This document shows, piece by piece, positions 1 to 59,808 of a stretch of 59,808 bases of DNA. Source of the DNA: a virus. The DNA lies in the IMG/VR virus record IMGVR_UViG_3300007512_000039, positions 1 to 59,808 of that record; one strand, given 5' to 3'. The notes under the pieces were generated by a model that saw only the letters and a list, made by a program, of their open reading frames with translations, ran no database searches and was not told the DNA's origin. A program made the position numbers and the translations under genes. Positions within the stretch are counted from its first letter, which is position 1; the number at the start of each line of letters is the position of its first letter.

Positions 1-19
1 GGTGTGTAGCTGAGAAGCG

Positions 20-26
20 TTATACT
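20..26 (+). promoter_or_regulatory. Possible -10 promoter element
   Basis: TATACT at 21-26 lies 20 bases before the first start codon. The same kind of hexamer (TATACT, TATTCT, TATAGT, TATGAT) occurs just before several other transcription-unit heads here (5252, 10362, 17201, 48873 and the minus-strand site at 45515). No good -35 can be judged because the window begins 20 bases upstream. Inference only. Confidence 0.3.
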
Positions 27-46
27 CGGGCCAGGAGAACCTTCAA

Positions 47-1801
47 ATGCCTTCCCTTCATCAGTCTGGTCCCTCGAAAGAGGCTCGTTGGCGGAACACG
101 CCCATGTCGCTTCAGGAGCGGGATGCCTGGGAGAGGCAGCTCAAGGCGGCCCAGGAGAAGAAGCACGAGGCGAAGAAGCTCAAAGGCACTCGCCTCGCCC
201 ACGGAATGAGGGCCATGCAGAACAGCTTTCAATCGCAGACCCCGAAGGCCCGGCTGACTCGTCGGCTTGGCCTGGGTGTGGTGAAGAAGGGCTCTCTCTG
301 TGAGGCCATCGCCGGGACCATCAATCGCTCGGACTTCGCCCGCATCGACGTGGTCTACGAGGAGAGTCCTGCAGTTCAGCAGCTCCTGCCGAAGTCGGCG
401 GGGGTGATGACTGCGTTGCGGGGCCTGACCTCGCAGCCTGTGACGACTGGCGAAGAGGTGCTCGAGCGGTCGCTGAAGCTCGCCTCCCGTCCGCAGTTCG
501 ATGTCATCCAGCTTCGCGTGGACGGCTACGGCTACATCCTGAAGCACTCGGCAGCTCCGAAGGGTGTGAAGCCTCAGGAGCGGAAGGTGTCCAAGGAGGC
601 GGCGCAGAAGGCCCTCCCCCAGGAGATGGTCAACACTGCAGATCAGCAGGGTGTGGCAACCGTCACGGAGGTTCAGGCTGCTCCCGACCCGATGCAGGAG
701 CAGCCCCAGGCTGTGACGCAGTTCGGCATGTACAAGGTGACGGAGGCCACAGGCGGGCAGCTCGTCGGCTTCGTCATCCCGCAGCTCTTCGATCCGGTGC
801 AAGGTGTTCCGGTACAGCAAGGCCTCTTCTTCACGGGCGGCCAGTACGCTCTCGCTCCGCAGTTCCAGGGCGTCCTCACGGGCGTGAGCCACAATCTTCC
901 GGAGAGCGGAGAGCCTCGAGGTCTCGGCATCTTCTACCACACCGACGGCAAGGGTCTCCTGGCCACGGTGCCCTACACCATCATCTCCAAGGTGACGGCA
1001 GAGGGTGTGCCGTACTACGCGGCGCAGACGCAGACGGGTGATGAGGTTCAGGTCAAGATCTCTCAGGAGATCGTGCGGCCGCTTGCGGCGACTCCGGGTG
1101 AGATCATCATCCCGGCCAACTTCAAGTGGCTCGCCCTCGACAACGAGGTGCAGCTCATCGGGCCGGAGGCGGACCCGATGGCGGCACAGAAGGCGGCGTC
1201 GGTCGGCACCCTGTGTGAGATCCGTGCCTGGAGGCACGAGCTGGGGGCGGGTGGCGGTGTGGACCTGCAGGGACCGGTGTTCTCGAAGCTCGGTTCCGGG
1301 ACGCACACCTGGGCGGATGGCCTGTTCTACCTGGCTGCAGCCGGGATGCCACAGAACCTGGCCCTGGCCTGCATCGACAAGGCGGCTTCGTCGGGACAGG
1401 TCGTGAAGATGTACGGCCTGGCCCCACTGACAGATCACGACGACATGCTGAAGGATGCGGCCGCAGAAGCAGTGGCAGACTTCAAGCGTCTCGATCTGCC
1501 AGAGCGGCCACTTCTGCTGAAGGAGGCCCTCGCCATCGAGAGCACCAAGGAGGCTCGTGCTCTGGTCGGTACCAATGCTGTAGACCATCTCCTGGCCCTG
1601 AACTTCATCAACCCGGAGAACGTGGAGACCTTCGTCGAGTACCTGCCTGAGCTTGAGGACACTGCGTCCAAGCTGGCCCAGCTCACTTTCGCCGTGCAGC
1701 TCGGTCTCCAGAGTGTACCGAAGACGGCAGCCATCCATGCCATGCGGTCGCTCGATGCTGTCATCGCTTCGCTGAAGGCTCTGCGTCAGTACAAGGTGTG
1801 A
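47..1801 (+). CDS. Unassigned probable virion protein, 584 aa
   Basis: I do not recognise the family. The N-terminal 60 residues are basic and Gln/Lys-rich. The rest alternates short beta-like stretches with helices and has no signal peptide or membrane segment. It contains three copies of the K-x-A-S motif that recurs in the head-region proteins of this window (LKLAS, QKAAS, DKAAS), which is the main reason to infer a virion role. The ATG at 47 is preceded by AGGAG at 33-37. It heads a tight four-gene plus-strand run, and its stop overlaps the next start. Confidence 0.75.
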   Translation: MPSLHQSGPSKEARWRNTPMSLQERDAWERQLKAAQEKKHEAKKLKGTRLAHGMRAMQNSFQSQTPKARLTRRLGLGVVKKGSLCEAIAGTINRSDFARIDVVYEESPAVQQLLPKSAGVMTALRGLTSQPVTTGEEVLERSLKLASRPQFDVIQLRVDGYGYILKHSAAPKGVKPQERKVSKEAAQKALPQEMVNTADQQGVATVTEVQAAPDPMQEQPQAVTQFGMYKVTEATGGQLVGFVIPQLFDPVQGVPVQQGLFFTGGQYALAPQFQGVLTGVSHNLPESGEPRGLGIFYHTDGKGLLATVPYTIISKVTAEGVPYYAAQTQTGDEVQVKISQEIVRPLAATPGEIIIPANFKWLALDNEVQLIGPEADPMAAQKAASVGTLCEIRAWRHELGAGGGVDLQGPVFSKLGSGTHTWADGLFYLAAAGMPQNLALACIDKAASSGQVVKMYGLAPLTDHDDMLKDAAAEAVADFKRLDLPERPLLLKEALAIESTKEARALVGTNAVDHLLALNFINPENVETFVEYLPELEDTASKLAQLTFAVQLGLQSVPKTAAIHAMRSLDAVIASLKALRQYKV

Positions 1802-2661
1802 TGCGGCACCCCGCGCAGTTCTTCGTTCACTTCCTCTGGCTCTCCCTCGTAGAGCCTTCTTTGAAGGAAGTGAACAAGGTCCTTGACCGGTTCGGCCTTG
1901 CGGGTCTGACAGAGGGCCAGTACGGCCACATCCTCGAAGACCTGCCGACTACTCCTGACGACTTTCAGCCTGTGAACTCACGGCACCGGCCCACGATGGC
2001 ATGGCTAAAGAAGGTCGGCATCCGTTCGTTGGTTCGAGCAGACAAGGTCGCGCAAGAGATGAAGGTGGCTATCCTCGGCCATCCTCCTACGCGGGAGAAG
2101 GTCGAGCAGCTCCTCATCGGCAATGTCTCTCCTCGGGAGGTCTCGTACCGTCTGCAACGGATCGGGACGCACGTCTCAGATGCCGCTGTAGCGGAGTTCC
2201 GTCACTACTTCTGGGACACGCGAGAGATGGGCATCGCCGATTGGGCCGCGTACTTTGCTGAGGACCGGCAAGGGCGTACCCACATCTTGATGAGCCCCTA
2301 CATGGCAGCACTTCGGGGAGGGCCTGACCTGGCCCTGTATCGGGCAGGAATCAAGACCAAGCTCGACACGAAGAAGATCATGGAGGGGGTCATGCGAGAG
2401 CTATGGCACACCTTCCAGGAGACCTGTACGCTTCCGCTCTCGCAGCGGAAGGTCGAGATGCTGGGAACCCTCTCTCGGAACATTGCTCGTGCGGACGAGC
2501 GGTTGAAGGCCAGTGATACGGCACTGCAGGAGATCCTGCAGCAGTTCGAGAAGTTCAAGGTCATCGCGGACGATGAAGAGATCGTCACTCTTGCCGAGCT
2601 TGCTCCTACAGGTACGGTGAGTGATAAGAGTAGGGAACAGATCGTCTCGCGTCAGGGGTGA
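1801..2661 (+). CDS. Unknown protein, 286 aa
   Basis: The ATG at 1801 overlaps the previous stop (TGATG), which suggests translational coupling. A GTG at 1798 is an alternative start. The protein is mostly helical and charged, without a recognised motif. The middle part (SYRLQRIGTHVSDAAVAEFR) looks like a helix-loop-helix stretch and the C-terminal third could form a short coiled coil. Its position between virion-type genes suggests a structural or assembly role, but nothing in the sequence fixes it. Confidence 0.7.
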   Translation: MRHPAQFFVHFLWLSLVEPSLKEVNKVLDRFGLAGLTEGQYGHILEDLPTTPDDFQPVNSRHRPTMAWLKKVGIRSLVRADKVAQEMKVAILGHPPTREKVEQLLIGNVSPREVSYRLQRIGTHVSDAAVAEFRHYFWDTREMGIADWAAYFAEDRQGRTHILMSPYMAALRGGPDLALYRAGIKTKLDTKKIMEGVMRELWHTFQETCTLPLSQRKVEMLGTLSRNIARADERLKASDTALQEILQQFEKFKVIADDEEIVTLAELAPTGTVSDKSREQIVSRQG

Positions 2662-2664
2662 GGA

Positions 2665-3117
2665 ATGGTACCGCAGGGCATGATTCGTACGAGCGACGGA
2701 GTGCTCACCCAGGCTCCGGCATGGGCGATGGAGTTTCACCGCAAGGACTACCTGCGGGAGGCCTACGATGCGCAGTCGCAGCTCGCCACAGAGCCGCCGC
2801 CGCAGCGTCTGGAGTTCCGTGGCGACAACATCCAGGCCGATGTCGTGCTCAAGGGCGAGCACGATGTCATCTTCCAGATCTACATCGGCACCAAGGATGC
2901 GCCTGCGCCTCTCCTTCCCGATGTCGAGGTGGTGATGTTCCGCGTGATCCTGGATCACTTCGGTACTACGGATCGCTTCGAGGGTGATGAGGTGTCGGAG
3001 CTTCGAAGCTACGCCGTGAAGGCGAAGGGCCTGCGAGGTATTCCCACCTACAGGGAGGAGTTCCACGTCGCCGGATTCCTCCACCTCCTCGATGCCACCA
3101 TCGGCGAGCTGGAGTAG
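2665..3117 (+). CDS. Unknown protein, 150 aa
   Basis: A soluble protein rich in predicted beta strands, with no recognised domain. AGGGG lies 7 bases upstream of the ATG at 2665; a second ATG at 2680 is possible. Three bases separate it from the preceding gene and three from the following one, so all four genes 47-3516 are likely co-transcribed. A small head, neck or tail-completion protein would fit the size and context, but this is inference. Confidence 0.65.
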   Translation: MVPQGMIRTSDGVLTQAPAWAMEFHRKDYLREAYDAQSQLATEPPPQRLEFRGDNIQADVVLKGEHDVIFQIYIGTKDAPAPLLPDVEVVMFRVILDHFGTTDRFEGDEVSELRSYAVKAKGLRGIPTYREEFHVAGFLHLLDATIGELE

Positions 3118-3120
3118 ACC

Positions 3121-3516
3121 ATGGCCATGATCGTCAAGTCCTTTGCCACGGTGAAGGAGGTCAGGGACTTCATGGCCGAGAACAATCTCGGCAAGGAAGA
3201 CATCCTCTCCTTCGACACCAACGCCTCAGGGTTCATCGACATCCTTTTCGATGATGGGTCCATCTCGGACTACGCCTCTGGCACCAACGAGACGCATACC
3301 GTCGGCGACGGGTACCGTGTTCGCCATCTCCAGTTGTGGGCGAGTGGTGGTGCAGGCTCTGCCACCATCTTTGGCGGAGACACCATCACCATCCCTGACG
3401 GCGCGCGGATTCCGCTCGACTTCCACGGAGCACTGATCGGTGATGGAACGGCCGCGTCGAACATTGTGGTAGGCGCGAACACCTACTACTACATCGACTG
3501 GTACGATCGCTCATAG
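3121..3516 (+). CDS. Unknown small beta-rich protein, 131 aa
   Basis: The N-terminal third is helical and acidic. The last 70 residues are Gly/Ala/Thr-rich beta-type sequence (LWASGGAGSATIFGGDTITI) like a small jelly-roll or decoration domain. It is the last gene of the first plus-strand run and ends one base before the convergent RNase HII gene. The product is probably a virion protein; no family was recognised. Confidence 0.65.
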   Translation: MAMIVKSFATVKEVRDFMAENNLGKEDILSFDTNASGFIDILFDDGSISDYASGTNETHTVGDGYRVRHLQLWASGGAGSATIFGGDTITIPDGARIPLDFHGALIGDGTAASNIVVGANTYYYIDWYDRS

Positions 3517-4167
3517 TCACCGCCTGAAGGCCCTACGCCCTCGACCTCCGGTCTTCGCGTCGTCTCTGCGAAGGACAGTCCGGCAAGCCTTCTGCCGGTG
3601 GAACTCGCAAGCACCGTACTCGGCAATGGCTGCACGATGCTCCTTCGTGCCGTAGCCCATGTTTCGGTCCCAGCCGTATTGGCCCCACCGCTTGTGAGCA
3701 CGGAGCATGACTTCGTCCCTTCGTAGCTTTGCGAGGATGCTGGCGGCCGCTACAAGCCAGTACTTGCTGTCTGCTCTGGGGATTGCCACTTCTGGACCCA
3801 GTCCTCCGACCTTGGTCTTCCCATCTGTGATCAGGAGCATGTCTGGTTGTAGGGACTCTACAGCCGCAAGGACTGCCCTTTTTTGTGCTTCGTGTAGCGC
3901 TCTTCCATGTCCCAGCTCATTGATGTCACGAACGGAGGCAAGGCCAAATCCGACCTCTCCTTCATTCTCCACCAAATAGGAGATCAGAGATGGTTCCAGT
4001 CGCTCTCTCTCCGGCCGAGTGGTCTTCTTTGAGTCCCTCACTTCCGCAATAGGCCAGAAGGTTGTCAACTGGTTGAACGGAATCTCCAGAGTCATCGCGA
4101 CGGCCGTGACGCAGAATGGCCCTGCGAGGGCCCCGGTGCCGACCTCGTCCAGCCCAACGTAAATCAC
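3517..4167 (-). CDS. rnhB: Ribonuclease HII
   Basis: Ribonuclease HII cuts the RNA strand of RNA-DNA hybrids and sites of single ribonucleotides in DNA. The 216-residue length is normal. The N-terminal active-site motif reads GLDEVGTGALAGP, with the catalytic Asp-Glu pair. Further conserved parts follow: RDSKK, ITDGKTKVGG, ADSKYWLVAAASILAK and the GYGTKEH segment. The usual GRG motif is GTG here, so the Arg that helps read the ribonucleotide is missing. The start is a GTG at 4167 with GAGGTG upstream. It overlaps the upstream minus-strand ORF by about 200 bases. A role in primer removal or nucleotide recycling is likely. Confidence 0.93.
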   Translation of the reverse strand: MIYVGLDEVGTGALAGPFCVTAVAMTLEIPFNQLTTFWPIAEVRDSKKTTRPERERLEPSLISYLVENEGEVGFGLASVRDINELGHGRALHEAQKRAVLAAVESLQPDMLLITDGKTKVGGLGPEVAIPRADSKYWLVAAASILAKLRRDEVMLRAHKRWGQYGWDRNMGYGTKEHRAAIAEYGACEFHRQKACRTVLRRDDAKTGGRGRRAFRR

Positions 4168-4513
4168 CTGTCACCTCATAAGGATTGATGTCTTTTCTGG
4201 GTCCCAAACCCTTCAAGAGGATGAGAGCCTTAAAAGAAGTGCCCTTCCATTCACTTCTCTGGTACTTGCAGTCGTTGATGCTCGCCCACTCCTTGAGCTG
4301 AGCCCTCAACGATCGCACTTCCTCCTTTAGCCAGGGGCGGAGGAGCGTGATTGTGAAGACCCACTGTAGCGGGTCATCACGCTCCCCCAGCCTGTAGCTG
4401 TAGATGTCGTGGTCGAGTGCCCAGTTCACGGTCTGAATGAACTGAGCGACCCAGACCAGGCTCTCAGGTTCGGGCTTCTCGCTGTGTCCGTCCACTCTGC
4501 TCGACCGGGTCAA
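3962..4513 (-). CDS. Unknown protein, 183 aa, overlapping rnhB
   Basis: The first 115 residues look like a real helical protein (FIQTVNWALDHD, LRPWLKEEVRSLRAQLKEW). The remaining 68 residues are read from the rnhB region in another frame and are Arg/Gly-rich. The listed start is a TTG at 4513 without a clear ribosome site; a GTG about six codons later is possible. The real product may be shorter, or a frameshift near 4170 could fuse it to RNase HII. Function unknown. Confidence 0.5.
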   Translation of the reverse strand: MTRSSRVDGHSEKPEPESLVWVAQFIQTVNWALDHDIYSYRLGERDDPLQWVFTITLLRPWLKEEVRSLRAQLKEWASINDCKYQRSEWKGTSFKALILLKGLGPRKDINPYEVTGDLRWAGRGRHRGPRRAILRHGRRDDSGDSVQPVDNLLAYCGSEGLKEDHSAGERATGTISDLLFGGE

Positions 4514-5204
4514 GGAGGGCGAAGGGTCGCCGCTTCTTCTTTTGTAGGGTGTAGCCCGCAGAGCTTCCCAGGGGGAATGCAGAGAAGAGGTCAGCGACGG
4601 TGTTCACCATCTTGGGGAGAGCGATGGAGAACTCCCGCTTCCGGATCAGGATGTCATCGTGCCTCGGCGGGTAGACGAATGCCTTGACCGCCTCGTATGC
4701 TATCTTGCCGCCCTTCTTGACAGGCAACCGGATGATGATGTGTGGCATCATCCACACGTCACCCTCTCGGCCGAAGTCGAGACCGACGCCCCATCCCACT
4801 ACGCGACACCGGGCCTTGTCCACGGTGATGGGCGGACGCCGCGGGGCCGGAACGAGCGGGGAGCTCCACACTCCGTCATAGGGCAGGACCTGGCCCCGCT
4901 CCATGACCTGCGGCTTCGCCGGGTCCGGATCGTAGATGTTGAGCTCGGACCCGTTGATCGGGACGCGCTCGAGGATTTCCTGGATGCGAGCGAGATCATC
5001 TTCATCGGACCCGGGAGCCCACGACTCGCCCACGATGGACGAGTAGAAGTTGATGTCGTTGCCCAGGAAGTCCATCCGGAGGAGGCGGTGTTCTGGGATG
5101 GTGACCTCTTCGCCTCCTTTGGTGGTGGTGAGTTCTTCGGGCTGGTAGAGGACTTCCAGCCCGATGCCTGCGACGAGCGAAAGTCGTCGGCGGGGAGTTT
5201 GCAT
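4464..5204 (-). CDS. Unknown protein, 246 aa
   Basis: The ATG at 5204 has GGAG about 10 bases upstream and is preferred over the ATG at 5231. The protein begins with a short basic stretch (MQTPRRRLSL) and is otherwise a mixed alpha/beta soluble protein without a recognised motif. A Gly/Trp patch near the middle (RVVGWGVGLDFG) may be a structural core. Its end overlaps the next minus-strand gene. It is divergent from the terminase, with about 70 bases between their starts. Confidence 0.65.
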   Translation of the reverse strand: MQTPRRRLSLVAGIGLEVLYQPEELTTTKGGEEVTIPEHRLLRMDFLGNDINFYSSIVGESWAPGSDEDDLARIQEILERVPINGSELNIYDPDPAKPQVMERGQVLPYDGVWSSPLVPAPRRPPITVDKARCRVVGWGVGLDFGREGDVWMMPHIIIRLPVKKGGKIAYEAVKAFVYPPRHDDILIRKREFSIALPKMVNTVADLFSAFPLGSSAGYTLQKKKRRPFALLDPVEQSGRTQREART

Positions 5205-5251
5205 GTTGGGTGTCTCCAGACCCGGCACCATGGATTAGGTGTTTACCGGGC

Positions 5252-5257
5252 TATTCT
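5252..5257 (+). promoter_or_regulatory. Possible -10 element before terminase
   Basis: TATTCT lies 18 bases before the terminase ATG in the short gap between divergent genes. It resembles the other hexamers listed (TATTCT again at 48873). No convincing -35 was seen. Inference. Confidence 0.28.
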
Positions 5258-5275
5258 CCTTATGGCAGGGAAAGG

Positions 5276-8200
5276 ATGGGCATTTACGACGAGGATCCTG
5301 ACGTTCTGGAGTACTCCATTGAAGGGTGGAACTCCCTTGAGTACCGGGAGCCGTGGGATCACGAACCACCGATTCCTGCCGTAGAGGATTGGGAGGTAGA
5401 GCGACACTTGCGGGAGCAGAGGCTCCGCTACGCCCTCACCCCGTCGCAGTTCACGGAAGAGACTGTGCTCATGCCCAACGCGAAGACGCGGGCATTGGAG
5501 GCGTTTTCCTTCGCAGATCGTCCTTACCTGAGGAAGGTCTACAATACGCAGTCCAATCGTGTCCTTCTCATGGCCGGACGGCAGGTGGAGAAGTGTGTTC
5601 ATGAAGATGAAGTAGTAGTCGACTCTTTCGGCAAGCCGACCCCTATCAAAGACCTGTTGGTCGGCGATATACTTGTGTGCTTGGCTACCGAGGAAACGTC
5701 CCCGAATGTTGAGCGAGGGTCGGGATCTCGGATGACCACGTCAAAGATTACGTGGAAGTCTCGCAAGCGTAAGAAGCCTTGCCGCGAGATCCGGACGAGA
5801 CAGGGCCATCGCTCTCGTATGGCTACGACACATCCTGTTCGGGTGTGGAACGGGTGGAAGGCTGCTGGAGATCTCGAAATAGGAGATCGAATCGCAGTGG
5901 TTCGTAGGGCAGGGGTGTTCAGCAGCTGCGATTACGACGTGTCTTCCTCTCGGGTACGGCTCACCGCCTACATGATTGGAGATGGCGGGTGCAACCCCAA
6001 AGACGTGACCTTCACGAACGAGACCTTTGAGGTCCTTGACGATTTCGACGATGCTCTTGTTGATGAAGGGATGTCGTACACCTTCTCACCCAAGAAGGAT
6101 TCAAACACGACCTGCTTCCGTCTCCCTCGCTATCGAGCAGAGAAGCTCCGTGGATGGCTGGAAGAGGATGGTCTTTTGGGGACGGACTCCTACTCGAAGT
6201 TCCTTCCTGATTGGGTATTTCGTCTTTCGCGAGAGCAGACGTCTCTGTTCCTGAACAGGCTTTGGTCTACAGACGGGCACGTCAAGTGCAACACCGACAC
6301 GAAGTGGTCCATCGAGTACTGCTCTATGTCGGAGAGGCTGGTCAGGCAGGTTCAGGCATTGCTGTGGAAGCTTGGCATCCCTTCCAGGATCAGAGAGAAC
6401 TGGCCTTCGATCTATAAGAAGCGCGGTGAGAAGGTTCTTGCTTATATCCTCCGTATCGAGACTCAAGAAGGTGTACGTTCGTTCGTTCGTGACATCGGTG
6501 CGCTTGGAAAGATCGAGCGGCAAGAGCTTGACCCCTGGGAGACCAACAACAATCGAGACACGTTGCCGTTGGAGGTGAACGAGTTCATACGGGAGATCTA
6601 CGATGAGGTCTCACCGAAGAAGGGAGACCGAACCCTTCAGTCCGCAGGACTTCGCCGTAGCCCTAAGTACTGCCTGACCCGGAAGAAGCTGCTCGCGTAT
6701 GTCGAGTTTTTCGAAGGAGACCCTCGATACTCACCCTCGAAAGTTCGGCTCCTGAAGGAGCACGTGAGTTCTGACATTTACTGGGACGAGGTGGAGTCTA
6801 TCAACGAGATGGGGGAGCAGTGGTGCTACGACCTGACGGTTGATCGTCATCACAACTTCGTCGCAGGCGGGATTGTCACGCACAACAGCACCTCTCTCGG
6901 TAATCGGATGCTGGCTCTATGCTGCCTCATCCCGCATTTCCGTGCACTGTACGTCTCCCCGTCTTCAACACAGACCAAGGAGTTCTCGAACCGGCGGTTG
7001 CGTGAAGTCTTGATGACCTCGCCGCGACTGAGGACGTGGTTCCCGCAGCATCTCACGGACAATGTCTTTGAGAAGCGAGCCATCAACCGGAGTGGAATCA
7101 CACTCCGGTATGCGTTCCTCAACGCAGATCGCTGCCGGGGACTCTCTGCAGATAGTGTCATCCTCGACGAGTTCCAGGATCTCCTTCTCGACACTATTCC
7201 GGTCATCGAGGAGGCTGCGTCCCACTCCGCCTTCAAGTACTTCATCTACGCAGGAACTCCGAAGTCGCTCGACAACCCGATCGAGCACTACTGGTCCACC
7301 TTCTCGACTCGCAACGAATGGGCAGTCCCCTGTGAGCGGCACGGCACTCCTAAGGTTCCGGGCTCCTGGCACTGGAACATCCTGGGTGAGAGGAACATCT
7401 CCAAGGCCGGACCGGTCTGTGACCGCTGCGGCGGTCCCATCTTCCCCAACCATCCGAAAGCACAATGGGTCCGTACCGGTAACCCCGACCCCAACCTCAC
7501 GGTCTTTGAGGGTTTCCGCATCCCGCAGCTCATGGTCCCCTGGATCAGCTGGAAGGAGCTGTGGACCAAGTACACGGACTACCCACGTGCACAGTTCTTT
7601 AACGAGTGCCTGGGCCAGTCCTTCGATTCAGGACAGCGCCCTCTCACTCAGGACGACATCAGGCAAAACTGTGATTCCTCAATCACCCTCACTCCCGAAG
7701 GGGTGGCCGACATCCGTCGACGGATGGCGGGGGTTCAGCTCTATGGCGGCATCGACTGGGGCCAGGGCTCGACGAACTCGTACACGGTGTTCTTCGTAGG
7801 CGGGTACCTCAACAACAAGTTCACCATCTTCTTCTGCCATCGCTTCGTTGGAGCGGAATCCGAACCGCGCACCCAGCTCAAGAAGATCTGCAGGATCATC
7901 GAGACCTTCAACCTTGCCCGCGTCTGTGTTGACCATGGTGGAGGCTTCTGGCCAAACGGTGAGCTTCTTCGTCGCTATGGCTCCAATCGCATCGTACGGG
8001 TGCAGTACCTCACGCCGAATGTCTTCATGCGTTGGGATGAGGCTCTTGGGCGGTACATCATCCACCGCTCCGAAGTCATGTCGGCGATGTTCAATGCCAT
8101 CAAGCGCGGCTCGGTCGTAAGGTTCCCTGCCTGGAAGTACTTCAAGTCTCCTTTCGCAGCAGACATGCTCTCCATCTTCTCGGAGTACTCCGAGAAGATG

Positions 8201-8359
8201 CACATGACGCAGTACAAGAAGTCGGCCAACAACACCGACGACTCCTTCCATGCGTTCCTCTACTGCTTCCTCTCTTCGATGATTGACATCCCTCGGCCCG
8301 ATGTCTTCATCCCTTCTCAGGCTGTGGACCGTATGCTTGAAGCTCGTGAAGAGTATTGA
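5276..8359 (+). CDS. terL: Terminase large subunit with in-frame intein
   Basis: This is the DNA-packaging motor: an ATPase that pumps DNA into the prohead and a nuclease that cuts it. The start ATG at 5276 follows GGGAAAGG. The precursor is 1027 residues; removing a 431-residue intein (residues 107-537) leaves about 596. Across the splice site the P-loop reads GRQVEK-ST. Walker B is SVILDEFQD and the coupling motif is FIYAGTPKS. A Cys-x2-Cys element (VCDRCGGP) with upstream PCERHG suggests a zinc site. The RNase H-like nuclease shows YGGIDWGQGS, ARVCVDHGGG and NTDDSFHAF. Splicing of the intein must occur before the ATPase can work. Confidence 0.95.
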   Translation: MGIYDEDPDVLEYSIEGWNSLEYREPWDHEPPIPAVEDWEVERHLREQRLRYALTPSQFTEETVLMPNAKTRALEAFSFADRPYLRKVYNTQSNRVLLMAGRQVEKCVHEDEVVVDSFGKPTPIKDLLVGDILVCLATEETSPNVERGSGSRMTTSKITWKSRKRKKPCREIRTRQGHRSRMATTHPVRVWNGWKAAGDLEIGDRIAVVRRAGVFSSCDYDVSSSRVRLTAYMIGDGGCNPKDVTFTNETFEVLDDFDDALVDEGMSYTFSPKKDSNTTCFRLPRYRAEKLRGWLEEDGLLGTDSYSKFLPDWVFRLSREQTSLFLNRLWSTDGHVKCNTDTKWSIEYCSMSERLVRQVQALLWKLGIPSRIRENWPSIYKKRGEKVLAYILRIETQEGVRSFVRDIGALGKIERQELDPWETNNNRDTLPLEVNEFIREIYDEVSPKKGDRTLQSAGLRRSPKYCLTRKKLLAYVEFFEGDPRYSPSKVRLLKEHVSSDIYWDEVESINEMGEQWCYDLTVDRHHNFVAGGIVTHNSTSLGNRMLALCCLIPHFRALYVSPSSTQTKEFSNRRLREVLMTSPRLRTWFPQHLTDNVFEKRAINRSGITLRYAFLNADRCRGLSADSVILDEFQDLLLDTIPVIEEAASHSAFKYFIYAGTPKSLDNPIEHYWSTFSTRNEWAVPCERHGTPKVPGSWHWNILGERNISKAGPVCDRCGGPIFPNHPKAQWVRTGNPDPNLTVFEGFRIPQLMVPWISWKELWTKYTDYPRAQFFNECLGQSFDSGQRPLTQDDIRQNCDSSITLTPEGVADIRRRMAGVQLYGGIDWGQGSTNSYTVFFVGGYLNNKFTIFFCHRFVGAESEPRTQLKKICRIIETFNLARVCVDHGGGFWPNGELLRRYGSNRIVRVQYLTPNVFMRWDEALGRYIIHRSEVMSAMFNAIKRGSVVRFPAWKYFKSPFAADMLSIFSEYSEKMHMTQYKKSANNTDDSFHAFLYCFLSSMIDIPRPDVFIPSQAVDRMLEAREEY
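5594..6886 (+). mobile_element. Intein with LAGLIDADG endonuclease in terL
   Basis: A 431-residue intein begins with Cys (CVHEDEVVVD) and ends VTHN before a Ser, which are the residues needed for standard protein splicing. Block B has TTHPV and block F has CYDLTVDRHHNFVAGG. The middle carries two LAGLIDADG-like motifs, AYMIGDGGCN and FLNRLWSTDGH, each with its acidic residue, so a homing endonuclease is probably intact. It sits inside the Walker A motif between Lys and Ser, a position used by inteins in many ATPases. Confidence 0.93.
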
Positions 8360-8406
8360 GAGCTAAGAAGGATTGTAGGTAAAGAGGCTAAAACTTCAAC
8401 CAAGAG

Positions 8407-8445
8407 CAGAGCGGGCCACCTCCACAAGGGAGGGGCCGCGCTCTG
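8407..8445. terminator. Bidirectional terminator hairpin
   Basis: CAGAGCGGGCCACCTCC pairs with GGAGGGGCCGCGCTCTG around a 5-base loop. It lies between the end of the plus-strand terminase and the end of the minus-strand gene at 8462, so it could stop transcription from both sides. Confidence 0.7.
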
Positions 8446-8461
8446 TCGAGAAGGGATGCGG

Positions 8462-8965
8462 CTACGCCGCCATCGTCAGGATCTGCTTGGCCATCGCCAT
8501 CGCCGCGCGGTCGCTCAGGGGATCCTTGCCCTGGGCCTTCCGCTGGCTCTGCAGCGTGTCGATCACGTCGGCGAGGTCCTTCTTGGCGGCGTTGGCAGCG
8601 GCCTCTGCCAGGGCCAACTTTCGGTTCTCCTTCGCTAGATCCCCGGCGAAGTTCTCTCCGAGGGTGACCGAGGCGGGCTGCTGAACTCCTCCGAGGGTCC
8701 GGGCCGTCACGATCTGGGTGACGACCTCTGAGGAAGCCGAAGCACATGCGGCCGCCAGCCCGGTCAGGCCGATGATGGCGCCGCTGGTCAGGGCCAACGT
8801 GGGGTCGATCGAGACCCCGAAGGTGGCCTCGGCCACCTTGTTGACGACAGTGCTGGTGGCGCCACCGGCGGCGGCGGCGGTGACCGTCGTACGGATTGGG
8901 TTTTCGTAGTATTCAACGGCGATACGATCGCATACGCCGATGTTCGGAAGCGTGGCACGACTCAT
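8462..8965 (-). CDS. Unknown Ala-rich membrane-associated protein, 167 aa
   Basis: The ATG at 8965 has TGGAGG upstream. The first half holds an Ala/Gly/Thr-rich stretch and a likely membrane segment near residues 57-77 (LALTSGAIIGLTGLAAACAS). The second half is helical and charged and may form a coiled coil (DLAKENRKLALAEAAANAAK). A virion or scaffold role is possible, but no family was recognised. Confidence 0.65.
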   Translation of the reverse strand: MSRATLPNIGVCDRIAVEYYENPIRTTVTAAAAGGATSTVVNKVAEATFGVSIDPTLALTSGAIIGLTGLAAACASASSEVVTQIVTARTLGGVQQPASVTLGENFAGDLAKENRKLALAEAAANAAKKDLADVIDTLQSQRKAQGKDPLSDRAAMAMAKQILTMAA

Positions 8966-9100
8966 GTCGAGCCTCCAGTTGTGGTTGGGTTGTCGGGTGC
9001 ATCCAGGGCCAAACAGCTGGCGTTCCTGGGCGCAAAAGTCTTATGCCCGAAAGGACCGGCTCTTTTAGCCTCAGTCCTTCCCTTCCATGGGCAGACCTGC

Positions 9101-9559
9101 TCAGTCCGTCTCAGACTCATCCGAGGCGAGAACGAAGGTTCCGAATGCCTCTGCCATGGCCATCATGGCGGGAGCAGCAGTGGCCATCGCGACCTCGAGC
9201 GCTTCCAGCCGCTCGTCCTGCGCCTCCATCCGATCCACTTGAAGGCCGATGACCTCCGCCATCTCGGCCTTCAGAGCCTCCACAGCCTTCGCCATCTCAG
9301 CCCGAGAAGGTGACGTCTCCGGTCCCCGCGCCACGAGGGTTTCGAGGTTGGTGAGCCGCGCTTCGATGCGGCTATAGACTGTACCCTGCGCCTTTGCAGG
9401 CCTCTCGGACCTCTGCGGAGCGCGTGTTGCCTCTCGGGCAGAGGGCTGCGTCCGAGAGGCGGGGGCGGGGGCGGAAGCGGGAGGCTTCGCCGGCCGCCGC
9501 AGGGACAGCTGGTGAAGGCGCGAAGTGAGCGCCTCCGCAACTGAGGTCTGGTGATTCAT
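9101..9559 (-). CDS. Unknown coiled-coil protein, 152 aa
   Basis: The N-terminal 55 residues are Pro/Ala/Arg-rich and probably disordered. Residues 60-125 form a long helix with coiled-coil character (IEARLTNLETLV, VDRMEAQDERLEALEVAM). The tail is acidic. The ATG has AGGAG just upstream, but that ribosome site lies in a possible hairpin (9561-9602). Its role is unknown; a scaffold, tail-assembly or regulatory adaptor would fit. Confidence 0.65.
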   Translation of the reverse strand: MNHQTSVAEALTSRLHQLSLRRPAKPPASAPAPASRTQPSAREATRAPQRSERPAKAQGTVYSRIEARLTNLETLVARGPETSPSRAEMAKAVEALKAEMAEVIGLQVDRMEAQDERLEALEVAMATAAPAMMAMAEAFGTFVLASDESETD

Positions 9560-9560
9560 A

Positions 9561-9602
9561 GTGCTCCTTTGGACAGCAACATCGGTTTGCCGACCAAAGC
9601 AC
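9561..9602 (-). promoter_or_regulatory. Hairpin over the ribosome site of the 9559 gene
   Basis: On the minus strand GTGC-TTTGG pairs with CCAAA-GGA-GCAC, leaving the GGA of the Shine-Dalgarno site as a bulge. An inner stem TCGG-CAAA-CCGA sits in the loop. The start codon follows two bases after the stem. This could lower or control translation. Seen by eye only. Confidence 0.4.
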
Positions 9603-9625
9603 TTATGACTGGAATCCCTACGATT

Positions 9626-10339
9626 TCATGCAGTCCTCTGGAACCTTCCCATCATCCCCGTCAGCTCGTCATGAATGGAACGAGGCGTGTTTGTGGGAGG
9701 TTGCAGGTGAGGGTCCCGAATCACACCGTACATCTCGGTGTAGCAGAGGGCTGACACTCGGAGTCGGCGTCGTCCTTCCACAAGAGTGCGGTGAACCTTC
9801 TGCACTCGAAGCGAGGTTTCGTAGTCCTCTCTTGTTGCCACATGCGCCACTTGAGCGATGCACAACTTCATGAGGAGTACCCAGGCCCGTCCATCTTCCA
9901 CGGCCTCGGCCATGATGTGGAAGCTCTCTTCCGTCAGGCTCATGAAGATCTCAGCCCATGCTTCAAGCTCTTCAAGGCTGAAGCTCGTCCTACCAAGAGT
10001 CTGAGCAGCACTCTCATGTAGCTGTCGTGCGGTCGTAGCTGTGAGGTTCAGCGGTGTGACTCGGGCGTCCAGGATGCGAAGCACCACCTCCATCTCTGCC
10101 TGGAGCTTCCGTACCTGAGCTCGGAGTTCCAGGATCTCCTTCCGGCTCCCCCGTGTACGAGGCGTGTGAGATGTCCTGTCGCGTCGAAGCTCCTCCACCT
10201 CCAGCGGGCGGTACATGATCCGTCGCCCGTACTTCACCTTCGTCAATAGGCCGTCGCTGGCATAGCGGGCGACGGTGCGAGCGCAGCACTGTAGGTGTCG
10301 TGCGGCCTCTTGGGCAGTCATGAGGTTGTCTACGCTCAA
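9626..10339 (-). CDS. Helix-turn-helix DNA-binding protein, 237 aa
   Basis: Residues 7-52 (LMTAQEAARHLQCCARTVAR onward, ending MYRPLEVEEL) match the MerR/excisionase-type winged helix-turn-helix. This is followed by a basic linker, a coiled coil (ILELRAQVRKLQAEMEVVLR) and a helical C-terminal part of unknown fold. The probable start is a TTG at 10339 with AGGAGG upstream; an ATG at 10321 is the alternative. It is divergent from the large structural operon that starts at 10385, so it is a good candidate regulator of that operon. Role inferred from context. Confidence 0.8.
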   Translation of the reverse strand: MSVDNLMTAQEAARHLQCCARTVARYASDGLLTKVKYGRRIMYRPLEVEELRRDRTSHTPRTRGSRKEILELRAQVRKLQAEMEVVLRILDARVTPLNLTATTARQLHESAAQTLGRTSFSLEELEAWAEIFMSLTEESFHIMAEAVEDGRAWVLLMKLCIAQVAHVATREDYETSLRVQKVHRTLVEGRRRLRVSALCYTEMYGVIRDPHLQPPTNTPRSIHDELTGMMGRFQRTA

Positions 10340-10361
10340 TGTGCCTCCTGGCTGTTAGAGG

Positions 10362-10367
10362 TATAGT
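10362..10367 (+). promoter_or_regulatory. Possible -10 element of the structural operon
   Basis: TATAGT lies 17 bases before the ATG at 10385, in the short gap between divergent genes. It resembles the other -10-like hexamers in the window. The neighbouring HTH protein could act here. Inference. Confidence 0.3.
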
Positions 10368-10384
10368 CCTATGGAGAGGACACC

Positions 10385-11269
10385 ATGGTCTCCGATAGCG
10401 ATCTCCGAAGCCTGGCTCGTGGAGCGACTACCCGATTCCTTGACGGAGGCGGGGACTTCACGACGTGTGTGGCGAAGGTCGCATCGGCCTCTTCTCACAC
10501 TCTAACCGCGGAGCATATCCGTCGGGTGTGTGAGATGGCGTACCATGATGCCTTCGAGCGGGAGTGGCAGAAGCAGGCAGGCGGGAGCCGGCTGGTGTCC
10601 TTCGACCCGCCCTGTGCGAAGGAAGCTGCCCGGCTGTGCAATGCAGAGAAGGTTGCGGCCGCGCGAGTCCGGGCCACGACCGTGACTGGGCATCCGACCA
10701 TGGACAAGATCGCGATGGCAGAGATCCCGCACGTCCCTCTTCCGCCGCCCATCACGAACGCCTTCACCTCTGCCATGCGCTCCTCGCCTGTAGATCGGGA
10801 GCTCGGAGTCCGGGAGGCTCTTCACACCCTGAAGACTGCGGCCCAGGATCTCAATGAGGCGATCTCGCAGGTCGAGATCGAGATCGGCTCCGCCAAGTCG
10901 GCGGAGCTCTACGCCCACACTGCTCTGGGTCGTCAGGCTCGTCAGGCATGCCTGGACGGAGCGACTCCAGGCCAGGCCCTCGCGGTATGTGAGCACTTCC
11001 TGAAGGAGGCGGAAGGTGTTCCCGCTGACATCGCTGTGGATGTGCTGGCACACCTGGCAAGGGACATGATGACGGGCAACGTCTTCCCGGAGCCTGTGAA
11101 GCTCGCGGCCCCTCCGAACCCTCGTCACCCTCTGAACCGTCTGGTCGTGAAGGCGGCCCACATCCGTTTCGGACGACTGCAGCGGGAGATCGCTCTTGGT
11201 GATCTCCGTGCGGATCGTCAACGGCTGGAGAAGGAGCTGGGCAGTGAGCTCTACCAGCTCGGAGCGTGA
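10385..11269 (+). CDS. Unknown helical protein, 294 aa
   Basis: A soluble, mostly helical protein that begins the long structural operon. GGAGAGGAC precedes the ATG. It has KVASAS and VKLAAP, variants of the motif shared by head proteins here. The C-terminal part is charged and may form a coiled coil (RADRQRLEKELGSELYQL). The next gene starts four bases after its stop. A head-assembly role is likely from position only. Confidence 0.7.
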   Translation: MVSDSDLRSLARGATTRFLDGGGDFTTCVAKVASASSHTLTAEHIRRVCEMAYHDAFEREWQKQAGGSRLVSFDPPCAKEAARLCNAEKVAAARVRATTVTGHPTMDKIAMAEIPHVPLPPPITNAFTSAMRSSPVDRELGVREALHTLKTAAQDLNEAISQVEIEIGSAKSAELYAHTALGRQARQACLDGATPGQALAVCEHFLKEAEGVPADIAVDVLAHLARDMMTGNVFPEPVKLAAPPNPRHPLNRLVVKAAHIRFGRLQREIALGDLRADRQRLEKELGSELYQLGA

Positions 11270-11273
11270 GCGC

Positions 11274-11546
11274 ATGCAGCGGTTCCGGAAGCTCGCGCTT
11301 CTGGGAGCGGCCAAGGCTGTAGCCAAAGGAACGGCCAATGTGGCCGCGAAGGCTACAGGTGTTGGAGCGCGGACGACTTGGCGCACTGCCCAGAGAGTGT
11401 CCTCCGGCGAGAACCTCATGCCCAAATCCCGGGCCATAGGTCTCGTAGGTCTTGGCGGGGTTACTACCGTAGGCGGTGTGCGGACAGTTCGTGAAAACGC
11501 AAGAGCAGCTCGAGCAAGCTCAGAAGCTCCGTGGAAGGCACAATGA
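11274..11546 (+). CDS. Small Gly/Ala-rich basic protein, 90 aa
   Basis: The start at 11274 follows GTGAGCGC and gives MQRFRKLALLGAAKAVAKG. There is a basic amphipathic N-terminus and a short glycine-rich hydrophobic segment (IGLVGLGGVTTVGGV) that could insert in a membrane. Its stop overlaps the next start (ATGA). No family recognised. Similar Gly-zipper segments appear in proteins at 11543, 15882 and 23430. Confidence 0.6.
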   Translation: MQRFRKLALLGAAKAVAKGTANVAAKATGVGARTTWRTAQRVSSGENLMPKSRAIGLVGLGGVTTVGGVRTVRENARAARASSEAPWKAQ

Positions 11547-12673
11547 CCATCTCCATCTACACCGACTCTGACCTCTCTGCCGAGGATGTCCTGGAGCTGG
11601 AGGACTTCGACGGAATGCTCCACGAGGGATCGAAGCGTGCGTCCTTCGGACGAGTCGGAAGGATGGCTCGCAATGCGACGGAGAACACGGCTGCCCAACT
11701 CATTGCCGGCACTCTCGGAACTGCTACCGTGGTCGGCGGTAAGGCCATGTACGACAAGGCCACATATGGGCGTGACCTGCGGGCCATCACCGATGTCTAC
11801 CCGCACTTGAAGAAGTACCCCGAGAAGGAGCTTCGCCTCGCTTACAGCTCGCTGCGGAACCTGAACCCGCAGTTCGCCAAGGATCCTCTGGTAGGAGGTA
11901 CCCTCCTTGGGCAGCTCCTCCGGCAGCGGGATCCGCTCAACCCCAAGGCACTCCGTCTCGACCCGGGGATGGCTTCCGACCTGGTCCGCAATCGTCGTGA
12001 CACCCGGGGTGGAATCGACGAGATGGTCCCTGCGGCCTTCCAAGCAGGGATGCAGGGTGCGATGGATTACGAGGGCGTCCTCGGTGACCGTGCCTTCAAG
12101 CGGGAGATGGCCGCGGCGGATCGGTCCTTCAAGCGTGAGACGCAGACCGGCGATCACCGCTTCAAGCGGGAACTGCAGACCGGAGACCAGACCTTCCGTC
12201 ATGATGAGGCCCTGAAGGATCGCACGCTTCGGACCTCACAGTCTGCGGCTGATCGAGCTCAGCGTGGGAAGCATCACACCGAGCAGATCGAAGCACGACG
12301 CGGTGAAGAGCGGCGGCGGACCTCTCGAGAGCGGTCGAAGGGTGTTCGTGAGCGGATCGAACGGCTCACGGCCGAAGCCACACGTCGCAAGCACGACAAG
12401 ACGCTACAGCAGCAGAAGGACGATGCTGCGATGGGGCGTGAGCAGTACAAGGTCCTGAACAATCCGCTGTCACGCAAGAGTCGGAGGGCGCAGCGCAGGC
12501 GGGGGCTTCTGGCAGCGTACTCGGCCGAGCCTTCGCAGTCATCTACAGCGGATTACTCGGTGCGTGGTCTGGCTCGTGGTGTGGGTTCTCGGATTGACTC
12601 CTCGACCGGTTCGGGCCCTGATTCGGACCCGAGCACTCGTCGCGGATACCATCACCCAGGATCTCGGAAGTAG
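11543..12673 (+). CDS. Probable scaffold-like protein with 11-residue repeats, 376 aa
   Basis: The ATG overlaps the previous stop and has GGAAGG upstream. The N-terminus is acidic, followed by SKRASFGRV and a Gly/Ala/Thr-rich segment. From 12091 to about 12255 there are five imperfect 11-residue repeats (AFKREMAAADR, SFKRETQTGDH, RFKRELQTGDQ, TFRHDEALKDR, TLRTSQSAADR), typical of a hendecad coiled coil. The rest is very basic and Arg-rich. A rod-like internal head or scaffold role fits, but is inferred. Confidence 0.7.
   Translation: MTISIYTDSDLSAEDVLELEDFDGMLHEGSKRASFGRVGRMARNATENTAAQLIAGTLGTATVVGGKAMYDKATYGRDLRAITDVYPHLKKYPEKELRLAYSSLRNLNPQFAKDPLVGGTLLGQLLRQRDPLNPKALRLDPGMASDLVRNRRDTRGGIDEMVPAAFQAGMQGAMDYEGVLGDRAFKREMAAADRSFKRETQTGDHRFKRELQTGDQTFRHDEALKDRTLRTSQSAADRAQRGKHHTEQIEARRGEERRRTSRERSKGVRERIERLTAEATRRKHDKTLQQQKDDAAMGREQYKVLNNPLSRKSRRAQRRRGLLAAYSAEPSQSSTADYSVRGLARGVGSRIDSSTGSGPDSDPSTRRGYHHPGSRK
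12091..12255 (+). repeat. Five in-frame 33-base (11-residue) repeats
   Basis: These are imperfect tandem copies of an 11-codon unit inside the 11543-12673 gene. The period is kept at the protein level, with F/T-F-K-R at the start and D-R/H/Q at the end of each unit, which supports selection for a right-handed coiled coil. Confidence 0.7.
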
Positions 12674-12679
12674 GTCTGT

Positions 12680-15600
12680 ATGGAGAAGCGGTTCGATCTT
12701 TCGGGCACAGGACCGGGTGGATTTCCTCTCATCCATTTGGTGGAGCCGGGATCTGCCTACGGCTTGAACCAGACAGCAGGCCTTACGAAGACTGCTTCTG
12801 GCGAACATCTCTCTCCTGTCATCGAACTTCTTGAGGCCATCCAGCCGCAGCCGGATCGTCTCTACCTGGTGAACTCTGCCCTCGGTGCAGGGGAGTATGT
12901 CGGCTTCAATCTCCGAGGTGACTGGTTCACCGAGGCAGGACTGAAGCACACGCCTCCGGGATGGGACTCCATCCCTGTGTGGGACATCGATGCGCGTCGT
13001 CGCGCGGCCATCGTGCCGGAAGATGTGCCCGGCTACGGCCCAATGTGCTGGGGCTACCCCACGTTCTACAACGCACATCGGTTCCGGCACCATCGCAACA
13101 ATGATCCGAACCGGGCCTACGGCTACATCCTCGGAGCGTTCTACGACGACCGGATGCACCGGGTTGTACTGGTCTCGGAGCTCATCAAGGACCTTTGCGT
13201 CAAGCACGGTGCGCTCAACATCTATGAGCGCATCGCCCGTGGTGACTTTGTCGATACCAGCATGGGCTGCTTCCCTGCGGGAGCGATGGTCAGTCTCTAC
13301 TCAGGAGAGCGAAAGGCCATCGAGACCGTGGAGGTGGGTGAGTATGTCCTGACCCATACAGGGAGCAGAGGGCGAGTCAGGGCTCTTGATAGTCATGTGC
13401 ATGAGGGGCTGTACACGATCAAGGTTTCTGGTGTTGGTTCCATGGAGGTGACGGAGGAGCATCCGTTCTTCGTGATTCCGGTCGAGCAGATCAGGTGTGA
13501 AGTTCCAAAGACGCACAACTACGGCCGACAGCAGAGGGCGTGTGTCTCCTCCCTGAAAGACTTGAAGAAGGGCTGCCAGGGTTGTCCGGTGGAGCCAGCG
13601 TACGATCCTGTCTGGAAGAAGGCACAGGACCTGGACGTCGGCGATTTCGCACTCTCTCCGGCTCCTTCAGAGGTTGTGGAGAGGTTGACGGCGAAGCAGG
13701 CCAGGATCCTCGGATACTACGCCTCCGAGGGGAACATCTGCTGGTACTACCCGAAGAAGGGCGGGAAGCGTCAGCTCGACCGGAAGTACCCGGGTGGAGT
13801 GTGCTTCACGATCAACCACGATGAGGTTGATCTTCTGGAAGACATCGAGGAGCTCTGCTGCGCCTTGGACCTTCCTGAGCCGTCGGTGGCGTGGAGGGAG
13901 GGGACGTCCACGTTCAGTATTGCTGTCTACCAACGGAAGTTCGCAGAGTTTTGCCTCGCGATGTGCGGGAAGTACTCTTTGGCGAAGCGGCTGGCTCCGG
14001 AGCTGATGCTCGCTCCGCCTGACGTCCAGAAGGAGTTCTTGGGGGCGTATCTGAACGGCGATGGCGGTTGTCTTCGAGGGCAGGCATACATCTCGACAGG
14101 TAATGAGCAGCTCGCGTACCAGTTGCAGATGATGATGATCCGGTGTGGTATCGCTACCAGCCTCAATGTCATCAATCACAAAGGAACGACCAGCTCTCTG
14201 ACAGACAAGGATACCGTCGAGTACCAGATTTGGCTTGGTGTGCTTGGAGGATACCGGCTTCAAGATTACTCTTCGCATCCTCTGAGGAAGCCGAAGAAGG
14301 TTCTTAGCCAGAGGTGGACGTGGGTCGGTCCTGATGGGACGCCCTATGTGGCAAGTCCCGTTGTAGAGGCGTCGTACGACCCGGAGTGGGTGGGAGAGGT
14401 TTACAACTTCTCTGTGGACGACGACGAGAGCTACTGCATTTCAGGTGTGGCGGTTCATAACTCGAGAGTCCCCGACGATGAGTGCTCCATCTGTGGCCAC
14501 CTGGCTCGGACGCCTGCCCAGTACTGCCGTCATGTTCAACGAGGAGCGGTGGCCCCGTACGGGATGGGGAAGCTCCTTGCAGATGGCCGAAGGTGTGGGG
14601 TCTACAACCACCATCCCTTGTTCTTCGATGATTCCTTCGTGTTCATTGGCGCGGAACGGTCCGCGAAGGTGATGGACAACGTCACCCCACTCCTCCGTGG
14701 AACGAGAACGTACACCTCTCAGGTCTACATCCCTCCTCGTCGTATGCGTCGCCGCCGTGTTGCTTCGGCAGACTCCAAAGCAGCTTCACTACTCGGACAA
14801 GAGACGGGAGATGAGCAGCGGGAGAAGGATGTCGAGCTCGGTCAGGCTCTGGTCCGTGCGGCGAACCCTCCTGCGATGGGAGCGCACACAGGTTCCCTTG
14901 GCGACAAGATCTCGAAGCTCCTGTCTGTCATCCCGACCCTGAACGAGAAGCAGGACATGGCCCTGCAGCATGTGACGGAACGCATGCGTAGACAGGAAGC
15001 GATTCGTGAAGGATCCATGGAGAAGTCAGAGCTCCAGTTCTGGGAGCAGCGACAACTACATCAGCTCCGCCAGAAGGGAGTCTCGAAGGAAGACGTCTCT
15101 CAGATGCAGGCTGTGGTTCAGCGACAGATGCGCTTCGCCTTTGGTGGTCCGCGTCGGGGTGCACTCAAGAAGGCGTCCTTGATGCACGCGAAGTGGGCAG
15201 AGCATCTGAAGCGCATCCCTGTGCCTTCCCAGTCCCAGCTCGCACTCGTGGCTGAGCATGCGGCTCGACTTCCCCAGCTCCCGCCGAGTCTCCTCGACTT
15301 CATCTCCGAGGACTTGAAGCCTCGTTGCTCTGTTCTGGCAGAGATGGGTGTAGTTCTTCAACCTGAAGAGTTCGCATACGCTGCGGCACCTTCAATGCTT
15401 GAAGGCTTGACGACAACCCGTCGAGCCGCGTTTCTCAATACGCCGTTGCCGCCTGCGCCGATCTGCCCATCGTACACTCCGATGCCTCGGCCCGGGATAG
15501 CCGGTATTTGCCGCAGAACTCGGCGAAGGATCCTCTCCAAGGATCTTTTGGGCCTGCGCTCGCTGGCCCCGCGGCATGTAGGGCTCCGTCTCGTGATGGC

Positions 15601-15820
15601 TCGCCCACGACGACAGATCCGCTCGGATGTGTTGCCTCCTGAGGATGTGACCTTGAAGCGGGCATCCTTGCTCTACAATGATTATCGTCTTGGCCTTCTG
15701 GCACAGCCTCCGGCATGGAGCTATGGCTTTGATCGTCCGGGGGAGAAAGTCTCGTCAGTAGAAGAGCTCTCATCCCTACTTCTTCGACTTGCACACTGGC
15801 CCTCCTTCCCAATAGGATAG
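12680..15820 (+). CDS. Probable capsid-maturation protease/head protein with intein
   Basis: The precursor is 1046 residues; residues 197-594 are an intein, leaving about 648. The N-terminal extein has the pattern of phage prohead proteases: NLRGDWF, then YPTFYNAHRF-RHHRNNDP, then YGYILGAFYD and a hydrophobic strand VVLVSEL. Next comes GDFVDTSMG, which joins SRVPDDECSICG after splicing, with YCRHV further on, suggesting a zinc-binding Cys/His cluster. The C-terminal half is helical and carries K-x-A-S motifs (SKAAS, LKKAS, LKRAS). Position just before scaffold-like and capsid genes supports the call, but the catalytic residues are not certain. Confidence 0.65.
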   Translation: MEKRFDLSGTGPGGFPLIHLVEPGSAYGLNQTAGLTKTASGEHLSPVIELLEAIQPQPDRLYLVNSALGAGEYVGFNLRGDWFTEAGLKHTPPGWDSIPVWDIDARRRAAIVPEDVPGYGPMCWGYPTFYNAHRFRHHRNNDPNRAYGYILGAFYDDRMHRVVLVSELIKDLCVKHGALNIYERIARGDFVDTSMGCFPAGAMVSLYSGERKAIETVEVGEYVLTHTGSRGRVRALDSHVHEGLYTIKVSGVGSMEVTEEHPFFVIPVEQIRCEVPKTHNYGRQQRACVSSLKDLKKGCQGCPVEPAYDPVWKKAQDLDVGDFALSPAPSEVVERLTAKQARILGYYASEGNICWYYPKKGGKRQLDRKYPGGVCFTINHDEVDLLEDIEELCCALDLPEPSVAWREGTSTFSIAVYQRKFAEFCLAMCGKYSLAKRLAPELMLAPPDVQKEFLGAYLNGDGGCLRGQAYISTGNEQLAYQLQMMMIRCGIATSLNVINHKGTTSSLTDKDTVEYQIWLGVLGGYRLQDYSSHPLRKPKKVLSQRWTWVGPDGTPYVASPVVEASYDPEWVGEVYNFSVDDDESYCISGVAVHNSRVPDDECSICGHLARTPAQYCRHVQRGAVAPYGMGKLLADGRRCGVYNHHPLFFDDSFVFIGAERSAKVMDNVTPLLRGTRTYTSQVYIPPRRMRRRRVASADSKAASLLGQETGDEQREKDVELGQALVRAANPPAMGAHTGSLGDKISKLLSVIPTLNEKQDMALQHVTERMRRQEAIREGSMEKSELQFWEQRQLHQLRQKGVSKEDVSQMQAVVQRQMRFAFGGPRRGALKKASLMHAKWAEHLKRIPVPSQSQLALVAEHAARLPQLPPSLLDFISEDLKPRCSVLAEMGVVLQPEEFAYAAAPSMLEGLTTTRRAAFLNTPLPPAPICPSYTPMPRPGIAGICRRTRRRILSKDLLGLRSLAPRHVGLRLVMARPRRQIRSDVLPPEDVTLKRASLLYNDYRLGLLAQPPAWSYGFDRPGEKVSSVEELSSLLLRLAHWPSFPIG
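13268..14461 (+). mobile_element. Second intein with LAGLIDADG endonuclease
   Basis: A 398-residue intein starts with CFPAGAMVSLYSGE and ends SGVAVHN before Ser. Block B is EVTEEHPFFVI and block F is GEVYNFSVDDDESYCISG. Two LAGLIDADG-like motifs are visible, LGYYASEGNI and FLGAYLNGDGG. A Cys-rich insert (CVSSLKDLKKGCQGCP) precedes the endonuclease part. It interrupts a conserved-looking site between SMG and SRVPDDECSICG. Confidence 0.92.
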
Positions 15821-15881
15821 GATCCGTCAGAGCCCCTTGAACTTGGGCTCCCCACAGAGTCCTGCCGTCTCCGGAGACCTC

Positions 15882-16955
15882 ATGTCCGCTCTGCTCGCCC
15901 AGCTCGCCTCCCAGGGCATCACCGCCGAGGACCTCAACAAGGCCGCCAGCGTTCGCCTCTTCGAGAAGGTGGCTGCGGCCGAGGGCATCGACCTCAACTC
16001 CATGACCGAGCAGGCGCAGGACGCCATGTTCGCGCAGTTCGAGAATGACATCCTCCCGGAGATGGTCGGCGACAAGACCGCGTCTGCCCCGACCCAGGGC
16101 GGTATGCCCAGCATGGATGACATCGACCCTGCGAAGCTCGCGTCCGCCATCGGCGCGCTGTCCGACGACGACAAGTTCGGCCTCTTCGAGCAGCAGGCCG
16201 CCTACGAGGGCCTGGACCTCGAGCAGCTCGACGACACCAAGCTCGCGAGCGCGTACGGCACCTTCATCGAGGACTACCTCCCGCTGGTCGTGGTCAACGA
16301 TGGCAACCCCATCGACATGAGCAAGGTCGCGGAACAGGAGGAGGCGGCAGCGAAGCTGGCCGAGGCCGACATCCTGGGCCGCCAGATGGCTCGCTCCTTC
16401 GCCGAGGAGCTCGGGTGGGACAAGGCGGCCAACAAGGAGCTCACGAGTCGTCTGTCTGCCGCAGCGAACCGTGACGCGTTCATGAACCGCCTCAACCGCC
16501 GGACCAGCGGGCCGCAGTCTCCCGCTCCGAACTCGCGGGCCGGTACGGCGCGGCGTATGCAGGGCGGTACCCTGCCGCCGCCTGCCCCCGGAGAGATCAC
16601 CCCGAGCTGGTCGAAGGGCTTCGACAAGGTTCGGCGCCGGGAGGCGTTGAAGAACCCCACGAAGTCGCTCGGACCTCGGTACCGTGCTGGGCTTCGCAAG
16701 GCCATCGACGCGGCGGAGAAGAACCCCCGTACGGCCAAGGCCCTCGCTGCGGGCGCTGGGATCGTCGGTCTCGCTGGGGCAGGTCTCGGCGCGAAGAAGC
16801 TGCACGACCGCAAGAAGGCTGCCAGCGCCTTCGACGAGCTCGCGCTGCAGCGTGCTGAGGATCTGCTCAAGGAGGCCCAGGGCCCGACCCTCGACGACGC
16901 CCTCGACGCTCGCGCCATCGAGATCCTCGAGGCGAACGGCTACGTCTTCGAGTAG
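15882..16955 (+). CDS. Probable head/scaffold protein with K-x-A-S repeats, 357 aa
   Basis: The ATG at 15882 has GGAG 8 bases upstream and is preferred over a TTG at 15837. The N-terminal half is acidic and helical with five motif copies (NKAASVRLF, DKTASAPT, AKLASAIG, TKLASAYG, KKAASAFDE). A basic Pro-rich linker and a Gly-rich hydrophobic stretch (AAGAGIVGLAGAGLGAKKL) follow. Its place between the protease candidate and the capsid gene suggests scaffold or internal head protein. Confidence 0.7.
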   Translation: MSALLAQLASQGITAEDLNKAASVRLFEKVAAAEGIDLNSMTEQAQDAMFAQFENDILPEMVGDKTASAPTQGGMPSMDDIDPAKLASAIGALSDDDKFGLFEQQAAYEGLDLEQLDDTKLASAYGTFIEDYLPLVVVNDGNPIDMSKVAEQEEAAAKLAEADILGRQMARSFAEELGWDKAANKELTSRLSAAANRDAFMNRLNRRTSGPQSPAPNSRAGTARRMQGGTLPPPAPGEITPSWSKGFDKVRRREALKNPTKSLGPRYRAGLRKAIDAAEKNPRTAKALAAGAGIVGLAGAGLGAKKLHDRKKAASAFDELALQRAEDLLKEAQGPTLDDALDARAIEILEANGYVFE

Positions 16956-16970
16956 TAGCCGGAGGATCTC

Positions 16971-17192
16971 GTGAGTGGGATCTCTGTAGAGGCCCTTGAC
17001 TCGTTCTCTCATCACCTCAAGCAGGGGATGATGGGAACGGTTGTCAAGGGCCTCTCCGGTATGCGCCCCTTGTCGAAGGTCTCCAGACCTGTCACTTCGC
17101 GCATTGGCGGGCTATCGAAGGGGAAGGGTGCCGCTACGAGCCCAAACCTTCGGCTCGGGCAAAGCGGAACTTCTGCTAACCCTACGCCGTAG
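16971..17192 (+). CDS. Small basic protein, 73 aa
   Basis: The GTG start has GGAGGAT upstream. The N-terminus (SFSHHLKQGMMGTVVKGL) resembles that of the protein at 32906 (SFAEHVKQGIFPSVATPM), so the two may share a docking helix. The rest is basic, Ser/Gly-rich and probably disordered. Function unknown. Confidence 0.55.
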   Translation: MSGISVEALDSFSHHLKQGMMGTVVKGLSGMRPLSKVSRPVTSRIGGLSKGKGAATSPNLRLGQSGTSANPTP

Positions 17193-17200
17193 CCGTAGCG

Positions 17201-17206
17201 TATGAT
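17201..17206 (+). promoter_or_regulatory. Possible -10 element
   Basis: TATGAT lies 12 bases before the ATG at 17219, in a short non-coding gap. It is like the other hexamers listed. It could give a separate transcript for scaffold and capsid genes. Inference. Confidence 0.28.
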
Positions 17207-17218
17207 AGGGGAACCATC

Positions 17219-18118
17219 ATGAGCAAGCACACCTCCCTCATCGATCAGGCCCTGGCACGCGCACGCGGTCAGGCCCTTCGCGGCGGCCTTTCCAAGACGG
17301 CTGCAGCTCCTGCTGACAACACCGTCGCCGGACTCGTCAAGGAGGCGAACGACGTCGCCTCCGCGATGGAGTTCGTGGCTCTCGATCAGGCCAACGACGG
17401 CACGGTCAAGGCCGCGCACCAGGTGGACATGATCCGCCGGTTCCTCAAGACCGGGGCGGGTCAGCCGGCCATGCTTCCGACTGAGGGCGGTGGGACGCAG
17501 AACGTCGCTCCGGCCTCCGGCAAGACCACGCTTCTGCCCGAAGGCGGCGGGAACGGTGGGCAGCCCCAGGAGCACGAGGCGGCCGCAGGCGGTCTGTCAC
17601 GTAGCGCGATGGAGCAGCCGGCTCCGGCGACGGCCCCGACCCACACGGCTCCGGCCTCGGGCGCGGGTGCTTCGAAGAAGGCCAGTCTCTTCGACATGAT
17701 GACAGCTCGCTTCGACCAGCCGGTGGGTGGACAGCCCAAGACGGCGGCCCATGGCGGTCCCATCGATCTTGAGGCCGAGGATGGCAAGCTGCCTCCGAAG
17801 CGCAAGAACGAGAACAGCAACATTGGCCTCCTTGAGAGCAACACCGCCCCGGTGAGTGCGACTCGTCGGCAGGCCAAGGCCCCGACCCGTGCCCGGCTGA
17901 AGAAGCTCTTCGCTGGTGCCAGCGACACGACCGGCGACCAGACCGCGAAGGCCATCTTCCCGCAGGCGTACGGTAAGGGCGGCCTCAAGGTCGCATCGTC
18001 CGGTGGCCAGACCAAGGAAGGCTCCGCCCGCGACTGGTCAGGGGTTTTCCTCGCTGCGAAGGACGGCAGCCTCGGGGAAGAGGCCCAGGCTTTCGCCAAC
18101 TACATCGAGCAGATGTGA
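17219..18118 (+). CDS. Probable scaffold-type protein, 299 aa
   Basis: A low-complexity Ala/Gly/Pro/Thr-rich protein with short helices at both ends. It carries LSKTAAAP, SKKASLFDMM, PKTAAHGG and LKVASSGG, copies of the recurrent motif. The length, disorder and place two to four genes before the major capsid fit a scaffold or internal head protein that the protease might process. No recognised domain. AGGGGA precedes the ATG. Confidence 0.65.
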   Translation: MSKHTSLIDQALARARGQALRGGLSKTAAAPADNTVAGLVKEANDVASAMEFVALDQANDGTVKAAHQVDMIRRFLKTGAGQPAMLPTEGGGTQNVAPASGKTTLLPEGGGNGGQPQEHEAAAGGLSRSAMEQPAPATAPTHTAPASGAGASKKASLFDMMTARFDQPVGGQPKTAAHGGPIDLEAEDGKLPPKRKNENSNIGLLESNTAPVSATRRQAKAPTRARLKKLFAGASDTTGDQTAKAIFPQAYGKGGLKVASSGGQTKEGSARDWSGVFLAAKDGSLGEEAQAFANYIEQM

Positions 18119-18133
18119 TCTGAGGTCTGACTA

Positions 18134-18427
18134 TTGAGCCTTCTTCACGCCTTGAACTCGCACCCCGGACGACGCATGTCGTCTCGTGGGCGTGCGCTTC
18201 AGAGCTTGAAGAAGGTTGGATCTTCAGGGCTTGAAGTGGCCGAGTCGATGGCCTTGGCGATGTTCGAAGGCTATGCTACGTCAAAGAGGGCTGAGGCAGA
18301 CGACTCTACCCACGAATCCGAAGACGACGCACGTCGCCGGAGGATCGGGGAGCTTCTGAGACGTCGCGCCCCGTCAGGCCTGTCCACAGGCTCTGCAGAG
18401 CCCACACCTCCTCGGAGCAACTCATGA
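18134..18427 (+). CDS. Unknown small protein, 97 aa
   Basis: The start is a TTG at 18134 with GAGG 8 bases upstream, and the stop overlaps the next ATG (ATGA). The N-terminal 50 residues could form an amphipathic helix with a hydrophobic face (VAESMALAMFEGYA). The C-terminal part is acidic then Arg-rich. Function unknown. Confidence 0.5.
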   Translation: MSLLHALNSHPGRRMSSRGRALQSLKKVGSSGLEVAESMALAMFEGYATSKRAEADDSTHESEDDARRRRIGELLRRRAPSGLSTGSAEPTPPRSNS

Positions 18428-18795
18428 ACGCACACGCCTCGGCAGTCGCCGCTCGAAGCGCGGTCACGATGCGGAAGCTCGCCTCTGCCCTCGAGCAGAA
18501 GGAGGCGGAGTGCGCCCAGCTCCAGGCGAAGGTCGCCGCCTACGAGCGGCGTGACCGGATCCACGATCTCGCCCGGCAGATGGATGAACGGGGTGTGAGC
18601 CCCGAGATGTCTTTCGACCAGAAGGTCGCGAGCATCAACCACCACTGCAAGACGGCAGGCGCGTTCGACACCCTCGAGACCGCCATCAAGCTCGCCGGCA
18701 CAGGCCGTGTCGAGTTGGCCACGGTCGACGACGAGACTCCGGTTCACGGAGCCAACCCCACCACCGATTTCCACAGCTTCCTCGTGAACGGTTAG
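18424..18795 (+). CDS. Unknown helical protein, 123 aa
   Basis: It starts with a coiled-coil-like helix (MRKLASALEQKEAECAQLQA) and has the repeated motif in RKLAS and QKVAS. Soluble, with no recognised domain. Translational coupling with the previous gene is likely. Its place shortly before the capsid gene suggests a head-assembly factor. Confidence 0.65.
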   Translation: MNAHASAVAARSAVTMRKLASALEQKEAECAQLQAKVAAYERRDRIHDLARQMDERGVSPEMSFDQKVASINHHCKTAGAFDTLETAIKLAGTGRVELATVDDETPVHGANPTTDFHSFLVNG

Positions 18796-18881
18796 TACTG
18801 CTCTGCAGTCCTTGACCGTCTCCCTCCAGTAGGGCAGGATCACAAGCAGGCCTTCACTCGTCTCCTCGGCAGAGGTTCCCG

Positions 18882-19421
18882 ATGCCCAAGTCCATGAACG
18901 TCTCCAACCCCGCGTACTCGCTGTGCTACGTCGAGGACCGGCCGTACACCGACGGAACGGGTGAGAGCTCGCTGAACCCGCTGAACCCGAGCTCCGATCG
19001 TCCGCTGGTGATGGGTGAGTGGCTGCAGCCTGCCGACATCTCGAACCGCCCACGCTGGCAGCGTGGCGGCGGCAACGGCGACGGCACCGGCTCTCCCACC
19101 GCGGCGGGGACGCTGGAGAACGAGGGTACGATCCCCGCCTTCCCGTACTTCATGGAGAAGGGTCGGTACGACGCGCAGGCCAGTAAGCTGGTCCACTGCA
19201 TCGTCGGTCCCTCCGGCTACTTCCTCCGCACCCAGCTCATCGACACCTCCAGCCTGTCCGTCGGCGATCAGCTGTCGGTGTGGGACTGGGACGGCCCGAC
19301 CGGCAAGAAGTACGGCGTCATCCGGCGCGTGCTGGGCCCCATCTCCTCGGGCTACTGCGTCGGCCGCGTGCACCGCATCCACGGCGACAACGACGTGACC
19401 GTCCAGGTCGGCGTCCAGTAG
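18882..19421 (+). CDS. Probable head decoration or stabilisation protein, 179 aa
   Basis: A soluble beta-rich protein directly before the major capsid gene. The middle is Gly/Asn-rich (RGGGNGDGTGSPTAAGT), and the C-terminal 80 residues look like a small beta barrel (GDQLSVWDWDGPTGKKYG, VGRVHRIHGDNDVTVQVGV). In many phages a decoration or cement protein occupies this position. The function is inferred from size, fold type and position. The ATG follows AGAGG. Confidence 0.65.
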   Translation: MPKSMNVSNPAYSLCYVEDRPYTDGTGESSLNPLNPSSDRPLVMGEWLQPADISNRPRWQRGGGNGDGTGSPTAAGTLENEGTIPAFPYFMEKGRYDAQASKLVHCIVGPSGYFLRTQLIDTSSLSVGDQLSVWDWDGPTGKKYGVIRRVLGPISSGYCVGRVHRIHGDNDVTVQVGVQ

Positions 19422-19497
19422 AGCAACCTCTACACCTTTTCCACTTCTCGAACCGTCTGGTTCCTGCACCATCTGAGTCCCTTCGAACGAGGAACCC

Positions 19498-20667
19498 ATG
19501 AACTGGCTCGACACCGACACCTACAGCAGCAGCGAGATCAACAGCGGTTTCGTCGAGCAGCTGGAGACCCAGGGCACGCACAAGACCGCCGCCGAGGGGC
19601 TGAACTTCATCCGTGACCGGATCCGCGAGGCTTCGTTCACGGACCTGGTCATCCCCAACAAGCGGGTGGTCCGCGGTGACCTGGAGCGCAGCGACAAGCA
19701 CGACACCCTCGTGAAGATCGTCGACATCGAGCCGGGCAGCCGGGCGATGCCGCTGACCTTCCGGGGCCAGCCGAAGTCCGAGTACATCTCGGGCAAGCGC
19801 TACGCCATCTCCTTCTACACCATCAGCTCCCTCCGCTTCGAGATCGTCGAGCAGGAGCTCATGGCGTACGAGATGCCGGTCACGCGGCTCATCGAGCGCA
19901 ACTCCCTCCGCGACATGGTCGAGGTCAAGGACCGCGAGTTCGTCCTCCACATCGAGTCTGCGGTGCAGGCGATGCAGGAAGAGGCCAACGGCGGCGCGGT
20001 GGCCTTCACCGCGGCCAACGTCGAGGCCGAGACGGTCCTCGAGGTGAGCAAGGTCAAGGGCGTCTTGGCCATGCAGGAGGACAGCTCCAACTTCACCGTG
20101 AAGGCCATCCAGCGGAAGGACATCGTCAAGATCCGCAAGCTGCTGAAGCGGATGATCCAGGACAGCAGCGGCAACGTGGTCCGGGCCGGTCGCCTGCGCC
20201 CCGCGTGCATGCTCGCCACCGAGAGCGACATCGACGAGCTGGACTCCTGGACCCACGAGGACATGGGCGACAAGAACCAGTCCGAGACGGCCATCAACGG
20301 CTGGGCCTACAACAAGGCCCTCGGCCTGAAGATGATCAAGACGATCAAGAACGACATCCTCCGCGAAGGCAACATCTACGTCTTCACCACGGCGGACTAC
20401 CTCGGTCGCAACTACACGCTCAACGACGTCAAGTTCTACATCGACAAGCAGGCCAACCGCATCTACTGGCAGGCCTGGATGGACATCGGGATGGGCATCG
20501 GGAACATCGCGTCCATCGTGAAGCTCGAGCTCTACTCCGGCTCCGTCACCGACAGCGCGACGACCTCCGGCTACACCGCGGCCATCCCGGTCGACGTCGA
20601 GGACATGGGCCAGCGGAATCATAAGGTCGACGAAGGATTGACCTACCCCGCTCTTCAGCTCCATTAG
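19498..20667 (+). CDS. Major capsid protein candidate, HK97-type
   Basis: At 389 residues it has the size of a major capsid protein and lies at the usual place after scaffold and decoration genes. The N-terminal arm is polar, followed by a segment like the extended loop (DIEPGSRAMPLTFRGQPKSE) and a long spine-type helix (NSLRDMVEVKDREFVLHIES). The later part alternates strands and helices (AINGWAYNKALGLKMIKTIK). Codon use is strongly GC-biased as in highly expressed genes. GAGGAA precedes the ATG and a strong hairpin follows at 20725. No other gene here fits the role better. Confidence 0.8.
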   Translation: MNWLDTDTYSSSEINSGFVEQLETQGTHKTAAEGLNFIRDRIREASFTDLVIPNKRVVRGDLERSDKHDTLVKIVDIEPGSRAMPLTFRGQPKSEYISGKRYAISFYTISSLRFEIVEQELMAYEMPVTRLIERNSLRDMVEVKDREFVLHIESAVQAMQEEANGGAVAFTAANVEAETVLEVSKVKGVLAMQEDSSNFTVKAIQRKDIVKIRKLLKRMIQDSSGNVVRAGRLRPACMLATESDIDELDSWTHEDMGDKNQSETAINGWAYNKALGLKMIKTIKNDILREGNIYVFTTADYLGRNYTLNDVKFYIDKQANRIYWQAWMDIGMGIGNIASIVKLELYSGSVTDSATTSGYTAAIPVDVEDMGQRNHKVDEGLTYPALQLH

Positions 20668-20724
20668 CAGAAGGCAGGTTCTACGCCTATTATGGGGTAG
20701 GGCTCGCCGGGTTAGCACCGAGAA

Positions 20725-20744
20725 GGTTCGCTGCAAAGCGAGCC
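20725..20744 (+). terminator. Terminator after the capsid gene
   Basis: GGTTCGCT and AGCGAGCC pair around a GCAA tetraloop, followed by TTCCGTGTTTGT. The hairpin separates the capsid gene from the HNH gene downstream. Confidence 0.65.
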
Positions 20745-20773
20745 TTCCGTGTTTGTGGTGTTATGGATAGGTC

Positions 20774-21712
20774 ATGCCCTACGCAGACCCTGATACCGCA
20801 CGCAAGAAGGCCCGAGAGTACACGAAGAGGCATCGGGCCAAGAAGAAGGCCGTCCCTGGCGCGTGCTCTACAGGTTGCGGTAAGCCTGCCGAGTCCGGCT
20901 TCAAGCGGTGTTCCGCCTGTCGAGAGTACATGCGGAACTACAAGAAGGGTGTCCGGAAAGGGCGGCCTACGAAGAGGAACTGTCGCGTTTGTGGGGAGCC
21001 TACGGGGAGTACGCGTACGAAGTGCGATTCCTGTCGGGTTCCTCAAGGGAAGAACCACCCGAACTACGAACAACGTCGTGCTCGAGAGAGGGAGCGGCGT
21101 GCTATTGCTTGGACGACCGTTCTTGAGCACTACGGCCCGGAATGTGTCTGTTGTGGGGAAACAGGGCGAGGCTTCCTCACGCTCGACCACATCGACGGGG
21201 AACGGCATGGTGCCGGAAAAGCAAACGGGCATCAGCTCCATGGGTGGCTCATACGCAACGACTTCCCGCCCGGCTTCCGCATCCTCTGCTACAACTGCAA
21301 CAGCTCCCTCGGCTTTCGAGGCTACTGCCCTCATGGATCTCTCACGCAGGTCAAGAGGGTCGGTCGACCCTCGCAGGGGAAGATGTCACCGGAAGCGTTG
21401 AAGGCTGTGCGTAGACGCCGTGCCGTACACAAGATGGCAGCCTTCGAAGCCTACGGCGGTGCCCGGTGTGCCTGCTGCGGGGAGGAGCAGATAGAGTTCC
21501 TCACCCTCGATCATACGAATGATGACGGAGCAGCGCAGCGTAAGGCTCTCACTGGGAAGAACTTAGGAGGTACCGCAGCCTTCTATGCCTGGCTCAAGAA
21601 GAACGATTACCCCCAGGACCTGGGCCTTGCCGTAGCTTGTATGAACTGTAATGCTGGCCGCGATCGGGCAGGAGGCGTCTGCCCTCACCAGCGCCCGACT
21701 CCTTCGGCTTGA
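20774..21712 (+). CDS. Free-standing endonuclease with two HNH-type domains, 312 aa
   Basis: Two similar zinc/HNH modules follow each other. The first has CVCCGETGRGFLTLDHIDGE, then ILCYNCNSSLG; the second has CACCGEEQIEFLTLDHTNDD, then ACMNCNAGRDRAG. Each ends GxCPH. The N-terminal third is basic with extra Cys pairs (CSTGCGKP, CRVCGEP, CDSC). Such genes are usually homing or nicking endonucleases that spread between phages and do not build the particle. Its place just after the capsid terminator fits an inserted mobile gene. No good ribosome site is seen. Confidence 0.85.
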   Translation: MPYADPDTARKKAREYTKRHRAKKKAVPGACSTGCGKPAESGFKRCSACREYMRNYKKGVRKGRPTKRNCRVCGEPTGSTRTKCDSCRVPQGKNHPNYEQRRARERERRAIAWTTVLEHYGPECVCCGETGRGFLTLDHIDGERHGAGKANGHQLHGWLIRNDFPPGFRILCYNCNSSLGFRGYCPHGSLTQVKRVGRPSQGKMSPEALKAVRRRRAVHKMAAFEAYGGARCACCGEEQIEFLTLDHTNDDGAAQRKALTGKNLGGTAAFYAWLKKNDYPQDLGLAVACMNCNAGRDRAGGVCPHQRPTPSA

Positions 21713-21730
21713 TGGGATATAGTGGACAGC

Positions 21731-22420
21731 ATGGCGTACGTTCTCATCAATGCCGCTCGCGACCGGACTCTGGAGAAGCGCAGGAAGCGTCATCCGGGTC
21801 GGTTGTGTCGGCGGCCCTTGATCGACGGAGAGAAGCTCGTCGGCAATCGCAGGTACACGAAGCAGGAGATCTCTCCGCGATGTGCGCTGGAGATCGACCG
21901 ACACGTGCGCTGGGGCAACGTCCGCTTCCGTCAGGCCTTCGGCATGTGCAACGACGTCGACATCCGCAAGCTCTTCCCGGAGGCGTTTACCGTCCCCGAG
22001 CCCGGTCCTTCCCTCGGTGAGGCAGTGCTCAAGACGGTGAAGGAGCAGTTGGTCTCTGAGCCCGCCCCGGTAGTGTCAGTCACCCGGTGCGATCCCGAGG
22101 ACAACCTGCCCCTCGACACAGGTGCCCTGGAAGATGGGGTCACAATCCTTGGGCCTGATGATGAGGATGGCTTGAAAGAGGCTGCATCCTTGTTCGAGCC
22201 TGAGATGGAGGAAGAGCCTTCCGATCCTGTGGAGGAAGAGTTCCTCATGTCTCTCCGCAACGAGGATCTTCGAGGCGTGTTGTCCATCCTCGGCGGCAAG
22301 GGCAAGGGGAAGAGCAAGGCCACCCTCGTCTCTGACATTCGAACGGCCTATGCTTCGTCTGAGCTCGATCCTGTGCAACGGCGCCGGGCCGAGGAACGCC
22401 TGGTCGAACTGGAGAACTGA
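21731..22420 (+). CDS. Unknown protein with SAP-like C-terminal motif, 229 aa
   Basis: The ATG at 21731 is chosen; a GTG at 21722 is possible. The N-terminal half is basic. The middle is very acidic (EPEMEEEPSDPVEEEF). The C-terminus (LRNEDLRGVLSILGGKGKGK, then SKATLVSDI) looks like a helix-extended-helix SAP or Rho-N type motif. The next gene carries a similar motif. A neck or head-closure role is possible. TATAGT at 21718-21723 may be part of a promoter. Confidence 0.65.
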   Translation: MAYVLINAARDRTLEKRRKRHPGRLCRRPLIDGEKLVGNRRYTKQEISPRCALEIDRHVRWGNVRFRQAFGMCNDVDIRKLFPEAFTVPEPGPSLGEAVLKTVKEQLVSEPAPVVSVTRCDPEDNLPLDTGALEDGVTILGPDDEDGLKEAASLFEPEMEEEPSDPVEEEFLMSLRNEDLRGVLSILGGKGKGKSKATLVSDIRTAYASSELDPVQRRRAEERLVELEN

Positions 22421-22899
22421 TGATTCAGGTCCACAACATCTCCGACCGCTCCAACACGGACTGCCGTCCTGCGGCCATCCTCATCGGCGGTCGGAAGCTC
22501 CGGCCTGGCAAGTCGGCACAGGTCGACCGCTCGGCCATCAAGCAGAAGCATCTGCGGCTTCATGGTACGCAGCTCTGGTTCGGAGCACTGCCGTCGTACT
22601 TCAAGGCCACTTCGCAGCGAGCTCTCAAGGCCATCGCTCGCAACACGGCGCAGCTCGCCGAGCCGGTGGATGTGTCCACCCTCGAAGGCCTCCGCGAGCA
22701 TCTCAATGGCCTGAAGCTCTCTGAGCTCTCCCAGATGGGTCAGGAGATGGGCATCGGCATCGGCCGTCAGCTCTCGAAGCCGGCCCTCATCGCACGAATC
22801 TCCCGCCTCGTCATCAAGAAGCAGAAGGAGGCTGCGGCACGTGCTGCTGCTGAAGCCGCTGCGTCGGAGGCTCCCGAGGCCGCTCCCGCTTCCGAGTAG
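22420..22899 (+). CDS. Unknown protein with SAP/HeH-like motif, 159 aa
   Basis: The ATG overlaps the previous stop. The N-terminal half is a small beta-rich domain (AAILIGGRKLRPGKSAQVD). The C-terminal part has LKLSELSQMGQEMGIGIGRQ followed by SKPALIARI, a helix-extended-helix pattern, then an Ala/Glu-rich tail. A virion or head-tail connector role is likely from context. Confidence 0.65.
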   Translation: MIQVHNISDRSNTDCRPAAILIGGRKLRPGKSAQVDRSAIKQKHLRLHGTQLWFGALPSYFKATSQRALKAIARNTAQLAEPVDVSTLEGLREHLNGLKLSELSQMGQEMGIGIGRQLSKPALIARISRLVIKKQKEAAARAAAEAAASEAPEAAPASE

Positions 22900-22906
22900 G
22901 TGACGT

Positions 22907-23422
22907 ATGTCCATCGCAGACGACAGCATCTGGTCTGCCACTCCGATTCCTTCGGCCACAGCCAGGATGAACGAGATGGTGGCCTACGTGCGGATGTACC
23001 TTCGGGACTTCGTACAGCTGAATCGTCTCATTCAAGGCTATGAGAGTTCGCCTCGCCAGATCGCATGGGCTCTCATCGATGCCCTTGACGACTGGAACTC
23101 TACGCCGCCCTTCCTGGGCACGACCACGATCATGAACTTCCCTTCCCGACATCTCCTGTGTCGGGGTGCGACCATTACGTTGTTGGAGGGGATCGCTCTC
23201 CTTCAAATGCGGAACCAGCTCTCATTCTCCGACAACGGAGTGACTGTGTCGGTGTCGGATAAGGCTCCGATGATCATGCAGTGGCTCTCGATGGCGAAGG
23301 CGAGCTATGAACAGAAGAAGGCCGCCTTCAAGTCGTCGCAGAACATCGAGATGGCGATGGACGGAGGCGGAGCGTTCTCGGAGTACTTCACGATCTCCGG
23401 CCTGTACCTGACCGAGCTCTGA
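22907..23422 (+). CDS. Probable neck or head-completion protein, 171 aa
   Basis: A soluble protein with an N-terminal helical domain (MNEMVAYVRMYLRDFVQLNR) and a C-terminal part reading SDNGVTVSVSDKAPMIMQWL, then a long helix and SEYFTISGLYL. I recall similar proteins in other large myophages, where they lie near neck genes, but the exact role is not known to me. AGGTGACG precedes the ATG. Confidence 0.65.
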   Translation: MSIADDSIWSATPIPSATARMNEMVAYVRMYLRDFVQLNRLIQGYESSPRQIAWALIDALDDWNSTPPFLGTTTIMNFPSRHLLCRGATITLLEGIALLQMRNQLSFSDNGVTVSVSDKAPMIMQWLSMAKASYEQKKAAFKSSQNIEMAMDGGGAFSEYFTISGLYLTEL

Positions 23423-23429
23423 GGTTTCG

Positions 23430-25124
23430 ATGGACTGGCAAGCCCCAACCACCTTCGAGCGTCAGGCTGCGGCTGCAGAGCTGTGGATGGAGCTCACAGG
23501 CCGTAGCAAGCTCGCCAACACTCTTGTCGCCGATGAGGCGATGGAGAAGTGGGCCAACGTCATGCGAGTTGGCCAAGAGTTGGCGGAAGGTGGTGTCAAG
23601 GCATTGACAGGAAGTGCCAAGAAGGTACCTGCGATCCGTTCGATGCCTGCTGCGAATCGCTCACCTGTAGGGCCGTCTGGGAAGCCGCGACGACCTCCTG
23701 GGCGTCGAGGCCGTGGAGCGAGGGCCACTGTGCCGGCGCATCCAGCGGTACCACCACAGCCAGGGATCAGGGGTGCTCCGCCGCCGAAGGGTCCTGTCGG
23801 ACAAACGCCTTTGCAGCAGGCCGCTGGTGGTAGTGCGCGGTCTGCTCCCACACTTCGGCCTGCCCCAGCGGCTCCTGCTCCTGCTCCGGCCCCAAGAGAG
23901 GCACCAGCCCTGACTCCCCACACGATCTCAACCCATCGCAATGTAGACCGAGTCGCAGCACGAGTGAGGGCACGAGTCGCGGCGAAGCAGCCGGCTGCCG
24001 CTCCCAAGCCGCAACGACGTACGTTGCATGATGTCAAGAAGCAGGGTCCGTCGCAGAATGCTGTAGCTCGTGCAAAGGCGGAGGGCGCTTCGGCAGAGAG
24101 GAGTCGGGCTGCCACGGCTCGGATGAGGGCTGCCAATCGAGCTTCTGACGGAAGGGCCGCAGCACCTACGGGGCCGGCACCTCCGACTCGAGGAGAGGTA
24201 GCCCTGGCTCAGCGTCTTCGGCAGATGCGAGAGGCTCAGCCGACTCCGGGAGAGGTTCGTCTTTATCAGGCCTTGAAGGCTCGGCAGGCTACTCCTCCTC
24301 CGGCCCCGGCGCAGCCCGTCGCATGGGCAGGTAAAGGTAAGGGCCCTCCTGGTACGGATGTGGTAGCTCCGGCTCAGTCCATGGCACGACCGGCCACGGC
24401 CACTCCTGCGGGAGCTCCCCCTCCCGCAGCGAAGCCTGCGGCTCCCGCGACAGTCCAAGAGACGGTCAAGCAGAGGCCTGCCACTCCGGCACAGACCACT
24501 CCTGCAGAGGGTGCTACGCCTACTGGCGAAGCTGCTCCGTCAATGGGAGACCGTGCCAACCAGGCAGATTCCTGGCTGGGACGTCGTGTGGATGATCTCG
24601 TAGGAGACAATCGCGGACTGGATAAGCTCCGCGGAGACCTCGCGGCTGCGAAGACTCCCAAAGCGAAGGCCGAGATTCAGCAGCAGATCGAGGCGGCGAA
24701 CCGTGCACGCGGCCTGACTCGTGGCGTAGCCGGCACGGCGGCCGTAGGCGGAGTCGGCTCCTTCCTTCTCTCGGACAAGCAGGGGTCGGCCAAGCTCAAG
24801 GGAGGCCTGACAGGTGCGGCCCTCCTCGGAACCGGCATGGGCCTCTCGTCCTACCGCAACTTCCGTCCAGGCCGTACCGGGAGGTCTCGGGCGCAGCTTG
24901 AGCGGGAGCATCAGCTCGCACAGATCGATGAGTTCATGAGTGATCCGTCGACCCAGAGCCTTCCTGCCGTGCATCAGATGCGGGAGAAGTACCATCGGCT
25001 CATGGCCGACATGGAACGCGAAGGGGCCAAGTCCCCGGCCTCGATGGCCGCCGCCCGCTCTGTGCCCGGCCTCCTGACAGGGGCATACCTCGGTGCGAAG
25101 TTCGGCCCGAAGCTCTTGAAGTGA
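23430..25124 (+). CDS. Large Pro/Ala-rich protein with Gly-zipper C-terminus, 564 aa
   Basis: The first 50 residues are helical and include RSKLANTL. Residues 60-390 are Pro/Ala/Arg-rich low-complexity sequence and probably disordered. Near residue 440 a glycine-rich hydrophobic stretch appears (GVAGTAAVGGVGSFLL), then GGLTGAALLGTGMGLSSY, and a third near the end (GLLTGAYLGAKFGPKLL). Such segments could span or disturb a membrane. It may be ejected or be an internal virion protein. No family recognised. Confidence 0.6.
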   Translation: MDWQAPTTFERQAAAAELWMELTGRSKLANTLVADEAMEKWANVMRVGQELAEGGVKALTGSAKKVPAIRSMPAANRSPVGPSGKPRRPPGRRGRGARATVPAHPAVPPQPGIRGAPPPKGPVGQTPLQQAAGGSARSAPTLRPAPAAPAPAPAPREAPALTPHTISTHRNVDRVAARVRARVAAKQPAAAPKPQRRTLHDVKKQGPSQNAVARAKAEGASAERSRAATARMRAANRASDGRAAAPTGPAPPTRGEVALAQRLRQMREAQPTPGEVRLYQALKARQATPPPAPAQPVAWAGKGKGPPGTDVVAPAQSMARPATATPAGAPPPAAKPAAPATVQETVKQRPATPAQTTPAEGATPTGEAAPSMGDRANQADSWLGRRVDDLVGDNRGLDKLRGDLAAAKTPKAKAEIQQQIEAANRARGLTRGVAGTAAVGGVGSFLLSDKQGSAKLKGGLTGAALLGTGMGLSSYRNFRPGRTGRSRAQLEREHQLAQIDEFMSDPSTQSLPAVHQMREKYHRLMADMEREGAKSPASMAAARSVPGLLTGAYLGAKFGPKLLK

Positions 25125-25128
25125 CCCC

Positions 25129-26016
25129 ATGATCACCCTTCGCAACGTGAGGGTGACCGGCTTCAGCAGGTCGTACTACGACGTGTACTGGGAGGTCGCC
25201 CCAACGACCTCCGACCTGCAAGAGTACGAGTTCTACGTCGAACGGTCTGAGGCAGAGGCCGGACCTTTCCAGGAGATTGCCGGACCGCTCATCGACCGGT
25301 TCCATCTCCGGGACAACGACGTTCCACTCATCTCCAGCATGCGGACGCTCTTCTACCGCATCAAGGTCCGGCACCCTATGTCGGGCAAGGTGGAGTACTC
25401 CGAGACCGTAGATAGGTGGGGCCAGGCACCGCTCATCGCGCAGGAGATCATCCGCCTCGAGACTCTCCTCTTCCAGGAGTTCAATGGCCGTACCTGTTGG
25501 ACATTTCCCAGGCGAACCTTTGGGCAGCGATGCCCTCAGTGCTGGGATCACGTCATGCAGAAGTGTCGTGATGACCAGTGTCCTACATGCTTCAAGACAG
25601 GGTTCTCCGGCGGGTACCACTACCCGGTACAGTTCTTTGGACAGATCGATGAGGCAGAGCTCCAATCAGAGATCACGCTCCATGATCACCATGCGCAGAA
25701 GCACTTCCGTCTTCGGTGTCCAGCTTCTCCGGAACTGAAGCCCGATGACCTTCTTATCGACTACAAGAACCGACGTATGAAGGCTGTCAAGATCGGAGGC
25801 ACCTCTCATCTTGGGGTCCGTGTACGGCAGGAAATCACCCTTGTGCTTCTACAGCCAGGCAGTATCGAGGATGCAGTGCCTTTGAAGGTCGATGCGGAGA
25901 CGCTACAGACTGTAGGGTGGCGGAACTACATCAATCCCCACAACGTGGAAGCAATCACGCAAGGACCGTTCGACGACGGTATGGATTTCCTCCTCGGAAG
26001 GTTCGGACACCGATGA
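25129..26016 (+). CDS. Probable neck/connector protein with zinc motif, 295 aa
   Basis: The N-terminal 100 residues resemble a fibronectin-III-like beta domain (DVYWEVAPTTSDLQEYEFYV). A zinc-type cluster follows: RCPQCWDHVMQKC and CPTCFKTGFSGGYHYP. The C-terminal half is beta-rich. Proteins with this layout occur in other large myophages near neck genes, by my recollection, so a head-tail joining or baseplate role is suggested. The next gene overlaps by four bases. Confidence 0.65.
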   Translation: MITLRNVRVTGFSRSYYDVYWEVAPTTSDLQEYEFYVERSEAEAGPFQEIAGPLIDRFHLRDNDVPLISSMRTLFYRIKVRHPMSGKVEYSETVDRWGQAPLIAQEIIRLETLLFQEFNGRTCWTFPRRTFGQRCPQCWDHVMQKCRDDQCPTCFKTGFSGGYHYPVQFFGQIDEAELQSEITLHDHHAQKHFRLRCPASPELKPDDLLIDYKNRRMKAVKIGGTSHLGVRVRQEITLVLLQPGSIEDAVPLKVDAETLQTVGWRNYINPHNVEAITQGPFDDGMDFLLGRFGHR

Positions 26017-26399
26017 CCCAGCGACAGGAAACCAGAGACCTCAGTACGGTTCCGTGGAAGACTCTGGCCGGGAACATCCTGGGTGTGACCGGTGCTCACG
26101 CTCTTGGGTACGCATCGGCAGGAGCCCTCGCCAATGTCTATGCCCGCTCCCGCTTCGGCCGTAAGTTCAGGCAGCTCCCGCCTGCCCGTCAGCAGCGAAT
26201 CATGCAGTCCTTCGTCAGCCTGGCAGGCACCGGAGCGACGATGGCAGGAACCCTTGCCTCGTATGCGGGGAAGATGCGGACTGCCGAAGAGCAGGCACGT
26301 CTTCAAGAGCTGAAGCGTCTTCAAGGCTTGAAGGAGCAGGGAAGCCCGAAGGTGGCGAGTGTCGCGGAGGCGTACATCTATGCGCTGAAGCGCTTGTAG
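26013..26399 (+). CDS. Small membrane-associated protein, 128 aa
   Basis: The ATG overlaps the previous stop (ATGA). Two hydrophobic Gly/Ala-rich segments lie at about residues 18-36 (ILGVTGAHALGYASAGALA) and 66-86 (FVSLAGTGATMAGTLASYAG). The C-terminus is a charged helix ending with PKVASVAEAY, a copy of the head-protein motif. Function unknown. Confidence 0.6.
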   Translation: MTQRQETRDLSTVPWKTLAGNILGVTGAHALGYASAGALANVYARSRFGRKFRQLPPARQQRIMQSFVSLAGTGATMAGTLASYAGKMRTAEEQARLQELKRLQGLKEQGSPKVASVAEAYIYALKRL

Positions 26400-26408
26400 G
26401 AGGCGTCC

Positions 26409-27203
26409 ATGAGTGAGGTGAAGGTACGCCGCCGTCAGATCTCCGTTGAGCGGGAAGACAACCCGATCATCTATGCCCAGCGGCTCTACGTTCAGTTCCT
26501 GCAAGGGCTTTTCAACTTCAACGCTACAGGCTGCCTTCATTGGGAGCCGGATCTCGACGCTACGGAGATCGTCATCAGGGCTGAAGCTCCTCTTGACATG
26601 AAGGTCGTAGGGAAGCGTCCGGCCATCACTGTCGTGATGGGCCCTTACCAGTTCGCGAACCTGGGCATCGACAACATGATGTACCTGCAGCCGCTCACAG
26701 AGCGACAGGTACGGTCAGACCTCATCAATGGTCATCTGGTCGTGTACTGCCTGGCCGAGAACGATCAGGTCGCGCAGTGGATTGCTCACATGGTGATCCA
26801 CGGAACACGGGTCAACCAGCGGCTCCTGGAAGGTCGTGGCGGCTTCCACCAGATTGCACGCCCCGCGCCTTCGGCAAACTCACCAAGCCCTCCAGGAGCG
26901 CTGGTACCCGGTGACCATCATGGACTGGTCATGGTCCAGGTGAACATCCCTTACAGCTTCCAATGGACATGGTCCACCGAGCCGAAATCTCCCTCCTCGG
27001 CTATGGACTTGGAGATGGTCACCAAGGAACGTCGTGCATCGGACTATGACTATCCTTCTCCGCAGACCTTGAAGAGGGTACACTTGTCCATGTCGACTAC
27101 CGACGTTCTGGTGCGCCGAGTGGGCACTACGGTGACTTCTACAGTCGCTGAGGGTGTGGAGGGGCTTCAAGCCGTGATAGCTTCAAAGAGCACGAGCGAA
27201 TAG
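26409..27203 (+). CDS. Probable tail-completion/neck protein, 264 aa
   Basis: AGGAGG precedes the ATG. The protein begins basic and has an alpha/beta core (PIIYAQRLYVQFLQGLFNFN, then EAPLDMKVVGKRPAITVVMG). It lies immediately before the tail sheath, where tail terminator or connector genes are common. The family is not certain; the role is inferred from position. Confidence 0.65.
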   Translation: MSEVKVRRRQISVEREDNPIIYAQRLYVQFLQGLFNFNATGCLHWEPDLDATEIVIRAEAPLDMKVVGKRPAITVVMGPYQFANLGIDNMMYLQPLTERQVRSDLINGHLVVYCLAENDQVAQWIAHMVIHGTRVNQRLLEGRGGFHQIARPAPSANSPSPPGALVPGDHHGLVMVQVNIPYSFQWTWSTEPKSPSSAMDLEMVTKERRASDYDYPSPQTLKRVHLSMSTTDVLVRRVGTTVTSTVAEGVEGLQAVIASKSTSE

Positions 27204-27212
27204 GAGTCCAGT

Positions 27213-30200
27213 ATGGCTTCGGAGAACAGGCCAGGCGTCGAGGTCGAGCAGAAGATCGCGTCGACTTCCACCGTAGTCGCGGCTCCCGATCTGGTGCCGC
27301 TGGTGGTTGGCGTTTGCCATCAGATCATCGAGGCCCTGGACAGCGACGGTGCTCTGAACTCCGACGCGAAGTACTCTGCCGAGCAGTACAACCAGGCGTC
27401 TCTCGCGATCCCGCAGGCAGACCTGCCGGACCCACGCGACAACATCGACGAGCTTGAAGTCGATGAGGGCGAGGTCAACGGGTACCTCTACTTCGGCGGT
27501 ACTCTGACGAAGCTCGATCGCGGGAGCAACGGCACAACGGGCTCTGCATTCCTCAAGCTCGCCAATCTCTCGACGCGTGCGGCCATCCGAAGTACGCTCG
27601 ACATCTCGGCCGGGCTCACCTTCTCCTCTACGGGTGATGCCTTCAACTTCTACCTCGACGTGGTGAACACGAGTTCGTCCACCGCAGTGCCTGTCGAGGT
27701 GGAGCTCTCAGGCTCGATGACCGCGGACGCGATCGTGGACGCGATCAACACCGCTGCCGGTGCCGACGTCGCAGAGCTCATCGACGATACCTACCTCCAG
27801 ATCTCCTCGCAGACCTACGGGGCAGTGTCCTCGGTCACCCTCCAGGCCAACAACGCTGGAACTCTCATCCTCTTCCAGACGGCAACCTTCACCAACACGG
27901 TGGAGTACCGTGTCGAGGGCTCAGGCTTCGTCGGCCAGGACGACGAGGACGGGGACACCTACACTCCTTGGATCGAGTTCTTCCGCGGCGGCTACTTCGA
28001 GGACGGTGCCGACACGACCTTCCCGGTCACAGGAACTACGACGCCCAGCACCACTGATGAGGTGTGGGGTGGTCTCATCGACCAGGATGACACGTTCTCC
28101 CCGGCCAAGGCAGCTGCCTTGGTCTACACCGGAACGAGTGCGGATGTGCCGCTGCAGGCCGCCACGACTTCTGTGCCGGGCGACCAGCTCTGGGCCAGTG
28201 GTGTCCAGGTCGGTGATGGAGAGATCATCAAGGTCGAGCAGTCCCGCTTCAAGATCGGGAAGCTCTCCACGACCAACTCCACCTTCGATGATGATGGTGT
28301 GCCGACGGTGCGTGTCTACGACACCATCGAGGTGGCGACCTTGCTACACGGTACTCCGTGGGCTCCGAAGTACGCCTACTTCGTAGCGGATGGTCTGGTC
28401 TTCGGAGAGATCACTCCCGAAGGTGAGGCCGCATCGGTCACAGGCTCGGAGACGGGTCTGGACGAGCGGAGCGCTTATGTGGTGTCGGGTTCCGACATCT
28501 CCTTCCCCCTTTCTGCCGGAGGCCTCACGCTCGAGTTTGCCGTGACGGAGGATGGAGAGGCTGGCGATACCGTCACCTACACGTTCACCTCTACGTTCAC
28601 TGACATCGGGGAGCTGGTTTCAGAGCTGGGCGATGCGGACGAGTTCGACCAGTTCACGGTGTCGGCTCACGGCGACTTCCGCCTGGTTCTTCAGACCACG
28701 AAGACCGGTGCCGATCAGGCCATCTCCATCAAGAGCACAGGTTCTGCCAACGGTGTCCTGGGCTTCTCGACAACGGCTGCAACGGAAGATGATGGCACGG
28801 ATGTCGAGTTCGCCACACAGGCGACGGTGACGGGTGCTCGCATCTCCCTTCCGCTCGAGAGCGAGGGCAGCTCGGCTCTGGACATGGTGGTCACGGACTC
28901 GAAGGGGACTCATACCCTGAGCGCGACGGGCGTGGACCTCACCGCAGGTACGCTCGGAGCCCTCATCGCATCCATCTCGGGTGCCTTGGGCGGAGACGGT
29001 ACGAGCACCGTTACCGACAACGGCATCCCAGTAGGCACGCTGTCTACTTCCGGAGATGGCGATGCGTCGGGGACCATCACCTTCACCACCACCGAGGGTG
29101 GTGCCAACGTGAGCGTCGAGATTCAGGCCATCGACGGCGATGATGGCTTCCGCCACTGCGGCTTCTTCGATGATGGCGGTGGCGAGTGGGCCCAGGTGGA
29201 TGGCTCGGCCCAGGTCTTCCCTCTCGACCTCACAGGGGGCGGGGGCGGGACCGCTCTGGACTTCGAGTATCACTACGACATCGGAGGTGCGGGAAGCACG
29301 TCTCTGGGTGGGACTGTCAACTTCACGGCCGTGGATGTCGACGATCTGGCGGAGAAGCTCAACGCAGAGGCGGCCATCACCGACTACTCCGGTGAGCGGG
29401 TTGTGTGGTTCGTGGCCAACGCGGATGACTCCATCTCGATCCGTACGGTTGAAGGCGGGACCAACATCCGCATCGAGATCAATACCGGTACTCCGGTTGG
29501 TCTCACGAACGGTGCCACGGACGATGGTACGGCGGCTGACAACGCGGACGCGGACGGCGCGGACGGCATCAAGGGAACGACTCTCGGGTTCACCCTCGAT
29601 GACAATCCCTACGTCTACGAGATCATCTTCTCCAGCAACTCGCTGGCCGATGCCATCGACGACATCAACGAGCTGGTGGACGGCTCCGGCGATGTGGCCT
29701 CCGAGACCTCCAGCGCACTCACTCTGACCTCCCTGCTCGAGGGTGCGGCTTCGGCCATCACCATCGAAGAGGTCGATGGAAGCGACACGCTCGGTCTCGA
29801 AGATGCTTCGGACACCGGTGCTGGACGTCCGAACCCGGACTTCTACCAGGACGACTCGGGTGTGGCGTACTTCGGCCCGAACATCCTGCGAAGCACGAGT
29901 ACAGGGATCCCGTACTCCCTGGAGTCTGCTCTCGCCGACATCTACATCGCGTACGAGGCTCTCCGTCTGGATGTGACTCCGTCGGCGAGCTCCCCGGCTG
30001 CTCTCGAGTTCGACAACACCTCGGACATCGAAGCCGCCATCGGTCCCATCTCGATCAAGAACCCCCTCGCACTGGGCATGTTCTTGGCGAAGGCCAACAC
30101 TCCCTCCAACTCGGTCACTGGTTTCGGTGTCGACGAGGCGACGGCTGCGGCTCCGATGGGTACCCTTGATGGTTGGGCACGGGCTCTGGAGTTCGCGGAG

Positions 30201-31340
30201 AGTCGCGAGGTCTTCTGTCTGGCTTCGCTCACGGATGACTCGTACATCCAGAGCTTGATCGGTACACACATCGGTTCGATGTCGAAGGCGACGAACCGTG
30301 GTGAGCGGATCGCGTTCATCTGGTCGGGGATTCCGACCCGCGACGTGGACACCGTGGTAGCGTCTGGCACCGATGGCGAGACCAACGGCACTGACGACAG
30401 CTTCAACCTGGATGTGAACCCGGCCTCGGATCTCATCGCCAACGGCCTGGACCCGACGGACCTGTCCTACGACGATCAGGTCTTCCTTCAGATCGTGGTG
30501 ACCGATGCAGGCGCGTCGGAGCTTCGCCGGTACAGCGTCTCCATCGCCAACGGCGTGGTCCTGACCCTGCGGACTTCCTTCGATGACGACGAGAACGAGG
30601 ACGGCTTCTTCACGACGGCCACCCTCGACGAGTCTCTCGAGAACGTGGATTGGACTCTCTACATCCGCGGTGAAGAGCTCCTGATCGCCGGGAGCTCGGT
30701 GAAGGACCTCAACGCCATCGCCCAGGCCGTCGGAGATGCCGCAGAGCCCTACGGCTCTCGCCGCATCTACTACATCGCCTGCGATGATGTCGAGACCAGC
30801 ATCGACGGTACGACCTTCAAGATCCCTGGCTACTACCTGTCCGCCGCGTATGCGGGCATGGCTGCAGAGCAGCTTCCGCAGCAGCCCTTCACGCACATGC
30901 CTCTGGCCGGCATCGGTCGGGTGTATGGCACCGATGACACCTTCTCTGAGGATCAGATGGACACCATGGCCGATGGCGGCCGGTGGGTCATGGTGAACCT
31001 CGGGGGTGTGGCGGTGTCTCGGCATCAGCGGTCTACGGACAACACCTCCGTAGAGACGATGGAGTTCTCCATCACCCGTGCCCTCGACTGGCTCTCCAAG
31101 GGCCTGCGGAAGACCAACCGGGTGTTCATCGGTCGGTCGGTCATCACTCCTGGTTTCCTGGACCAGCTCACGATGTCCAACGAGGGCTTCCTCGACTATG
31201 CGGAGCAGTTGGGCGCGGTTCAGAAGGCCGATCTCACCGAGCTGCTGCAGTCTGAGGAGCGGCCGGATACGGTCTTGGCAGAGGTCGAGACCCAGCCTTC
31301 GTACCCCTGCAACAAGATCTCGATTACCGTCGTCTCCTGA
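27213..31340 (+). CDS. Tail sheath protein, exceptionally long (1375 aa)
   Basis: The sheath contracts to drive the tube through the host surface. The N-terminus NRPGVEVE fits sheath proteins, and the last 250 residues have the usual sheath end (YYLSAAYAGMAAEQLPQQPF, GRWVMVNLGGVAVSR, SITRALDWLSKGLRKTNRVF). Between about residues 128 and 868 there are five related beta modules with a flagellin-IN-like pattern (for example TADAIVDAINTAAGADV, ADAIDDINELVDGSGD). They probably form outward-facing domains. AGGAGTC precedes the ATG. The length is about twice that of the well-known sheaths. Confidence 0.85.
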   Translation: MASENRPGVEVEQKIASTSTVVAAPDLVPLVVGVCHQIIEALDSDGALNSDAKYSAEQYNQASLAIPQADLPDPRDNIDELEVDEGEVNGYLYFGGTLTKLDRGSNGTTGSAFLKLANLSTRAAIRSTLDISAGLTFSSTGDAFNFYLDVVNTSSSTAVPVEVELSGSMTADAIVDAINTAAGADVAELIDDTYLQISSQTYGAVSSVTLQANNAGTLILFQTATFTNTVEYRVEGSGFVGQDDEDGDTYTPWIEFFRGGYFEDGADTTFPVTGTTTPSTTDEVWGGLIDQDDTFSPAKAAALVYTGTSADVPLQAATTSVPGDQLWASGVQVGDGEIIKVEQSRFKIGKLSTTNSTFDDDGVPTVRVYDTIEVATLLHGTPWAPKYAYFVADGLVFGEITPEGEAASVTGSETGLDERSAYVVSGSDISFPLSAGGLTLEFAVTEDGEAGDTVTYTFTSTFTDIGELVSELGDADEFDQFTVSAHGDFRLVLQTTKTGADQAISIKSTGSANGVLGFSTTAATEDDGTDVEFATQATVTGARISLPLESEGSSALDMVVTDSKGTHTLSATGVDLTAGTLGALIASISGALGGDGTSTVTDNGIPVGTLSTSGDGDASGTITFTTTEGGANVSVEIQAIDGDDGFRHCGFFDDGGGEWAQVDGSAQVFPLDLTGGGGGTALDFEYHYDIGGAGSTSLGGTVNFTAVDVDDLAEKLNAEAAITDYSGERVVWFVANADDSISIRTVEGGTNIRIEINTGTPVGLTNGATDDGTAADNADADGADGIKGTTLGFTLDDNPYVYEIIFSSNSLADAIDDINELVDGSGDVASETSSALTLTSLLEGAASAITIEEVDGSDTLGLEDASDTGAGRPNPDFYQDDSGVAYFGPNILRSTSTGIPYSLESALADIYIAYEALRLDVTPSASSPAALEFDNTSDIEAAIGPISIKNPLALGMFLAKANTPSNSVTGFGVDEATAAAPMGTLDGWARALEFAESREVFCLASLTDDSYIQSLIGTHIGSMSKATNRGERIAFIWSGIPTRDVDTVVASGTDGETNGTDDSFNLDVNPASDLIANGLDPTDLSYDDQVFLQIVVTDAGASELRRYSVSIANGVVLTLRTSFDDDENEDGFFTTATLDESLENVDWTLYIRGEELLIAGSSVKDLNAIAQAVGDAAEPYGSRRIYYIACDDVETSIDGTTFKIPGYYLSAAYAGMAAEQLPQQPFTHMPLAGIGRVYGTDDTFSEDQMDTMADGGRWVMVNLGGVAVSRHQRSTDNTSVETMEFSITRALDWLSKGLRKTNRVFIGRSVITPGFLDQLTMSNEGFLDYAEQLGAVQKADLTELLQSEERPDTVLAEVETQPSYPCNKISITVVS
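28491..29816 (+). repeat. Four tandem beta modules inside the sheath gene
   Basis: Modules at about residues 427-525, 542-650, 667-770 and 788-868 share the same order: a strand after an S/P-rich start, a helix of the type ELVSEL or DAIDDINEL, then strands and a Gly/Asp-rich end. A fifth, separate module lies near residues 128-235. Similarity is seen at the level of pattern, not identity. Confidence 0.55.
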
Positions 31341-31358
31341 CGCTCCTGAGGAGTACTC

Positions 31359-32117
31359 ATGTCCAACTACGCCAAGGCCCTCCAGAACGTCACGGGGTTC
31401 GTGCGCCGGTGGAAGAACAACCTCGCCACCCGCATCAACCGACGTCAGGACGACCTCATCAACTCGCTGGGTGAGGCCCTGAAGCTACTGGAGGCCCGCT
31501 CCGACAGCAACTACCCAGCGGTCACGTCCATCGATCTCAACCTGGACGATCTCTCGCTGGGTGGGACGGCGACGACGGGTCTCGTCATCACCGGTACCAA
31601 CTTCGTCGGCGACGCGGACACAGCCTCAGGCTCCACCTCGGACTCTGCCGGTCAGCTTGACTTCGTGGCGAACTACCCGGGCGAGCAGACCATCACGGTC
31701 ACCATCGACCTCTCGGACAATGGCGTGAGTGCCGATGTCGATGCCGGCACCGTCACGATCTCAATCGCAGGGACTGAGGATGCGGATGCGGTCATCGCTG
31801 AGATCGCCGCGCATGCCATGGCCAAGTACATGATCACGGCGACGTCTCCGGACGGTGCGGCCCTCATCGACACGGCCGAGACGGTCTCGGTGACCAACAC
31901 CACTGGTGTGGCTGACCCGGGTACGACCCCGGTCATGTACATCGGTTCTCAGAGCTTCTCCGGCTCCACTGCGGGCTTCGGTGTCACCTCTTGGTCGGAC
32001 ACGCAGATCGTCTTCGACATGGACCAGACGGCTCTGGGCACGGATGCGTGTCACCACCTTCGCCTGTGGATCGACGACGTCCTGATCCTCGAGCACCTGG
32101 TCCAGTTCTCCGCCTGA
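31359..32117 (+). CDS. Probable tail protein with IPT/Ig-like domains, 252 aa
   Basis: The N-terminal 50 residues are basic and helical. Two beta domains follow, the last resembling an IPT/TIG fold (MYIGSQSFSGSTAGFGVTSW, LRLWIDDVLILEHLVQF). GAGGAG precedes the ATG. Located between sheath and tube genes, it is likely a virion protein. Confidence 0.6.
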   Translation: MSNYAKALQNVTGFVRRWKNNLATRINRRQDDLINSLGEALKLLEARSDSNYPAVTSIDLNLDDLSLGGTATTGLVITGTNFVGDADTASGSTSDSAGQLDFVANYPGEQTITVTIDLSDNGVSADVDAGTVTISIAGTEDADAVIAEIAAHAMAKYMITATSPDGAALIDTAETVSVTNTTGVADPGTTPVMYIGSQSFSGSTAGFGVTSWSDTQIVFDMDQTALGTDACHHLRLWIDDVLILEHLVQFSA

Positions 32118-32167
32118 TGCAGGAGGCTACTGCTCCCGCCCCATCCCTCTGACCTGAGGACCTCCAG

Positions 32168-32869
32168 ATGAGTACTCTGTCTACCTGGAGCCCGTACACC
32201 AGCCACGTCCAGGGAGGCATGGTCGACGGCCGCTACATGAACGCGGCCTACACCCTGCTCGCTGCTGGTCCTCCGCGTCTGGCGAACGTCGGTGGTCCTT
32301 CGTTCCTGGCGGCCGCTCTGGCCGCGGGATCCTCCGCGTCGGACCAGATCGCGTACCCGTTGGGGGTCTTGCAGAACATCGCTCTCGGCCAGAGCATGAA
32401 CCTCTCCCGCGTGTGGGAGATCGGTTCAGAGCGGAGCTACTGGATTCCGGGCCGTGTCATGGGACAGCTCTCGCTGTCTCGCATCATGTACCACGGACCC
32501 AGCCTACTCCGTGTCCTGTGGGCGTACTACCAGGACCTGGTCCCACCGACCGTCGTCGCTTCGGTGTTCCCAAACCTGGGTGCAGCGACCGTCGCGAACC
32601 CGCACGATGTCATCATCCCGCCGGGCTACGAGAACGTCTTCCTCAACCTGGCCTCGGACCTGTTCAAGCAGCCGGTCGGTCTGATGATGATGCTCAAGGA
32701 CAACAACAAGGACACCCTCGGAGCCAACTACTTCGAGGCGGCCATGGTGCCGAACCACAACCTCGCGACGGACGCGATGGGTGCGGTCCTTCAGGAATCC
32801 GTCGGTGTCCAGTTCGAGCGGATGATCCCTGTCGCTACCAAGGTCGTGGGCCTGGTCTCCGGGCTCTGA
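32168..32869 (+). CDS. Tail tube protein candidate, 233 aa
   Basis: It lies two genes after the sheath, as tube proteins usually do. It is compact and strand-rich, with IALGQSMNLSRVWEIGSERS and GRVMGQLSLSRIMYHGPSL, a pattern seen in tube proteins, where strand pairs flank a loop. There is no signal peptide or membrane segment. GAGGAC lies upstream. The call rests on position and pattern. Confidence 0.6.
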   Translation: MSTLSTWSPYTSHVQGGMVDGRYMNAAYTLLAAGPPRLANVGGPSFLAAALAAGSSASDQIAYPLGVLQNIALGQSMNLSRVWEIGSERSYWIPGRVMGQLSLSRIMYHGPSLLRVLWAYYQDLVPPTVVASVFPNLGAATVANPHDVIIPPGYENVFLNLASDLFKQPVGLMMMLKDNNKDTLGANYFEAAMVPNHNLATDAMGAVLQESVGVQFERMIPVATKVVGLVSGL

Positions 32870-32905
32870 TCGGTAGGCTGAGTCTTCTCGGGATAGGGAG
32901 GAGGT

Positions 32906-33505
32906 ATGACCTCTCTGCCTGAGTTCCAGAGCTTCGCAGAGCACGTGAAGCAGGGCATCTTCCCGTCCGTTGCTACGCCTATGGCTCCCCAAGCCATCAA
33001 GACCCTGCGGAAGGTTCACAACCCTCTGACGCAGGCTCAGGGCCGTGCAACACAGGGTCAGGTAGCCACTGGCCTGCGTACTTCTGCAGACCAAGGGTTC
33101 GCTCGTAGAAGCATGCAGGGAACTGCACAGGCCAATGTGCGTGGCTCAGTAGCGAGTCCCACAGGAAGAGGCGGGACTTCCGCATTCGTCGCCCGCCCTT
33201 CGGCCAAGCCCATCGCCCCGCAACAGCCGAAGATCCCTGCGCCGAAGACTGCCTCGGCAGACCCTGAACTTCTCGAGGAGCTATTGAAGGTGGCGAGGAT
33301 GTCGGAGCGGGACCGTCGGCATCGATACTACATGCAGAACCGTCAGCGGATCCTGCAGCAGAACCGCCAGTACCGTCAGAAGAACAAGGCATCCATCTCT
33401 CGGAAGCAGAAGAGGTACCGCAAACAGGTGACCTCTGGCATGCGGAAGCAGAAGCGGCGCATCAACACTGGAGGCCACAGCTACCAGTACGGAGGTTGGA
33501 AGTGA
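32906..33505 (+). CDS. Unknown basic protein, 199 aa
   Basis: A strong ribosome site (GAGGAGG) precedes the ATG. The N-terminus SFAEHVKQGIFPSVATPM resembles that of the small protein at 16971. The middle is Gln/Arg/Ala-rich and disordered, with PKTASADPELLEELLKVARM. The C-terminus is extremely basic (Arg/Lys/Gln-rich), which suggests binding to DNA or RNA. A packaged virion protein is possible. Confidence 0.6.
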   Translation: MTSLPEFQSFAEHVKQGIFPSVATPMAPQAIKTLRKVHNPLTQAQGRATQGQVATGLRTSADQGFARRSMQGTAQANVRGSVASPTGRGGTSAFVARPSAKPIAPQQPKIPAPKTASADPELLEELLKVARMSERDRRHRYYMQNRQRILQQNRQYRQKNKASISRKQKRYRKQVTSGMRKQKRRINTGGHSYQYGGWK

Positions 33506-34089
33506 TCCCCTTCAACGCCTCCTTTGTGCACGAGCTCTCGAAGCTCGCCTCCTCGGACCCAGGCAAAGGGTGGGAGTTCTACGGTGATGGTCGTGAGCTC
33601 ATCGCCTACCAGAAGGGGAAGGCGGTCGAGGACATCGACATGACGGCCGTACGCGAAAGTGGAGGTCGCGTTCGGGTCATCATCCCGACCTCGGGCGGAG
33701 AGACACGTCTGGAGCCTCGGAAGAAACTCTTGGGGATCTTCAAGCGTTCCCCCAAGCGGGTACACGTCCCCTACGACAACTTCCGCCAGTTCGATGTCAC
33801 CCCCGGTATGGATCCGGCACTGAAGTCGGAGATGTTCAAGCTCTTGTGGAAGCGACCACGTGCGGCAGGGGTATGGGCTCCGGAAGGCTCCATGGATGCC
33901 TTCGCAGAGCAAGAGCTAAAGAAGAGAGGCACTGCACTGCCTTCTTCCGTGGCCCCTGGCCTCATGAAGAACGTACGCGGAGTGAAGGTCAAAGGCCTCC
34001 CGTCCCTCCGAGGTCCTGGCCTCCCGAAGGTGGCTCCGGCTGAAGGAACCAATCCCTTCAAGGCCAACCGACTCAAGATGAGTCAGTAG
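33502..34089 (+). CDS. Unknown virion-type protein, 195 aa
   Basis: A GTG at 33502 overlaps the previous stop (GTGA) and has GGAGG upstream. The N-terminus FVHELSKLASSDPGKGWEFY carries the recurrent motif. The rest is basic, with Pro-rich loops. It is the last gene of the plus-strand structural operon and overlaps the convergent gene end by 17 bases. No domain recognised. Confidence 0.6.
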   Translation: MIPFNASFVHELSKLASSDPGKGWEFYGDGRELIAYQKGKAVEDIDMTAVRESGGRVRVIIPTSGGETRLEPRKKLLGIFKRSPKRVHVPYDNFRQFDVTPGMDPALKSEMFKLLWKRPRAAGVWAPEGSMDAFAEQELKKRGTALPSSVAPGLMKNVRGVKVKGLPSLRGPGLPKVAPAEGTNPFKANRLKMSQ

Positions 34090-34342
34090 GCTTCTCGCCG
34101 AAGGCCTCCTTCAAGTCTTGAAGCCGCAGCTTCGTCGTCCGCTCCGCGCTCTCTTGCAGTACGACCTCTCTCCTCTCCATACTGAGAGGTTCTCCACTCT
34201 CCACGTCGTAGACCGCCTCATCCTTGATGGCCAAGTCTACGAGCATGTGGAGCACGTCCTGGTCCGAGATCTTCCTACCTCTGGAGGATAGCCGTCGTGC
34301 CGTCCTCCGGAGGTAGCGTGCGTGACGGTCCAGGAGCTTCAG
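34073..34342 (-). CDS. Unknown small protein, 89 aa, possible CTG start
   Basis: The open frame runs from a CTG at 34342 that overlaps the stop of the previous minus-strand gene (CTGA). The conservative alternative is a GTG at 34255 that gives 60 residues. The N-terminal part from the CTG is basic (LDRHARYLRRTARRL), followed by SDQDVLHMLVDLAIKDEAVY, similar in feel to ribbon-helix-helix proteins. The true start is uncertain. It overlaps the convergent gene end by 17 bases. Confidence 0.4.
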   Translation of the reverse strand: MKLLDRHARYLRRTARRLSSRGRKISDQDVLHMLVDLAIKDEAVYDVESGEPLSMERREVVLQESAERTTKLRLQDLKEAFGEKPTDSS

Positions 34343-34698
34343 TTGATGGGCCCCTGGGAGACGGCCTGCATCTGCCGCCGCCGCCGCATCGCCTGGTTCA
34401 CCATCTCGATCTTGGACTGCTCCACCATCTCCTTCAGTGCGGCTGAGGCGGCCTGGAGGTTGAGGCCAGAGTGCTGCGAGAGGGTAGTGACAAAGGCACT
34501 AAGGCCTTGCCCGATCATCTCCACACAGATCCGCGCCCGAGAGAGACCTTTCGGCTCCTCTGTAGTGACGAGGTTGACGGCGAAGCTCAAGGCATCGCCC
34601 TCTTCCATGATGTAGATGAGGGTGTAGGTCTCCAGCCCATACCGCTCGCGGAGCTCCTGCCATTCCGCGTTGAATGCGGCCTGATCTGTAGGTTTCAT
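34339..34698 (-). CDS. Unknown protein, 119 aa
   Basis: A soluble alpha/beta protein with an N-terminal helix, a short beta part (LIYIMEEGDALSFAVNLV) and a C-terminal helical stretch ending in Arg/Gln-rich sequence. Its start overlaps the end of the VWA gene by four bases, so the three or four minus-strand genes 34073-37624 form one operon. Function unknown. Confidence 0.65.
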   Translation of the reverse strand: MKPTDQAAFNAEWQELRERYGLETYTLIYIMEEGDALSFAVNLVTTEEPKGLSRARICVEMIGQGLSAFVTTLSQHSGLNLQAASAALKEMVEQSKIEMVNQAMRRRRQMQAVSQGPIN

Positions 34699-36569
34699 GT
34701 GCGTCTCTTGTTCAGATGACCCTCGGCCAGGATCCGTACCGCATTGGGTAGTGCGACTACGAGCTCATCCAGTGTGCCGAGGATTGAGTAGTTGAGTTGA
34801 TGGAAGGCCCTGTCGAATAGCTCTCGGGCCGTCTCTGGTTCCATGCTTCGCTGCCGGATGGCCAGTACCGCCAGAGGGATCTTGTCCTTCTGGACCCCGA
34901 GGATCTCTTCCTGTAGATCCTGGAGAGCGTCTCCTGTACTGTTCCGAACCCGGCAAGAGGTCGGCAGACCATCCGTCATCAAGATGATGGCCCTACGGCT
35001 GGGAGCCTCCTTGCCCCACGCATGCGCGACCTCCAGGGCCTGTACCATGGACGTACCGCCATGGGTGAGCCCCGAAGCTCCTACGGGAGAGCCCAGCTCC
35101 TCGAAGGCGAAGATGCAGTCCGAGAAGGCCCACATTGTGGCCTTGCTCTTGATGGCCCGGACAGCGTAGACCGCATCGGCCAGTGCCTGCTCCACGAGCT
35201 GAAGCTCGTAGCCGATCATGCTTCCGCTCACGTCGAAGAGGAACAGAAGCTCGAACTGCGCCACACGGAGCTCCTCTTCGTAGAATGGTCGACCCAGGTC
35301 TCCTGCACCGATCGCATCCAGTAGGGCTCCGGCATCAAGGTCCCCTTCGAAGGACATCCTCGATTTCTTCTTCATTCGGAGCTGGGACAGGTGCCTGCGA
35401 CATGCCTCTCCTGCGGCAGTGGTCTCCGGCAACGGCTTCACAGGCTGGACGAAGACCGTAGGGATCCCGCTGAGCTGTGCAGAGCCCATGAGCAGGTTCT
35501 TCTGCTCTTGTTCTGGCGCATCCTTGTTGAGAAGTGCAGCCTGCTGAGCCTGTTCGATCCGCTGGGCCATCGCTTTGCGACCTGCCTCGAGGATCTGCTC
35601 AAAAGGTGATGGTCCTCCGGCCTCCGGCTTATCCTTGGAAGCCTTCATCACCTTCTTCACACTCCCCAGGCCGTGCTTCGACTTCGGCCGTTGCCCTTCA
35701 GGAAGTGTGACATCCTTCTTCCCGATGGGCGACTGAGGAGCTGAGTCCTTGTGTGGACCTCTACGAGGGACGGCATCGCACAAGGATTGCATCTTTTTCT
35801 TGGCTTCCTCCTCCCGTTTCTTCTTCGCCTGTTGTCGTTTCTGCTTTGCACCTTGAGGCTTCCTTCCGGAAGAGGGAGGCTTCGGAGGCGGAGGCATGAA
35901 CTTTATGAGCTCATCAGCGATGTCGTCGATGAGCTGGCCAGTGATTGCCAGGCCAGCCACAGCATCCACCAGCTCTATGAGTCCAAGAGCCGTCTGCAGG
36001 GGCTGTACACATGCCTGGAAGTTGGCCGGAGCTTCAGGGACAGGGACACCGTTGGCCTCACTGCAAAGGAAGTCGAGGATGTTGGCGACCTTCGCCCTGG
36101 GATTCGCCTCGTACTTGCAGATGTCGTGACTCAGCTGCATCAGAAGGTCGGCACCTCCAGGGTAGAGCTCACCCCATAGACTGCACACCCTGTGGTCTTC
36201 GAGCATGTTCCACAGGTCAAAGCAGATCTTCTTGAGATGCGTCTCGAAGGGGTTGACTGTACCAGGCTTCACCCCTGCCCGGTTCATGAGGCGACTCACG
36301 AACGTGTCGATGAACACGTTCGTCAGATGTACATCCGTCTCGAAGAGCCAGTGCGAGAGCTCGTGCTCCGTGATGACGTATGACTCTTCCGAGTCCTCGT
36401 TGACCCAAATGGCCGTCGTGCAGTCGGTGTAGCCACCCTGCTCTGTGTTCTTCAGCTCTATGACCTTGCCGAGCATACCCTCGAAGGCCTTTACCAGAGC
36501 CTTCATACGGGCCAGGCGGTACTCCTTGGGACCCCCCATGGGTCCCAAATCCAGCGGCGGCCTGGTCAC
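34695..36569 (-). CDS. VWA-domain protein with HExxH-type motif, 624 aa
   Basis: The C-terminal VWA domain (about residues 440-600) has the metal-binding motif LFLFDVSGSM, then LTHGGTSM and ILMTDGLP. The N-terminal part has TEHELSHWLFETD (HExxH at about 69-73) and FDLWNMLEDHRV, like the N-terminal part of CobT-type VWA proteins. The middle is a Lys/Pro-rich linker. GTG at 36569 overlaps the stop of the MoxR gene (GTGA) with AAGGTG upstream; an ATG at 36539 is the alternative. MoxR-VWA pairs usually act as an ATP-driven remodelling machine. The target in the phage is unknown. Confidence 0.85.
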   Translation of the reverse strand: MTRPPLDLGPMGGPKEYRLARMKALVKAFEGMLGKVIELKNTEQGGYTDCTTAIWVNEDSEESYVITEHELSHWLFETDVHLTNVFIDTFVSRLMNRAGVKPGTVNPFETHLKKICFDLWNMLEDHRVCSLWGELYPGGADLLMQLSHDICKYEANPRAKVANILDFLCSEANGVPVPEAPANFQACVQPLQTALGLIELVDAVAGLAITGQLIDDIADELIKFMPPPPKPPSSGRKPQGAKQKRQQAKKKREEEAKKKMQSLCDAVPRRGPHKDSAPQSPIGKKDVTLPEGQRPKSKHGLGSVKKVMKASKDKPEAGGPSPFEQILEAGRKAMAQRIEQAQQAALLNKDAPEQEQKNLLMGSAQLSGIPTVFVQPVKPLPETTAAGEACRRHLSQLRMKKKSRMSFEGDLDAGALLDAIGAGDLGRPFYEEELRVAQFELLFLFDVSGSMIGYELQLVEQALADAVYAVRAIKSKATMWAFSDCIFAFEELGSPVGASGLTHGGTSMVQALEVAHAWGKEAPSRRAIILMTDGLPTSCRVRNSTGDALQDLQEEILGVQKDKIPLAVLAIRQRSMEPETARELFDRAFHQLNYSILGTLDELVVALPNAVRILAEGHLNKRRT

Positions 36570-37624
36570 AGGAGCTTCACCTTGGTGAGGTCGATGGCCG
36601 GGCGGAATCCGCTCCGCACGCGTGCTCGGAAGTCGGCCACGTAGCGGCCATCGAACTTCCCTTCCAGCAGCTTCAGAGCCTGTGCACGGTCTCCCAGACG
36701 ACAGAAGGAGTCCGCACACTGGATCAGGTCCCGAGTGCTCAGGGCGTAGCCGTACTTCCCGCCCCGTGTCTCCTTCGAGAGGGCCTGCAGACCCCGAACG
36801 AACTGCTTCGACTCCGCCGACTGGTCAGGCATGTGATCGAGGAGGATGGCCCGCTCGTCTGCCTCCGGCATGAAGTCCATCTGCACGAACTGGAACCGGC
36901 TCCGGAAGTCCTCGTTCAAGCTGTACGTTCCGCCGTAGTCAGGGTTCATCGTTCCCACGACCCACAGGCTACATGCGAAGGCGATTACCACACCCTCACG
37001 CACAGTGTCTCCCTCCTGCAAACCCTTCGAGAGGTTGCGAGTCGGGACCTCACGGACCCACACCTCATTGCCGATGCCGATGGCCACCTCCGTGGTGTAC
37101 TCGTCCGATGGTTCCAGGCTGACGATCTCACCGTTGCCAGGGCACAGCACCTCGCCGTTGAGTCGATACACGCGGCCGATGTGGTGGATGTCCACCTCTT
37201 GGCGGAAGTCCGCCAGAGAGTTCAGGACCTTCTGTGCCTCCTCATCCAGTGCGTTGATCTCCTCCAGCACCAGTACACACGCACCCGCCTCGTTCGCCAC
37301 GTCGATGGCCTGAGAGAGGACTCCCAGCACGAAGTATGACTCCTCGAGGCTCTTGAACACGAAGCCGCCCGTCAGGTGGCGGTCGGACGTCTTCCCAGTG
37401 CAGCTCTTCCGCAGGAACGGCAGACCCCGGCCGAAGGCCCACTGCTCCACGCCCATTGTCTTCCCCGCTCCTTTGGGCCCTTTCAGGATGAGCGGATGCC
37501 CGAACGACAGCTTCTCCAGAAGCTGAATCGTCCCGACGTCCCGGTACTCCGGGAACTCCCTCGCCTTGAGCTTGGACGTCTCCGTACGCCGGATATCCGT
37601 CCCGCCCAGTGTAGTTTTCTTCAT
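36566..37624 (-). CDS. MoxR/CobS-type AAA+ ATPase, 352 aa
   Basis: Walker A is GPKGAGKT (about residues 49-56), Walker B is CVLVLEEIN (about 116-124), and the sensor/arginine-finger region reads VVGTMNPDYGGTYSLNEDFR. This layout fits MoxR, CobS and McrB-like ATPases. The ATG at 37624 has GGAG 7 bases upstream and is preferred over 37636 and 37711. The downstream VWA gene is translationally coupled, so the two proteins probably work together in unfolding or remodelling a complex. CobS-like metal chelation is possible, but no cofactor genes are nearby. Confidence 0.9.
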   Translation of the reverse strand: MKKTTLGGTDIRRTETSKLKAREFPEYRDVGTIQLLEKLSFGHPLILKGPKGAGKTMGVEQWAFGRGLPFLRKSCTGKTSDRHLTGGFVFKSLEESYFVLGVLSQAIDVANEAGACVLVLEEINALDEEAQKVLNSLADFRQEVDIHHIGRVYRLNGEVLCPGNGEIVSLEPSDEYTTEVAIGIGNEVWVREVPTRNLSKGLQEGDTVREGVVIAFACSLWVVGTMNPDYGGTYSLNEDFRSRFQFVQMDFMPEADERAILLDHMPDQSAESKQFVRGLQALSKETRGGKYGYALSTRDLIQCADSFCRLGDRAQALKLLEGKFDGRYVADFRARVRSGFRPAIDLTKVKLL

Positions 37625-37697
37625 GGGTAACTCCATAGCTAACCATGCTTCTTGTGCCGCATCTGCACAGGGGTTTGCGTTTGTACTCACACCCTGG

Positions 37698-37703
37698 TAT
37701 GAC
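37698..37703 (+). promoter_or_regulatory. Possible promoter between divergent units
   Basis: TATGAC at 37698, with TTTGCG 18 bases upstream, could drive the plus-strand genes from 37710. The -10 is only 7 bases from the ATG. Inference. Confidence 0.28.
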
Positions 37704-37709
37704 TGGATC

Positions 37710-37979
37710 ATGGCAGAAGGATCACAGGAAATACCCCCAATCCTTCCTCCGGCACAGATGTCTGCCGAGGAGGCTCATCGGTACATGGGTGAGGTGATGG
37801 CGACGTCCCTGAAGAGATCGGGGGCGTTTGTTGTGCTTCGTAGACGGACCGGGGAGATTACCATCCTGGACCCCAAGATCCTGGATCATATCGACGATGT
37901 GGTGATGGCGGAATGCCTTCTGGCTTCTTGGACAGAGGATGAGGTGAAAAGGTACCTATCCTTGCGGGGTATGGGATGA
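37710..37979 (+). CDS. Unknown small protein, 89 aa
   Basis: The ATG at 37710 starts a helical acidic protein (SAEEAHRYMGEVMATSLKRS). No domain recognised. The ribosome site is weak, and the stop overlaps the next start by four bases. It is divergent from the MoxR gene. Confidence 0.6.
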   Translation: MAEGSQEIPPILPPAQMSAEEAHRYMGEVMATSLKRSGAFVVLRRRTGEITILDPKILDHIDDVVMAECLLASWTEDEVKRYLSLRGMG

Positions 37980-38284
37980 GCGGTCAGGTGATTTCGGTAG
38001 CGCATCGATTTGCACCACGTGCTGGTCGTGTGTTTACTGCTTCCTACATCGACATCGACTATCTGCGAGAGCGCTGTCAGCGGGCGCTCGACGAGTACAA
38101 CGTGGAGTGGAGGTTCCTCATCGCCTTTGACGTACCGGTAGGTACTCGTGTGGAGGAGGTGTTGAAGAAGCACATCCCGGCTCTCTCGTCGGTAGATGTA
38201 GAGCTTCAGGGCAAGAAGCACGTGGTGGCGTTCTCGACTAAGTCGCCCGAAGGTGTGAAGTACGGCTACTGCTTCACTCTCTGA
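37976..38284 (+). CDS. Unknown small protein, 102 aa
   Basis: An alpha/beta protein (FTASYIDIDYLRERCQRALD, WRFLIAFDVPVGTRVEEVL) without a known motif. It is coupled to the gene before it. The short gap after it carries GGAG for the methylase. Confidence 0.6.
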   Translation: MSGQVISVAHRFAPRAGRVFTASYIDIDYLRERCQRALDEYNVEWRFLIAFDVPVGTRVEEVLKKHIPALSSVDVELQGKKHVVAFSTKSPEGVKYGYCFTL

Positions 38285-38329
38285 GATTTTCCGTCACAAG
38301 GCTGATGGACGGGCACCAGGAGTTAGCCC

Positions 38330-39166
38330 ATGCCGATCGTAAAGTGGCCCGGCGGAAAAGCGCGGGCCTTGAAGTACCTCCTTCCCGTGATCCGCGAAGG
38401 CACGGCGGGAGGGTTCGACACCTACCATGAGCCTTTCGTAGGAGGAGGGGCTGTCTTCTTTGCTCTCCAAGAGCAGGGAGCCATCACACATGCCGTGCTC
38501 TCGGATGGCAATGCCAAGCTCATCCGGATGTACCGAGGCGTTCGGGACAACGTCGATGAGGTCACGAAGGTCCTGACAGGGCTGGCCTCGTCAGACAGTG
38601 CCCGGCAGTTCCGGGTCATGCGGGCACGGTTCAACCAGATGCCGATGGCCTGGTCGGACACCGAGTTCGCTGCAGTGTTCATCTACCTGAACCGTGCAGG
38701 GTACAACGGCCTCTACCGAGAGAACTCCCGTGGGGATTTCAACACACCCTTCGCGGGCCCACCCCATCGAGAGCTGGGGGCGGGAATCATCTATGTGGAG
38801 GAGCTACGGAAGTGTGCGGAGGCCCTGCAGTGTGCAGAGCTCCGCCATAGCTCCTTCGAAGACAGCCTTGTTCTCGTAGAAGACGGGGACTTGGTCTATG
38901 CCGATCCTCCGTACTACGGGACTTCGTCTCAGATGTACTCGGCAGGGTCGTTCGGAGAGGAAGAGCAACGGTTCCTGGCTACTGGCTTGGGAGCAGTTGC
39001 TGATGACGAAGCCCTGGTAGTGGCTTCGAACTCCGACACTGAGTTCACGCGTGAGATCTATGGTGAGCAAGGCTTCGCCATGCGGGAGAGTCGCCGCGTG
39101 AACTCCATCAACAGAAACTCAGATGACAGGTCTCCGAAGGCGGACCTCATCTTCACATCTTTCTGA
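38330..39166 (+). CDS. dam: D12-class DNA adenine-N6 methyltransferase
   Basis: This enzyme transfers a methyl group from S-adenosylmethionine to adenine in DNA. The class motifs are clear: KWPGGK at residues 5-10, EPFVGGGAVFF around 34-44 for cofactor binding, and the catalytic YADPPYYG with DPPY at about 192-195. The length of 278 residues is normal for Dam/M.DpnII-type enzymes. No partner nuclease gene was seen nearby, so it is more likely for protecting the phage genome or timing packaging than a restriction system. CAGGAG precedes the ATG. The target site cannot be told from the sequence. Confidence 0.93.
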   Translation: MPIVKWPGGKARALKYLLPVIREGTAGGFDTYHEPFVGGGAVFFALQEQGAITHAVLSDGNAKLIRMYRGVRDNVDEVTKVLTGLASSDSARQFRVMRARFNQMPMAWSDTEFAAVFIYLNRAGYNGLYRENSRGDFNTPFAGPPHRELGAGIIYVEELRKCAEALQCAELRHSSFEDSLVLVEDGDLVYADPPYYGTSSQMYSAGSFGEEEQRFLATGLGAVADDEALVVASNSDTEFTREIYGEQGFAMRESRRVNSINRNSDDRSPKADLIFTSF

Positions 39167-39176
39167 GAGGCTCTAC

Positions 39177-40049
39177 ATGAGCGCATACGAGGAAGGGACC
39201 GTCCAGGTCCTCCCCATCGACCAGATCAAGGTCGGTGTTAACATCACCAACATTCGGACGGTCTACAGCGATGAGGCCATCCGTGAACTTGCCGAGTCCA
39301 TCTACAACCAGGGACTCCTCGTTCCCGTCATCGTCATGGAGGCCGAAGACGCCAAGGGCGATGAGATCTGGGAGCTGGTCTGCGGCTCTCGTCGTCTGCG
39401 GGCCATCGCCTACATCCAGACGAACATCGACCAGGACTGGAACAACGGCGAGATCGATGTCCGAGTGTTCGAGGGCTCCCTCGAGGAGGCAGAGCTCGTC
39501 AACGGTGTGGAGAACATCGAGCGGGCTGAGGTCGATGCCGTCGACACCGCGGCATGGCTCTACCGGCTCGTAGAGACCGGCTACACCCAGGACGACCTGG
39601 CCAAGAAGATCCACAAGTCGCCGGCGTGGGTGTCGGCACGGATCTCCTTCCACCGGAAGGCTTCCGATGGCCTCAAGAAGGCCTACCGTGAGGGGCTGAT
39701 GTCCTTCACCACGGCCTGTGAGCTGGCCAAGAACCTCAATGAAGAGGACCAGCTCAAGCGCATCCGCAAGGCTCGCCTGAACAACGAGAAGCTCATCAAG
39801 TTCGAGGATGCCAAGCATGCTGGCGATCCCGACCGAGTCTCTCGGCCCTCTGCCAAGGCCAGGGCTGACATGCAGGCGTACGCCGAGTCGCTGGCTGGTG
39901 ACCCCAAGTACGGCAACGCGCATGGCGTCGCTATGGCCCTTCGCTGGGTCGATGGTACACTGTCTCAGGAAGAGATCAAGACGGATGTGATCGAATGGAT
40001 TCGAACCGAGAAGAAGGACAAGGACAGCTCCGAGGACGAGACGGAGTGA
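39177..40049 (+). CDS. ParB-like protein, 290 aa
   Basis: The N-terminal ParB/Srx-like domain reads LPIDQIKVGVN, then ELAESIYNQGLLVPVIVM and the CGSRRLRAIAYIQ box (GxRR motif). It is followed by the ENIERAEVDAVDTAAWLYRL region and a helix-turn-helix (YTQDDLAKKIHKSPAWVSAR). This layout fits ParB/Spo0J or a KorB-like regulator. There is no ParA gene in the window, so partition is unproven; a role in replication, packaging or gene control is equally possible. GAGAGG precedes the ATG. Confidence 0.88.
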   Translation: MSAYEEGTVQVLPIDQIKVGVNITNIRTVYSDEAIRELAESIYNQGLLVPVIVMEAEDAKGDEIWELVCGSRRLRAIAYIQTNIDQDWNNGEIDVRVFEGSLEEAELVNGVENIERAEVDAVDTAAWLYRLVETGYTQDDLAKKIHKSPAWVSARISFHRKASDGLKKAYREGLMSFTTACELAKNLNEEDQLKRIRKARLNNEKLIKFEDAKHAGDPDRVSRPSAKARADMQAYAESLAGDPKYGNAHGVAMALRWVDGTLSQEEIKTDVIEWIRTEKKDKDSSEDETE

Positions 40050-40180
40050 TCCCGGGGGTCAGGCTTATCGGCTGGGCAAAGGAGCGGGCTGTCCTGCTCC
40101 TTGCGACCCTCACCGCATCCGGCCACGTGGAGTACCGCGTAGTCGGGAGCTTCTCGATGGGGCAGCCCGCCGAGGCGTAG
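40046..40180 (+). CDS. Possible small protein, 44 aa
   Basis: A GTG overlapping the ParB stop (GTGA) gives a 44-codon frame, MIPGVRLIGWAKERAVLLLA onward, with a short hydrophobic helix. The overlap suggests translational coupling, but there is no other support. Confidence 0.35.
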   Translation: MIPGVRLIGWAKERAVLLLATLTASGHVEYRVVGSFSMGQPAEA

Positions 40181-40212
40181 AGATAGAGGCAGCCCACGGC
40201 GGGGCTGTTCTC

Positions 40213-40479
40213 TTAGCCCTTGATCTTCCCCTTCACGATGTGAAGCTCGACAGGACCAATCCCCTTCATCCGCTCTTCGATGTAGGGCACGATGGTGATG
40301 AGCTGGGCCTTGCACAGACTCATGTTGTCTGTTCCGAGGGTAAGCAACACAGTGTCCGTGTTCGAGCTGAACCCAACACTCACGAAGATGATGGATTCAT
40401 AGGCGAGTAGAACATCTTCGAGCTCCGCTCGTAGAGCGAGCTTCGCATCGTCGAGGTGCGGAACTGTCTCACGGGGCAT
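40213..40479 (-). CDS. Unknown small protein, 88 aa
   Basis: A soluble alpha/beta protein (ELEDVLLAYESIIFVSVGFS, LITIVPYIEERMKGIGPVEL). Its start overlaps the end of the membrane-protein gene upstream, so the two are probably co-transcribed. Function unknown. Confidence 0.6.
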   Translation of the reverse strand: MPRETVPHLDDAKLALRAELEDVLLAYESIIFVSVGFSSNTDTVLLTLGTDNMSLCKAQLITIVPYIEERMKGIGPVELHIVKGKIKG

Positions 40480-40870
40480 GCTTCTTTACCTCTGCCATAG
40501 CTCCAGCGACCTTCTCTGTGATCTTCGTCACTGAAGACCCGTACTTGTCGAGAGCCCATACTCCAAGAAGGTAGCCTGTGGCGAGCCAGCCCTCGAGGAC
40601 GATGAGGGATAGGGCAAGCGGCCGCTGGTCCGCCTCGATGGTCTTATTCAACAGGTAGGCCAAGACCAGGAAGACCACCATGAAGGACGTCCACTTCTTG
40701 GACATCCATGGCGGCTTGTCGTTCTTGTCCAGCTCGTCGATAGGAGCCCGCTGAGCCGCCTCAGGCGTCCACATCATCCCCTCGGTACTCTCCAGAGGCT
40801 CGCTGCGGAGATCATCGAAGGAAGGGTGAGGTGCGCTCGGAGCGCTACTCGGTGTGGACGATGAGGGCAT
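40469..40870 (-). CDS. Two-segment membrane protein, 133 aa
   Basis: The first 55 residues are Ser/Pro-rich and acidic. Two hydrophobic segments lie at about residues 62-75 (TSFMVVFLVLAYLL) and 86-106 (ALSLIVLEGWLATGYLLGVWA), then a short basic tail. This is the shape of a small holin or membrane-anchored virion protein. The start overlaps the end of the preceding fibre-like gene by 26 bases. Confidence 0.6.
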   Translation of the reverse strand: MPSSSTPSSAPSAPHPSFDDLRSEPLESTEGMMWTPEAAQRAPIDELDKNDKPPWMSKKWTSFMVVFLVLAYLLNKTIEADQRPLALSLIVLEGWLATGYLLGVWALDKYGSSVTKITEKVAGAMAEVKKHAP

Positions 40871-42491
40871 TCAGGCTGGCCGCGTTGTCGGTGTGCGCGG
40901 TACCCCAGTCGGCAGAGACCTTGACGACCATGGCAGCCGTGGTGTCAACCCCTGCGAGGCTCTTGTACTCCGCACCCATGGTCGCTCCGGGACCTCCCAG
41001 ATCACCACGGTCTCCCAAGCAGCTGCTCCCAGAGACGATGGCCGTCCGGCTGCTGTCCGTGCCAGCTCCGTATATGAGACAGCGGAGCTCGAAGATGCCC
41101 ACTGCCAGGTCGTTGGAGATCGTCTCGGAGCGGGTCGTGAGGAGGTGGCCGTTCAGATACACCTTCAACTCGAGGGTGTCGCCGCCGTCCTTCACCAGGA
41201 TGTCGCCTACAGCTGCATGGATCCGAAGTGCGCGTCCCGGCTTCAAGGTGTTCGCCGGGACAGTGTACTGCTGATCGAAGTCGGTCTCAGCGGCTTCGTC
41301 CGTGACTGTGTTCGACTCCGCCACGTTGGAGAACGCACGGCCACCGATCTTCAGGTCGGTCCCGCCAATGATGCCGTCCTTCGTCGTCGCAGAACCAGTG
41401 ATCTCCACATCGCCCAGGCACTTGGCCTTCTTGTGGATGTTGACCTCTTCGGCCCCGTTGGTCGAAGTCGTGCTGACGTACTTGTTCAGACCCTGACGGA
41501 TGACGAAGAAGTCGACCGTGTTGTCCGGCCCTGTGAAAACGATGGCTCCGGTGCTGTCCACCGCGATGCCGGCCGTACCCGCATCGATGTCGATGCCGCC
41601 ATCAGCATGTGAAGCATAGAGCCGTACGGCGGCCGCATCGGCCACTGCAGAGTCCACGATGAACTGAGAACAGGTGACCGAGAAGTCATCGGTCGGAGCG
41701 TTGTAGGCGAACCCACCGCCCACCTGCGAGTATGAGCCTCCATCCGTGACGGAGAGCACACCGTCGACATCCACTGAGCCGGAGAAGGTTGTCGCACCAC
41801 TCCCAAGGAAGTTGAAGGCAGGGTTGGTGGTGGTGTTGCCGAAGGAGACGACCTCGGACGTGTTGACCGTAGAGACCGCGAAGTAGGCGTTGGCACCTTC
41901 GGCGACCTTCCAGGCAGCGACCTTGTTGTCGGCGATGGTCCACAGGCCATTGTCCGAGGACAGCAGACTCAAATCTCCGGTAGAGGTGTCCGCCACCACG
42001 GCTGAGGTCGCGACCTTGCCGACTGTGACCGTACGATCTCCACCAGTACCGATGCCGATGTCCTGGTCGACGTTGTCATTGCCGAGCAGGATCTCCGCCG
42101 AGGAGTTGATCTCGACGTTGCCCACCGCGTCGATGTGGTGCACCCCGGTCGTCACCGACCTGGTGCCACCAGTACCGCTGTACAGCTCCAGACGGAGCGC
42201 GGTGACGGTGGCGGAGCCCACCTGCATGAGCTCCGAACCGTTCGAGGTCGTGAAGACCAGGTAGTCGTTCGTCCCCTCACGAACACGCCACGCATCGGCG
42301 TCGTCGTCGTCGAGGAGCTTGTCGCTCTGGGGCACGCCTTCCAGCTGGAAGGCGTACTCCGTTCCAGTCTCGTCGAGGAAGTACGGAAGACGGTCCGTCT
42401 TCGTGTACCAGTACGCCTGACCAGCAGGCGGGGTAGCAGGAGCAGAGCCCAGCCGTTGGGCGAGCTGATCAACGCGGATGACGCCGGGCAT
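40845..42491 (-). CDS. Probable tail fibre/adhesin, 548 aa
   Basis: It has a short N-terminal region (MPGVIRVDQLAQRLGSAP) followed by long Gly/Ser/Thr/Asp-rich beta-repeat sequence (HHIDAVGNVEINSSAEILLG, TGDLSLLSSDNGLWTIADNK), as in trimeric fibres. The C-terminal part may be a beta-sandwich tip. It starts the minus-strand unit after a 136-base divergent gap. Host binding is inferred. Confidence 0.7.
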   Translation of the reverse strand: MPGVIRVDQLAQRLGSAPATPPAGQAYWYTKTDRLPYFLDETGTEYAFQLEGVPQSDKLLDDDDADAWRVREGTNDYLVFTTSNGSELMQVGSATVTALRLELYSGTGGTRSVTTGVHHIDAVGNVEINSSAEILLGNDNVDQDIGIGTGGDRTVTVGKVATSAVVADTSTGDLSLLSSDNGLWTIADNKVAAWKVAEGANAYFAVSTVNTSEVVSFGNTTTNPAFNFLGSGATTFSGSVDVDGVLSVTDGGSYSQVGGGFAYNAPTDDFSVTCSQFIVDSAVADAAAVRLYASHADGGIDIDAGTAGIAVDSTGAIVFTGPDNTVDFFVIRQGLNKYVSTTSTNGAEEVNIHKKAKCLGDVEITGSATTKDGIIGGTDLKIGGRAFSNVAESNTVTDEAAETDFDQQYTVPANTLKPGRALRIHAAVGDILVKDGGDTLELKVYLNGHLLTTRSETISNDLAVGIFELRCLIYGAGTDSSRTAIVSGSSCLGDRGDLGGPGATMGAEYKSLAGVDTTAAMVVKVSADWGTAHTDNAASLNALIVHTE

Positions 42492-42627
42492 CGGGACCTC
42501 TCAAAGGCAGGGACTCCAGAGCAGTTTAACGCATACCGCCTCCATATCCCCTCGCCCTTGTGGACGGTCCTCCTTCAAGCTATGAAGCGTGTACTCACAA
42601 ACTGAACTGCTGCCCCTGGAGTGAGTG

Positions 42628-42960
42628 ATGAAGCATCAGCTTCCCTGGACCGCCGTGAAGGCGAAGGATGGATTCTTCCACGTCGCTGATGCCCATGGCG
42701 AACGTGTTGTCACCGTCGGCAACGAGGCCGAGGATGGACAGACGGCTGAGATGATCGCCGCCTGTGTGAACATGAGCGGCATCACCTGGATGATCTTCCG
42801 GCATGCTGTTCAGGTTCCGCATCTGATGATGCAGTTGCACGGAGAGATGGCGAAGCACGTCACGAGCCAGGCCGATGATGTCAAGGCCGTGCTCGACGAC
42901 TGCCTGGAGGATGAGCTGGAGCCCGACGAGGATGTCGACGATGAGCCGTCCGACACCTGA
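42628..42960 (+). CDS. Unknown acidic protein, 110 aa
   Basis: The ATG at 42628 has GGAG upstream. The start is a small beta domain (WTAVKAKDGFFHVADAHGER) and the tail is strongly acidic (EDELEPDEDVDDEPSDT). No family recognised. It overlaps the next gene by 20 bases in another frame. Confidence 0.6.
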   Translation: MKHQLPWTAVKAKDGFFHVADAHGERVVTVGNEAEDGQTAEMIAACVNMSGITWMIFRHAVQVPHLMMQLHGEMAKHVTSQADDVKAVLDDCLEDELEPDEDVDDEPSDT

Positions 42961-43246
42961 GTCCGGTCTGGTCTCGGTTGGAGACCAGGTTGAGTTCGAC
43001 TACAAGGGTGCGTCTATCGTAGGGACTTTGGTCTACCTGGGACGGCAACACTCAGCTACACGCCGTGTAGATGTGAACCGTTTGGTCTACTGGACCTCTG
43101 GCGTAGAACGCAATCGCTTTGTGGCTCTGAGGAAGAGCGGAGCCCGCGACAAGTTCATCAAGTACAGGTCGCCTTCTTCGAAGGGCTTCATCGTCCGGGT
43201 GGGAGACTGCTACTACTCCCCGGAAGTGGTCTACCTTTCTACTTGA
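42941..43246 (+). CDS. Unknown small protein, 101 aa
   Basis: The ATG at 42941 has GAGG 11 bases upstream inside the end of the previous gene. The protein looks like a small beta barrel (VSVGDQVEFDYKGASIVGTL, GFIVRVGDCYYSPEVVYL), similar to SH3-like nucleic-acid or carbohydrate binders. It overlaps the convergent gene by 16 bases. Confidence 0.55.
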   Translation: MSRPTPESGLVSVGDQVEFDYKGASIVGTLVYLGRQHSATRRVDVNRLVYWTSGVERNRFVALRKSGARDKFIKYRSPSSKGFIVRVGDCYYSPEVVYLST

Positions 43247-43587
43247 AGATCGCGTGCATGATGACGGCGAGCTCTTCGGAGGTCCCTGGCGCACCACCTT
43301 TTACGGAAGCAGTACTGCCCTCCTTTTGGCACCATGAATCCGAAGGGGATGTGTGCTTCCATAGGAGAGCCTTGCCCTTCAACACATATTGTCAGGGTCT
43401 TATGTCTCTGACCCGATCCGGTTTCGATGTCGATGTAGACGACTGCGGGGTTGTTCCGCTGGGATCTCAGATGGGCCTGCCCTTGGACAAACAGCGTGCC
43501 CTTTGAGCCGTTTGTCTGCCACACATCCCAGCCGAAGCTCTTTTCCTGGTCATCCAGCTGTGTACAGACCGACCATTTGTGTGACAT
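43231..43587 (-). CDS. Unknown protein, 118 aa
   Basis: The ATG at 43587 has GGAAAG upstream. A small beta-rich domain (GWDVWQTNGSKGTLFVQGQA, VVYIDIETGSGQRHKTLTI) is followed by an Arg/His-rich C-terminus. It follows a terminator-like hairpin, so it probably has its own promoter or relies on read-through. Function unknown. Confidence 0.55.
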   Translation of the reverse strand: MSHKWSVCTQLDDQEKSFGWDVWQTNGSKGTLFVQGQAHLRSQRNNPAVVYIDIETGSGQRHKTLTICVEGQGSPMEAHIPFGFMVPKGGQYCFRKRWCARDLRRARRHHARDLQVER

Positions 43588-43606
43588 GGGCTTTCCATAA
43601 CGAAGA

Positions 43607-43632
43607 AGGGGTGGGCCTCTCGACCCACCCCT
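43607..43632 (-). terminator. Terminator after the 602-aa fibre gene
   Basis: AGGGGTGGG pairs with CCCACCCCT around an 8-base loop; on the minus strand the stem is followed by TCTTCGTT. It lies 25 bases after the fibre stop at 43657. Confidence 0.65.
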
Positions 43633-43656
43633 ACCATACCTCGCCGGGTAGTCGGC

Positions 43657-45465
43657 TTAGTACACCGACCAGATGTCCGAGCCCTTGTGGATGAACGTCG
43701 CCGACTCGCGGGCCGCGAGGTCATAGGCGATGTCCTCGCCCAACCCGTCGATGTTCCCACCGGAGCCCGGCTTCACCTGCACGTCGAAGGCCGCATCGGT
43801 GTCGTGCTTCACCGTGAGGATGCGCCCGGTCGCCGGAGCCGCCTCGAACTGGCAGTCACGGGCCGCCGTCAGGGTGGCCGTGAAGTGGACGTTGCGGTCC
43901 GTCGCCAACACGGTGTAGTTCGCATCCGTACCGTGGTTCGTGAAGGTCCGGACCTCGGCACCAGTGGCCTTGAAGATGCCATCGAAGTCGACGTCGGTCC
44001 CGAAGTAGTTCCAGCGGTTGCCACCCACCGCGCCATGGGCCTCGGTGTCGCTCGTCGGAACGGTGCTGTGGACGTGGTCCGCACGAGCCAGATGTGCCGA
44101 GACACCCGTCACTGCGACTGCGGCATCCGGAGACGGCGCGGTGTCCGCGAGGATGTCGTGGCTGTGATCGGAGCGGGCGAACGTGTCCGCCGTACCCTGC
44201 CCGTCGGCCGTGGTGGCGCTCAGAGAGGTGTCGGGCGTGCCCCAGGTGATGCCCAGGACGCCGTTGGTGTTGGTCAGGCCGGCCGCCGGAGTACCGTAGA
44301 GGATGTCGCCCAGCGAGGAGGTGATCGCCGCCGCTGTGGAACCCTTGCCGGCCTGCCAGAAGCCATCCGTGGCCACCTGCATGACTGCCACCTCGACCTT
44401 CGTGATCGTGCCAGCCGCGCCAGCCGACGTGGTGAAGGTGTCGCGGCAGAAGAGGTGGGCCGGAGAGCCTGCGCCCGCTGCCGGGGCAGAGGCGAGGTAC
44501 ACCTTCTCCGGAGTGGAGCCGGTGTCGGTGCTGGCGACCTCACAGAGGCCATCGTTCGCGCCGTTGGTGCCGTCGAGGGCGACGATGTCACCGACCGAGA
44601 AGACCGAGGCGTCGGTCACGGTCACGTAACCGTCGACTTCACCGAGACCGGTGAAGATACCGTCGGCATGGACGTTCTGCTGCACGGTAGTCGGGTCGAA
44701 CCGGACTGTGAGGCCACCCGTGACGGCCGCGTCCGAGGTGTAGCCGTTGTTGAGGTCGATGTAGTTGTCTTCGACCAGGACCGTCTCGGTGTCGATGTTG
44801 GTCAGGCCCTGCGCGAAGATCTGACCCACGATGGTGAGGTCGCCGCCGATCCGTGCGTTGCCGTTCTGGACGTCCAGCTGGGTCGAGCCCGCCACGCCGC
44901 CGAGGGCCAGGGTGTCGAAGGTCACCGACGCGGTGGTGTTGATGTCCTGCGGGGTACTCAGCACCGGGTTCCCGGTCGTGCCGTCACCGTTGGTCACGGA
45001 GACCTGGTTCGCGGTACCCGTCAGGGTCCGGCGAGCGAAGGCACCCGCGCCGGTCTTGACCAGGTAGCCAGCCGTCGCGTCCAGCGCGGCCAGTGCATCC
45101 AGGTCTGCGTCCCAGGCCTGGACTCCGTCTGCCCCGGCGTCGCCGCGGTCGGAAGCCATCAGCACGTTGCTGCCCTCGACGGACACCCGACCCGCGCTGA
45201 CGCGGGCGATGGTCGTGTCGGTCGCGTGACCGAGCTCGATGCCCGTGAACTGCGGGCTGTCCTCGGTACCGACGCCGATCTCGGAGGCCGCAGCCGCCGC
45301 GTTGGCGAGGTCGAAGAGGGTGTCGCGAGCGTACGCGCTGAGGGAATGGTACCCTGCCATCCCGCTCGCATCGAGGGCGATCAGCTCGATCGCGCTGTTG
45401 CCAGCACCGAGCTTCTTCAGCGCACGAAGGGCCCCTTGGCCCTTGGGAAATGAACCGTATGCCAC
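43657..45465 (-). CDS. Tail fibre protein, 602 aa
   Basis: A long beta-repeat protein with typical fibre segments: ALAALDATAGYLVKTGAGAF, TANQVSVTNGDGTTGNPVLS and then LDVQNGNARIGGDLTIVGQI. The C-terminal 120 residues (TNHGTDANYTVLATDRNVHF, TVKHDTDAAFDVQVKPGSGG) resemble a small tip domain shared by many fibres. The start is GTG with AGGAG upstream. TATACT (minus strand) lies 50 bases before the start. It likely binds the host surface. Confidence 0.75.
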   Translation of the reverse strand: MAYGSFPKGQGALRALKKLGAGNSAIELIALDASGMAGYHSLSAYARDTLFDLANAAAAASEIGVGTEDSPQFTGIELGHATDTTIARVSAGRVSVEGSNVLMASDRGDAGADGVQAWDADLDALAALDATAGYLVKTGAGAFARRTLTGTANQVSVTNGDGTTGNPVLSTPQDINTTASVTFDTLALGGVAGSTQLDVQNGNARIGGDLTIVGQIFAQGLTNIDTETVLVEDNYIDLNNGYTSDAAVTGGLTVRFDPTTVQQNVHADGIFTGLGEVDGYVTVTDASVFSVGDIVALDGTNGANDGLCEVASTDTGSTPEKVYLASAPAAGAGSPAHLFCRDTFTTSAGAAGTITKVEVAVMQVATDGFWQAGKGSTAAAITSSLGDILYGTPAAGLTNTNGVLGITWGTPDTSLSATTADGQGTADTFARSDHSHDILADTAPSPDAAVAVTGVSAHLARADHVHSTVPTSDTEAHGAVGGNRWNYFGTDVDFDGIFKATGAEVRTFTNHGTDANYTVLATDRNVHFTATLTAARDCQFEAAPATGRILTVKHDTDAAFDVQVKPGSGGNIDGLGEDIAYDLAARESATFIHKGSDIWSVY

Positions 45466-45514
45466 AGTGGAACTCCTGCGATTGCGCAGTTGAGGTCACG
45501 AGGGCAGCACCGAA

Positions 45515-45520
45515 AGTATA
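45515..45520 (-). promoter_or_regulatory. Possible -10 element before the fibre gene
   Basis: On the minus strand GCGGTTATACT lies 50 bases upstream of the fibre start, with ATGACT 17 bases before the hexamer. It matches the GCGTTATACT at the left end of the window closely. Inference. Confidence 0.35.
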
Positions 45521-45539
45521 ACCGCGAGAGCGGTGCAAG

Positions 45540-45806
45540 TCATCCGGCAGGCTCTTTTGCCTCTTCCATGACCGTCTCAGCCGCGAAGATGTGGATCCCT
45601 CGGCGGCGGCCAATACCCAGCTCCAGCCGATCTACACGCACCCTGCCGACAGAGATACTTCCGTCGAGATGGTGCATCATCCTGGAACAGGAGATGGTCA
45701 CCTTGATGTTCATCCGGTCTAAGGCCTTGTTGCCGATGGCCAGAGCCATCGCCACAGCACCCTCGTTCTCGATATCGTCTGCGTTGAAGACGAAGTCCTT
45801 TTGCAT
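45540..45806 (-). CDS. Unknown small protein, 88 aa
   Basis: The ATG at 45806 has a GGGGGG run about 9 bases upstream. The protein is alpha/beta (VFNADDIENEGAVAMALAIG, VRVDRLELGIGRRRGIHIFA). No family recognised. It is between two fibre or virion genes and probably in the same transcript. Confidence 0.55.
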   Translation of the reverse strand: MQKDFVFNADDIENEGAVAMALAIGNKALDRMNIKVTISCSRMMHHLDGSISVGRVRVDRLELGIGRRRGIHIFAAETVMEEAKEPAG

Positions 45807-45831
45807 GCCACACCCCCCCATAAAGAGGAAC

Positions 45832-45867
45832 GGCCCCCACCCTCGAAAAGGTGAGAGCCTCGGGGCC
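45832..45867 (-). terminator. Possible terminator hairpin
   Basis: GGCCCC/GGGGCC form an outer stem and CACC/GGTG an inner stem. It lies after the minus-strand gene that ends at 45911. There is only a weak T stretch afterwards. Confidence 0.4.
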
Positions 45868-45910
45868 TCGCCGTGGTGACGAGGTGCTGCCCCCGTTCAT
45901 GGGCATTAAC

Positions 45911-46225
45911 CTACGATGCGGCGTAGCTGACGATCCGTTTCGTGAACCGTACGGACTCGTCGTTCCCGATCTCGTAGTCGGCTTCACCGTCCACGCTCGA
46001 ACCCGGGAACTCTGCTGTCACCACGTTGCTGCCGGCAGGTCCGCGACCCTTCACTTCGTGCTCTGAACCACGCTTCGCTGTGGCCGAGAACCTGATCGTG
46101 ATGGCCCCGGTAGAGAGGTCACATACGATTTGAGCATCGCGCGCCTTCACGTCGTAGGGCGACATCGATGCTGTGACCTCCTTTACGAGAGGAGGTCCCT
46201 GGCGCTTAAGGAGGTTCAACGCCAT
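45911..46225 (-). CDS. Unknown beta-rich protein, 104 aa
   Basis: A small protein with alternating strands (AQIVCDLSTGAITIRFSATA, NVVTAEFPGSSVDGEADYEI). It overlaps the upstream gene end by ten bases. A baseplate or fibre-associated role is inferred from neighbours. Confidence 0.6.
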   Translation of the reverse strand: MALNLLKRQGPPLVKEVTASMSPYDVKARDAQIVCDLSTGAITIRFSATAKRGSEHEVKGRGPAGSNVVTAEFPGSSVDGEADYEIGNDESVRFTKRIVSYAAS

Positions 46226-47400
46226 ACCAGCTCCTCGTAGTCCAGGTACGCACCGTAGACCTTGAAGGTGGTCAGAGCCTGAACATCAGCATCGACCCGG
46301 ATCCGCATCCCTTCCTTCGAAGACATGACCGGAGGAGAGATGAGCGTGTGCTTCACAGCGTGACTCTCGATGGCCCCACGCTCTGCCGCCGTGTCGTGCG
46401 CAGCTGCGAAGGTCTGCCCTGAGCTCAGGCTCGTAGCCAGTGGGATCGCGGCACTGCCTGTCGTGTCACTACCTGTAGGCTTCACGCGCAGGAGAGTGCC
46501 AGTCACATCGTTCGCGACAGCATCCTCGACGGCGTACATCACCGTGAAGGAGAGCGGCCGCACACCGATTGTGGTGTTCCCCGCCTCGAGAGGCAGGTCT
46601 ACGACACTCAAGCCAACACCGGCTTCACCAGATGCGCGCTCCAAGATGTCCAGGTTCGCCACATCGTCGTAGAACTCGAACCAGGTGTCACCGTCCACTG
46701 CTCGGAACTGTGCAGCCCCTACTAAGACCGTCTTCGGCTCCGCTACGACACCCGACTCTCCCGTGATGATGAGGTCACCACGGACATCCATGTCGCCTTC
46801 AACATCCAGCATGTTGAAGATGATGAGCTGCTCGTTGGGACCAATGGAGGCATTCTCACCTTCGTAGATCTTGGTCCGCTGGCTCCATGCCTTCCGCCAG
46901 TAGCCCTCAGGCGGGAGTGTCCGTACAGCACCGAGGACGTCGAGCACCCCATCAACGACGTCCAGCTCCTCGATGATGAGCTCTTCGTCCGAGGCGATGG
47001 TCTGCGTTGAGCCGTCGTCGAGCACTCTCTCCTGAGAGAAGCGTGCACGGTAGCCCAGCGCGGCAGCAGCAGCCTCTGCTGCCGTGAGGTGGTACCTCTC
47101 GGAGGCTGTGCCGCCTTGGAGGTTGTTCAGGGCTTGATGATCGCTGACCCCTCCACCAGCCCCACCTCCTGCGACGACCTTCCAAGCCCCAACACCGCCC
47201 GTAGGCAGGACCAGATCCGGAAGGTTCTCGGGATCCGTGGAGGCATGGTCGTACCAGTACAAGGACTCTTGGCCCTGTACGAGGATGACGGCCCCATGCT
47301 CTGCATCTCCCGCAGGGACAAGCCGAAGCTCGGCGATGTCCGCGACAGGATTCTGGAGGTATTCCCCAGGATGCCGATGATGGATGAGCCTCTGGGTCAC
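46216..47400 (-). CDS. Probable fibre/baseplate protein, 394 aa
   Basis: The GTG start overlaps the stop of the preceding gene (GTGA). The N-terminal part has a strand-rich domain (AVILVQGQESLYWYDHASTD), then a Gly-rich hinge (VVAGGGAGGGVSDHQALNNL), a helix and a C-terminal beta domain (DLIITGESGVVAEPKTVLVG and so on). DHQALNNLQGG resembles sequences in phage fibre N-terminal parts. Host adsorption is inferred. Confidence 0.65.
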   Translation of the reverse strand: MTQRLIHHRHPGEYLQNPVADIAELRLVPAGDAEHGAVILVQGQESLYWYDHASTDPENLPDLVLPTGGVGAWKVVAGGGAGGGVSDHQALNNLQGGTASERYHLTAAEAAAAALGYRARFSQERVLDDGSTQTIASDEELIIEELDVVDGVLDVLGAVRTLPPEGYWRKAWSQRTKIYEGENASIGPNEQLIIFNMLDVEGDMDVRGDLIITGESGVVAEPKTVLVGAAQFRAVDGDTWFEFYDDVANLDILERASGEAGVGLSVVDLPLEAGNTTIGVRPLSFTVMYAVEDAVANDVTGTLLRVKPTGSDTTGSAAIPLATSLSSGQTFAAAHDTAAERGAIESHAVKHTLISPPVMSSKEGMRIRVDADVQALTTFKVYGAYLDYEELVWR

Positions 47401-47768
47401 ACCGGCCTCACGAGGGCGATCCAGGCATCCAGCTTGGGATTCACGCCCGAAGGTGTGGCCTCGACCTGCAGGAAGATGCGGTCCATGCCCTGAAGCTCAA
47501 GCGTGACCAGGTCACTGGTCTGGACAACGACCTGGCGGCCCTTGTGCCACTTCCCGCTGATGATGCTGTAGAGCCAGTAGCGAATGCGGAAGACGGGGTT
47601 CGTCCCGCTCACGTTGAACAGGAGATGAGCAAGCTCGTTCTGCTCGATCTGGTAGCCCTGGCCCTTGAGGGTCGGAGAGCTCGTAGTGTCAGAGACGTCA
47701 GACAGTACTCGCCGTCCGGCAGGCGTGTTGCCGATCTTCGCGGAGGTGGTTTTGACCCTGCGTGGCAT
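47397..47768 (-). CDS. Unknown virion-type protein, 123 aa
   Basis: It begins basic (MPRRVKTTSAKIG) and continues as a beta-rich domain (NPVFRIRYWLYSIISGKWHK, VVVQTSDLVTLELQGMDRIF). It is coupled to the next gene by a four-base overlap. It is likely a part of the fibre or baseplate set. Confidence 0.6.
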   Translation of the reverse strand: MPRRVKTTSAKIGNTPAGRRVLSDVSDTTSSPTLKGQGYQIEQNELAHLLFNVSGTNPVFRIRYWLYSIISGKWHKGRQVVVQTSDLVTLELQGMDRIFLQVEATPSGVNPKLDAWIALVRPV

Positions 47769-47834
47769 GTCTGCTCCGTGTTCCTATTCTACCGTCTTCC
47801 AGTACTGAGGGCTAAGAGGAAGGCCCCTCCGGGC

Positions 47835-48266
47835 TCACTCCCCCGCCAGCTCCCGCTCTCGCTGACGTACCATGATGGCCGCCTCGACCAGATCGAGGAT
47901 CTGTGCCATCGCCAACGGGTCTGCCGTATGTTCGAGTGTGCGGCCACCGATTTGGTGCAGCAATGCCAGCATGGAGTCGTCCTTCGGCAGCTGCTCGTAC
48001 TCCATCAAGTTCACAGGCACTGCACGAGCGGTGCCCTTGTTGAACCGCGACACGTCACGAGGACCGTGGATCACGACCTCGGTGCTCTCGGGCTCTGGAG
48101 AGGGTCGTGCCCAGCACAGCTCCCCCTGGAAGATCACTGCCCTTCCCTGAGGCGGGAGGTCTGCGAGAAGCGCTTCCTCCTCGCACTCCAACAGGGCCAG
48201 GTGGCCCTCGTAGTAGTGAAGCCCTTTTCGCCGTGTACCGGCGTAGTAGTCGGGCGTTTCTTTCAT
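47835..48266 (-). CDS. Unknown protein, 143 aa
   Basis: A soluble protein with Tyr/His-rich N-terminus (DYYAGTRRKGLHYYEGHLAL) and a helical C-terminus (LAMAQILDLVEAAIMVRQRE). It is coupled to the upstream gene by a four-base overlap. Function unknown. Confidence 0.6.
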   Translation of the reverse strand: MKETPDYYAGTRRKGLHYYEGHLALLECEEEALLADLPPQGRAVIFQGELCWARPSPEPESTEVVIHGPRDVSRFNKGTARAVPVNLMEYEQLPKDDSMLALLHQIGGRTLEHTADPLAMAQILDLVEAAIMVRQRERELAGE

Positions 48267-48742
48267 CTCTTGCTCCGTATGTTGTTCAGAAGGGAGAGGA
48301 TGTCTGGAGCCTCTCCCGAATCAGGTACTGCTTCTACTGGCTCTGCTGATGCCAGACGATGATTGAATCTTGGTCGGAGATGCGTCCTTACCCGGTACGC
48401 CTCCGAAGCACTGCTCTCCGAGAAGTACACCTCGAAGATCAGATCTGTGGGCGAGATCCCTGCCTTTCGGATTGCCGCTGCCTTGGGCATCCGAATCCCA
48501 GCTCCGCCGCTGTAAAGAACAGCGATAAAACACCGAATCCTCTTCTCGGCGTCTCCTGTCCACCCCACGAGGAGGCACTCCGTGCGTGTGTTCACGGTGT
48601 ACACCGCAGATCGCTTCCCGAGGAGCGCAAGTTCCCCGTCTCGTACCATCCCGATGTGAGACCAGGGGAGAGTAAGATCAGGATTCTTCCCCAGCAGACG
48701 CACAACATCGTTAGGAGTAGGAGATACTACTTGCTCGGACAT
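48263..48742 (-). CDS. Unknown protein, 159 aa
   Basis: The ATG at 48742 has GGAG 7 bases upstream and is preferred over 48817. The protein has an N-terminal helical part (TPNDVVRLLGKNPDLTL), a beta core (RTECLLVGWTGDAEKRIRCF) and a C-terminal part that is Ser/Pro-rich. It starts the minus-strand unit that runs down to the fibres. Confidence 0.6.
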   Translation of the reverse strand: MSEQVVSPTPNDVVRLLGKNPDLTLPWSHIGMVRDGELALLGKRSAVYTVNTRTECLLVGWTGDAEKRIRCFIAVLYSGGAGIRMPKAAAIRKAGISPTDLIFEVYFSESSASEAYRVRTHLRPRFNHRLASAEPVEAVPDSGEAPDILSLLNNIRSKR

Positions 48743-48872
48743 AGACTCCAACTCTGCGTCGAAAGTGTGTCGGTTTTGAGAGCTTATTCTCTGTAGCACG
48801 ATACGCTGTCTTGACACTGCAAAGTCCGCCGACCACGCTTTTCCAGAACCTGACCCCCTCCAAACTCTGGCC

Positions 48873-48878
48873 TATTCT
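48873..48878 (+). promoter_or_regulatory. Possible -10 element
   Basis: TATTCT lies 14 bases before the GTG at 48893, within GGCCTATTCTCTGAC; the same TATTCTCTG is repeated at 48785. TTGACA occurs about 60 bases upstream, too far to pair with it. Inference. Confidence 0.25.
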
Positions 48879-48892
48879 CTGACGAGGTTCCC

Positions 48893-49219
48893 GTGAACTC
48901 CTTGACGAAGCAACAGCTCCTTGTCATCGCCGGCCTCATCGCGGTGGCAGTTTTGGCCATTACAGCCTGGTTCCTCATGAGTGGGGACACGGAATCGGCG
49001 GCAGGTGTTGGGGTTGGCGGTGGTGTGGCTGCTGCCGAGGTCGTACGGCGTGCTTCCCGTCGTCGTCAGGAACGGGATGAGGCTCTGGCAAGGGCCGATG
49101 TTGAGGTTCAAGACCAGGAGGATCGGCTCGAGCGGCTTCCGGACTCTGAGGCCGTCACGGAGGACATCGCAGCTCTCACTCCGGACGAGAAGGCCAACCT
49201 CGGTAACGACCTTCTGTAA
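48893..49219 (+). CDS. Single-pass membrane protein, possible inner spanin
   Basis: A GTG start with GAGG upstream. Residues 7-30 (QQLLVIAGLIAVAVLAITAW) are a membrane segment with the N-terminus inside. The rest is a charged helix with coiled-coil character (RRASRRRQERDEALARADVE). This is the shape of an inner-membrane spanin, and the endolysin lies within 5 kb. No lipobox partner was identified, so the role is a guess. Confidence 0.55.
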   Translation: MNSLTKQQLLVIAGLIAVAVLAITAWFLMSGDTESAAGVGVGGGVAAAEVVRRASRRRQERDEALARADVEVQDQEDRLERLPDSEAVTEDIAALTPDEKANLGNDLL

Positions 49220-49228
49220 GGAATGGCC

Positions 49229-49732
49229 ATGATCGCTACGTTCCTTCTTTCTGCCCTTCTTTCTGTCGGTCATGCCCAAGAACCGGTAGAAAAGCGACCC
49301 ATCCTTCCGATGCCTGTGGATGCGCGCATCACCATCGCCTCGAAGGGCTACCGCCTCGAGGGCCAGTACTACCTCCTCCCGGAGGAGAGGTTCGACACTG
49401 CCTTGAAGAACGCTCAGCTCTTGAAGCCCTCCCCCGAAGGGGAGGCAGCTGGCTTCAAGACCTCACTCGATGAGGCCAAGGCTCTGGTGGTTGATGCTCA
49501 TCGCACCGTGGCTGATCTGAAAGCAAACGCCTCAGAGGATGCTGCGCTGATCGATGATCAGGTCGCGGAGCTGCTGACAGCCGGCAACACCATCGAGCGG
49601 CTCAGCATCGAGAACAAGTACCTCAGGAAGGACGTGCGGAAGACCACTATGATCCTGATAGCGGCGGGTGTTGGGTCCGCTGTAGTCATTGGGGTGGAGT
49701 CATACCTTCTGGTCCGGCTCACGCTGCTGTAG
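49229..49732 (+). CDS. Secreted/membrane protein with signal peptide, 167 aa
   Basis: The ATG at 49229 has AAGGA upstream. The first 16 residues are a signal peptide (MIATFLLSALLSVGHA then QEP). The middle is a long helix with coiled-coil character (SLDEAKALVVDAHRTVADLK), and there is a C-terminal membrane segment (MILIAAGVGSAVVIGVESYL). It could work in the cell envelope during lysis together with the protein before it. Family not recognised. Confidence 0.6.
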   Translation: MIATFLLSALLSVGHAQEPVEKRPILPMPVDARITIASKGYRLEGQYYLLPEERFDTALKNAQLLKPSPEGEAAGFKTSLDEAKALVVDAHRTVADLKANASEDAALIDDQVAELLTAGNTIERLSIENKYLRKDVRKTTMILIAAGVGSAVVIGVESYLLVRLTLL

Positions 49733-49737
49733 ATCTC

Positions 49738-49759
49738 CTACGGATCGACACGTCCGTAG
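49738..49759. terminator. Hairpin between convergent genes
   Basis: CTACGGA and TCCGTAG pair around TCGACACG. It lies just after the plus-strand gene at 49732 and before the end of the topoisomerase gene. Confidence 0.45.
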
Positions 49760-49817
49760 AGTGGGTATTCGTAGGCGTGGCTTTCCTCGTCCTATGGGCT
49801 CTGATGGACTTCGAGTT

Positions 49818-51632
49818 TTAGACTATGCCCTCGATGTAGGGCAGCTTCATGTCCGAGTCCTTCCCCATCAAGTCATGGAACAGGGCTGCCGTGGTGAGTT
49901 CCTGCCCTGCAGGGATCTCCACCCGCAGCAGCCTCCGGTCTCGACTCATGGTCGTCTCGTAGAGGAGCTTCGCGGGCATCTCTCCCAGACCCTTGAAGCG
50001 GCTGATCTCTACCTTGCCTGTAGAGGATTCGACGATTGCGTCTCGCTCTGTGTCATCGAGGGCCCAGAAGTCTTTCTTTCCTGCCCGGATGCGGTACAGC
50101 GGCGGCTGGGCCACGTATACCCTTCCTGCGTCGATGAGCGGGAGCATGAACCTGTAGAAGAACGCGAGCATGAGAGTGGTGATGTGATGCCCATCCACAT
50201 CCGCGTCCATCAACAAGATGACCTTCCCGTATCTCAGTGTGTTCAGGTTCAGTCTCTCACCCATTCCACATCCGAGAGCCTCGACCACGGCCTTCAGCTC
50301 CTTGTTGGTCCCTGCCTTCTTGGGGTTCACGATGACGTTCAACACCTTCCCCCGAAGTGGGAGGATGGCCTGAGTTCTGCGGTCACGCCCCTGCTTCGCG
50401 GAGCCTCCCGCACTGTCTCCTTCGACGATGAAGAGCTCCGTCTCTCCCAGGTTCGTAGAGGAGCAGTCTGCGAGCTTCCCGGGCAGAGCTGACTTCCGAA
50501 CTACAGACTTCCGCCGTACCGTCGCTACAGCCTCTCTCGAAGCCGTCCGAGCCTTCGCAGCACTCACAGCGCGGTGGACGATAATCTCTGCCTGGGAAGA
50601 GTTTGTCCTCAACCAGTTCTGGAACCGCGTCCTTAGTCCCATTACCAAGGTCTTCCCCTCCTCCGAGTTGAGCCTCCCCTTCGTTTGTCCCTGGAACTGC
50701 ACCCTCTCGAGAAGGACGTGCACTGCACCCATGACGCCTTCGCGGTAATCGTCAGGGACGAGCTTGGGCCTTCTCGGCAAGAGCTTGTTCGCCTTCGCGT
50801 GCTTCGCCACCTCCGTTGCAATGAGCTGCTTCAAGGCTGTGAAGTGCGTCCCTCCTTCCCGGGTTGGGATGGTGTTGGCGAAGCTCTTCCCCAGGACATC
50901 CATACCTGTAGGCGACGACGTCCATGACACAGCCACTTGCACAGCCTCATCCCGGATGTACCAGGTCGAGGAAATGGCTTGTTCTGTGTTCACCAGGTCG
51001 ACCAGACCACCAGGGAACTGCATCTCCTCACCGTTGAAGCGGAATCGTGCACCTACCAGATGTGCCTTCAGCCATACACGGTTTCGGAGGGTCTCCATGT
51101 TGAAGGGACGCTTCCCGAAGATCATCACGTCCGGACGGAACCGGATGGCTGTGCCTCGTAGCTTCCTTCCACACCGCTTCACATCGGGCTCGGAAGGCTC
51201 TCCTCGCACGAAGGATTGGCAGTAATGTGTGCCATCCTTCCACACGTTGACTTCAAGCTCTGAAGACAGGGCGTTGACTACGGCACTTCCGACTCCATGC
51301 AGTCCGCCCGATGTGGTGTAGGCTCCGTCTCCGAACTTCCCTCCGGCATGGAGTTCCGTGAGGACCACTTCGACTGCGGCACGGCCGTCCTCCATCGCGT
51401 CGATGGGGATGCCTCGGCCGTTGTCCTTGATGGTGATCTCCCGGTCGGAGGCCTCGACATCGATGAGGGTGGCGTAGCCGGCCAGCACCTCATCGACTGC
51501 GTTATCGAGTACTTCCCACACCAGGTGGTGTAGCCCTTCTTCCTCGGTGTCCGGGATGAACATTCCCGGCACCTGTCTCACTGCCTCGAGTCCCTCCAGC
51601 TTCCTGATGCTGGAGGCGTCGTACTTGCTCAT
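49818..51632 (-). CDS. Type II topoisomerase ATPase subunit (GyrB/ParE-like)
   Basis: The 604-residue protein has the GHKL ATPase with VLDNAVDE, DNGRGIPID and GLHGVGSAVVNALS, the transducer with QTKGRL, and a TOPRIM domain with VEGDSAGGSAKQGRDRR and LLMDADVDGHH. This matches GyrB or ParE; it lacks the extra insert of E. coli GyrB. No GyrA/ParC partner lies in the window. Topoisomerase II in phages helps replication. The start overlaps the stop of the upstream gene (51629). Confidence 0.95.
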   Translation of the reverse strand: MSKYDASSIRKLEGLEAVRQVPGMFIPDTEEEGLHHLVWEVLDNAVDEVLAGYATLIDVEASDREITIKDNGRGIPIDAMEDGRAAVEVVLTELHAGGKFGDGAYTTSGGLHGVGSAVVNALSSELEVNVWKDGTHYCQSFVRGEPSEPDVKRCGRKLRGTAIRFRPDVMIFGKRPFNMETLRNRVWLKAHLVGARFRFNGEEMQFPGGLVDLVNTEQAISSTWYIRDEAVQVAVSWTSSPTGMDVLGKSFANTIPTREGGTHFTALKQLIATEVAKHAKANKLLPRRPKLVPDDYREGVMGAVHVLLERVQFQGQTKGRLNSEEGKTLVMGLRTRFQNWLRTNSSQAEIIVHRAVSAAKARTASREAVATVRRKSVVRKSALPGKLADCSSTNLGETELFIVEGDSAGGSAKQGRDRRTQAILPLRGKVLNVIVNPKKAGTNKELKAVVEALGCGMGERLNLNTLRYGKVILLMDADVDGHHITTLMLAFFYRFMLPLIDAGRVYVAQPPLYRIRAGKKDFWALDDTERDAIVESSTGKVEISRFKGLGEMPAKLLYETTMSRDRRLLRVEIPAGQELTTAALFHDLMGKDSDMKLPYIEGIV

Positions 51633-52147
51633 CGAGCCTCATGGGTAGTGACGTTGAGTTCCGTGACTGCCTTGTACTTCTTGAGTGCCTCATCGAGGAG
51701 ATCTGCGGCCCAGTCGTCGAAGTCTCGGTCTGGGGTAAGAACCCCGCTGGGGTAGGTGCCGTGCTCTGCGTGGTGATCACGTGCATGGATGACGGTCTCC
51801 ATCGCAGTCTTCAGTCCGCCTGTCCCCGCCAGGAACTGACGGAGAGTGGGCGGCTTGAGCTTCGGCTCGTCCACGGCCGGCTTTGCAGGCCGGAGGACTC
51901 CGTCGAGGATGAGGGTCTCGATGGCATAAGCGCCCTCTTCCATTGGACCCCTGCGGAGCTTGTCCCACAGCTTCCCGAAGAAACCCTTGGGACGGGCGAC
52001 GATGGCGATGTGGGTAGCGAGATCTCCTGCCTGCTCCTCTGTGATCCAGCCCAACCTCACAAGAGCCTTCAAGGTGCACTCCTTCCCTTCGTTGTACACC
52101 TCTGTGAGCTCACTCAGAGTCAGGGAGACGGTCAGGATCCGGGCCAT
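51629..52147 (-). CDS. Unknown protein, 172 aa
   Basis: A soluble, mainly helical protein, with a charged C-terminal helix (DDWAADLLDEALKKYKAVTE). GGGAG precedes the ATG. The gene overlaps the topoisomerase start by four bases, so a joint role in replication is possible. No family recognised. Confidence 0.65.
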   Translation of the reverse strand: MARILTVSLTLSELTEVYNEGKECTLKALVRLGWITEEQAGDLATHIAIVARPKGFFGKLWDKLRRGPMEEGAYAIETLILDGVLRPAKPAVDEPKLKPPTLRQFLAGTGGLKTAMETVIHARDHHAEHGTYPSGVLTPDRDFDDWAADLLDEALKKYKAVTELNVTTHEAR

Positions 52148-52227
52148 CTATTCTCCCCCTCGCCATACTCCTTGAGGCCGGCAGTGATTCGTTCGAGCTC
52201 AGCTTTGAGCTCCTCGTATCGGTTCAT
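52132..52227 (-). CDS. Very small helical protein, 31 aa
   Basis: An AAGGAG site lies just before the ATG at 52227. The frame codes MNRYEELKAELERITAGLKE and a short tail, a single amphipathic helix. It overlaps the next start by 16 bases and may act as a leader peptide for translational coupling. Confidence 0.45.
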   Translation of the reverse strand: MNRYEELKAELERITAGLKEYGEGENRWPGS

Positions 52228-52244
52228 TCGGTAACTCCTTGTTG

Positions 52245-52272
52245 GGTTCCTCAGCCCTTATGACGAGGAACC
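52245..52272 (-). terminator. Possible terminator hairpin
   Basis: GGTTCCTC and GAGGAACC form a perfect 8-bp stem with a 12-base loop just after the oxygenase stop at 52280. It lacks a strong T tract. Confidence 0.4.
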
Positions 52273-52279
52273 TGCGGAG

Positions 52280-52789
52280 TTACCAAAGGCACTGGAAGAA
52301 GCCGAGGAGCACAACACGGCGGCCTGTGTGCGGAGTCACAGAGTGTTTTACGGGCCCATAGCCTTCAGGATTCGAAGGGCTGCTCCCGTACACTACGGCA
52401 GAGCGGTAGTGGCGAATCGGAGAGGTATCCAGCCTGGATTCGCCATGTGTCCTGAAGATTCCGCCCTCGAAGTCATCCGGATGAGAGAGAAGTACACTCA
52501 CAGACATTCCGCACCACGGCATGTGATGCGTTCCGTCTTCCTTGTACCCATCATAGTGTGGCTCGTGCCCTCGAGGTTGGAGCTCAAAGCGCGCGTATGA
52601 CGGAGCCTCCCACTGCACTTCGCAAGGCCAACCGGATCCTATGAGGATCCGGTTGAAGACTGTACGGACCAGAGGAGAACAAGCCGCAGGGGGCTGCGAA
52701 ATCTCCTGTCTGAGATGGTTTCCCTCTTCCGCCTCATGGAGAAGTGCCTGAGCCTCCTCCGCAGAGACGACGTTTGGGACTACCACCAC
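52280..52789 (-). CDS. 2-oxoglutarate/Fe(II)-dependent oxygenase, 169 aa
   Basis: The fold of prolyl-4-hydroxylase-type enzymes is seen in the iron triad: H78-x-D80 in HEPHYDGYK and a second His in VKHSVTPHTGRRVVLLGF, where the Arg binds 2-oxoglutarate. The strand SVSVLLSHPDDFEGGIFR is typical. Such enzymes hydroxylate protein residues or modified bases. Substrate unknown. The start overlaps the endolysin end by ten bases. Confidence 0.88.
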   Translation of the reverse strand: MVVVPNVVSAEEAQALLHEAEEGNHLRQEISQPPAACSPLVRTVFNRILIGSGWPCEVQWEAPSYARFELQPRGHEPHYDGYKEDGTHHMPWCGMSVSVLLSHPDDFEGGIFRTHGESRLDTSPIRHYRSAVVYGSSPSNPEGYGPVKHSVTPHTGRRVVLLGFFQCLW

Positions 52790-53577
52790 TTGATGTAGCC
52801 GAGGAGGCTGCTCGCGTTGCGGTACGAGGCCTTCACGCGGTCACTCTCGTTCCCGCCGATGCACAGGTGCTTCCCACCTTCGGTGTTCACCACGAGACCC
52901 ACATGCCGTGCTGTGGAGGCGGAGCTCTTGTCACTGCCGCTCCCTCCACGACCCATGATGAAGATCGCACCCGGAGGGCACGCCTGACCTGCAGGGATCC
53001 AGCGACCGGTCTTCTTCGCCCACAGCTCCATCTGGTAGCCGGAGCCCTGGAACTTGCCGTCGAAGGGCAGTGACGAAGCTCCCCACTCCAGTCCCTTGCT
53101 TTGCCGGACGGCCTGCGCCGCGAGCATGGCACACCAGGGGTAGTACGCGGCCGGGACGATGCCCCAGTACTGCGCGTAGCCGTCCACGATGTGTGCGATT
53201 TCCGGACCGCAGTTGTTCCCGGACTCCTTCGCGCCGAGCTGCTTCGCAGCCCATATGAGCGCGAGCTTCGGCCACTCCTCGCAGATCACCGGGATCTCGT
53301 CGAGGAGCCATGAAACCTGCGCGCTCTGCTCTTCGTGCTTCGAAGGCGAGATGCTCTTCGTGGCGGAGTCCGGCTCTTCGATCGCCTTCCAGGTGTTCGT
53401 CCCGACGATGCCGTCAGGAGTGAGGCCTTCGGCCGCCTGAAGGGTGATGACAGCGTCCTCGGTGCCTGCTCCGAAGATGCCGTCCGCGTCGATGTTGAAG
53501 CCGCGCAGGTTGATGAGCTCCTGCAAGAGCGTGACGGAGTTGCCACGGGAACCACGACGAAGAAGGGGATGGGACAT
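52780..53577 (-). CDS. Endolysin with peptidoglycan-binding and amidase/peptidase domains
   Basis: This enzyme breaks the cell wall at lysis. Residues 5-65 are a peptidoglycan-binding domain (RRGSRGNSVTLLQELINLRG, DGIFGAGTEDAVITLQ, DGIVGTNTW). Residues 95-265 are a CHAP/NlpC-like domain of the type with NNCGPE near 121, YYPWCAM (Cys149 likely catalytic) and RHVGLV (His225). The 265-residue length is usual for such phage enzymes. No signal peptide is present, so a holin is needed. Confidence 0.9.
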   Translation of the reverse strand: MSHPLLRRGSRGNSVTLLQELINLRGFNIDADGIFGAGTEDAVITLQAAEGLTPDGIVGTNTWKAIEEPDSATKSISPSKHEEQSAQVSWLLDEIPVICEEWPKLALIWAAKQLGAKESGNNCGPEIAHIVDGYAQYWGIVPAAYYPWCAMLAAQAVRQSKGLEWGASSLPFDGKFQGSGYQMELWAKKTGRWIPAGQACPPGAIFIMGRGGSGSDKSSASTARHVGLVVNTEGGKHLCIGGNESDRVKASYRNASSLLGYIKWW

Positions 53578-53623
53578 AGGGGTGCTCCAGGGAAGGGGCT
53601 CATCCTATCCCAGCGGAGCTGCT

Positions 53624-53758
53624 GTGAAGAGTACGAAGGTCTGGAGGTATCGGAACTGTCCTGCCCCCGTGGAGAGGCTCAACTACGTCGTGAGTGCTCT
53701 TTTTGTGGGTATCTTCGTCTTTATGCTTGTCATCTCTACAGCGGCGTGGTTAGTGTAG
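53624..53758 (+). CDS. Small membrane protein, 44 aa
   Basis: A GTG start with GGAG upstream gives MKSTKVWRYRNCPAPVERLN and then one membrane segment (YVVSALFVGIFVFMLVIS). It is divergent from the endolysin. A holin or lysis regulator is possible, but a single-segment holin would need other support. Confidence 0.5.
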   Translation: MKSTKVWRYRNCPAPVERLNYVVSALFVGIFVFMLVISTAAWLV

Positions 53759-53858
53759 GGACATGACTCGCAAGTGTGCCATCTCCTCTTCAAGTAGCTC
53801 GTATTTTACGGGCCCGGAGGGGTGTGCCTGATGCGTTAGAACCATCATCGGTCCACGA

Positions 53859-53897
53859 AAGAACCCCTCCCCGGCCCATTGTCGCGGAGGGGTTCTT
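53859..53897 (+). terminator. Strong hairpin before the first tRNA
   Basis: AAGAACCCCTCC pairs with GGAGGGGTTCTT around 15 bases. The stem ends 6 bases before tRNA-Tyr. It may end the upstream transcript or be an early signal in the tRNA transcript. Confidence 0.6.
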
Positions 53898-53903
53898 GCA
53901 TTC

Positions 53904-53989
53904 GGGGATCGAGTACAGTAGCTCGGGACTACTGGCGGGCCTGTAAAGTCCGTGCCTTAGGGATAGTGGTTCGAATCCACCGATCCCCA
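53904..53989 (+). tRNA. tRNA-Tyr(GTA)
   Basis: The acceptor GGGGATC/GATCCCC is perfect. The anticodon arm is CGGGC-CTGTAAA-GTCCG (one G-U), with anticodon GTA. The T arm is GTGG-TTCGAAT-CCAC, and there is a 13-base variable region, as is usual for class II tRNA-Tyr. Confidence 0.9.
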
Positions 53990-54010
53990 CCTATTTCTTT
54001 GTCTTCTATT

Positions 54011-54093
54011 GGAGAGGTAACTCTGCGAGGCAGGGCTACGCTTGGAAAGCGTATGGCGGTTTCGGCCGCGCGGGGCGGTACCGCACTTCTCCT
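54011..54093 (+). tRNA. tRNA-Ser(GGA), unusual D and T arms
   Basis: The acceptor is GGAGAGG/CTTCTCC with one G-U. The anticodon arm TACGC-TTGGAAA-GCGTA gives anticodon GGA, and a long variable arm (GCGG/CCGC) marks it as serine type. The D stem is 5 bp (CTCTG/CAGGG), and the T loop reads GGCGGTA in place of the usual TTCRANY. It may not fold like a standard tRNA. Confidence 0.65.
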
Positions 54094-54104
54094 CTTCTTC
54101 ACAT

Positions 54105-54180
54105 GGTCGTGTAGCTCAGTCTGGTAGAGCAGAGGGGTCGCCCCCAGAGACGCAGGTTCAAATCCTCGCTCGTTCCACCA
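54105..54180 (+). tRNA. tRNA-like gene, degenerate, isotype unclear
   Basis: It has a normal D arm (TAGCTCAGTCTGGTAGAGC), a TTCAAAT T loop and an encoded CCA. The acceptor (GGTCGTG against CTCGTTC) and the outer pairs of the anticodon and T stems do not match well. If T33 is in GTCGCCC, the anticodon would be CGC (Ala). It may be a decayed tRNA. Confidence 0.35.
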
Positions 54181-54186
54181 CATCTT

Positions 54187-54269
54187 GGAGAATGAACCGT
54201 CTGAGTGGACGGCCTCGTTTCGAAAACGAGCGGTGCGGCAAGCATTCGGGGCGGGACCGACGTTCTCCT
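54187..54269 (+). tRNA. tRNA-Ser(CGA), unusual D and T arms
   Basis: The acceptor is GGAGAAT/GTTCTCC. The anticodon arm CTCGT-TTCGAAA-ACGAG gives anticodon CGA. A class II variable arm follows. The D stem is 5 bp (CCGTC/GACGG) and the T loop is GGCGGGA, almost the same odd loop as in the tRNA-Ser at 54011. Confidence 0.65.
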
Positions 54270-54278
54270 CTACTTCTT

Positions 54279-54369
54279 GGAGAGTGAAATAGGTGCGGTT
54301 TCCCTTAGCGCGGTTGCTACCTGCGTCGGGTCATGTGGCCCGCTGGTTCGACTCCAGCACTCTCCTCCA
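54279..54369 (+). tRNA. tRNA-Ser(GCT)
   Basis: The acceptor GGAGAGT/ACTCTCC is perfect. The anticodon arm is CGCGG-TTGCTAC-CTGCG with anticodon GCT. The variable arm is GGGTC-ATGT-GGCCC, and the T arm GCTGG-TTCGACT-CCAGC is perfect. CCA is encoded after T73. Confidence 0.85.
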
Positions 54370-54382
54370 TCTCTACCACTTA

Positions 54383-54469
54383 GGAGAGGCCCGCGCAGAG
54401 GGGCGCATCCGGCTTTGAATACCGGCGGCAGGGTCACACCTGAGGTTTCGAGTACCTGTCTCTCCTCCA
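54383..54469 (+). tRNA. tRNA-Ser(TGA)
   Basis: The acceptor is GGAGAGG/TCTCTCC. The anticodon arm CCGGC-TTTGAAT-ACCGG has anticodon TGA with one C-A mismatch next to the loop. The class II variable arm is CAGG/CCTG. The T arm is AGGT-TTCGAGT-ACCT. CCA is encoded. With 54011, 54187 and 54279 it completes the serine set. Confidence 0.75.
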
Positions 54470-54745
54470 CTTGTCCCAGATGCTCGCCGTGAGCTTCGAG
54501 GCATGGAACCTGTACCAGCCCTTCTTCCGGCCCTGAACCACAACCAGCAGACGATACTTCGTGCTCCTCTTCCGATACCCAGGCTGCCGCATCACTGCGG
54601 CAGTAAGGAATCCCCGTTTTAGGGCCCATTCATGAAGGTTTAGCACCACGTACCAGCTCTTTTTGCATGGGTACTCAACCCGCCCCTTCCGAGGGAAGTG
54701 GGCGATGGCGCGTAGCAGATCGGCTTCCATTCCAGCTGTGAGCAT
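54434..54745 (-). CDS. Unknown basic protein, 103 aa
   Basis: The ATG at 54745 has AGGGG upstream; a longer frame from 54772 is possible. The protein is basic (FPRKGRVEYPCKKSWYVVLN, RKKGWYRFHASKLTASIWDK). Its 3' end runs antisense over tRNA-Ser(TGA). No family recognised. It might bind nucleic acid. Some doubt remains whether the gene is real. Confidence 0.45.
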   Translation of the reverse strand: MLTAGMEADLLRAIAHFPRKGRVEYPCKKSWYVVLNLHEWALKRGFLTAAVMRQPGYRKRSTKYRLLVVVQGRKKGWYRFHASKLTASIWDKWRRDRYSKPQV

Positions 54746-54815
54746 GAGAGCCCCTATGAAAAGCAACAGCATGAAGTCTTCGTAGCGATCATCACTACGC
54801 AGACGATTTTCTTAT

Positions 54816-54888
54816 GACGACAATCACAGGAGTGGACCTGCTGGGTCTGCAAAACCCGGGGAGTGGAGTTCAAGTCTCCCTGTCGTCT
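54816..54888 (+). tRNA. tRNA-Cys(GCA)
   Basis: The acceptor GACGACA/TGTCGTC is perfect. The anticodon arm TGGGT-CTGCAAA-ACCCG has anticodon GCA. The T arm GGAG-TTCAAGT-CTCC is four pairs with a mismatch at the outer pair. Confidence 0.88.
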
Positions 54889-54907
54889 TCTCTGTTACAC
54901 TGTGAAT

Positions 54908-55117
54908 GTGAGTACTCAGCTGATCATGACGGCGATCCTACTGGTCCTGGCCAGTTTCGGCTTCGCCGTGTCCGGGTACTCCCTCGATGACAGCGCCTTG
55001 TCCCAGAAAGGCTTCGCTGTCATCGCGACTGATCGCCGGCCCGGCGATCAGGTGACCGCCAACGAGCGGAATGCGACTGCGCCACAGACTCGTCCCCTGC
55101 AGGAAGGCTTCCCGTAG
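54908..55117 (+). CDS. Small membrane protein, 69 aa
   Basis: The start is probably the GTG at 54908. One membrane segment (LIMTAILLVLASFGFAVSGY) lies at the N-terminus, possibly a signal anchor. The rest is polar. TTACACT just upstream could be a promoter. The gene is followed by a strong terminator at 55141. Function unknown. Confidence 0.5.
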   Translation: MSTQLIMTAILLVLASFGFAVSGYSLDDSALSQKGFAVIATDRRPGDQVTANERNATAPQTRPLQEGFP

Positions 55118-55140
55118 GGGACTTCTCAGTTCTGGGAACC

Positions 55141-55176
55141 CGAGAGGCCTCCGTCACCAAAGCGGGAGGCCTCTCG
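55141..55176 (+). terminator. Strong terminator
   Basis: CGAGAGGCCTCC pairs with GGAGGCCTCTCG, followed by CGTTTGAG. It ends the small membrane-protein unit. Confidence 0.7.
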
Positions 55177-55266
55177 CGTTTGAGCTCTCGTTATGCTTCA
55201 CACATGGGCGGTATTCGGCGAGACCCAGGACAGGAGCGCCCCGATGGTCCGGCGTATACTCCTCGT

Positions 55267-55566
55267 ATGGCCCCGAAGCGCCTACTACTGCACGCCGTGT
55301 TCATCCTCATCCAGGATGACGACGTTCGGAGGACCACTGCGGCCATCTTCTTCTTCTACCTGGGCCTGATGGTGATCTTCCTGGCCCTTGTCCCCATACC
55401 AGAAGAGAGCGCGAAGACCATTCATCTCATCATCGGCGGCCTGGTCGGCGGAGGCATCGGCCCTGCGATTAGAGCCCTACTGGACAAGGGAGACGGACAG
55501 AAGCCGAGCCTGGAAGCTCACTTCTCTGGCGAAGGGAACGGGAGCACAGCACCTCGAGGCCCTTGA
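55267..55566 (+). CDS. Small two-segment membrane protein, possible holin
   Basis: The start is uncertain: ATG at 55267 (99 residues) or 55204 (120 residues). Two membrane segments are visible (AAIFFFYLGLMVIFLALVPI and IHLIIGGLVGGGIGPAIRAL), with a charged C-terminus. Such layout fits a holin or a small envelope protein. TATACT at 55255-55260 lies 7 bases before the ATG at 55267, so the transcript may have almost no leader. Confidence 0.5.
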   Translation: MAPKRLLLHAVFILIQDDDVRRTTAAIFFFYLGLMVIFLALVPIPEESAKTIHLIIGGLVGGGIGPAIRALLDKGDGQKPSLEAHFSGEGNGSTAPRGP

Positions 55567-55721
55567 ACTCCGAGACTCCTTCGAAGCTCTCGCACTTCCT
55601 TGTCTGTACGCGGCCAAAACGAGCCGTCCGGCATGAGCTTGTACTTGCGATGGAAGGCCCTCCACCGAGGCAGTAGGTTGAAGAACGGGAACACGTTCGA
55701 GAGTGGGATCACCTTGCTCAT
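55518..55721 (-). CDS. Unknown small basic protein, 67 aa
   Basis: GGGAG lies just before the ATG at 55721. The protein is basic with aromatic residues (FPFFNLLPRWRAFHRKYKLM, FWPRTDKEVRELRRSLGV). It overlaps the convergent gene by about 50 bases. Function unknown. Confidence 0.5.
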   Translation of the reverse strand: MSKVIPLSNVFPFFNLLPRWRAFHRKYKLMPDGSFWPRTDKEVRELRRSLGVQGPRGAVLPFPSPEK

Positions 55722-55850
55722 ATGCTTGACTCCCTCTCCACAGGGTACTACACCTAAGACATGACCTTCGTGATGCGCGCGCTATCCTCCTTGCTTCTTC
55801 TGAAGCCCGGGGAGGGGTGCGTGTAGGGTCATCAACCTACGACACCGTCG

Positions 55851-55884
55851 GAAGCCTCCCCAGCGAAAGCTCGGGAGGTTTCTT
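55851..55884 (+). terminator. Terminator-like hairpin before the second tRNA group
   Basis: CCTCCC pairs with GGGAGG, with flanking GAA/TTC and a T-rich tail (TTTCTTGCG). It lies 9 bases before tRNA-Leu(CAG), similar in placing to the hairpin before tRNA-Tyr. Confidence 0.6.
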
Positions 55885-55892
55885 GCGTTTAT

Positions 55893-55977
55893 GGGGAGGT
55901 AGCCGAAATGGATAGGCACCAGGTTCAGGCCCTGGGGGGCTCAGTCTCCGATGCGGGTTCGAGTCCCGTTCTCCCTA
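55893..55977 (+). tRNA. tRNA-Leu(CAG)
   Basis: The acceptor GGGGAGG/TCTCCCT has two G-U pairs. The anticodon arm CCAGG-TTCAGGC-CCTGG gives CAG. A class II variable arm follows. The T arm is GCGGG-TTCGAGT-CCCGT. Confidence 0.87.
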
Positions 55978-55985
55978 CTCTTTTT

Positions 55986-56069
55986 GCGGAAGTGGCGAAA
56001 CAGGCAGCCGCGCGGGCTTGAGGGGCTCGTGGTCTTCGGACCGTGGGGGTTCAAATCCCCCCTTCCGTA
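55986..56069 (+). tRNA. tRNA-Leu(GAG)
   Basis: The acceptor is GCGGAAG/CTTCCGT. The anticodon arm CGGGC-TTGAGGG-GCTCG gives GAG. It has a class II variable arm and a T arm of GGGGG-TTCAAAT-CCCCC. Confidence 0.87.
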
Positions 56070-56076
56070 CTACTTT

Positions 56077-56204
56077 GAGGAGATGGGCAAACGGTAAAGC
56101 CACCAGTCGGTATGGGCTGGGGACATCCCGAAACCGCCGTCGTCCGTCCGGAAGGGAGGCGGAGCACGGTGGACGGATTGGAGGTTCGACTCCTCCTCTC
56201 CTCA
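56077..56204 (+). tRNA. tRNA gene with about 50-base insertion, isotype unclear
   Basis: The acceptor GAGGAGA/TCTCCTC and the T arm GGAGG-TTCGACT-CCTCC are perfect, and the D arm is normal (GGC-AAACGGTAAA-GCC). Between D and T arms are about 80 bases. CCAG/CTGG could be an anticodon stem with a 10-base loop; TCCGTCC/GGACGGA forms a second long hairpin in the extra part. The anticodon cannot be fixed. Confidence 0.55.
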
Positions 56205-56211
56205 TTATTCT

Positions 56212-56286
56212 GCCCCGGTACGCCAGTTGGTAGTAGCGACCGCACTTAAAATGCGGTGGATGGAGGTTCGAATCCTCTTCGGGGTA
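56212..56286 (+). tRNA. tRNA with UAA anticodon, short variable loop
   Basis: The acceptor is GCCCCGG/TCGGGGT. The anticodon arm CCGCA-CTTAAAA-TGCGG gives TAA, which reads the leucine codon UUA. The variable loop is only 5 bases, unlike the usual class II tRNA-Leu. The T arm is GGAGG-TTCGAAT-CCTCT. Confidence 0.8.
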
Positions 56287-56377
56287 TCGCTTGACCTTCA
56301 CGTGTTGAAGGACTACTACTTCTACATGCGTTCCTTCCTGGCCATCACCGGTACAACCGGTACCACCGTCCTCCCGC

Positions 56378-56418
56378 CTGCGTTCGGCGGTCGAGGACTC
56401 ATGCCAGGACGAACGCAG
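56378..56418. other. Hairpin in the tRNA gap 56287-56472
   Basis: CTGCGTTCG and CGAACGCAG form a perfect 9-bp stem with a 23-base loop. The 186-base gap has no clear gene. It also holds two ACCGGT copies 9 bases apart (56347 and 56356). Confidence 0.45.
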
Positions 56419-56472
56419 CTCATCAGCACAGTCTGATCTGTTCGTAGCCCGCTTGTCCTGGCTCATACCTAA

Positions 56473-56527
56473 GCGGTAGTAGCTCAGGCACTTAGAGCGT
56501 CGGCTTGCCAAGTCGAAGGCCCCGGGT
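56473..56527 (+). tRNA. 5' piece of a split tRNA-Gly(GCC)
   Basis: It has acceptor half GCGGTAG, a D arm, and the anticodon arm TCGGC-TTGCCAA-GTCGA with anticodon GCC, then the variable loop and T-stem half CCGGG. It stops at the first T-loop base. The matching 3' piece (CCCGG, CTACCGC, A, CCA) is found at 57170. The break is in the T loop. Confidence 0.75.
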
Positions 56528-56532
56528 GTTTT

Positions 56533-56604
56533 GCGTACATAGCTCAACGGTAGAGCATTTGTCTGCCAGGCAAAGGGCTGCGGGTTCGAATCCCGCTGTG
56601 CGCT
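56533..56604 (+). tRNA. tRNA-Gly(GCC), intact
   Basis: The acceptor GCGTACA/TGTGCGC pairs (one T-G). The anticodon arm TTTGT-CTGCCAG-GCAAA gives GCC. The T arm GCGGG-TTCGAAT-CCCGC is perfect. It lies five bases after the broken tRNA-Gly 5' piece and has a different sequence in all its stems. Confidence 0.9.
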
Positions 56605-56615
56605 TCACCTCTTGT

Positions 56616-56644
56616 GCGGTAGGGGATACTTGGTTATCTACCGC
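56616..56644 (+). promoter_or_regulatory. Hairpin before HNH start, copy of tRNA-Gly acceptor
   Basis: GCGGTAG and CTACCGC pair around 15 bases. The stem strands are the same as the acceptor strands of the broken tRNA-Gly. The HNH ATG follows two bases later, and no Shine-Dalgarno site is outside the hairpin. It may control the endonuclease or be a trace of the insertion. Confidence 0.55.
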
Positions 56645-56646
56645 AT

Positions 56647-57168
56647 ATGGAAGAACAGAGAATATGCAGGTCGTGCGGAGATACAAAGCCCGTCTCAGAG
56701 ATGATTCCCATCAAAAGACGAGGAAAGGTTTACTATAGGAGGCAGTGCCGTTCGTGTGAGAGCAAACGATGCGCTGTACACCACGCGACGCCAAAATCTA
56801 AGGCGGCTTACAAGGCCCGTTCCGACATGCTCAAGGTAGAGCGCGCTGCTGGTCTGAATGTCGAGCGTTGGATTTACGAAGATGCTCGACGTTCAGACCG
56901 AAAGCGCGATCTGGAGAACGACCTGACGAAGGCATTTATCCGAGAGCAGATCGAGAAAGGGTGTAGCTATTGTGGAGAGGAGAGTATCCGTATGACTCTT
57001 GACCGGATCGATAACAGCATCGGGCACTTACAATCAAACTGCGTGCCTGCCTGTATTCGCTGCAACTGTACCAGAAGGCACATGCCTTACGAGGCATGGC
57101 TGATTGTGGCCCCGGCCATGCGGGAGGCGCGGTTGGCAGGTCTCTTTGGGGATTGGACTGGAAGATAG
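56647..57168 (+). CDS. HNH endonuclease, 173 aa
   Basis: The C-terminal half has CSYCGEESIRMTLDRIDNSI, then LQSNCVPACIRCNCTRRHMP, an HNH/zinc layout. The N-terminus has a second Cys set (CRSCGDTKPVSEM, CRSCESKRC) that may bind DNA. It likely nicks or cuts DNA for homing. Its stop is at the edge of the 3' half of a broken tRNA-Gly. The start follows a hairpin directly. Confidence 0.85.
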   Translation: MEEQRICRSCGDTKPVSEMIPIKRRGKVYYRRQCRSCESKRCAVHHATPKSKAAYKARSDMLKVERAAGLNVERWIYEDARRSDRKRDLENDLTKAFIREQIEKGCSYCGEESIRMTLDRIDNSIGHLQSNCVPACIRCNCTRRHMPYEAWLIVAPAMREARLAGLFGDWTGR

Positions 57169-57169
57169 T

Positions 57170-57185
57170 CCCGGCTACCGCACCA
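57170..57185 (+). tRNA. 3' piece of the split tRNA-Gly(GCC)
   Basis: CCCGG pairs with CCGGG of the 5' piece and CTACCGC pairs with GCGGTAG, both perfectly; A73 and CCA follow. Distance and order are as for a single gene with an insert in its T loop. Confidence 0.72.
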
Positions 57186-57189
57186 TTTT

Positions 57190-57248
57190 GGCGTCATAGC
57201 TCAGTCCTGATAAGGCTGAGGTCGTTGGTTCAACTCCAACCGGTATCA
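57190..57248 (+). tRNA. tRNA-Ile(GAT)-like gene lacking a D arm
   Basis: It is only 59 bases. TAGCTC is followed directly by the anticodon hairpin AGTC-CTGATAA-GGCT (anticodon GAT), then GAGGTC and a perfect T arm GTTGG-TTCAACT-CCAAC. The acceptor GGCGTCA/CGGTATC pairs poorly. It is probably a deletion derivative. Confidence 0.5.
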
Positions 57249-57256
57249 CTCTCTAC

Positions 57257-57331
57257 ACTGCCGTGGATCAATGGTAGATCGCCAGGCCCTCACCCTGGAG
57301 ACCGCGGGTTCGAACCCCGTCGGCAGTACCA
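57257..57331 (+). tRNA. tRNA-Glu(CTC)
   Basis: The acceptor ACTGCCG/CGGCAGT is perfect, and A73-CCA is encoded. The anticodon arm CCAGG-CCCTCAC-CCTGG gives CTC, with C in place of the usual T at position 33. The T arm is GCGGG-TTCGAAC-CCCGT. Confidence 0.82.
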
Positions 57332-57336
57332 CCTAC

Positions 57337-57424
57337 AACGCCGAATGCAAAGTGGATCGCGCGGCTGGGTTTTCATTCCAGTGCCCGTAAGGGGTAGGGG
57401 GTTCGAGTCCCCTCGGCGTTACCA
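57337..57424 (+). tRNA. tRNA with UUC anticodon and long variable arm
   Basis: The acceptor AACGCCG/CGGCGTT is perfect, with A73-CCA. The anticodon arm CTGGG-TTTTCAT-TCCAG gives TTC (Glu). The variable arm CCC-GTAA-GGG is of class II size, which is not normal for tRNA-Glu. The isotype charged in the cell is uncertain. Confidence 0.75.
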
Positions 57425-57433
57425 ATCCTATAT

Positions 57434-57482
57434 GTTGGCCGTAGCTCAGTCCGGTAAGAGCGCCAGGTTGTGGCCCTGGAGG
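57434..57482 (+). tRNA. 5' piece of a broken tRNA-His(GTG)
   Basis: It has an acceptor half, a D arm (TAGCTCAGTCCGGTAAGAGC) and the anticodon arm CCAGG-TTGTGGC-CCTGG with anticodon GTG. It then loses similarity after GGAGGTT; no T arm follows. A possible 3' remnant is at 58207. Confidence 0.6.
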
Positions 57483-57516
57483 TTTAAGAGAAATCTCGAC
57501 AAGCACCCGTGAATAT

Positions 57517-57588
57517 GGTACCTTTGGTGTAGCGGTAGCACGCCAGATTGTGGTTCTGGAGGCTCCGGTTCAAACCCGGGATGGTACC
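57517..57588 (+). tRNA. tRNA-His(GTG), intact
   Basis: The anticodon arm CCAGA-TTGTGGT-TCTGG gives GTG. G-1 and C73 are present, as tRNA-His needs. The T arm is TCCGG-TTCAAAC-CCGGG, and the acceptor GTACCTT/ATGGTAC has one mismatch. Confidence 0.85.
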
Positions 57589-57594
57589 CTTTTC

Positions 57595-58206
57595 ATGCCC
57601 CAGAAGAAGTCTGTTCCTAAGGTCTGTGAGGTGTGCGGAGACGTATTTCTTGTGCGGCCGGTGGACGCGAGACGGCATCCCTGCCGGTTCTGTAGTCGCT
57701 CCTGTAAAGGCAAGGCCCAGCCTCCTATAAGCAGAGGATTGACCGGAGAGGATAATCCGAACTGGAAAGGGGGGCTGACCTTCAGCAAGTCTACAGGGTA
57801 CTGGAGAGTCTTACAGCCCACACATCAGCGAGCAGACCATCTGGGGTACGTCAAGCGAGCGGACTTGGTACTGGAAGAGAAACTTGGGCGGCCTTTACTT
57901 CCCAATGAGATTGCGCACCACGTCAACGAAGATCGGGCAGATGACTCCCCAGAGAACCTGGAGTGCATGGACTATGGCGAGCACCGGCTGATGCACATCC
58001 AGCAGAGGGCAGAGCGTGCTCGGCAGTTAAACCCTCCGAAGCCGAAACAACCAGATCACCCCAGCAACCGCCGCTATACGTGGCCCTCGGATTCTGAGCT
58101 CCTCGAGATGAGGAAGACGATGAGCCTTCGACAGATTGCGGCCATAGTCGGCTGCGGCCATAAGACCGTAGATAGACGTCTCTCTCGTATTTCCTCCTCG
58201 AGATAA
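57595..58206 (+). CDS. HNH endonuclease with zinc finger and HTH, 203 aa
   Basis: The N-terminus has a Cys cluster (CEVCGDVFL, CRFCSRSCKG). The HNH_3-type core reads LPNEIAHHVNEDRADDSPEN and LECMDYGEHRLMH. The C-terminus has a helix-turn-helix (SLRQIAAIVGCGHKTVDRRL). The ATG is 7 bases after tRNA-His and no ribosome site is visible. Its stop TAA is followed by TCCCG, a 3' tRNA-like end, as in the Gly unit. Confidence 0.85.
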   Translation: MPQKKSVPKVCEVCGDVFLVRPVDARRHPCRFCSRSCKGKAQPPISRGLTGEDNPNWKGGLTFSKSTGYWRVLQPTHQRADHLGYVKRADLVLEEKLGRPLLPNEIAHHVNEDRADDSPENLECMDYGEHRLMHIQQRAERARQLNPPKPKQPDHPSNRRYTWPSDSELLEMRKTMSLRQIAAIVGCGHKTVDRRLSRISSSR

Positions 58207-58222
58207 TCCCGTCGCTCACCTA
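58207..58222 (+). pseudogene. Possible 3' tRNA remnant (His unit)
   Basis: TCCCGTCGCTCACC follows the HNH stop directly and resembles a T-stem plus acceptor end. CGCTCAC-C pairs only partly with the acceptor of the broken tRNA-His, and the 5' T-stem half is missing. Tentative. Confidence 0.35.
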
Positions 58223-58230
58223 CCTTTCTC

Positions 58231-58268
58231 GGGAGAGTGGTGTAACTGGCAGCACGTGAGGCTCTTCA
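58231..58268 (+). tRNA. 5' piece of a split tRNA (Lys-CTT-like)
   Basis: It has acceptor half GGGAGAG, D arm GTG/CAC, and anticodon 5' stem TGAGG with loop CTCTTCA, then it meets tRNA-Pro one base later. Joined to the 3' piece at 58929 it gives a full 72-base tRNA with anticodon CTT. The break is in the anticodon loop. Confidence 0.65.
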
Positions 58269-58269
58269 T

Positions 58270-58343
58270 GGACGGGTAGCTCAGCAGGCCAGAGCGTCCG
58301 GCTTTGGACCGGAAGGTGTGCGGTTCGAGTCCGCCCCCGTCTT
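58270..58343 (+). tRNA. tRNA-Pro(TGG)
   Basis: The acceptor GGACGGG/CCCGTCT pairs (one G-U). The anticodon arm TCCGG-CTTTGGA-CCGGA is perfect and gives TGG. The T arm is GCGG-TTCGAGT-CCGC with an outer mismatch. Confidence 0.88.
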
Positions 58344-58368
58344 CTCAAACCATGCAGCCGTGTTATAG

Positions 58369-58386
58369 CCATACAAAAGGGTATGG
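58369..58386 (+). promoter_or_regulatory. Hairpin just before the third HNH start
   Basis: CCATAC and GTATGG pair around AAAAGG. The ATG follows after TTCG. There is no free ribosome site. The placing is like the hairpin before the first HNH gene. Confidence 0.5.
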
Positions 58387-58390
58387 TTCG

Positions 58391-58936
58391 ATGTCTGAGT
58401 CTCAAAGGAAGAGAGACGTAGTTCGCCGGCTAAGAACGGAAGGCAAGAGCTACAAGGAGATTGCCGAAGCAACAGGGCTCACCAAGTCGACTATTGCATA
58501 CCATGCAAGAAGATTGGGAATACCAGCCCAACCCCAGCGCCGTGATTACCCCTGGAATGAAATCCAGAAGATGTATGAGAGTGGGGCAACTTATCGGGAG
58601 TGCGCGCAGAAGTACGGGTTCTCCCGTACTGCATGGGACACGGCAAAACGTCGAGGGCTTATACACCCACGGGAGAAGAGGAGGCCTGTTGAACTCTACT
58701 TCTCTTGGAGGAAGAAGCTGTCGTCAACGGCAAAGAAGCGCCTGTTCGATGAGGGTATGTTGAAAAAGGAGTGCTCTATATGCGGACAAGGACCTGTATG
58801 GGCTGGGAAGCCTCTCGTTATACAGATTGATCACATCAATGGAAACCCCGCGGACAATCGTCGTGAGAATCTACGGCCGGTGTGCCCGAACTGTCATTCT
58901 CAGACCCCGACGTTTTGCGGGCGAAACATCACCTAA
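58391..58936 (+). CDS. HNH endonuclease with HTH, 181 aa
   Basis: The N-terminus is a helix-turn-helix (SYKEIAEATGLTKSTIAYHA) followed by a second one (TYRECAQKYGFSRTAWDTAK). The C-terminal HNH core reads CSICGQGPVWAGKPLVIQID, HINGNPADNRRENL and PVCPNCHSQTPTF. The ATG at 58391 is used; the longer frame from 58304 runs over tRNA-Pro. Its stop is inside the 3' half of a broken tRNA. Confidence 0.87.
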   Translation: MSESQRKRDVVRRLRTEGKSYKEIAEATGLTKSTIAYHARRLGIPAQPQRRDYPWNEIQKMYESGATYRECAQKYGFSRTAWDTAKRRGLIHPREKRRPVELYFSWRKKLSSTAKKRLFDEGMLKKECSICGQGPVWAGKPLVIQIDHINGNPADNRRENLRPVCPNCHSQTPTFCGRNIT

Positions 58937-58965
58937 GGAGACTGGTTCGAACCCGGCCTCTCCTT
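58929..58965 (+). tRNA. 3' piece of the split Lys-like tRNA
   Basis: The anticodon 3' stem CCTAA, variable GGAG, T arm ACTGG-TTCGAAC-CCGGC (outer mismatch) and acceptor CTCTCCT are present. The acceptor pairs with GGGAGAG at 58231 along all seven positions (one G-U). Confidence 0.68.
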
Positions 58966-59187
58966 CTACTTGAACGCAGCTGTGAGTTCGAGCACGACGG
59001 CACTGATGAACCAGTTGTCGCGCTGAAGACCGATCTTCCCGTCACTGCAGCGGACCAGATGCCGCTTCCCCTCTTCGGAGAGGAAGTCCAGCTTCAAGCC
59101 GAGCTCCTTCTCTGCCTCTTCGACACTCACCGGCACCATCTTGTCGAAGGGCGGCTTCCGCTTCACTTCAGGAGCCTGTCCTGCCAT
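58966..59187 (-). CDS. Unknown small protein, 73 aa
   Basis: A small alpha/beta protein (FDKMVPVSVEEAEKELGLKL, GKIGLQRDNWFISAVVLEL). It ends at the border of the split tRNA and overlaps the upstream gene end by 25 bases. Function unknown. Confidence 0.6.
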   Translation of the reverse strand: MAGQAPEVKRKPPFDKMVPVSVEEAEKELGLKLDFLSEEGKRHLVRCSDGKIGLQRDNWFISAVVLELTAAFK

Positions 59188-59372
59188 CCCGGCTGAATCT
59201 CATCCTCGGGGTTCCTCGCCGCACGCTCCCTGAAGCGCTTCAGGTCTGAGTCCGTGAGATGGAAGGTCTCGAAGAGTCCATCAGGCATGACAACGAGGAC
59301 AGAGTGGTACCGAGCAGGAGAGCCGAACGTGCGCTCCTTGTTCTCCGTCGTGACCAGCTTTCCGAGCTTCAT
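59163..59372 (-). CDS. Unknown small protein, 69 aa
   Basis: A small protein with a beta part (FGSPARYHSVLVVMPDGLFE) and a charged helix (SDLKRFRERAARNPEDEI). Coupled by a four-base overlap to the gene before it. Function unknown. Confidence 0.6.
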   Translation of the reverse strand: MKLGKLVTTENKERTFGSPARYHSVLVVMPDGLFETFHLTDSDLKRFRERAARNPEDEIQPGWQDRLLK

Positions 59373-59779
59373 CGTTCCTCTGCCATGCCTCCCGTAGTGG
59401 TTCCGCCTGTTGATCCCGTGCCGGAGTCTTCTTGCAAGGACTCCAACGGCTCAGGCAGCTCAGTCACGACCACAGGGGGCTGGCTCCATCGCAAGTAGGC
59501 GGCGTAGACGGCAGCCCTGCAGACGTCGTTCTCGACGGCATCAGCGATGCTCTCGAGCGGCAGGTGTGATGGCCTGGTCGGGTCTGCCTCGTAGACGTCC
59601 ATGGATGGCTGCTCCCAGTTGGGAGGCGCGTAGCCTTGATCTGCCAGGCGCATGTCCCGTAGAACGGCTTTCACGGCCCCGAGGTCGTCCTTTACTTGGA
59701 GGACATCCTTGGCCACCTTCTCGGTGCGTACTTGGAACTGCATGGCCTCCTCGGTGCGATCAGCAGCACGCTGGATCAT
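59369..59779 (-). CDS. Unknown protein, 136 aa, possibly cut by window end
   Basis: The N-terminal 45 residues form a helix with coiled-coil character (TEKVAKDVLQVKDDLGAVKA). The middle is Pro-rich and the C-terminus Gly/Thr-rich. The frame stays open to the window edge, so the real start may be outside. Function unknown. Confidence 0.55.
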   Translation of the reverse strand: MIQRAADRTEEAMQFQVRTEKVAKDVLQVKDDLGAVKAVLRDMRLADQGYAPPNWEQPSMDVYEADPTRPSHLPLESIADAVENDVCRAAVYAAYLRWSQPPVVVTELPEPLESLQEDSGTGSTGGTTTGGMAEER

Positions 59780-59808
59780 GGCTTCATGGTCAAGAGGAGC
59801 ACCTTCCG

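Follow-up and report, generated by a model that had tools for sequence, protein, structure and literature searches.

The window analysed here (the 59,808-nucleotide stretch of IMG/VR record IMGVR_UViG_3300007512_000039) carries a head module in which a head-maturation protease gene lies between the portal and internal genes and the major capsid gene (Table 1). The order portal-protease-capsid is common to Arash, phage G, Alice, Phrappuccino, Stormageddon, and CherryTomatoes.

Table 1. Features of the window and their K-x-A motif sites (copies, number of K[AKLRTV]AS).
Feature	Coordinates	Strand	Copies	Sites and remarks
Virion protein, resembles Arash gp218 'structural protein'	47..1801	+	3	KLAS 476, KAAS 1190, KAAS 1379; KEAA, KDAA, KTAA
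Head protein, Arash gp220 counterpart	10385..11269	+	1	KVAS 10475-10486; KEAA, KVAA, KTAA, KLAA, KEAE, KQAG
Head protein, gene order like Arash gp221	11543..12673	+	1	KRAS 11633-11644 (residue 31, N-terminal)
Head-maturation (prohead) protease, 1046 aa including intein	12680..15820	+	4	homologues match phrog_18299
Protease site, N side of protease domain	12788-12799			KTAS
Intein, protease residues 197-594	13268..14461	+		Hint and LAGLIDADG matches; boundaries from sequence and intein-less relatives
Protease site, C side of protease domain	14777-14788			KAAS
Further protease site	15167-15178			KKAS
Further protease site	15656-15667			KRAS
Scaffold-like protein, 357 aa	15882..16955	+	5	KAAS 15939, KTAS 16074, KLAS 16134, KLAS 16239, KAAS 16815; KVAA, KVAE, KLAE, KAAN, KEAQ
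Head-module protein	17219..18118	+	2	KKAS 17675, KVAS 17987; KTAA 17294 and 17738, KEAN 17339
Small head-module protein, Arash gp225 position	18424..18795	+	2	KLAS 18475, KVAS 18622; KVAA, KTAG, KLAG, KEAE
Major capsid protein, 389 aa	19498..20667	+		KTAA, residues 29-32 (19582-19593), N-terminal arm
Small protein	26013..26399	+	1	KVAS 26349-26360, retained in 41%-identical L112 homologue
Protein with very basic C-terminal 69 residues (net +21)	32906..33505	+	1	KTAS 33245; LLKVA|R (KVAR 33287) ahead of basic part
Protein with single KLAS	33502..34089	+	1	KLAS 33541-33552

Homologues of the protease match PHROG phrog_18299, 'head maturation protease' (Vibrio phage D181, E=7e-7; Salmonella phage Arash, E=2e-6; L006, E=2e-3), and the Stormageddon homologue is annotated as 'capsid maturation protease'. 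The protease had no match in Pfam, and its profile returned nothing meaningful when searched against PDB sequences; a scan of the genome collection found no relative, and the plasmid collection gave no match. When the intein-less relative L006 was modelled, Foldseek alone gave nothing below E 0.3; after re-ranking by VIA-align, the best rows were herpesvirus assemblins (Z 5.9) and T4 gp21 (5jbl, Z 5.4). The top 23 rows consisted of assemblins and T4 gp21 (Z 4.7-5.9), although the model is weak (pLDDT 57.7) and a Z of 5.9 is insufficient to stand alone. Conserved blocks of the family include NAHRFRHHxNxDP and DTSMG, which is followed by the intein and then by SRVPxDxCSICGxxARTPxxYCxHV. Across 15 protease sequences, S194, H137, H138, and H220 are invariant, and the catalytic Ser and His are presumably among them, with Ser194 as the putative nucleophile. 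K37 and A39 are also invariant in these sequences, within an otherwise variable N-terminus. The sites at the edges of the protease domain fall in low-confidence linkers of the model (28-41 and 285-320). The intein starts 3 residues past Ser194, begins with Cys, ends with His-Asn, and is followed by an extein Ser.

An initial annotation had noticed about 20 copies of K-[A/K/L/R/T/V]-A-S in at least ten head-region proteins. The exact number of copies in the ten proteins that it listed is 21, and five do lie within a single 357-residue protein, whose ATG is at 15882. In plus-strand genes up to position 34,089, no gapped tripeptide is more enriched than K.AS (22 versus 2.95 expected, Poisson p ~1e-12), which is absent from the remainder of the window (1.3 expected). 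The composition-matched control that had been proposed as a check was performed by shuffling residues within 20-residue blocks; the count averaged 3.0 over 2000 runs and peaked at 10, and no run reached 22. Reordered letters (K.SA, A.KS, A.SK, S.KA, and S.AK) and the variants KAS, K..AS, and R.AS were near expectation, and KA.S was slightly elevated (6 versus 3.2). The codons for the motif K, A, and S are mixed and follow the genome's own usage; therefore, the repeat is at the protein level, and a DNA-level repeat as its source is ruled out.

The motif as originally defined is thus real but too narrow, as K.AA is likewise enriched (20 versus 5.8 expected): the final Ser is preferred rather than required, and the core is K-x-A followed by S or A. 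The original protein list had also missed the major capsid protein. The proteins encoded at 11543, 26013, 32906, and 33502 do contain the motif, but as single copies that are not significant on their own, and the RKASDG reported in ParB (39123-40049) is present but reads K-A-S and not K-x-A-S.

The families that bear the motif constitute the head module (47, 10385, 11543, 12680, 15882, 17219, 18424, and 19498), whereas terminase, sheath, and the families at 1798, 2665, 18882, 22420, 22907, and 25129 contain it only 0-8 times. The motif K is conserved at 0.63 versus 0.36 for other K residues and is the more conserved in all eight motif-bearing head families, with the sites within one family not being independent; the p-value of this comparison, which assumes independence, was set aside. 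For instance, the scaffold-like protein has seven K.A[SA] sites versus 0.88 expected (K conservation 0.74 versus 0.35), and its relatives contain repeats of LFEKTASAEGIDLDDM. Similarly, there are five sites versus 0.35 expected in the 10385 protein (0.66 versus 0.35), whose relatives have 5-8; six versus 0.74 in the 47 protein (0.65 versus 0.47); and three versus 0.23 in the 18424 protein, where the motif is conserved in relatives. For the 11543 protein, K conservation is 0.51 versus 0.26. In the capsid protein it is only slightly raised, because the aligned column shifts by one.

In structural alignments, an AlphaFold model of the capsid protein (pLDDT 74.7) matches shells with the HK97 fold (encapsulins, Z 15.6; HK97, Z 13.8). 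The protein itself has no Pfam match, and its D181 counterpart matches Phage_capsid (E=2e-5). The K-x-A of the arm is retained in 40 of 41 distinct homologues, at identities down to 22%; the L103 protein has KHS in its place, and the N-terminal region of the phage G capsid protein is without K-x-A. Relatives of the 32906 protein have an equivalent basic domain after an equivalent site (in L114, the domain lies behind a short leader, MNSLLLQFFSDELVKLA), and K-x-A is found at the matching place in homologues (LVKLA, MMKLA). Leader peptides ending in the motif could, by analogy with T4 internal proteins, join targeting with cleavage. A search for homologues of the 33502 protein found none, and its KLAS may be due to chance.

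The association with the protease family extends to other phages. An excess of the motif surrounds almost every homologous protease, among them those of Arash, D181, phage G, and Mycobacterium and Gordonia phages, but is not seen in non-head genes. In Arash, [LIMV].K.A occurs 68 times versus 30 expected in proteins annotated as structural and 12 times versus 16 in others. At nearly all protease loci, K.A[SAG] is enriched, and at nearly all R.A[SAG] occurs about as often as expected; the low counts of the high-GC L001, L011, and L080 are uninformative, as the crude longest-ORF caller fails there. In actinophages the K changes such that P3 is R or K, and [KR].A[SAG] is enriched solely in head genes (Stormageddon, 48 versus 13 expected, compared to 18 versus 16 in other genes); their protease N-termini have no consistent site. 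As a positive control, the identical statistic recovered the known [LI].E of T4 head genes (55 versus 29).

Together, these patterns suggest that K-x-A-(S/A) is very probably the site at which the head-maturation protease encoded by the phage cuts its substrates, with cleavage after the Ala. Cleavage by a prohead protease was the first of two explanations offered originally, and it is supported by sites that flank the protease domain, fill the scaffold-like protein, occur in the capsid arm, are confined to head proteins, are conserved, and track the protease family. In the proposed sequence of events, the protease and the scaffold-like protein would be packed inside the prohead, and the intein would be spliced out of the protease. 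After assembly, the protease would release itself at the KTAS and KAAS that bracket its catalytic domain, and would go on to process the scaffold-like protein and the internal proteins, each at multiple positions. Cutting at KTA|A would take 31 residues off the N-terminus of the capsid protein, and the prohead would thereby be cleared for DNA. Some K-x-A copies need not be cut. Weighing against this reading are the exceptions among the capsid proteins (phage G and L103), the weak protease model, and the inconsistent N-termini of the actinophage proteases.

The second original explanation, a docking signal for scaffold or capsid, taken here as a targeting motif that stays uncut, would also account for the confinement of the motif to head-module proteins, and the leader that it ends in a 32906 homologue resembles T4 internal-protein capsid-targeting sequences. 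However, the T4 targeting leader also ends in a protease site, and the many copies per protein, their presence to either side of the protease domain, and the conserved capsid copy suit cutting better, as does a logo spanning P5-P1' that resembles a protease subsite profile; docking is therefore improbable. Helical proteins rich in Ala hold many of the sites, and some scaffold-like-protein copies lie inside repeats, as expected if the motif were functionless and merely reflected Ala/Lys-rich helices and common ancestry, but this is very hard to reconcile with the local-composition shuffles, the near-chance letter permutations, the conservation of the motif K, and the K-to-R change in actinophages. 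Least credible is cleavage by a host or other phage protease, since, although the link to the 12680 enzyme is indirect, the motif accompanies that family across unrelated hosts (of Salmonella, Vibrio, Mycobacterium, and Gordonia phages and of phage G) and lies at the enzyme's own domain edges.

If the motif is a cleavage site, its logo, [LMF]-x-K-x-A|S, is informative from P5 to P1' and almost flat past P2', with a fuller preference of approximately [L/M/F]-E-K-[T/V/Q/E]-A|S. P1' Ser is enriched 4.8-fold in the window's clade, and no comparable enriched motif ending in Glu, as at the P1 of T4- and phiKZ-type sites, was found. T4 gp21 shares with the present protease the module order, a place among the top structural rows, and (here predicted) cleavage of scaffold, internal, and capsid proteins, but it belongs to a different sequence family and cuts at [L/I]-x-E|, with Glu rather than Ala at P1. 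HK97 gp4 cuts its capsid protein after Lys103. HK97 likewise has an HK97-fold capsid protein with a removable N-terminal part (here predicted), but its propeptide is a scaffold of roughly 100 residues, in contrast to the approximately 31 residues and separate scaffold-like protein here. Among large-phage prohead proteases, those with measured sites in the sources consulted (T4, phiKZ, 201phi2-1, and SPN3US) cut after Glu, and SPN3US gp245 recognises A-x-E| with Ser preferred at P1' (PMC10052503, PMC5694885). The phiKZ, 201phi2-1, and SPN3US enzymes share a P3-x-P1 rule, P1' Ser, multiple propeptide sites, and C-terminal self-cleavage (here predicted), and differ in P1 Glu and in P3.

The putative site looks closer to those of herpesvirus assemblins than to the well-studied phage sites. 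Assemblins such as pseudorabies pUL26N, with R and M sites YLQA|T and VQA|S (PMC4498786), also have Ala at P1 and a small P1' residue (Ser/Thr), release themselves and cleave scaffold (both here predicted), and are among the top structural rows. In contrast, their P3 is hydrophobic, whereas here P3 is Lys (Arg or Lys in actinophages) and the hydrophobic preference is at P5; furthermore, the substrates here seem to include the capsid protein itself, and sequence identity to assemblins is low (6-17%). It is conceivable, though unlikely, that in the lineage comprising Arash, phage G, Mycobacterium cluster C, and a sizeable set of uncultured phages a herpesvirus-like Ala|Ser cut has been retained, maybe near the ancestral specificity of all duplodnavirus maturation proteases, in which case the Glu cut of T4 and phiKZ would be derived.

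No published description of a K-x-A prohead site, the Arash virion, or Bxz1/cluster C processing was found in the literature, and the Myrna capsid paper is silent on cleavage. If true, a [K/R]-x-A|S code would make it possible to predict from sequence alone the proteins that reside in the prohead and undergo trimming, as well as the starts of mature capsid proteins, in a lineage spanning Salmonella, Vibrio, Mycobacterium, and Gordonia phages and phage G. It would also supply assay peptides for an uncharacterised protease family whose modelled fold appears related to that of a herpesvirus drug target.

In the translated genes of this 59,808-base IMG/VR virus record, K-[AKLRTV]-A-S occurs 21 times, in exactly the ten head-region proteins for which the initial annotation had reported about 20 copies. 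Among the + strand genes up to 34,089, K-x-A-S is by far the most enriched of all gapped tripeptides (22 vs 2.95 expected, p ~1e-12) followed by K-x-A-A (20 vs 5.8); the other genes of the window contain no K-x-A-S (1.3 expected). In a stricter control, residues were shuffled inside 20-residue blocks, and none of 2000 runs reached the observed K-x-A-S count (mean 3.0, maximum 10). Nearly all other orders and spacings of the letters K, A, and S are at chance level (KA.S shows a slight excess, 6 vs 3.2), R-x-A-S is not enriched in the tested genes of the window, and codons at the motif residues are mixed. Therefore, the signal lies in the protein. When the same statistic was applied to T4 genes 20-24 with 67 and 68, the gapped dipeptides I-x-E and L-x-E ranked first and third (55 vs 29 expected for the two combined, p 1e-5). 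These coincide with the known specificity of gp21, the T4 prohead protease, and thus such counts can read prohead protease specificity from sequence.

Comparative analyses indicate that the gene at 12680 encodes a head-maturation protease with a putative site code of its own. Its intein-less relatives form one continuous domain (consensus GAGEYxGxNxxGDxF...AHxFRHHxNKDP...SMGxxxPYDxCSICxxxA...YCxH) and match phrog_18299, 'head maturation protease', and the homologue in Gordonia phage Stormageddon is annotated as a capsid maturation protease. The AlphaFold model of one relative (L006) has intermediate confidence (pLDDT 57.7, pTM 0.55), and Foldseek alone was uninformative on it; among realigned Foldseek candidates, herpesvirus assemblins and T4 gp21 occupy ranks 1 to 23 (Z 5.9 to 4.7). 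Motif sites flank the domain, with KTAS at residue 37 on the N side and KAAS on the C side (residue 700 counting the intein, ~300 without it), both in low-confidence linkers of the L006 model (28-41 and 285-320). Across the first 60 residues of 15 diverse proteases, only K37 and A39 are invariant, besides K3 near the start.

Coordinates of features discussed in the text
Feature	Coordinates	Remark
Large terminase gene	5210-8359	intein-interrupted
Protease gene	12680-15820	intein-interrupted; intein = residues 197-594
Protease intein	13268-14461	
Major capsid protein	19498-20667	structural model, pLDDT 74.7
Probable tail sheath	27213-31340	1375 residues; start MASENRPGVEVE
Basic-ended protein	32906-33505	
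Cobaltochelatase-like protein	36566-37711	
Arash RNA polymerase beta subunit	L026:3321-7898	N-terminus MPKSAS

The protease intein begins three residues after the invariant Ser194, presumably the nucleophile; the enzyme should be inactive until splicing. The near-identical relatives L001 and L002 have an interrupted protease gene of equal length, and other relatives read (e.g. L004-L006, L009-L011) lack the intein. The terminase intein has splicing and LAGLIDADG domains and ends in HN, followed by S, ahead of the ATPase part.

The gene after the protease (15882, a scaffold-like protein of 357 residues) is dense in motif sites, and its relatives carry repeats of LFEKTASAEGIDLDDM units. The major capsid protein model matches encapsulins (Z 15.6) and HK97 (Z 13.8), and its KTAA (residues 29-32) adjoins the break between two predicted N-terminal helices. 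K-x-A is present at this site in 40 of 41 homologous capsid proteins, each <90% identical to every other and with identities falling as low as 22%. The protein at 32906, close to the module's far end, has LLKVA ahead of a strongly basic 69-residue end (net +21). Three relatives likewise have the basic domain behind the site (DELVKLA, DEMMKLA), and in the L114 relative just a short leader, MNSLLLQFFSDELVKLA, precedes it, an arrangement much like that of T4 internal proteins. It may be a DNA-binding protein that is packaged into the head and loses its leader by cleavage.

Loci fetched by protease similarity (13 close, then 74 of wider range) have K-x-A-[SAG] enriched around nearly all proteases and R-x-A-[SAG] in almost none. 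Within families, conservation is higher for motif lysines (0.63) than for the remaining ones (0.36). The motif-carrying families are those of the head module; the terminase, sheath, and families at 1798, 2665, 18882, 22420, 22907, and 25129 have the motif 0 to 8 times. For the cultured phages Arash (Salmonella) and D181 (Vibrio), a blind motif search yields L-x-K-x-A and K-x-A-S. In Arash, the extended motif occurs 68 times (30 expected) in proteins that its depositors annotated as structural, and is not enriched in the others (12 vs 16). Four Mycobacterium and Gordonia phages, whose proteases are more distant (28-32% identity), show the motif as [K/R]-x-A, strongest as R-T-A in Stormageddon and Alice, and have it enriched in portal-to-capsid genes and not in neighbouring ones. 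Phage G has 29 K-x-A-[SAG] (8.6 expected), and its protease carries GLVKTAA at one end and LEKVAS/LLKIAS at the other; the N-terminal region of its capsid protein has no K-x-A-type site.

The logo reads L/M/F at P5, E at P4, K at P3, T/V/Q/E at P2, A at P1, and S then A at P1'; it is informative from P5 through P1' and nearly flat past P2', and looks like a protease subsite profile. Together with the site positions, head-module confinement, and conservation, it favours the prohead-protease cleavage site suggested initially, although we infer the cutting itself. The protease would cut after the motif Ala, free itself via its own sites, cut the scaffold-like and internal proteins to pieces, and take off the first 31 residues of the capsid protein. 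The position of the predicted cut was taken by analogy from the sites VQA↓S and YLQA↓T of herpesviruses (PMC4498786) and from the SPN3US rule (A-x-E↓, Ser preferred next; PMC10052503). Herpesviruses share the P1 Ala, but the motif here differs in its basic P3, whereas the proteases of T4, phiKZ, 201phi2-1, and SPN3US all have Glu at P1 (PMC5694885). A literature search found no description of a K-x-A↓S site code for a head-maturation protease.

Because the RNA polymerase beta subunit of Arash begins with a motif-like sequence, it may be head-packaged and trimmed, a suggested parallel to the virion RNA polymerases of phiKZ-like phages, which are packaged and trimmed. The tail sheath assignment in the window is based on start sequence and position; that protein matches its relatives in two segments and diverges from them in the middle. 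The cobaltochelatase-like protein matches ATPase families and a PHROG family with the label 'porphyrin biosynthesis'; its gene adjoins, on the same strand, that for a 674-residue protein.

Follow-up and report, generated by a model that had tools for sequence, protein, structure and literature searches.

Two HNH endonuclease genes, each with a whole tRNA gene, lie nested within broken tRNA genes of an uncultivated phage

The tRNA cluster of an uncultivated phage was examined, and the results support the presence of HNH endonuclease genes that lie, each together with a whole tRNA gene, nested within other tRNA genes. The window, meaning the whole stretch of DNA analyzed, is 59,808 nt long (IMG/VR record IMGVR_UViG_3300007512_000039, positions 1 to 59,808), and the proposed units with their HNH genes and tRNA pieces occupy 56473-58965, with all features on the plus strand. 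The initial annotation had proposed three tandem units of one order, namely a 5' tRNA piece, a whole tRNA, an HNH gene and a 3' tRNA piece. Two of the three were confirmed, unit 1 in a tRNA-Gly gene and unit 3 in a Gln-like gene, but the order did not hold for unit 2, which has no demonstrable 3' piece.

The units were evaluated by joining the pieces on either side of the whole tRNA and HNH gene and scoring the product with ARAGORN, with intact tRNAs masked and mispaired joins serving as controls. The 1,108 mispaired joins all scored below 110, a value exceeded by unit 1, unit 3 and locus L035 from an independent phage. Unmasked joining over all loci gave many false joins that reused the arms of intact tRNAs, and the masked version with its mispaired controls took its place. 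With profile HMMs built for tRNA halves, too few of the 5' halves were recovered, and homology of neighboring tRNAs to gap remnants was barely above mispairing, except at L009, L166 and L039.

In unit 1, the 5' piece (56473-56527) comprises positions 1-54 of a broken tRNA-Gly(gcc) and ends in the T-loop. A whole tRNA-Gly(gcc) (56533-56604; found by ARAGORN and by the Rfam tRNA model at 69 bits) begins 5 nt past the break, and is followed by an intact reading frame for a 173-residue HNH (beta-beta-alpha-metal) endonuclease with an N-terminal zinc ribbon (56647-57168). The stop codon of this gene directly abuts the 3' piece of the broken tRNA (57169-57185), which includes an encoded CCA. When joined, the two flanks form a tRNA-Gly(gcc) with an ARAGORN score of 120.2 and an acceptor stem in which 7 of 7 pairs are complementary, while the conserved T-loop bases are gone on both sides of the break. 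No intron match was found in the window at E ≤ 1, with an intron detected in locus L043 as a positive control, and the HNH genes therefore do not lie in a self-splicing intron or intein. With no group I intron present and the T-loop lost, this tRNA cannot be restored by splicing.

Unit 3 has the same layout with a different point of entry. Its 5' piece (58231-58265), recognized from the ARAGORN join, has a Gln-like D arm and ends in the anticodon loop; a whole tRNA-Gln(ttg) (58270-58344; ARAGORN and Rfam) begins 4 nt past the break. The intact 181-residue HTH-HNH homing-type endonuclease gene (58391-58936) has a stop codon that overlaps the 3' piece (58936 versus 58932), and this piece supplies the 3' stem of the anticodon arm, the T arm and the acceptor (58932-58965). 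The joined flanks score 118.5 as a tRNA broken in the anticodon loop. The nearest tRNAs to the broken gene are a mixture of Gln and Leu, and it looks Gln-like, with a cut anticodon that cannot be read. The boundaries agree in unit 1, unit 3 and L035: the break and the start of the nested tRNA are 4-9 nt apart, and the HNH stop codon marks the beginning of the 3' piece.

Unit 2 contains a 5' piece of a tRNA-His(gtg) that extends to the variable loop (57434-57484), with a readable GTG anticodon and a partial Rfam tRNA match (25.7 bits at 57441-57500), followed by a whole tRNA-His(gtg) (57518-57589; ARAGORN and Rfam) and a 203-residue HNH endonuclease gene (57595-58206; HNH_3, 1.5e-4; phrog_20891, 2.6e-19). 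A candidate 3' piece lies directly after the HNH stop codon (58207-58224). The joined flanks score only 105.4, inside the range of mispaired controls (up to 109.9), and the 6 of 8 acceptor pairs are at chance level (0.08 at one offset, 0.35 as the best of five). Unit 2 was dropped as a complete nested unit because neither the join nor the acceptor pairing raised its 3' piece above chance.

A DNA search against phage records returned no matches. Two contigs share the phage's terminase, with 100% protein identity in both; one is an exact match at the locus and the other has no locus match at all. No HNH-free relative of the phage was found, and thus no empty site was seen for these units.

Domain and PHROG profiles, along with AlphaFold and Foldseek for unit 1, place the encoded proteins in the HNH (beta-beta-alpha-metal) nuclease fold and not among GIY-YIG nucleases of the SegB family. 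The unit 1 protein matches phrog_1035 ('endonuclease VII', 4.9e-22), its AlphaFold model has a pLDDT of 94 and Foldseek matches it to PacI with a probability of 1.00, and we are confident in the prediction of an HNH fold near that of PacI. In family alignment A1, an invariant Arg occupies the usual position of the first HNH His. The unit 3 protein matches Sigma70_r4_2/HTH (1.7e-8), HNH_3 (9.4e-6) and phrog_10822 (6.3e-29), and its relatives are found in tRNA arrays and include T5 hegA, to which it alone of the three is related in sequence (28% identity, with 97% of the protein aligned, E 4e-11). As the initial annotation had stated, the three proteins are not close copies; pairwise BLASTP E values are at least 0.005, they belong to separate PHROG families and, by sequence comparison, they are unrelated. 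With these three and a fourth in L035, the view that the arrangement arose more than once is also borne out.

It had also been observed that the whole tRNA carries the anticodon of the broken one in two of the three units, and this was upheld for Gly GCC in unit 1 and His GTG in unit 2, the only two cases in which the broken anticodon can be read. For comparison, adjacent tRNAs share an anticodon in 4.1% of 1,148 pairs in such arrays, and same-isotype neighbors make up 22%. The broken and nested tRNAs align poorly, with roughly two thirds of aligned positions identical. This poor alignment, along with the still-pairing halves of units 1 and 3, argues against the nested tRNA being an old in-place duplicate.

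Surveys of other phages indicate that nesting is rare. The approximately 50 HNH-tRNA loci whose flanks could be used contributed a single further case, L035, in which a tRNA-Arg gene shows the same nesting with a join score of 113.7 and a different HNH protein. A second survey, which covered another 54 HNH-bearing inter-tRNA intervals, yielded no more nested cases at a score of at least 110, and the suggestion of a widespread class was not sustained. In the commoner arrangements in phage tRNA arrays, the HNH gene is packed closely between tRNAs, runs into the 5' end of the next tRNA (23 of 84 loci) or has a tRNA remnant on one side only. HNH genes of the unit 1 and unit 3 families adjoin tRNAs in 101 of 183 loci, and tRNA fragments occur beside them at ∼2.5 times the frequency seen in other parts of these arrays.

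On balance, we think it probable that free-standing, intronless HNH homing genes target tRNA genes and carry with them a diverged tRNA, usually of the same isotype, that replaces the one they break. The mobile piece would extend from the 5' end of the complete tRNA through the HNH stop codon, and its arrival would split the resident tRNA gene, in the T-loop for unit 1 and in the anticodon loop for unit 3, so that its two halves would persist on either side as nonfunctional remnants. The carried tRNA would have diverged from the broken one while usually keeping its isotype, and would presumably be immune to the enzyme, so that the phage would keep that tRNA. In the proposed route, a related phage infecting the same cell would have its tRNA gene cut by the HNH protein, and the donor segment containing the immune tRNA and the HNH gene would be copied or captured during repair. 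Cleavage, immunity, mobility and rescue are thus what we infer for these cassettes. We tentatively raise the further possibility, itself rather doubtful, of a natural cleave-and-rescue homing drive, in which unrelated HNH genes would each have as partner a copy of the destroyed tRNA that is immune to cleavage, and the two would travel together as one cassette into the tRNA genes of related phages, with gene replacement taking the place of splicing.

Homing into tRNA genes could also be real with the whole tRNA being only a neighbor caught in sloppy repair, rather than one selected as a replacement. Many isotypes adjoin HNH genes, same-isotype neighbors are common in these arrays at the frequency given above, and isotypes are mismatched in L211, where a Leu-like 5' piece holds a nested Gln, and probably in L154, where the piece is Glu-like and the nested tRNA is again Gln. 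We regard this reading as unlikely given the shared anticodon in both readable cases and the Arg-like tRNA of L035, as compared to the background for adjacent tRNAs. Endonuclease-driven unequal recombination, in which an ancestral tRNA-HNH unit was duplicated and rearranged with broken ends left behind, has a precedent in T6, where the tRNA-Tyr/segB unit is amplified via microhomology shared by the 5' end of the tRNA and the 3' end of segB (PMC13096335), and the overlaps of HNH 3' ends with tRNA 5' ends are in keeping with it. However, no relationship links the three HNH genes, and the whole tRNAs, unlike tandem copies, have diverged from the broken alleles, making this origin improbable. It is far more improbable that the halves form a functional split tRNA, released by RNase P and Z cuts around the nested tRNA and then joined again; while the acceptor strands in units 1 and 3 remain complementary, unit 1 has no conserved T-loop bases left on either side of the break, a scan of large window proteins turned up no RNA ligase, and a whole tRNA of the same anticodon makes such a process unnecessary. 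A degenerate group I intron with an HNH gene is disfavored and hardly credible, as HNH-bearing group I introns do occur in tRNA-Leu genes of such arrays (L043, with a match to RF00028, and L196, which resembles it by eye) but the window search found none, the insert holds a whole tRNA and the unit 1 site is in the T-loop. An integrase-type island with the tRNA as attachment site is equally disfavored, for although tRNA 3' ends are commonly used by integrative elements, the inserts consist of one tRNA and one HNH ORF only, with no integrase or att repeats, and neither broken half recurs at another place within the unit.

Cleave-and-rescue gene drives are synthetic, engineered systems. Their logic would be common to the proposed cassette, in that a target is destroyed and an immune copy is carried, and no natural counterpart was found in the searches made; nor did a limited literature search find a description of a spare-tRNA homing cassette. 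SegB of T4 and T6 is likewise encoded by a free-standing homing gene of a tRNA cluster and spreads or amplifies tRNA genes, but it is a GIY-YIG rather than an HNH enzyme and its gene lies between tRNAs, not inside one (PMC13096335, PMC2988022). The group I introns of L043 and L196 also put an HNH gene inside a tRNA gene, where function is kept by splicing; the cassettes described here have no intron. In phage Aeh1, the two halves of nrdA function as subunits. The free-standing homing endonuclease gene mobE lies inside this conserved gene (PMC2988022), but unlike the present case the target encodes a protein and no replacement copy is carried. If the favored reading is correct, an intronless selfish endonuclease can enter an important gene without cost by bringing a spare, a natural parallel to the engineered drives. 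It would also help account for the abundance in phage tRNA arrays of HNH genes, of tRNA fragments and of tRNA alleles that have diverged. These arrays are a front line against tRNA-cutting defenses, and what reshuffles them matters.

HNH genes that cut into tRNA genes by other geometries are common, T5 relatives included. The T5 enzymes F-TflI, F-TflII and F-TflIV (hegC, hegD and hegA) are likewise HNH proteins encoded in tRNA arrays, with stop codons that abut or overlap tRNA genes, but T5 has no complete tRNA between two complementary halves. An uninterrupted target is seen in T5-like phages that lack these related HNH genes: tRNA-Leu(taa) is intact in HNH-free HdH2, ESCO40 and S131 and lost to an HNH gene in T5 and Kenya-K20. 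At this site, where hegA occupies the place of tRNA-Leu(UAA), T5 retains only CCTACCA (7 nt), and 36 nt of tRNA-Leu remain after the HNH gene of Kenya-K20. As these other insertions simply lose the tRNA, rescue is not obligatory. The tRNA(CAT) of K20 was considered as an HNH-linked replacement and rejected, since the allele also occurs in phages that gave no HNH match, and an alignment search with hegC and hegD yielded only 4 loci. Divergent tRNA-Gln(CUG)/(UUG) alleles lie beside hegD in T5 and IrisVonRoten, as compared to the HNH-free SP15, ESCO40 and EC100. WP85 keeps the divergent tRNA-Gln alleles and, of the HNH gene, only a 3' stub.

The locus is situated close to the end of a tailed phage fragment of 59.8 kb, which encodes a terminase large subunit and a topoisomerase II large subunit, and a second copy is present in IMG/VR contig 3300009128_000006 with 0 mismatches across 6.1 kb. 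ARAGORN calls ten tRNAs in the window, including Gly(gcc), His(gtg), and Gln(ttg), each of which is followed by an HNH gene. The initial annotation proposed that these form three tandem units (56473-58965), with a whole tRNA and an HNH gene nested between the 5' and 3' pieces of a broken tRNA. For each unit, the flank 5' of the whole tRNA was joined to the sequence from the HNH stop codon onward at every cut point and scored with ARAGORN, and 1,108 mispaired joins between loci served as the control. The unit 1 join is a canonical tRNA-Gly(gcc) scoring 120.2, as compared to 120.0 for the intact copy; its pieces form 7/7 acceptor pairs, with CCA encoded in the 3' piece. The unit 3 join, broken within the anticodon loop, scored 118.5. 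Because none of the mispaired joins reached 110 (maximum 109.9, with the 5' flank of unit 2), the split tRNAs are established as real in units 1 and 3. The proposal holds for these two units but not fully for unit 2, where the join scored 105.4 and only the 5' tRNA-His piece is established; the 3' piece is a candidate, forming 6/8 acceptor pairs (chance 0.08 at one offset, 0.35 for the best of five).

The break in unit 1 falls in the T-loop: T54 is the final base of the 5' piece, and the 3' piece resumes just ahead of the last T-stem strand. Neither piece retains the loop bases in between, and therefore splicing could not restore this tRNA. An Rfam search (E ≤ 1) found no group I intron in this part of the window, matching only tRNA-like and chance families; such introns are visible to the method, since it detected one beside an HNH gene at L043, a surveyed locus from another phage. 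There (L043:2593-2777, Rfam match) and at L196 (by eye only), a group I intron with an HNH gene lies inside tRNA-Leu. The cassette content is exactly one tRNA plus the HNH reading frame, because its boundaries are the nested tRNA start, 5 nt (unit 1) or 4 nt (unit 3) past the break, and the HNH stop codon, which the 3' piece adjoins or overlaps in both units. The broken and whole tRNAs have diverged in sequence, and since complementarity persists between the two halves in units 1 and 3, this divergence probably predates insertion, the whole tRNA having presumably originated elsewhere.

The carried tRNA could be merely a captured neighbor or could replace the broken one. Adjacent tRNAs in such arrays share an isotype in 22% and an anticodon in 4.1% of 1,148 pairs. 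As initially annotated, the broken and whole tRNAs share an anticodon in two of three units (units 1 and 2), and at locus L035 Arg-like pieces enclose a tRNA-Arg; locus L211, with a Leu-like piece and a nested Gln, is a mismatch. Because anticodon matches in 2/2 readable cases would arise by chance with a probability of ∼0.002, replacement is favored over capture, on few cases.

Of 183 distinct loci encoding a relative of the unit 1 or unit 3 enzyme, 101 place it next to a tRNA. A tRNA follows downstream at 84 of the 101; it starts -53 to +15 nt from the HNH stop at 52 and is overlapped by the HNH gene at 23; at eight loci the stop codon forms tRNA positions 8-10. At L007 and L162, a tRNA remnant without a D arm seemingly takes its 5' acceptor strand from the last HNH codons. 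Within these arrays, tRNA fragments are commoner next to HNH genes than at other positions, both 3' (19/79 versus 23/226) and 5' (11/87 versus 10/226). The proposed class recurs independently at L035, where a phage with a different HNH carries a 5' Arg-like piece, whole tRNA-Arg(tct), HNH gene, and 3' piece (join 113.7), but full nesting is rare, with no join of at least 110 in 54 additional HNH-bearing intervals. Other geometries include a repeated 3' end (L009), 5' Leu-like remnants (L039, L221, and L225), and an exact 29-bp copy of the tRNA-Leu(tag) 5' end preceding an HNH gene that the whole tRNA follows (L166).

Among T5-like phages, HdH2, ESCO40, and S131 have an intact tRNA-Leu(taa), whereas in Kenya-K20 the 36 nt after an HNH gene are identical to the 3' end of this tRNA plus its downstream spacer, and T5 hegA is followed by only a CCTACCA remnant and the same spacer. 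From this comparison, HNH genes appear to insert into tRNA genes and destroy them. At the hegD site, the tRNA-Gln(CUG) and (UUG) alleles of T5 and IrisVonRoten are very different from those of SP15, ESCO40, and EC100, three HNH-free phages whose flanks are the same; WP85 combines alleles of the T5 type with no more than a 3' HNH stub. This pattern fits linked replacement of same-isotype tRNAs. At their 3' ends, hegC and hegD of T5 (25000-38000, L237) include the first bases of tRNA-Ser2 and tRNA-Gln2, the latter annotated as a pseudogene.

Known relatives of the cassettes are the T5 heg genes, the T-even free-standing homing endonucleases, whose insertion site is apart from the cleavage site (PMC2988022), and SegB, which is enriched near tRNAs and amplifies tRNA-Tyr along with its own gene (PMC13096335). 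Earlier surveys noted HNH genes in tRNA arrays and suggested that they spread or diversify tRNAs (PMC5966550, PMC6409571). Because our literature search found no published description of a homing gene within a tRNA accompanied by a complete spare, we place the cassettes, with their putative homing enzymes, as a likely variation on intronless homing. In agreement with the initial annotation, the three HNH proteins are not copies of one another: unit 1 belongs to phrog_1035 (4.9e-22), unit 2 is HNH_3-like (phrog_20891), and unit 3 is an HTH-HNH protein (phrog_10822). The unit 1 protein has no Pfam match; Foldseek matches its AlphaFold model (pLDDT 94) to the HNH enzyme PacI (prob 1.00) and a Gme HNH nickase. 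In its family alignment, an invariant Arg occupies the usual position of the first catalytic HNH His.

Directly 3' of the unit 1 3' piece, a tRNA-Ile(gat)-like 3' portion (57189-57248; Rfam tRNA, 28.1 bits) without a matching 5' acceptor is possibly a remnant of another insertion. An unannotated tRNA-like gene at 56077-56205, not called by ARAGORN, has 7/7 acceptor pairs (GAGGAGA/TCTCCTC), an intact T arm, a variable region of ∼60 nt, and good folding (z -3.2).

What the first reader, a model, noticed from the sequence alone, without database searches (positions are those of the whole stretch)
58231..58965. Second split tRNA: Lys(CTT)-like gene interrupted in the anticodon loop by tRNA-Pro plus HNH
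Seen: GGGAGAG at 58231 and CTCTCCT at 58958 pair along seven positions; joining the pieces at the shared TCA gives a 72-base tRNA with loop CTCTTCA. The insert is an intact tRNA-Pro(TGG) and an HNH gene with its stop in the 3' stem. The site differs from the Gly case (anticodon loop, not T loop), and the carried tRNA is not the same isotype, so the rescue idea is not general in simple form.
Basis: partly seen in the sequence, partly recalled or inferred. Interest (0 to 1): 0.82.

Follow-up and report, generated by a model that had tools for sequence, protein, structure and literature searches.

The report
Homing nuclease bringing a replacement tRNA
In a virus of bacteria, a DNA-cutting 'selfish' gene sits inside a tRNA gene and breaks it in two, but it travels with an intact tRNA that probably does the broken one's job; the same layout recurs in the virus's own tRNA array and in at least one unrelated virus.

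Summary
The split tRNA is real. Acceptor strands at 58231-58237 and 58958-58964 pair 7/7 (one G-U). Joined to every window position on both strands, the 5' half scores best with this 3' half. The insert breaks the anticodon loop and is nearly all one intact tRNA plus one HNH gene, with about 11 nt of linker, so there is no room for an intron and no Rfam intron match. The carried tRNA is Gln(TTG), not Pro(TGG). The broken one is anticodon-ambiguous; its D-arm fits Gln(CTG), less often Glu(CTC), and no Lys(CTT) seen. So the 'rescue' idea is not contradicted here. Two more such units lie just upstream: Gly(GCC) in Gly(GCC), and His(GTG) in His(GTG) (3' half weak). The three HNH proteins share only the core motif. 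In other viruses, HNH relatives also split tRNAs (5/15 free 3' halves find their 5' half; null 6/1736). One, L160, is a perfect His(GTG) split carrying another His(GTG). Best reading: homing-endonuclease cassettes that insert in tRNA genes with a same-isotype replacement tRNA. Insertion is well supported; the rescue function is inferred. New variant of a known kind.

The parts
58231..58265 (+). 5' half of the interrupted tRNA X3 (acceptor, D-arm, 5' anticodon strand, first four loop bases CTCT); Gln(CTG)-like, possibly Glu(CTC)
   Evidence: searches (best partner in the window is 58924 on; 7/7 acceptor match), for isotype
58270..58344 (+). intact carried tRNA Y3, Gln(TTG)
   Evidence: ARAGORN; Rfam tRNA 56.8 bits
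58352..58936 (+). HNH3: helix-turn-helix plus HNH_3 endonuclease, stop codon inside X3's 3' half
   Evidence: Pfam HNH_3 1e-5 above its cut-off, phrog_10822 6.5e-29; relatives sit in tRNA arrays
58929..58965 (+). 3' half of interrupted tRNA X3 (3' anticodon strand, variable loop, T-arm, acceptor); carries mismatches G28-A42 and A49-C65
56473..56526 (+). second unit: 5' part of interrupted tRNA-Gly(GCC) X1, broken in the T-loop
   Evidence: joined sequence folds as a full cloverleaf, z -2.2
56533..56604 (+). second unit: intact carried tRNA-Gly(GCC) Y1
56647..57168 (+). second unit: HNH1, endonuclease VII-like; stop codon in X1's T-loop
   Evidence: phrog_1035 4.9e-22; relatives in tRNA arrays of large phages
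57167..57185 (+). second unit: 3' part of tRNA-Gly X1 (end of T-loop, T-stem, acceptor)
   Evidence: rank 2 of 1561 clusters
57434..57480 (+). third unit: 5' part of tRNA-His(GTG) X2
   Evidence: Rfam partial tRNA 25.7 bits, 57441-57500
57518..57589 (+). third unit: intact carried tRNA-His(GTG) Y2
57595..58206 (+). third unit: HNH2
   Evidence: phrog_20891 2.6e-19; Pfam HNH_3 below its cut-off
58204..58221 (+). third unit: possible 3' remnant of tRNA-His X2; weak
   Evidence: join score only 105; not among the best partners of the 5' half

Best explanation
A free-standing HNH homing endonuclease gene, together with an intact tRNA gene just 5' of it, was inserted into the anticodon loop of a Gln-type tRNA gene (X3). 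X3 is destroyed. The carried Gln(TTG) tRNA, which by wobble can also read CAG, replaces its function, so the insertion is tolerated and the cut site is removed. Two HNH genes of other kinds did the same to a Gly and a His tRNA gene next to it. Shown: the insertion anatomy, its recurrence, and the anticodon match in the readable cases. Inferred: that the HNH protein cuts the uninterrupted tRNA gene, that the cassette moves as a unit by homing, and that the carried tRNA was selected as a replacement.
For: Halves fit each other best (nulls). The insert is Y + HNH with about 11 nt of linker. Three units in tandem with HNH proteins that share only the core motif have the same plan. Independent splits by HNH3 relatives: 5 of 15 free T-arm 3' halves find a 7/7 acceptor partner with a D-arm upstream of the HNH gene, null 6 of 1736, P about 1e-9. 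L160: a broken tRNA-His (joined it is a perfect cloverleaf with loop TTGTGGC, anticodon GTG) holds an intact tRNA-His(GTG) and an HNH gene. Exact anticodon match X/Y in Gly/Gly, His/His, His/His, against 19 of 627 (3%) for neighbouring tRNAs; tRNAs merely flanking an HNH gene show no such match (1/65 same anticodon, 12/65 same amino acid). Y is no more like X in sequence than any tRNA of that anticodon, so Y is not a copy of X. HNH3 relatives: 71 of 81 loci hold tRNA genes; the tRNA just 5' is Leu or Gln in 27 of 41 (P 2e-8). Precedent that a phage homing nuclease cuts inside tRNA genes: SegB, motif RAWTSGAAC (PMC13096335), which is the reverse complement of the T-loop consensus (my reading).
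Against: The anticodon of X3 cannot be read, and Glu(CTC) is not excluded (the closest single 5' half is a Glu). The His unit lacks a convincing 3' half. Some HNH splits carry no tRNA inside (L203, L169). No empty site was found. No cleavage or expression data. The number of cases with a readable anticodon is three.
Confidence: 0.62

Rival explanations
1. The HNH insertion into the tRNA gene is real, but the carried tRNA is not a selected replacement: HNH genes sit next to tRNAs in arrays, and the isotype match reflects array order, homology or chance.
For: Many HNH relatives lie between unrelated intact tRNAs; splits without a carried tRNA exist (L203, L169); isoacceptors often neighbour each other (116 of 627 pairs same amino acid).
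Against: Exact anticodon match in 3 of 3 readable cases against a 3% background; X and Y are not similar in sequence beyond isotype, so homology would not select them; flanking tRNAs show no match.
Confidence: 0.25
2. The two halves are still used: the carried tRNA is cut out by RNase P and RNase Z and the halves are rejoined in trans or held by the acceptor stem, giving a functional split tRNA.
For: Gly X1 and L160 X still fold as full cloverleaves when joined; the carried tRNA sits almost against the 5' half.
Against: X3 has mismatches in anticodon stem and T-stem and joined X3 does not fold as a cloverleaf; no RNA_ligase or RtcB match in the two contigs of this virus (the T4 Rnl1 search had no working control; the genome is incomplete); the 3' half lies partly in HNH coding sequence.
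Confidence: 0.05
3. A group I intron or other self-splicing element interrupts the tRNA.
For: Bacterial tRNA anticodon loops are classic group I intron sites, and HNH genes occur in introns (established knowledge).
Against: No intron match in the window at gathering threshold or, around the array, at E up to 5, nor in L160, L191, L203, L223, L100, L217, L169; only about 11 nt of the insert lie outside tRNA and ORF.
Confidence: 0.02
4. The halves are unrelated tRNA debris or chance complementarity around an HNH gene.
For: The array holds other abnormal tRNAs.
Against: the anatomy repeats in independent viruses.
Confidence: 0.06

Closest known systems
SegB of phages T4/T6 (free-standing GIY-YIG homing endonuclease of the tRNA region; PMC13096335, PMC2988022)
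   Same: Homing nuclease in a phage tRNA array that cuts inside tRNA genes and spreads with them.
   Different: GIY-YIG, listed as lying between tRNA-Arg and tRNA-Ile rather than inside a split tRNA; no same-isotype replacement tRNA reported in the text I could read.
T5 HegA / F-Tfl HNH endonucleases
   Same: HNH3 is a sequence relative (28% over 91%) and HegA follows a tRNA gene.
   Different: In T5 the neighbouring tRNAs are intact; no split tRNA found there.
Mobile ORFs of fungal mitochondria carrying a replacement gene end (Allomyces atp6, Glomus atp6/atp9/cox2/nad3; PMC3630166)
   Same: A homing endonuclease breaks a gene and brings a replacement part, leaving the native part displaced downstream.
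   Different: Protein genes, LAGLIDADG or GIY-YIG, only the 3' end replaced; here a whole tRNA is carried. L100/L052, with a displaced tRNA-Pro 3' end, looks closer to the fungal plan.
HNH genes in mycobacteriophage tRNA arrays (Pope 2014 as cited in PMC5966550)
   Same: HNH endonucleases in tRNA arrays, proposed to diversify the tRNA repertoire.
   Different: The original paper is not held; split tRNAs with a carried isotype are not mentioned in the text read.

Membership tests
Free-standing HNH homing endonuclease element | encodes an HNH nuclease with intact motif | tested here: met
   HNH_3 above cut-off for HNH3; PHROG HNH families for HNH2 and HNH3, endonuclease VII family for HNH1
Free-standing HNH homing endonuclease element | not inside a self-splicing intron or intein | tested here: met
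Free-standing HNH homing endonuclease element | cuts the allele that lacks the element, at or near the insertion site | not testable with these tools
   needs biochemistry
Free-standing HNH homing endonuclease element | presence/absence polymorphism between relatives (empty site) | tested here: inconclusive
   no empty site found; only the same virus was recovered
Element with same-isotype replacement tRNA (proposed) | intact tRNA of the same isotype inside the split tRNA | tested here: met
   exact anticodon in the Gly unit, the His unit and L160; probable for the Gln unit
Group I intron in a tRNA gene | conserved catalytic core between the exons | tested here: not met
Trans-joined split tRNA (archaeal type) | both halves keep full cloverleaf pairing and a joining enzyme is available | tested here: inconclusive
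   X1 keeps it, X3 does not; no RNA_ligase or RtcB match in an incomplete genome
tRNA-Lys(CTT) as identity of X3 | D-arm and loop of a tRNA-Lys(CTT) | tested here: not met
   none of the Lys(CTT) genes seen has this D-arm; Gln and some Glu do

The most novel reading that the evidence does not exclude
A convergent class of mobile element: HNH genes of unrelated kinds, each targeting a fixed site in tRNA genes (T-loop for HNH1-like, anticodon loop for HNH3-like), have repeatedly acquired a non-homologous tRNA of the same anticodon as a built-in replacement, a cut-and-rescue strategy in phage tRNA arrays.
Probability: 0.4. Interest if true: 0.8.

Novelty: new variant of a known kind. Interest (0 to 1): 0.66.

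Why it matters
It would explain why large phages keep redundant same-isotype tRNAs and HNH genes in their arrays, and would add a whole-gene form of 'break it and bring the spare', so far described for ends of mitochondrial protein genes. It is directly testable: each split tRNA names the nuclease, its cut site and the replacement.

Tried and rejected
Group I intron. A first join scan over relatives gave false hits because intact flanking tRNAs were recombined; masked and repeated. Apparent 3' halves in L186 and L214 turned out, on reading the sequence, to be intact tRNAs missed by ARAGORN, with the HNH stop in their D-loop. Intact tRNAs flanking HNH genes were tested for isotype match and show none. 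Empty-site searches for X3 and for L160 X found none. The terminase found only the same virus; the tRNA region is absent from its 94 kb contig. RNA ligase and RtcB searches were negative (one search had no positive control). Literature searches found no description of split tRNAs with a carried tRNA in phages; most subscription papers are not held.

Full report
What is there. At 58231-58965 a tRNA gene (X3) is interrupted in its anticodon loop. The 5' piece, 58231-58265, has the acceptor strand, a D-arm and the 5' anticodon strand; the 3' piece, 58929-58965, has the 3' anticodon strand, T-arm and acceptor strand. Between them lie an intact tRNA (58270-58344) and an HNH ORF (58352-58936, stop inside the 3' piece), with 4 and 7 nt of linker. 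The whole array is identical in a second contig.

Is it more than chance. The X3 5' half was joined to every position of both strands of the window: the true 3' half gives the best ARAGORN score, 118.5, ahead even of 3' halves of intact tRNAs. Swapping 3' flanks between HNH loci gave 1 of 619 at or above 115.5; a larger swap gave 0 of 878.

Which tRNAs. The carried tRNA has loop CTTTGGA, anticodon TTG, Gln. The broken tRNA keeps only CTCT of its loop. A pattern with its D-arm and CTCT but any third anticodon base found 13 contigs in IMG/VR: 9 Gln(CTG), 4 of one Glu(CTC) family, no Lys. INPHARED neighbours are Gln(CTG) and Glu(CTC). In loci fetched for other reasons the D-arm is seen only in Gln. 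X3 is therefore probably Gln(CTG), possibly Glu(CTC); Lys is unlikely.

The same plan next door. In the Gly unit, tRNA-Gly(GCC) is broken in its T-loop around an intact Gly(GCC) and HNH1; joined, it is a full cloverleaf. In the His unit a His(GTG) 5' part precedes an intact His(GTG) and HNH2; its 3' part is weak. The three HNH proteins share only the core motif and fall in different families, so the plan was probably reached more than once.

Elsewhere. HNH1 relatives and HNH3 relatives live mostly in phage tRNA arrays. Among HNH3 relatives the tRNA just upstream is Leu or Gln in 27 of 41 (P 2e-8). True splits: of 15 free T-arm 3' halves after HNH genes, 5 have a 7/7 acceptor partner with D-arm upstream, against 6 of 1736 in swapped pairs: the window's X3, L160, L191, L203, L223. 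L160 is the strongest: the broken tRNA-His has loop TTGT|GGC, cut between positions 35 and 36, the same place where X3 stops (CTCT|), and holds an intact His(GTG) and the HNH gene. L191 has a Leu-like tRNA around HNH and Leu(TAA), with the intact tRNA after the HNH. L203 has no carried tRNA. L100/L052 (HNH1 family) shows an intact Pro(GGG), the HNH, and a displaced Pro 3' end beginning in the T-loop, the same break site as the window's Gly unit.

Isotype rule. Where the anticodon of the broken tRNA can be read (Gly, His, L160 His) it equals that of the carried tRNA; neighbours in such arrays do so in 19 of 627, and tRNAs flanking HNH genes in 1 of 65. The carried tRNA is not a copy of the broken one: X-Y similarity equals that of unrelated tRNAs of the same anticodon. 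This favours selection for function over homology, but rests on three readable cases, one of which (the His unit) lacks a firm 3' half.

Mechanism. Shown: insertion inside tRNA genes, shared break sites by HNH family in a few cases, anticodon match. Inferred: the HNH cuts the intact tRNA gene, the cassette spreads by homing, and the carried tRNA makes the loss tolerable. SegB shows that phage homing nucleases cut inside tRNA genes, with motif RAWTSGAAC, the reverse complement of the T-loop consensus (my reading). Fungal mitochondrial elements show the 'bring the replacement part' plan for protein genes.

Against. X3 could be Glu; the His unit is half supported; some splits carry no tRNA; there is no empty site and no experiment. 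An intron is excluded for practical purposes. A rejoined functional split tRNA is unlikely for X3, which has stem mismatches and does not fold as a cloverleaf when joined; no RNA_ligase or RtcB match was found in the known parts of the genome.

Noticed in passing
L045 2070-2210; L061 269-378 (-); L063 1554-1660; L169 362-489: Good tRNA matches of 107-141 nt in arrays of large phages, i.e. tRNAs with inserts of some 30-60 nt that are not HNH genes.
   Followed up: no
window 57174-57248: tRNA-Ile(GAT)-like sequence without a normal D-arm, overlapping the 3' end of the broken tRNA-Gly.
   Followed up: no
window 54105-54176; 56085-56210: Abnormal tRNAs: one with a four-base anticodon loop, one Tyr-like with a very long variable region.
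   Followed up: no
L147, L159, L178, L186, L193, L205, L214, L221: HNH genes whose C-terminus and stop codon lie in the 5' part of the next intact tRNA, as if fused to it.
   Followed up: partly
L161 1735-2620; L085 350-1116: Asp(GTC)-HNH-Asp(GTC) and Pro(TGG)-Pro(TGG)-HNH: duplicated same-anticodon tRNAs beside an HNH gene, no split.
   Followed up: partly
L223 2944-3115: manA RNA motif (RF01745, 66 bits) next to a phage tRNA array.
   Followed up: no
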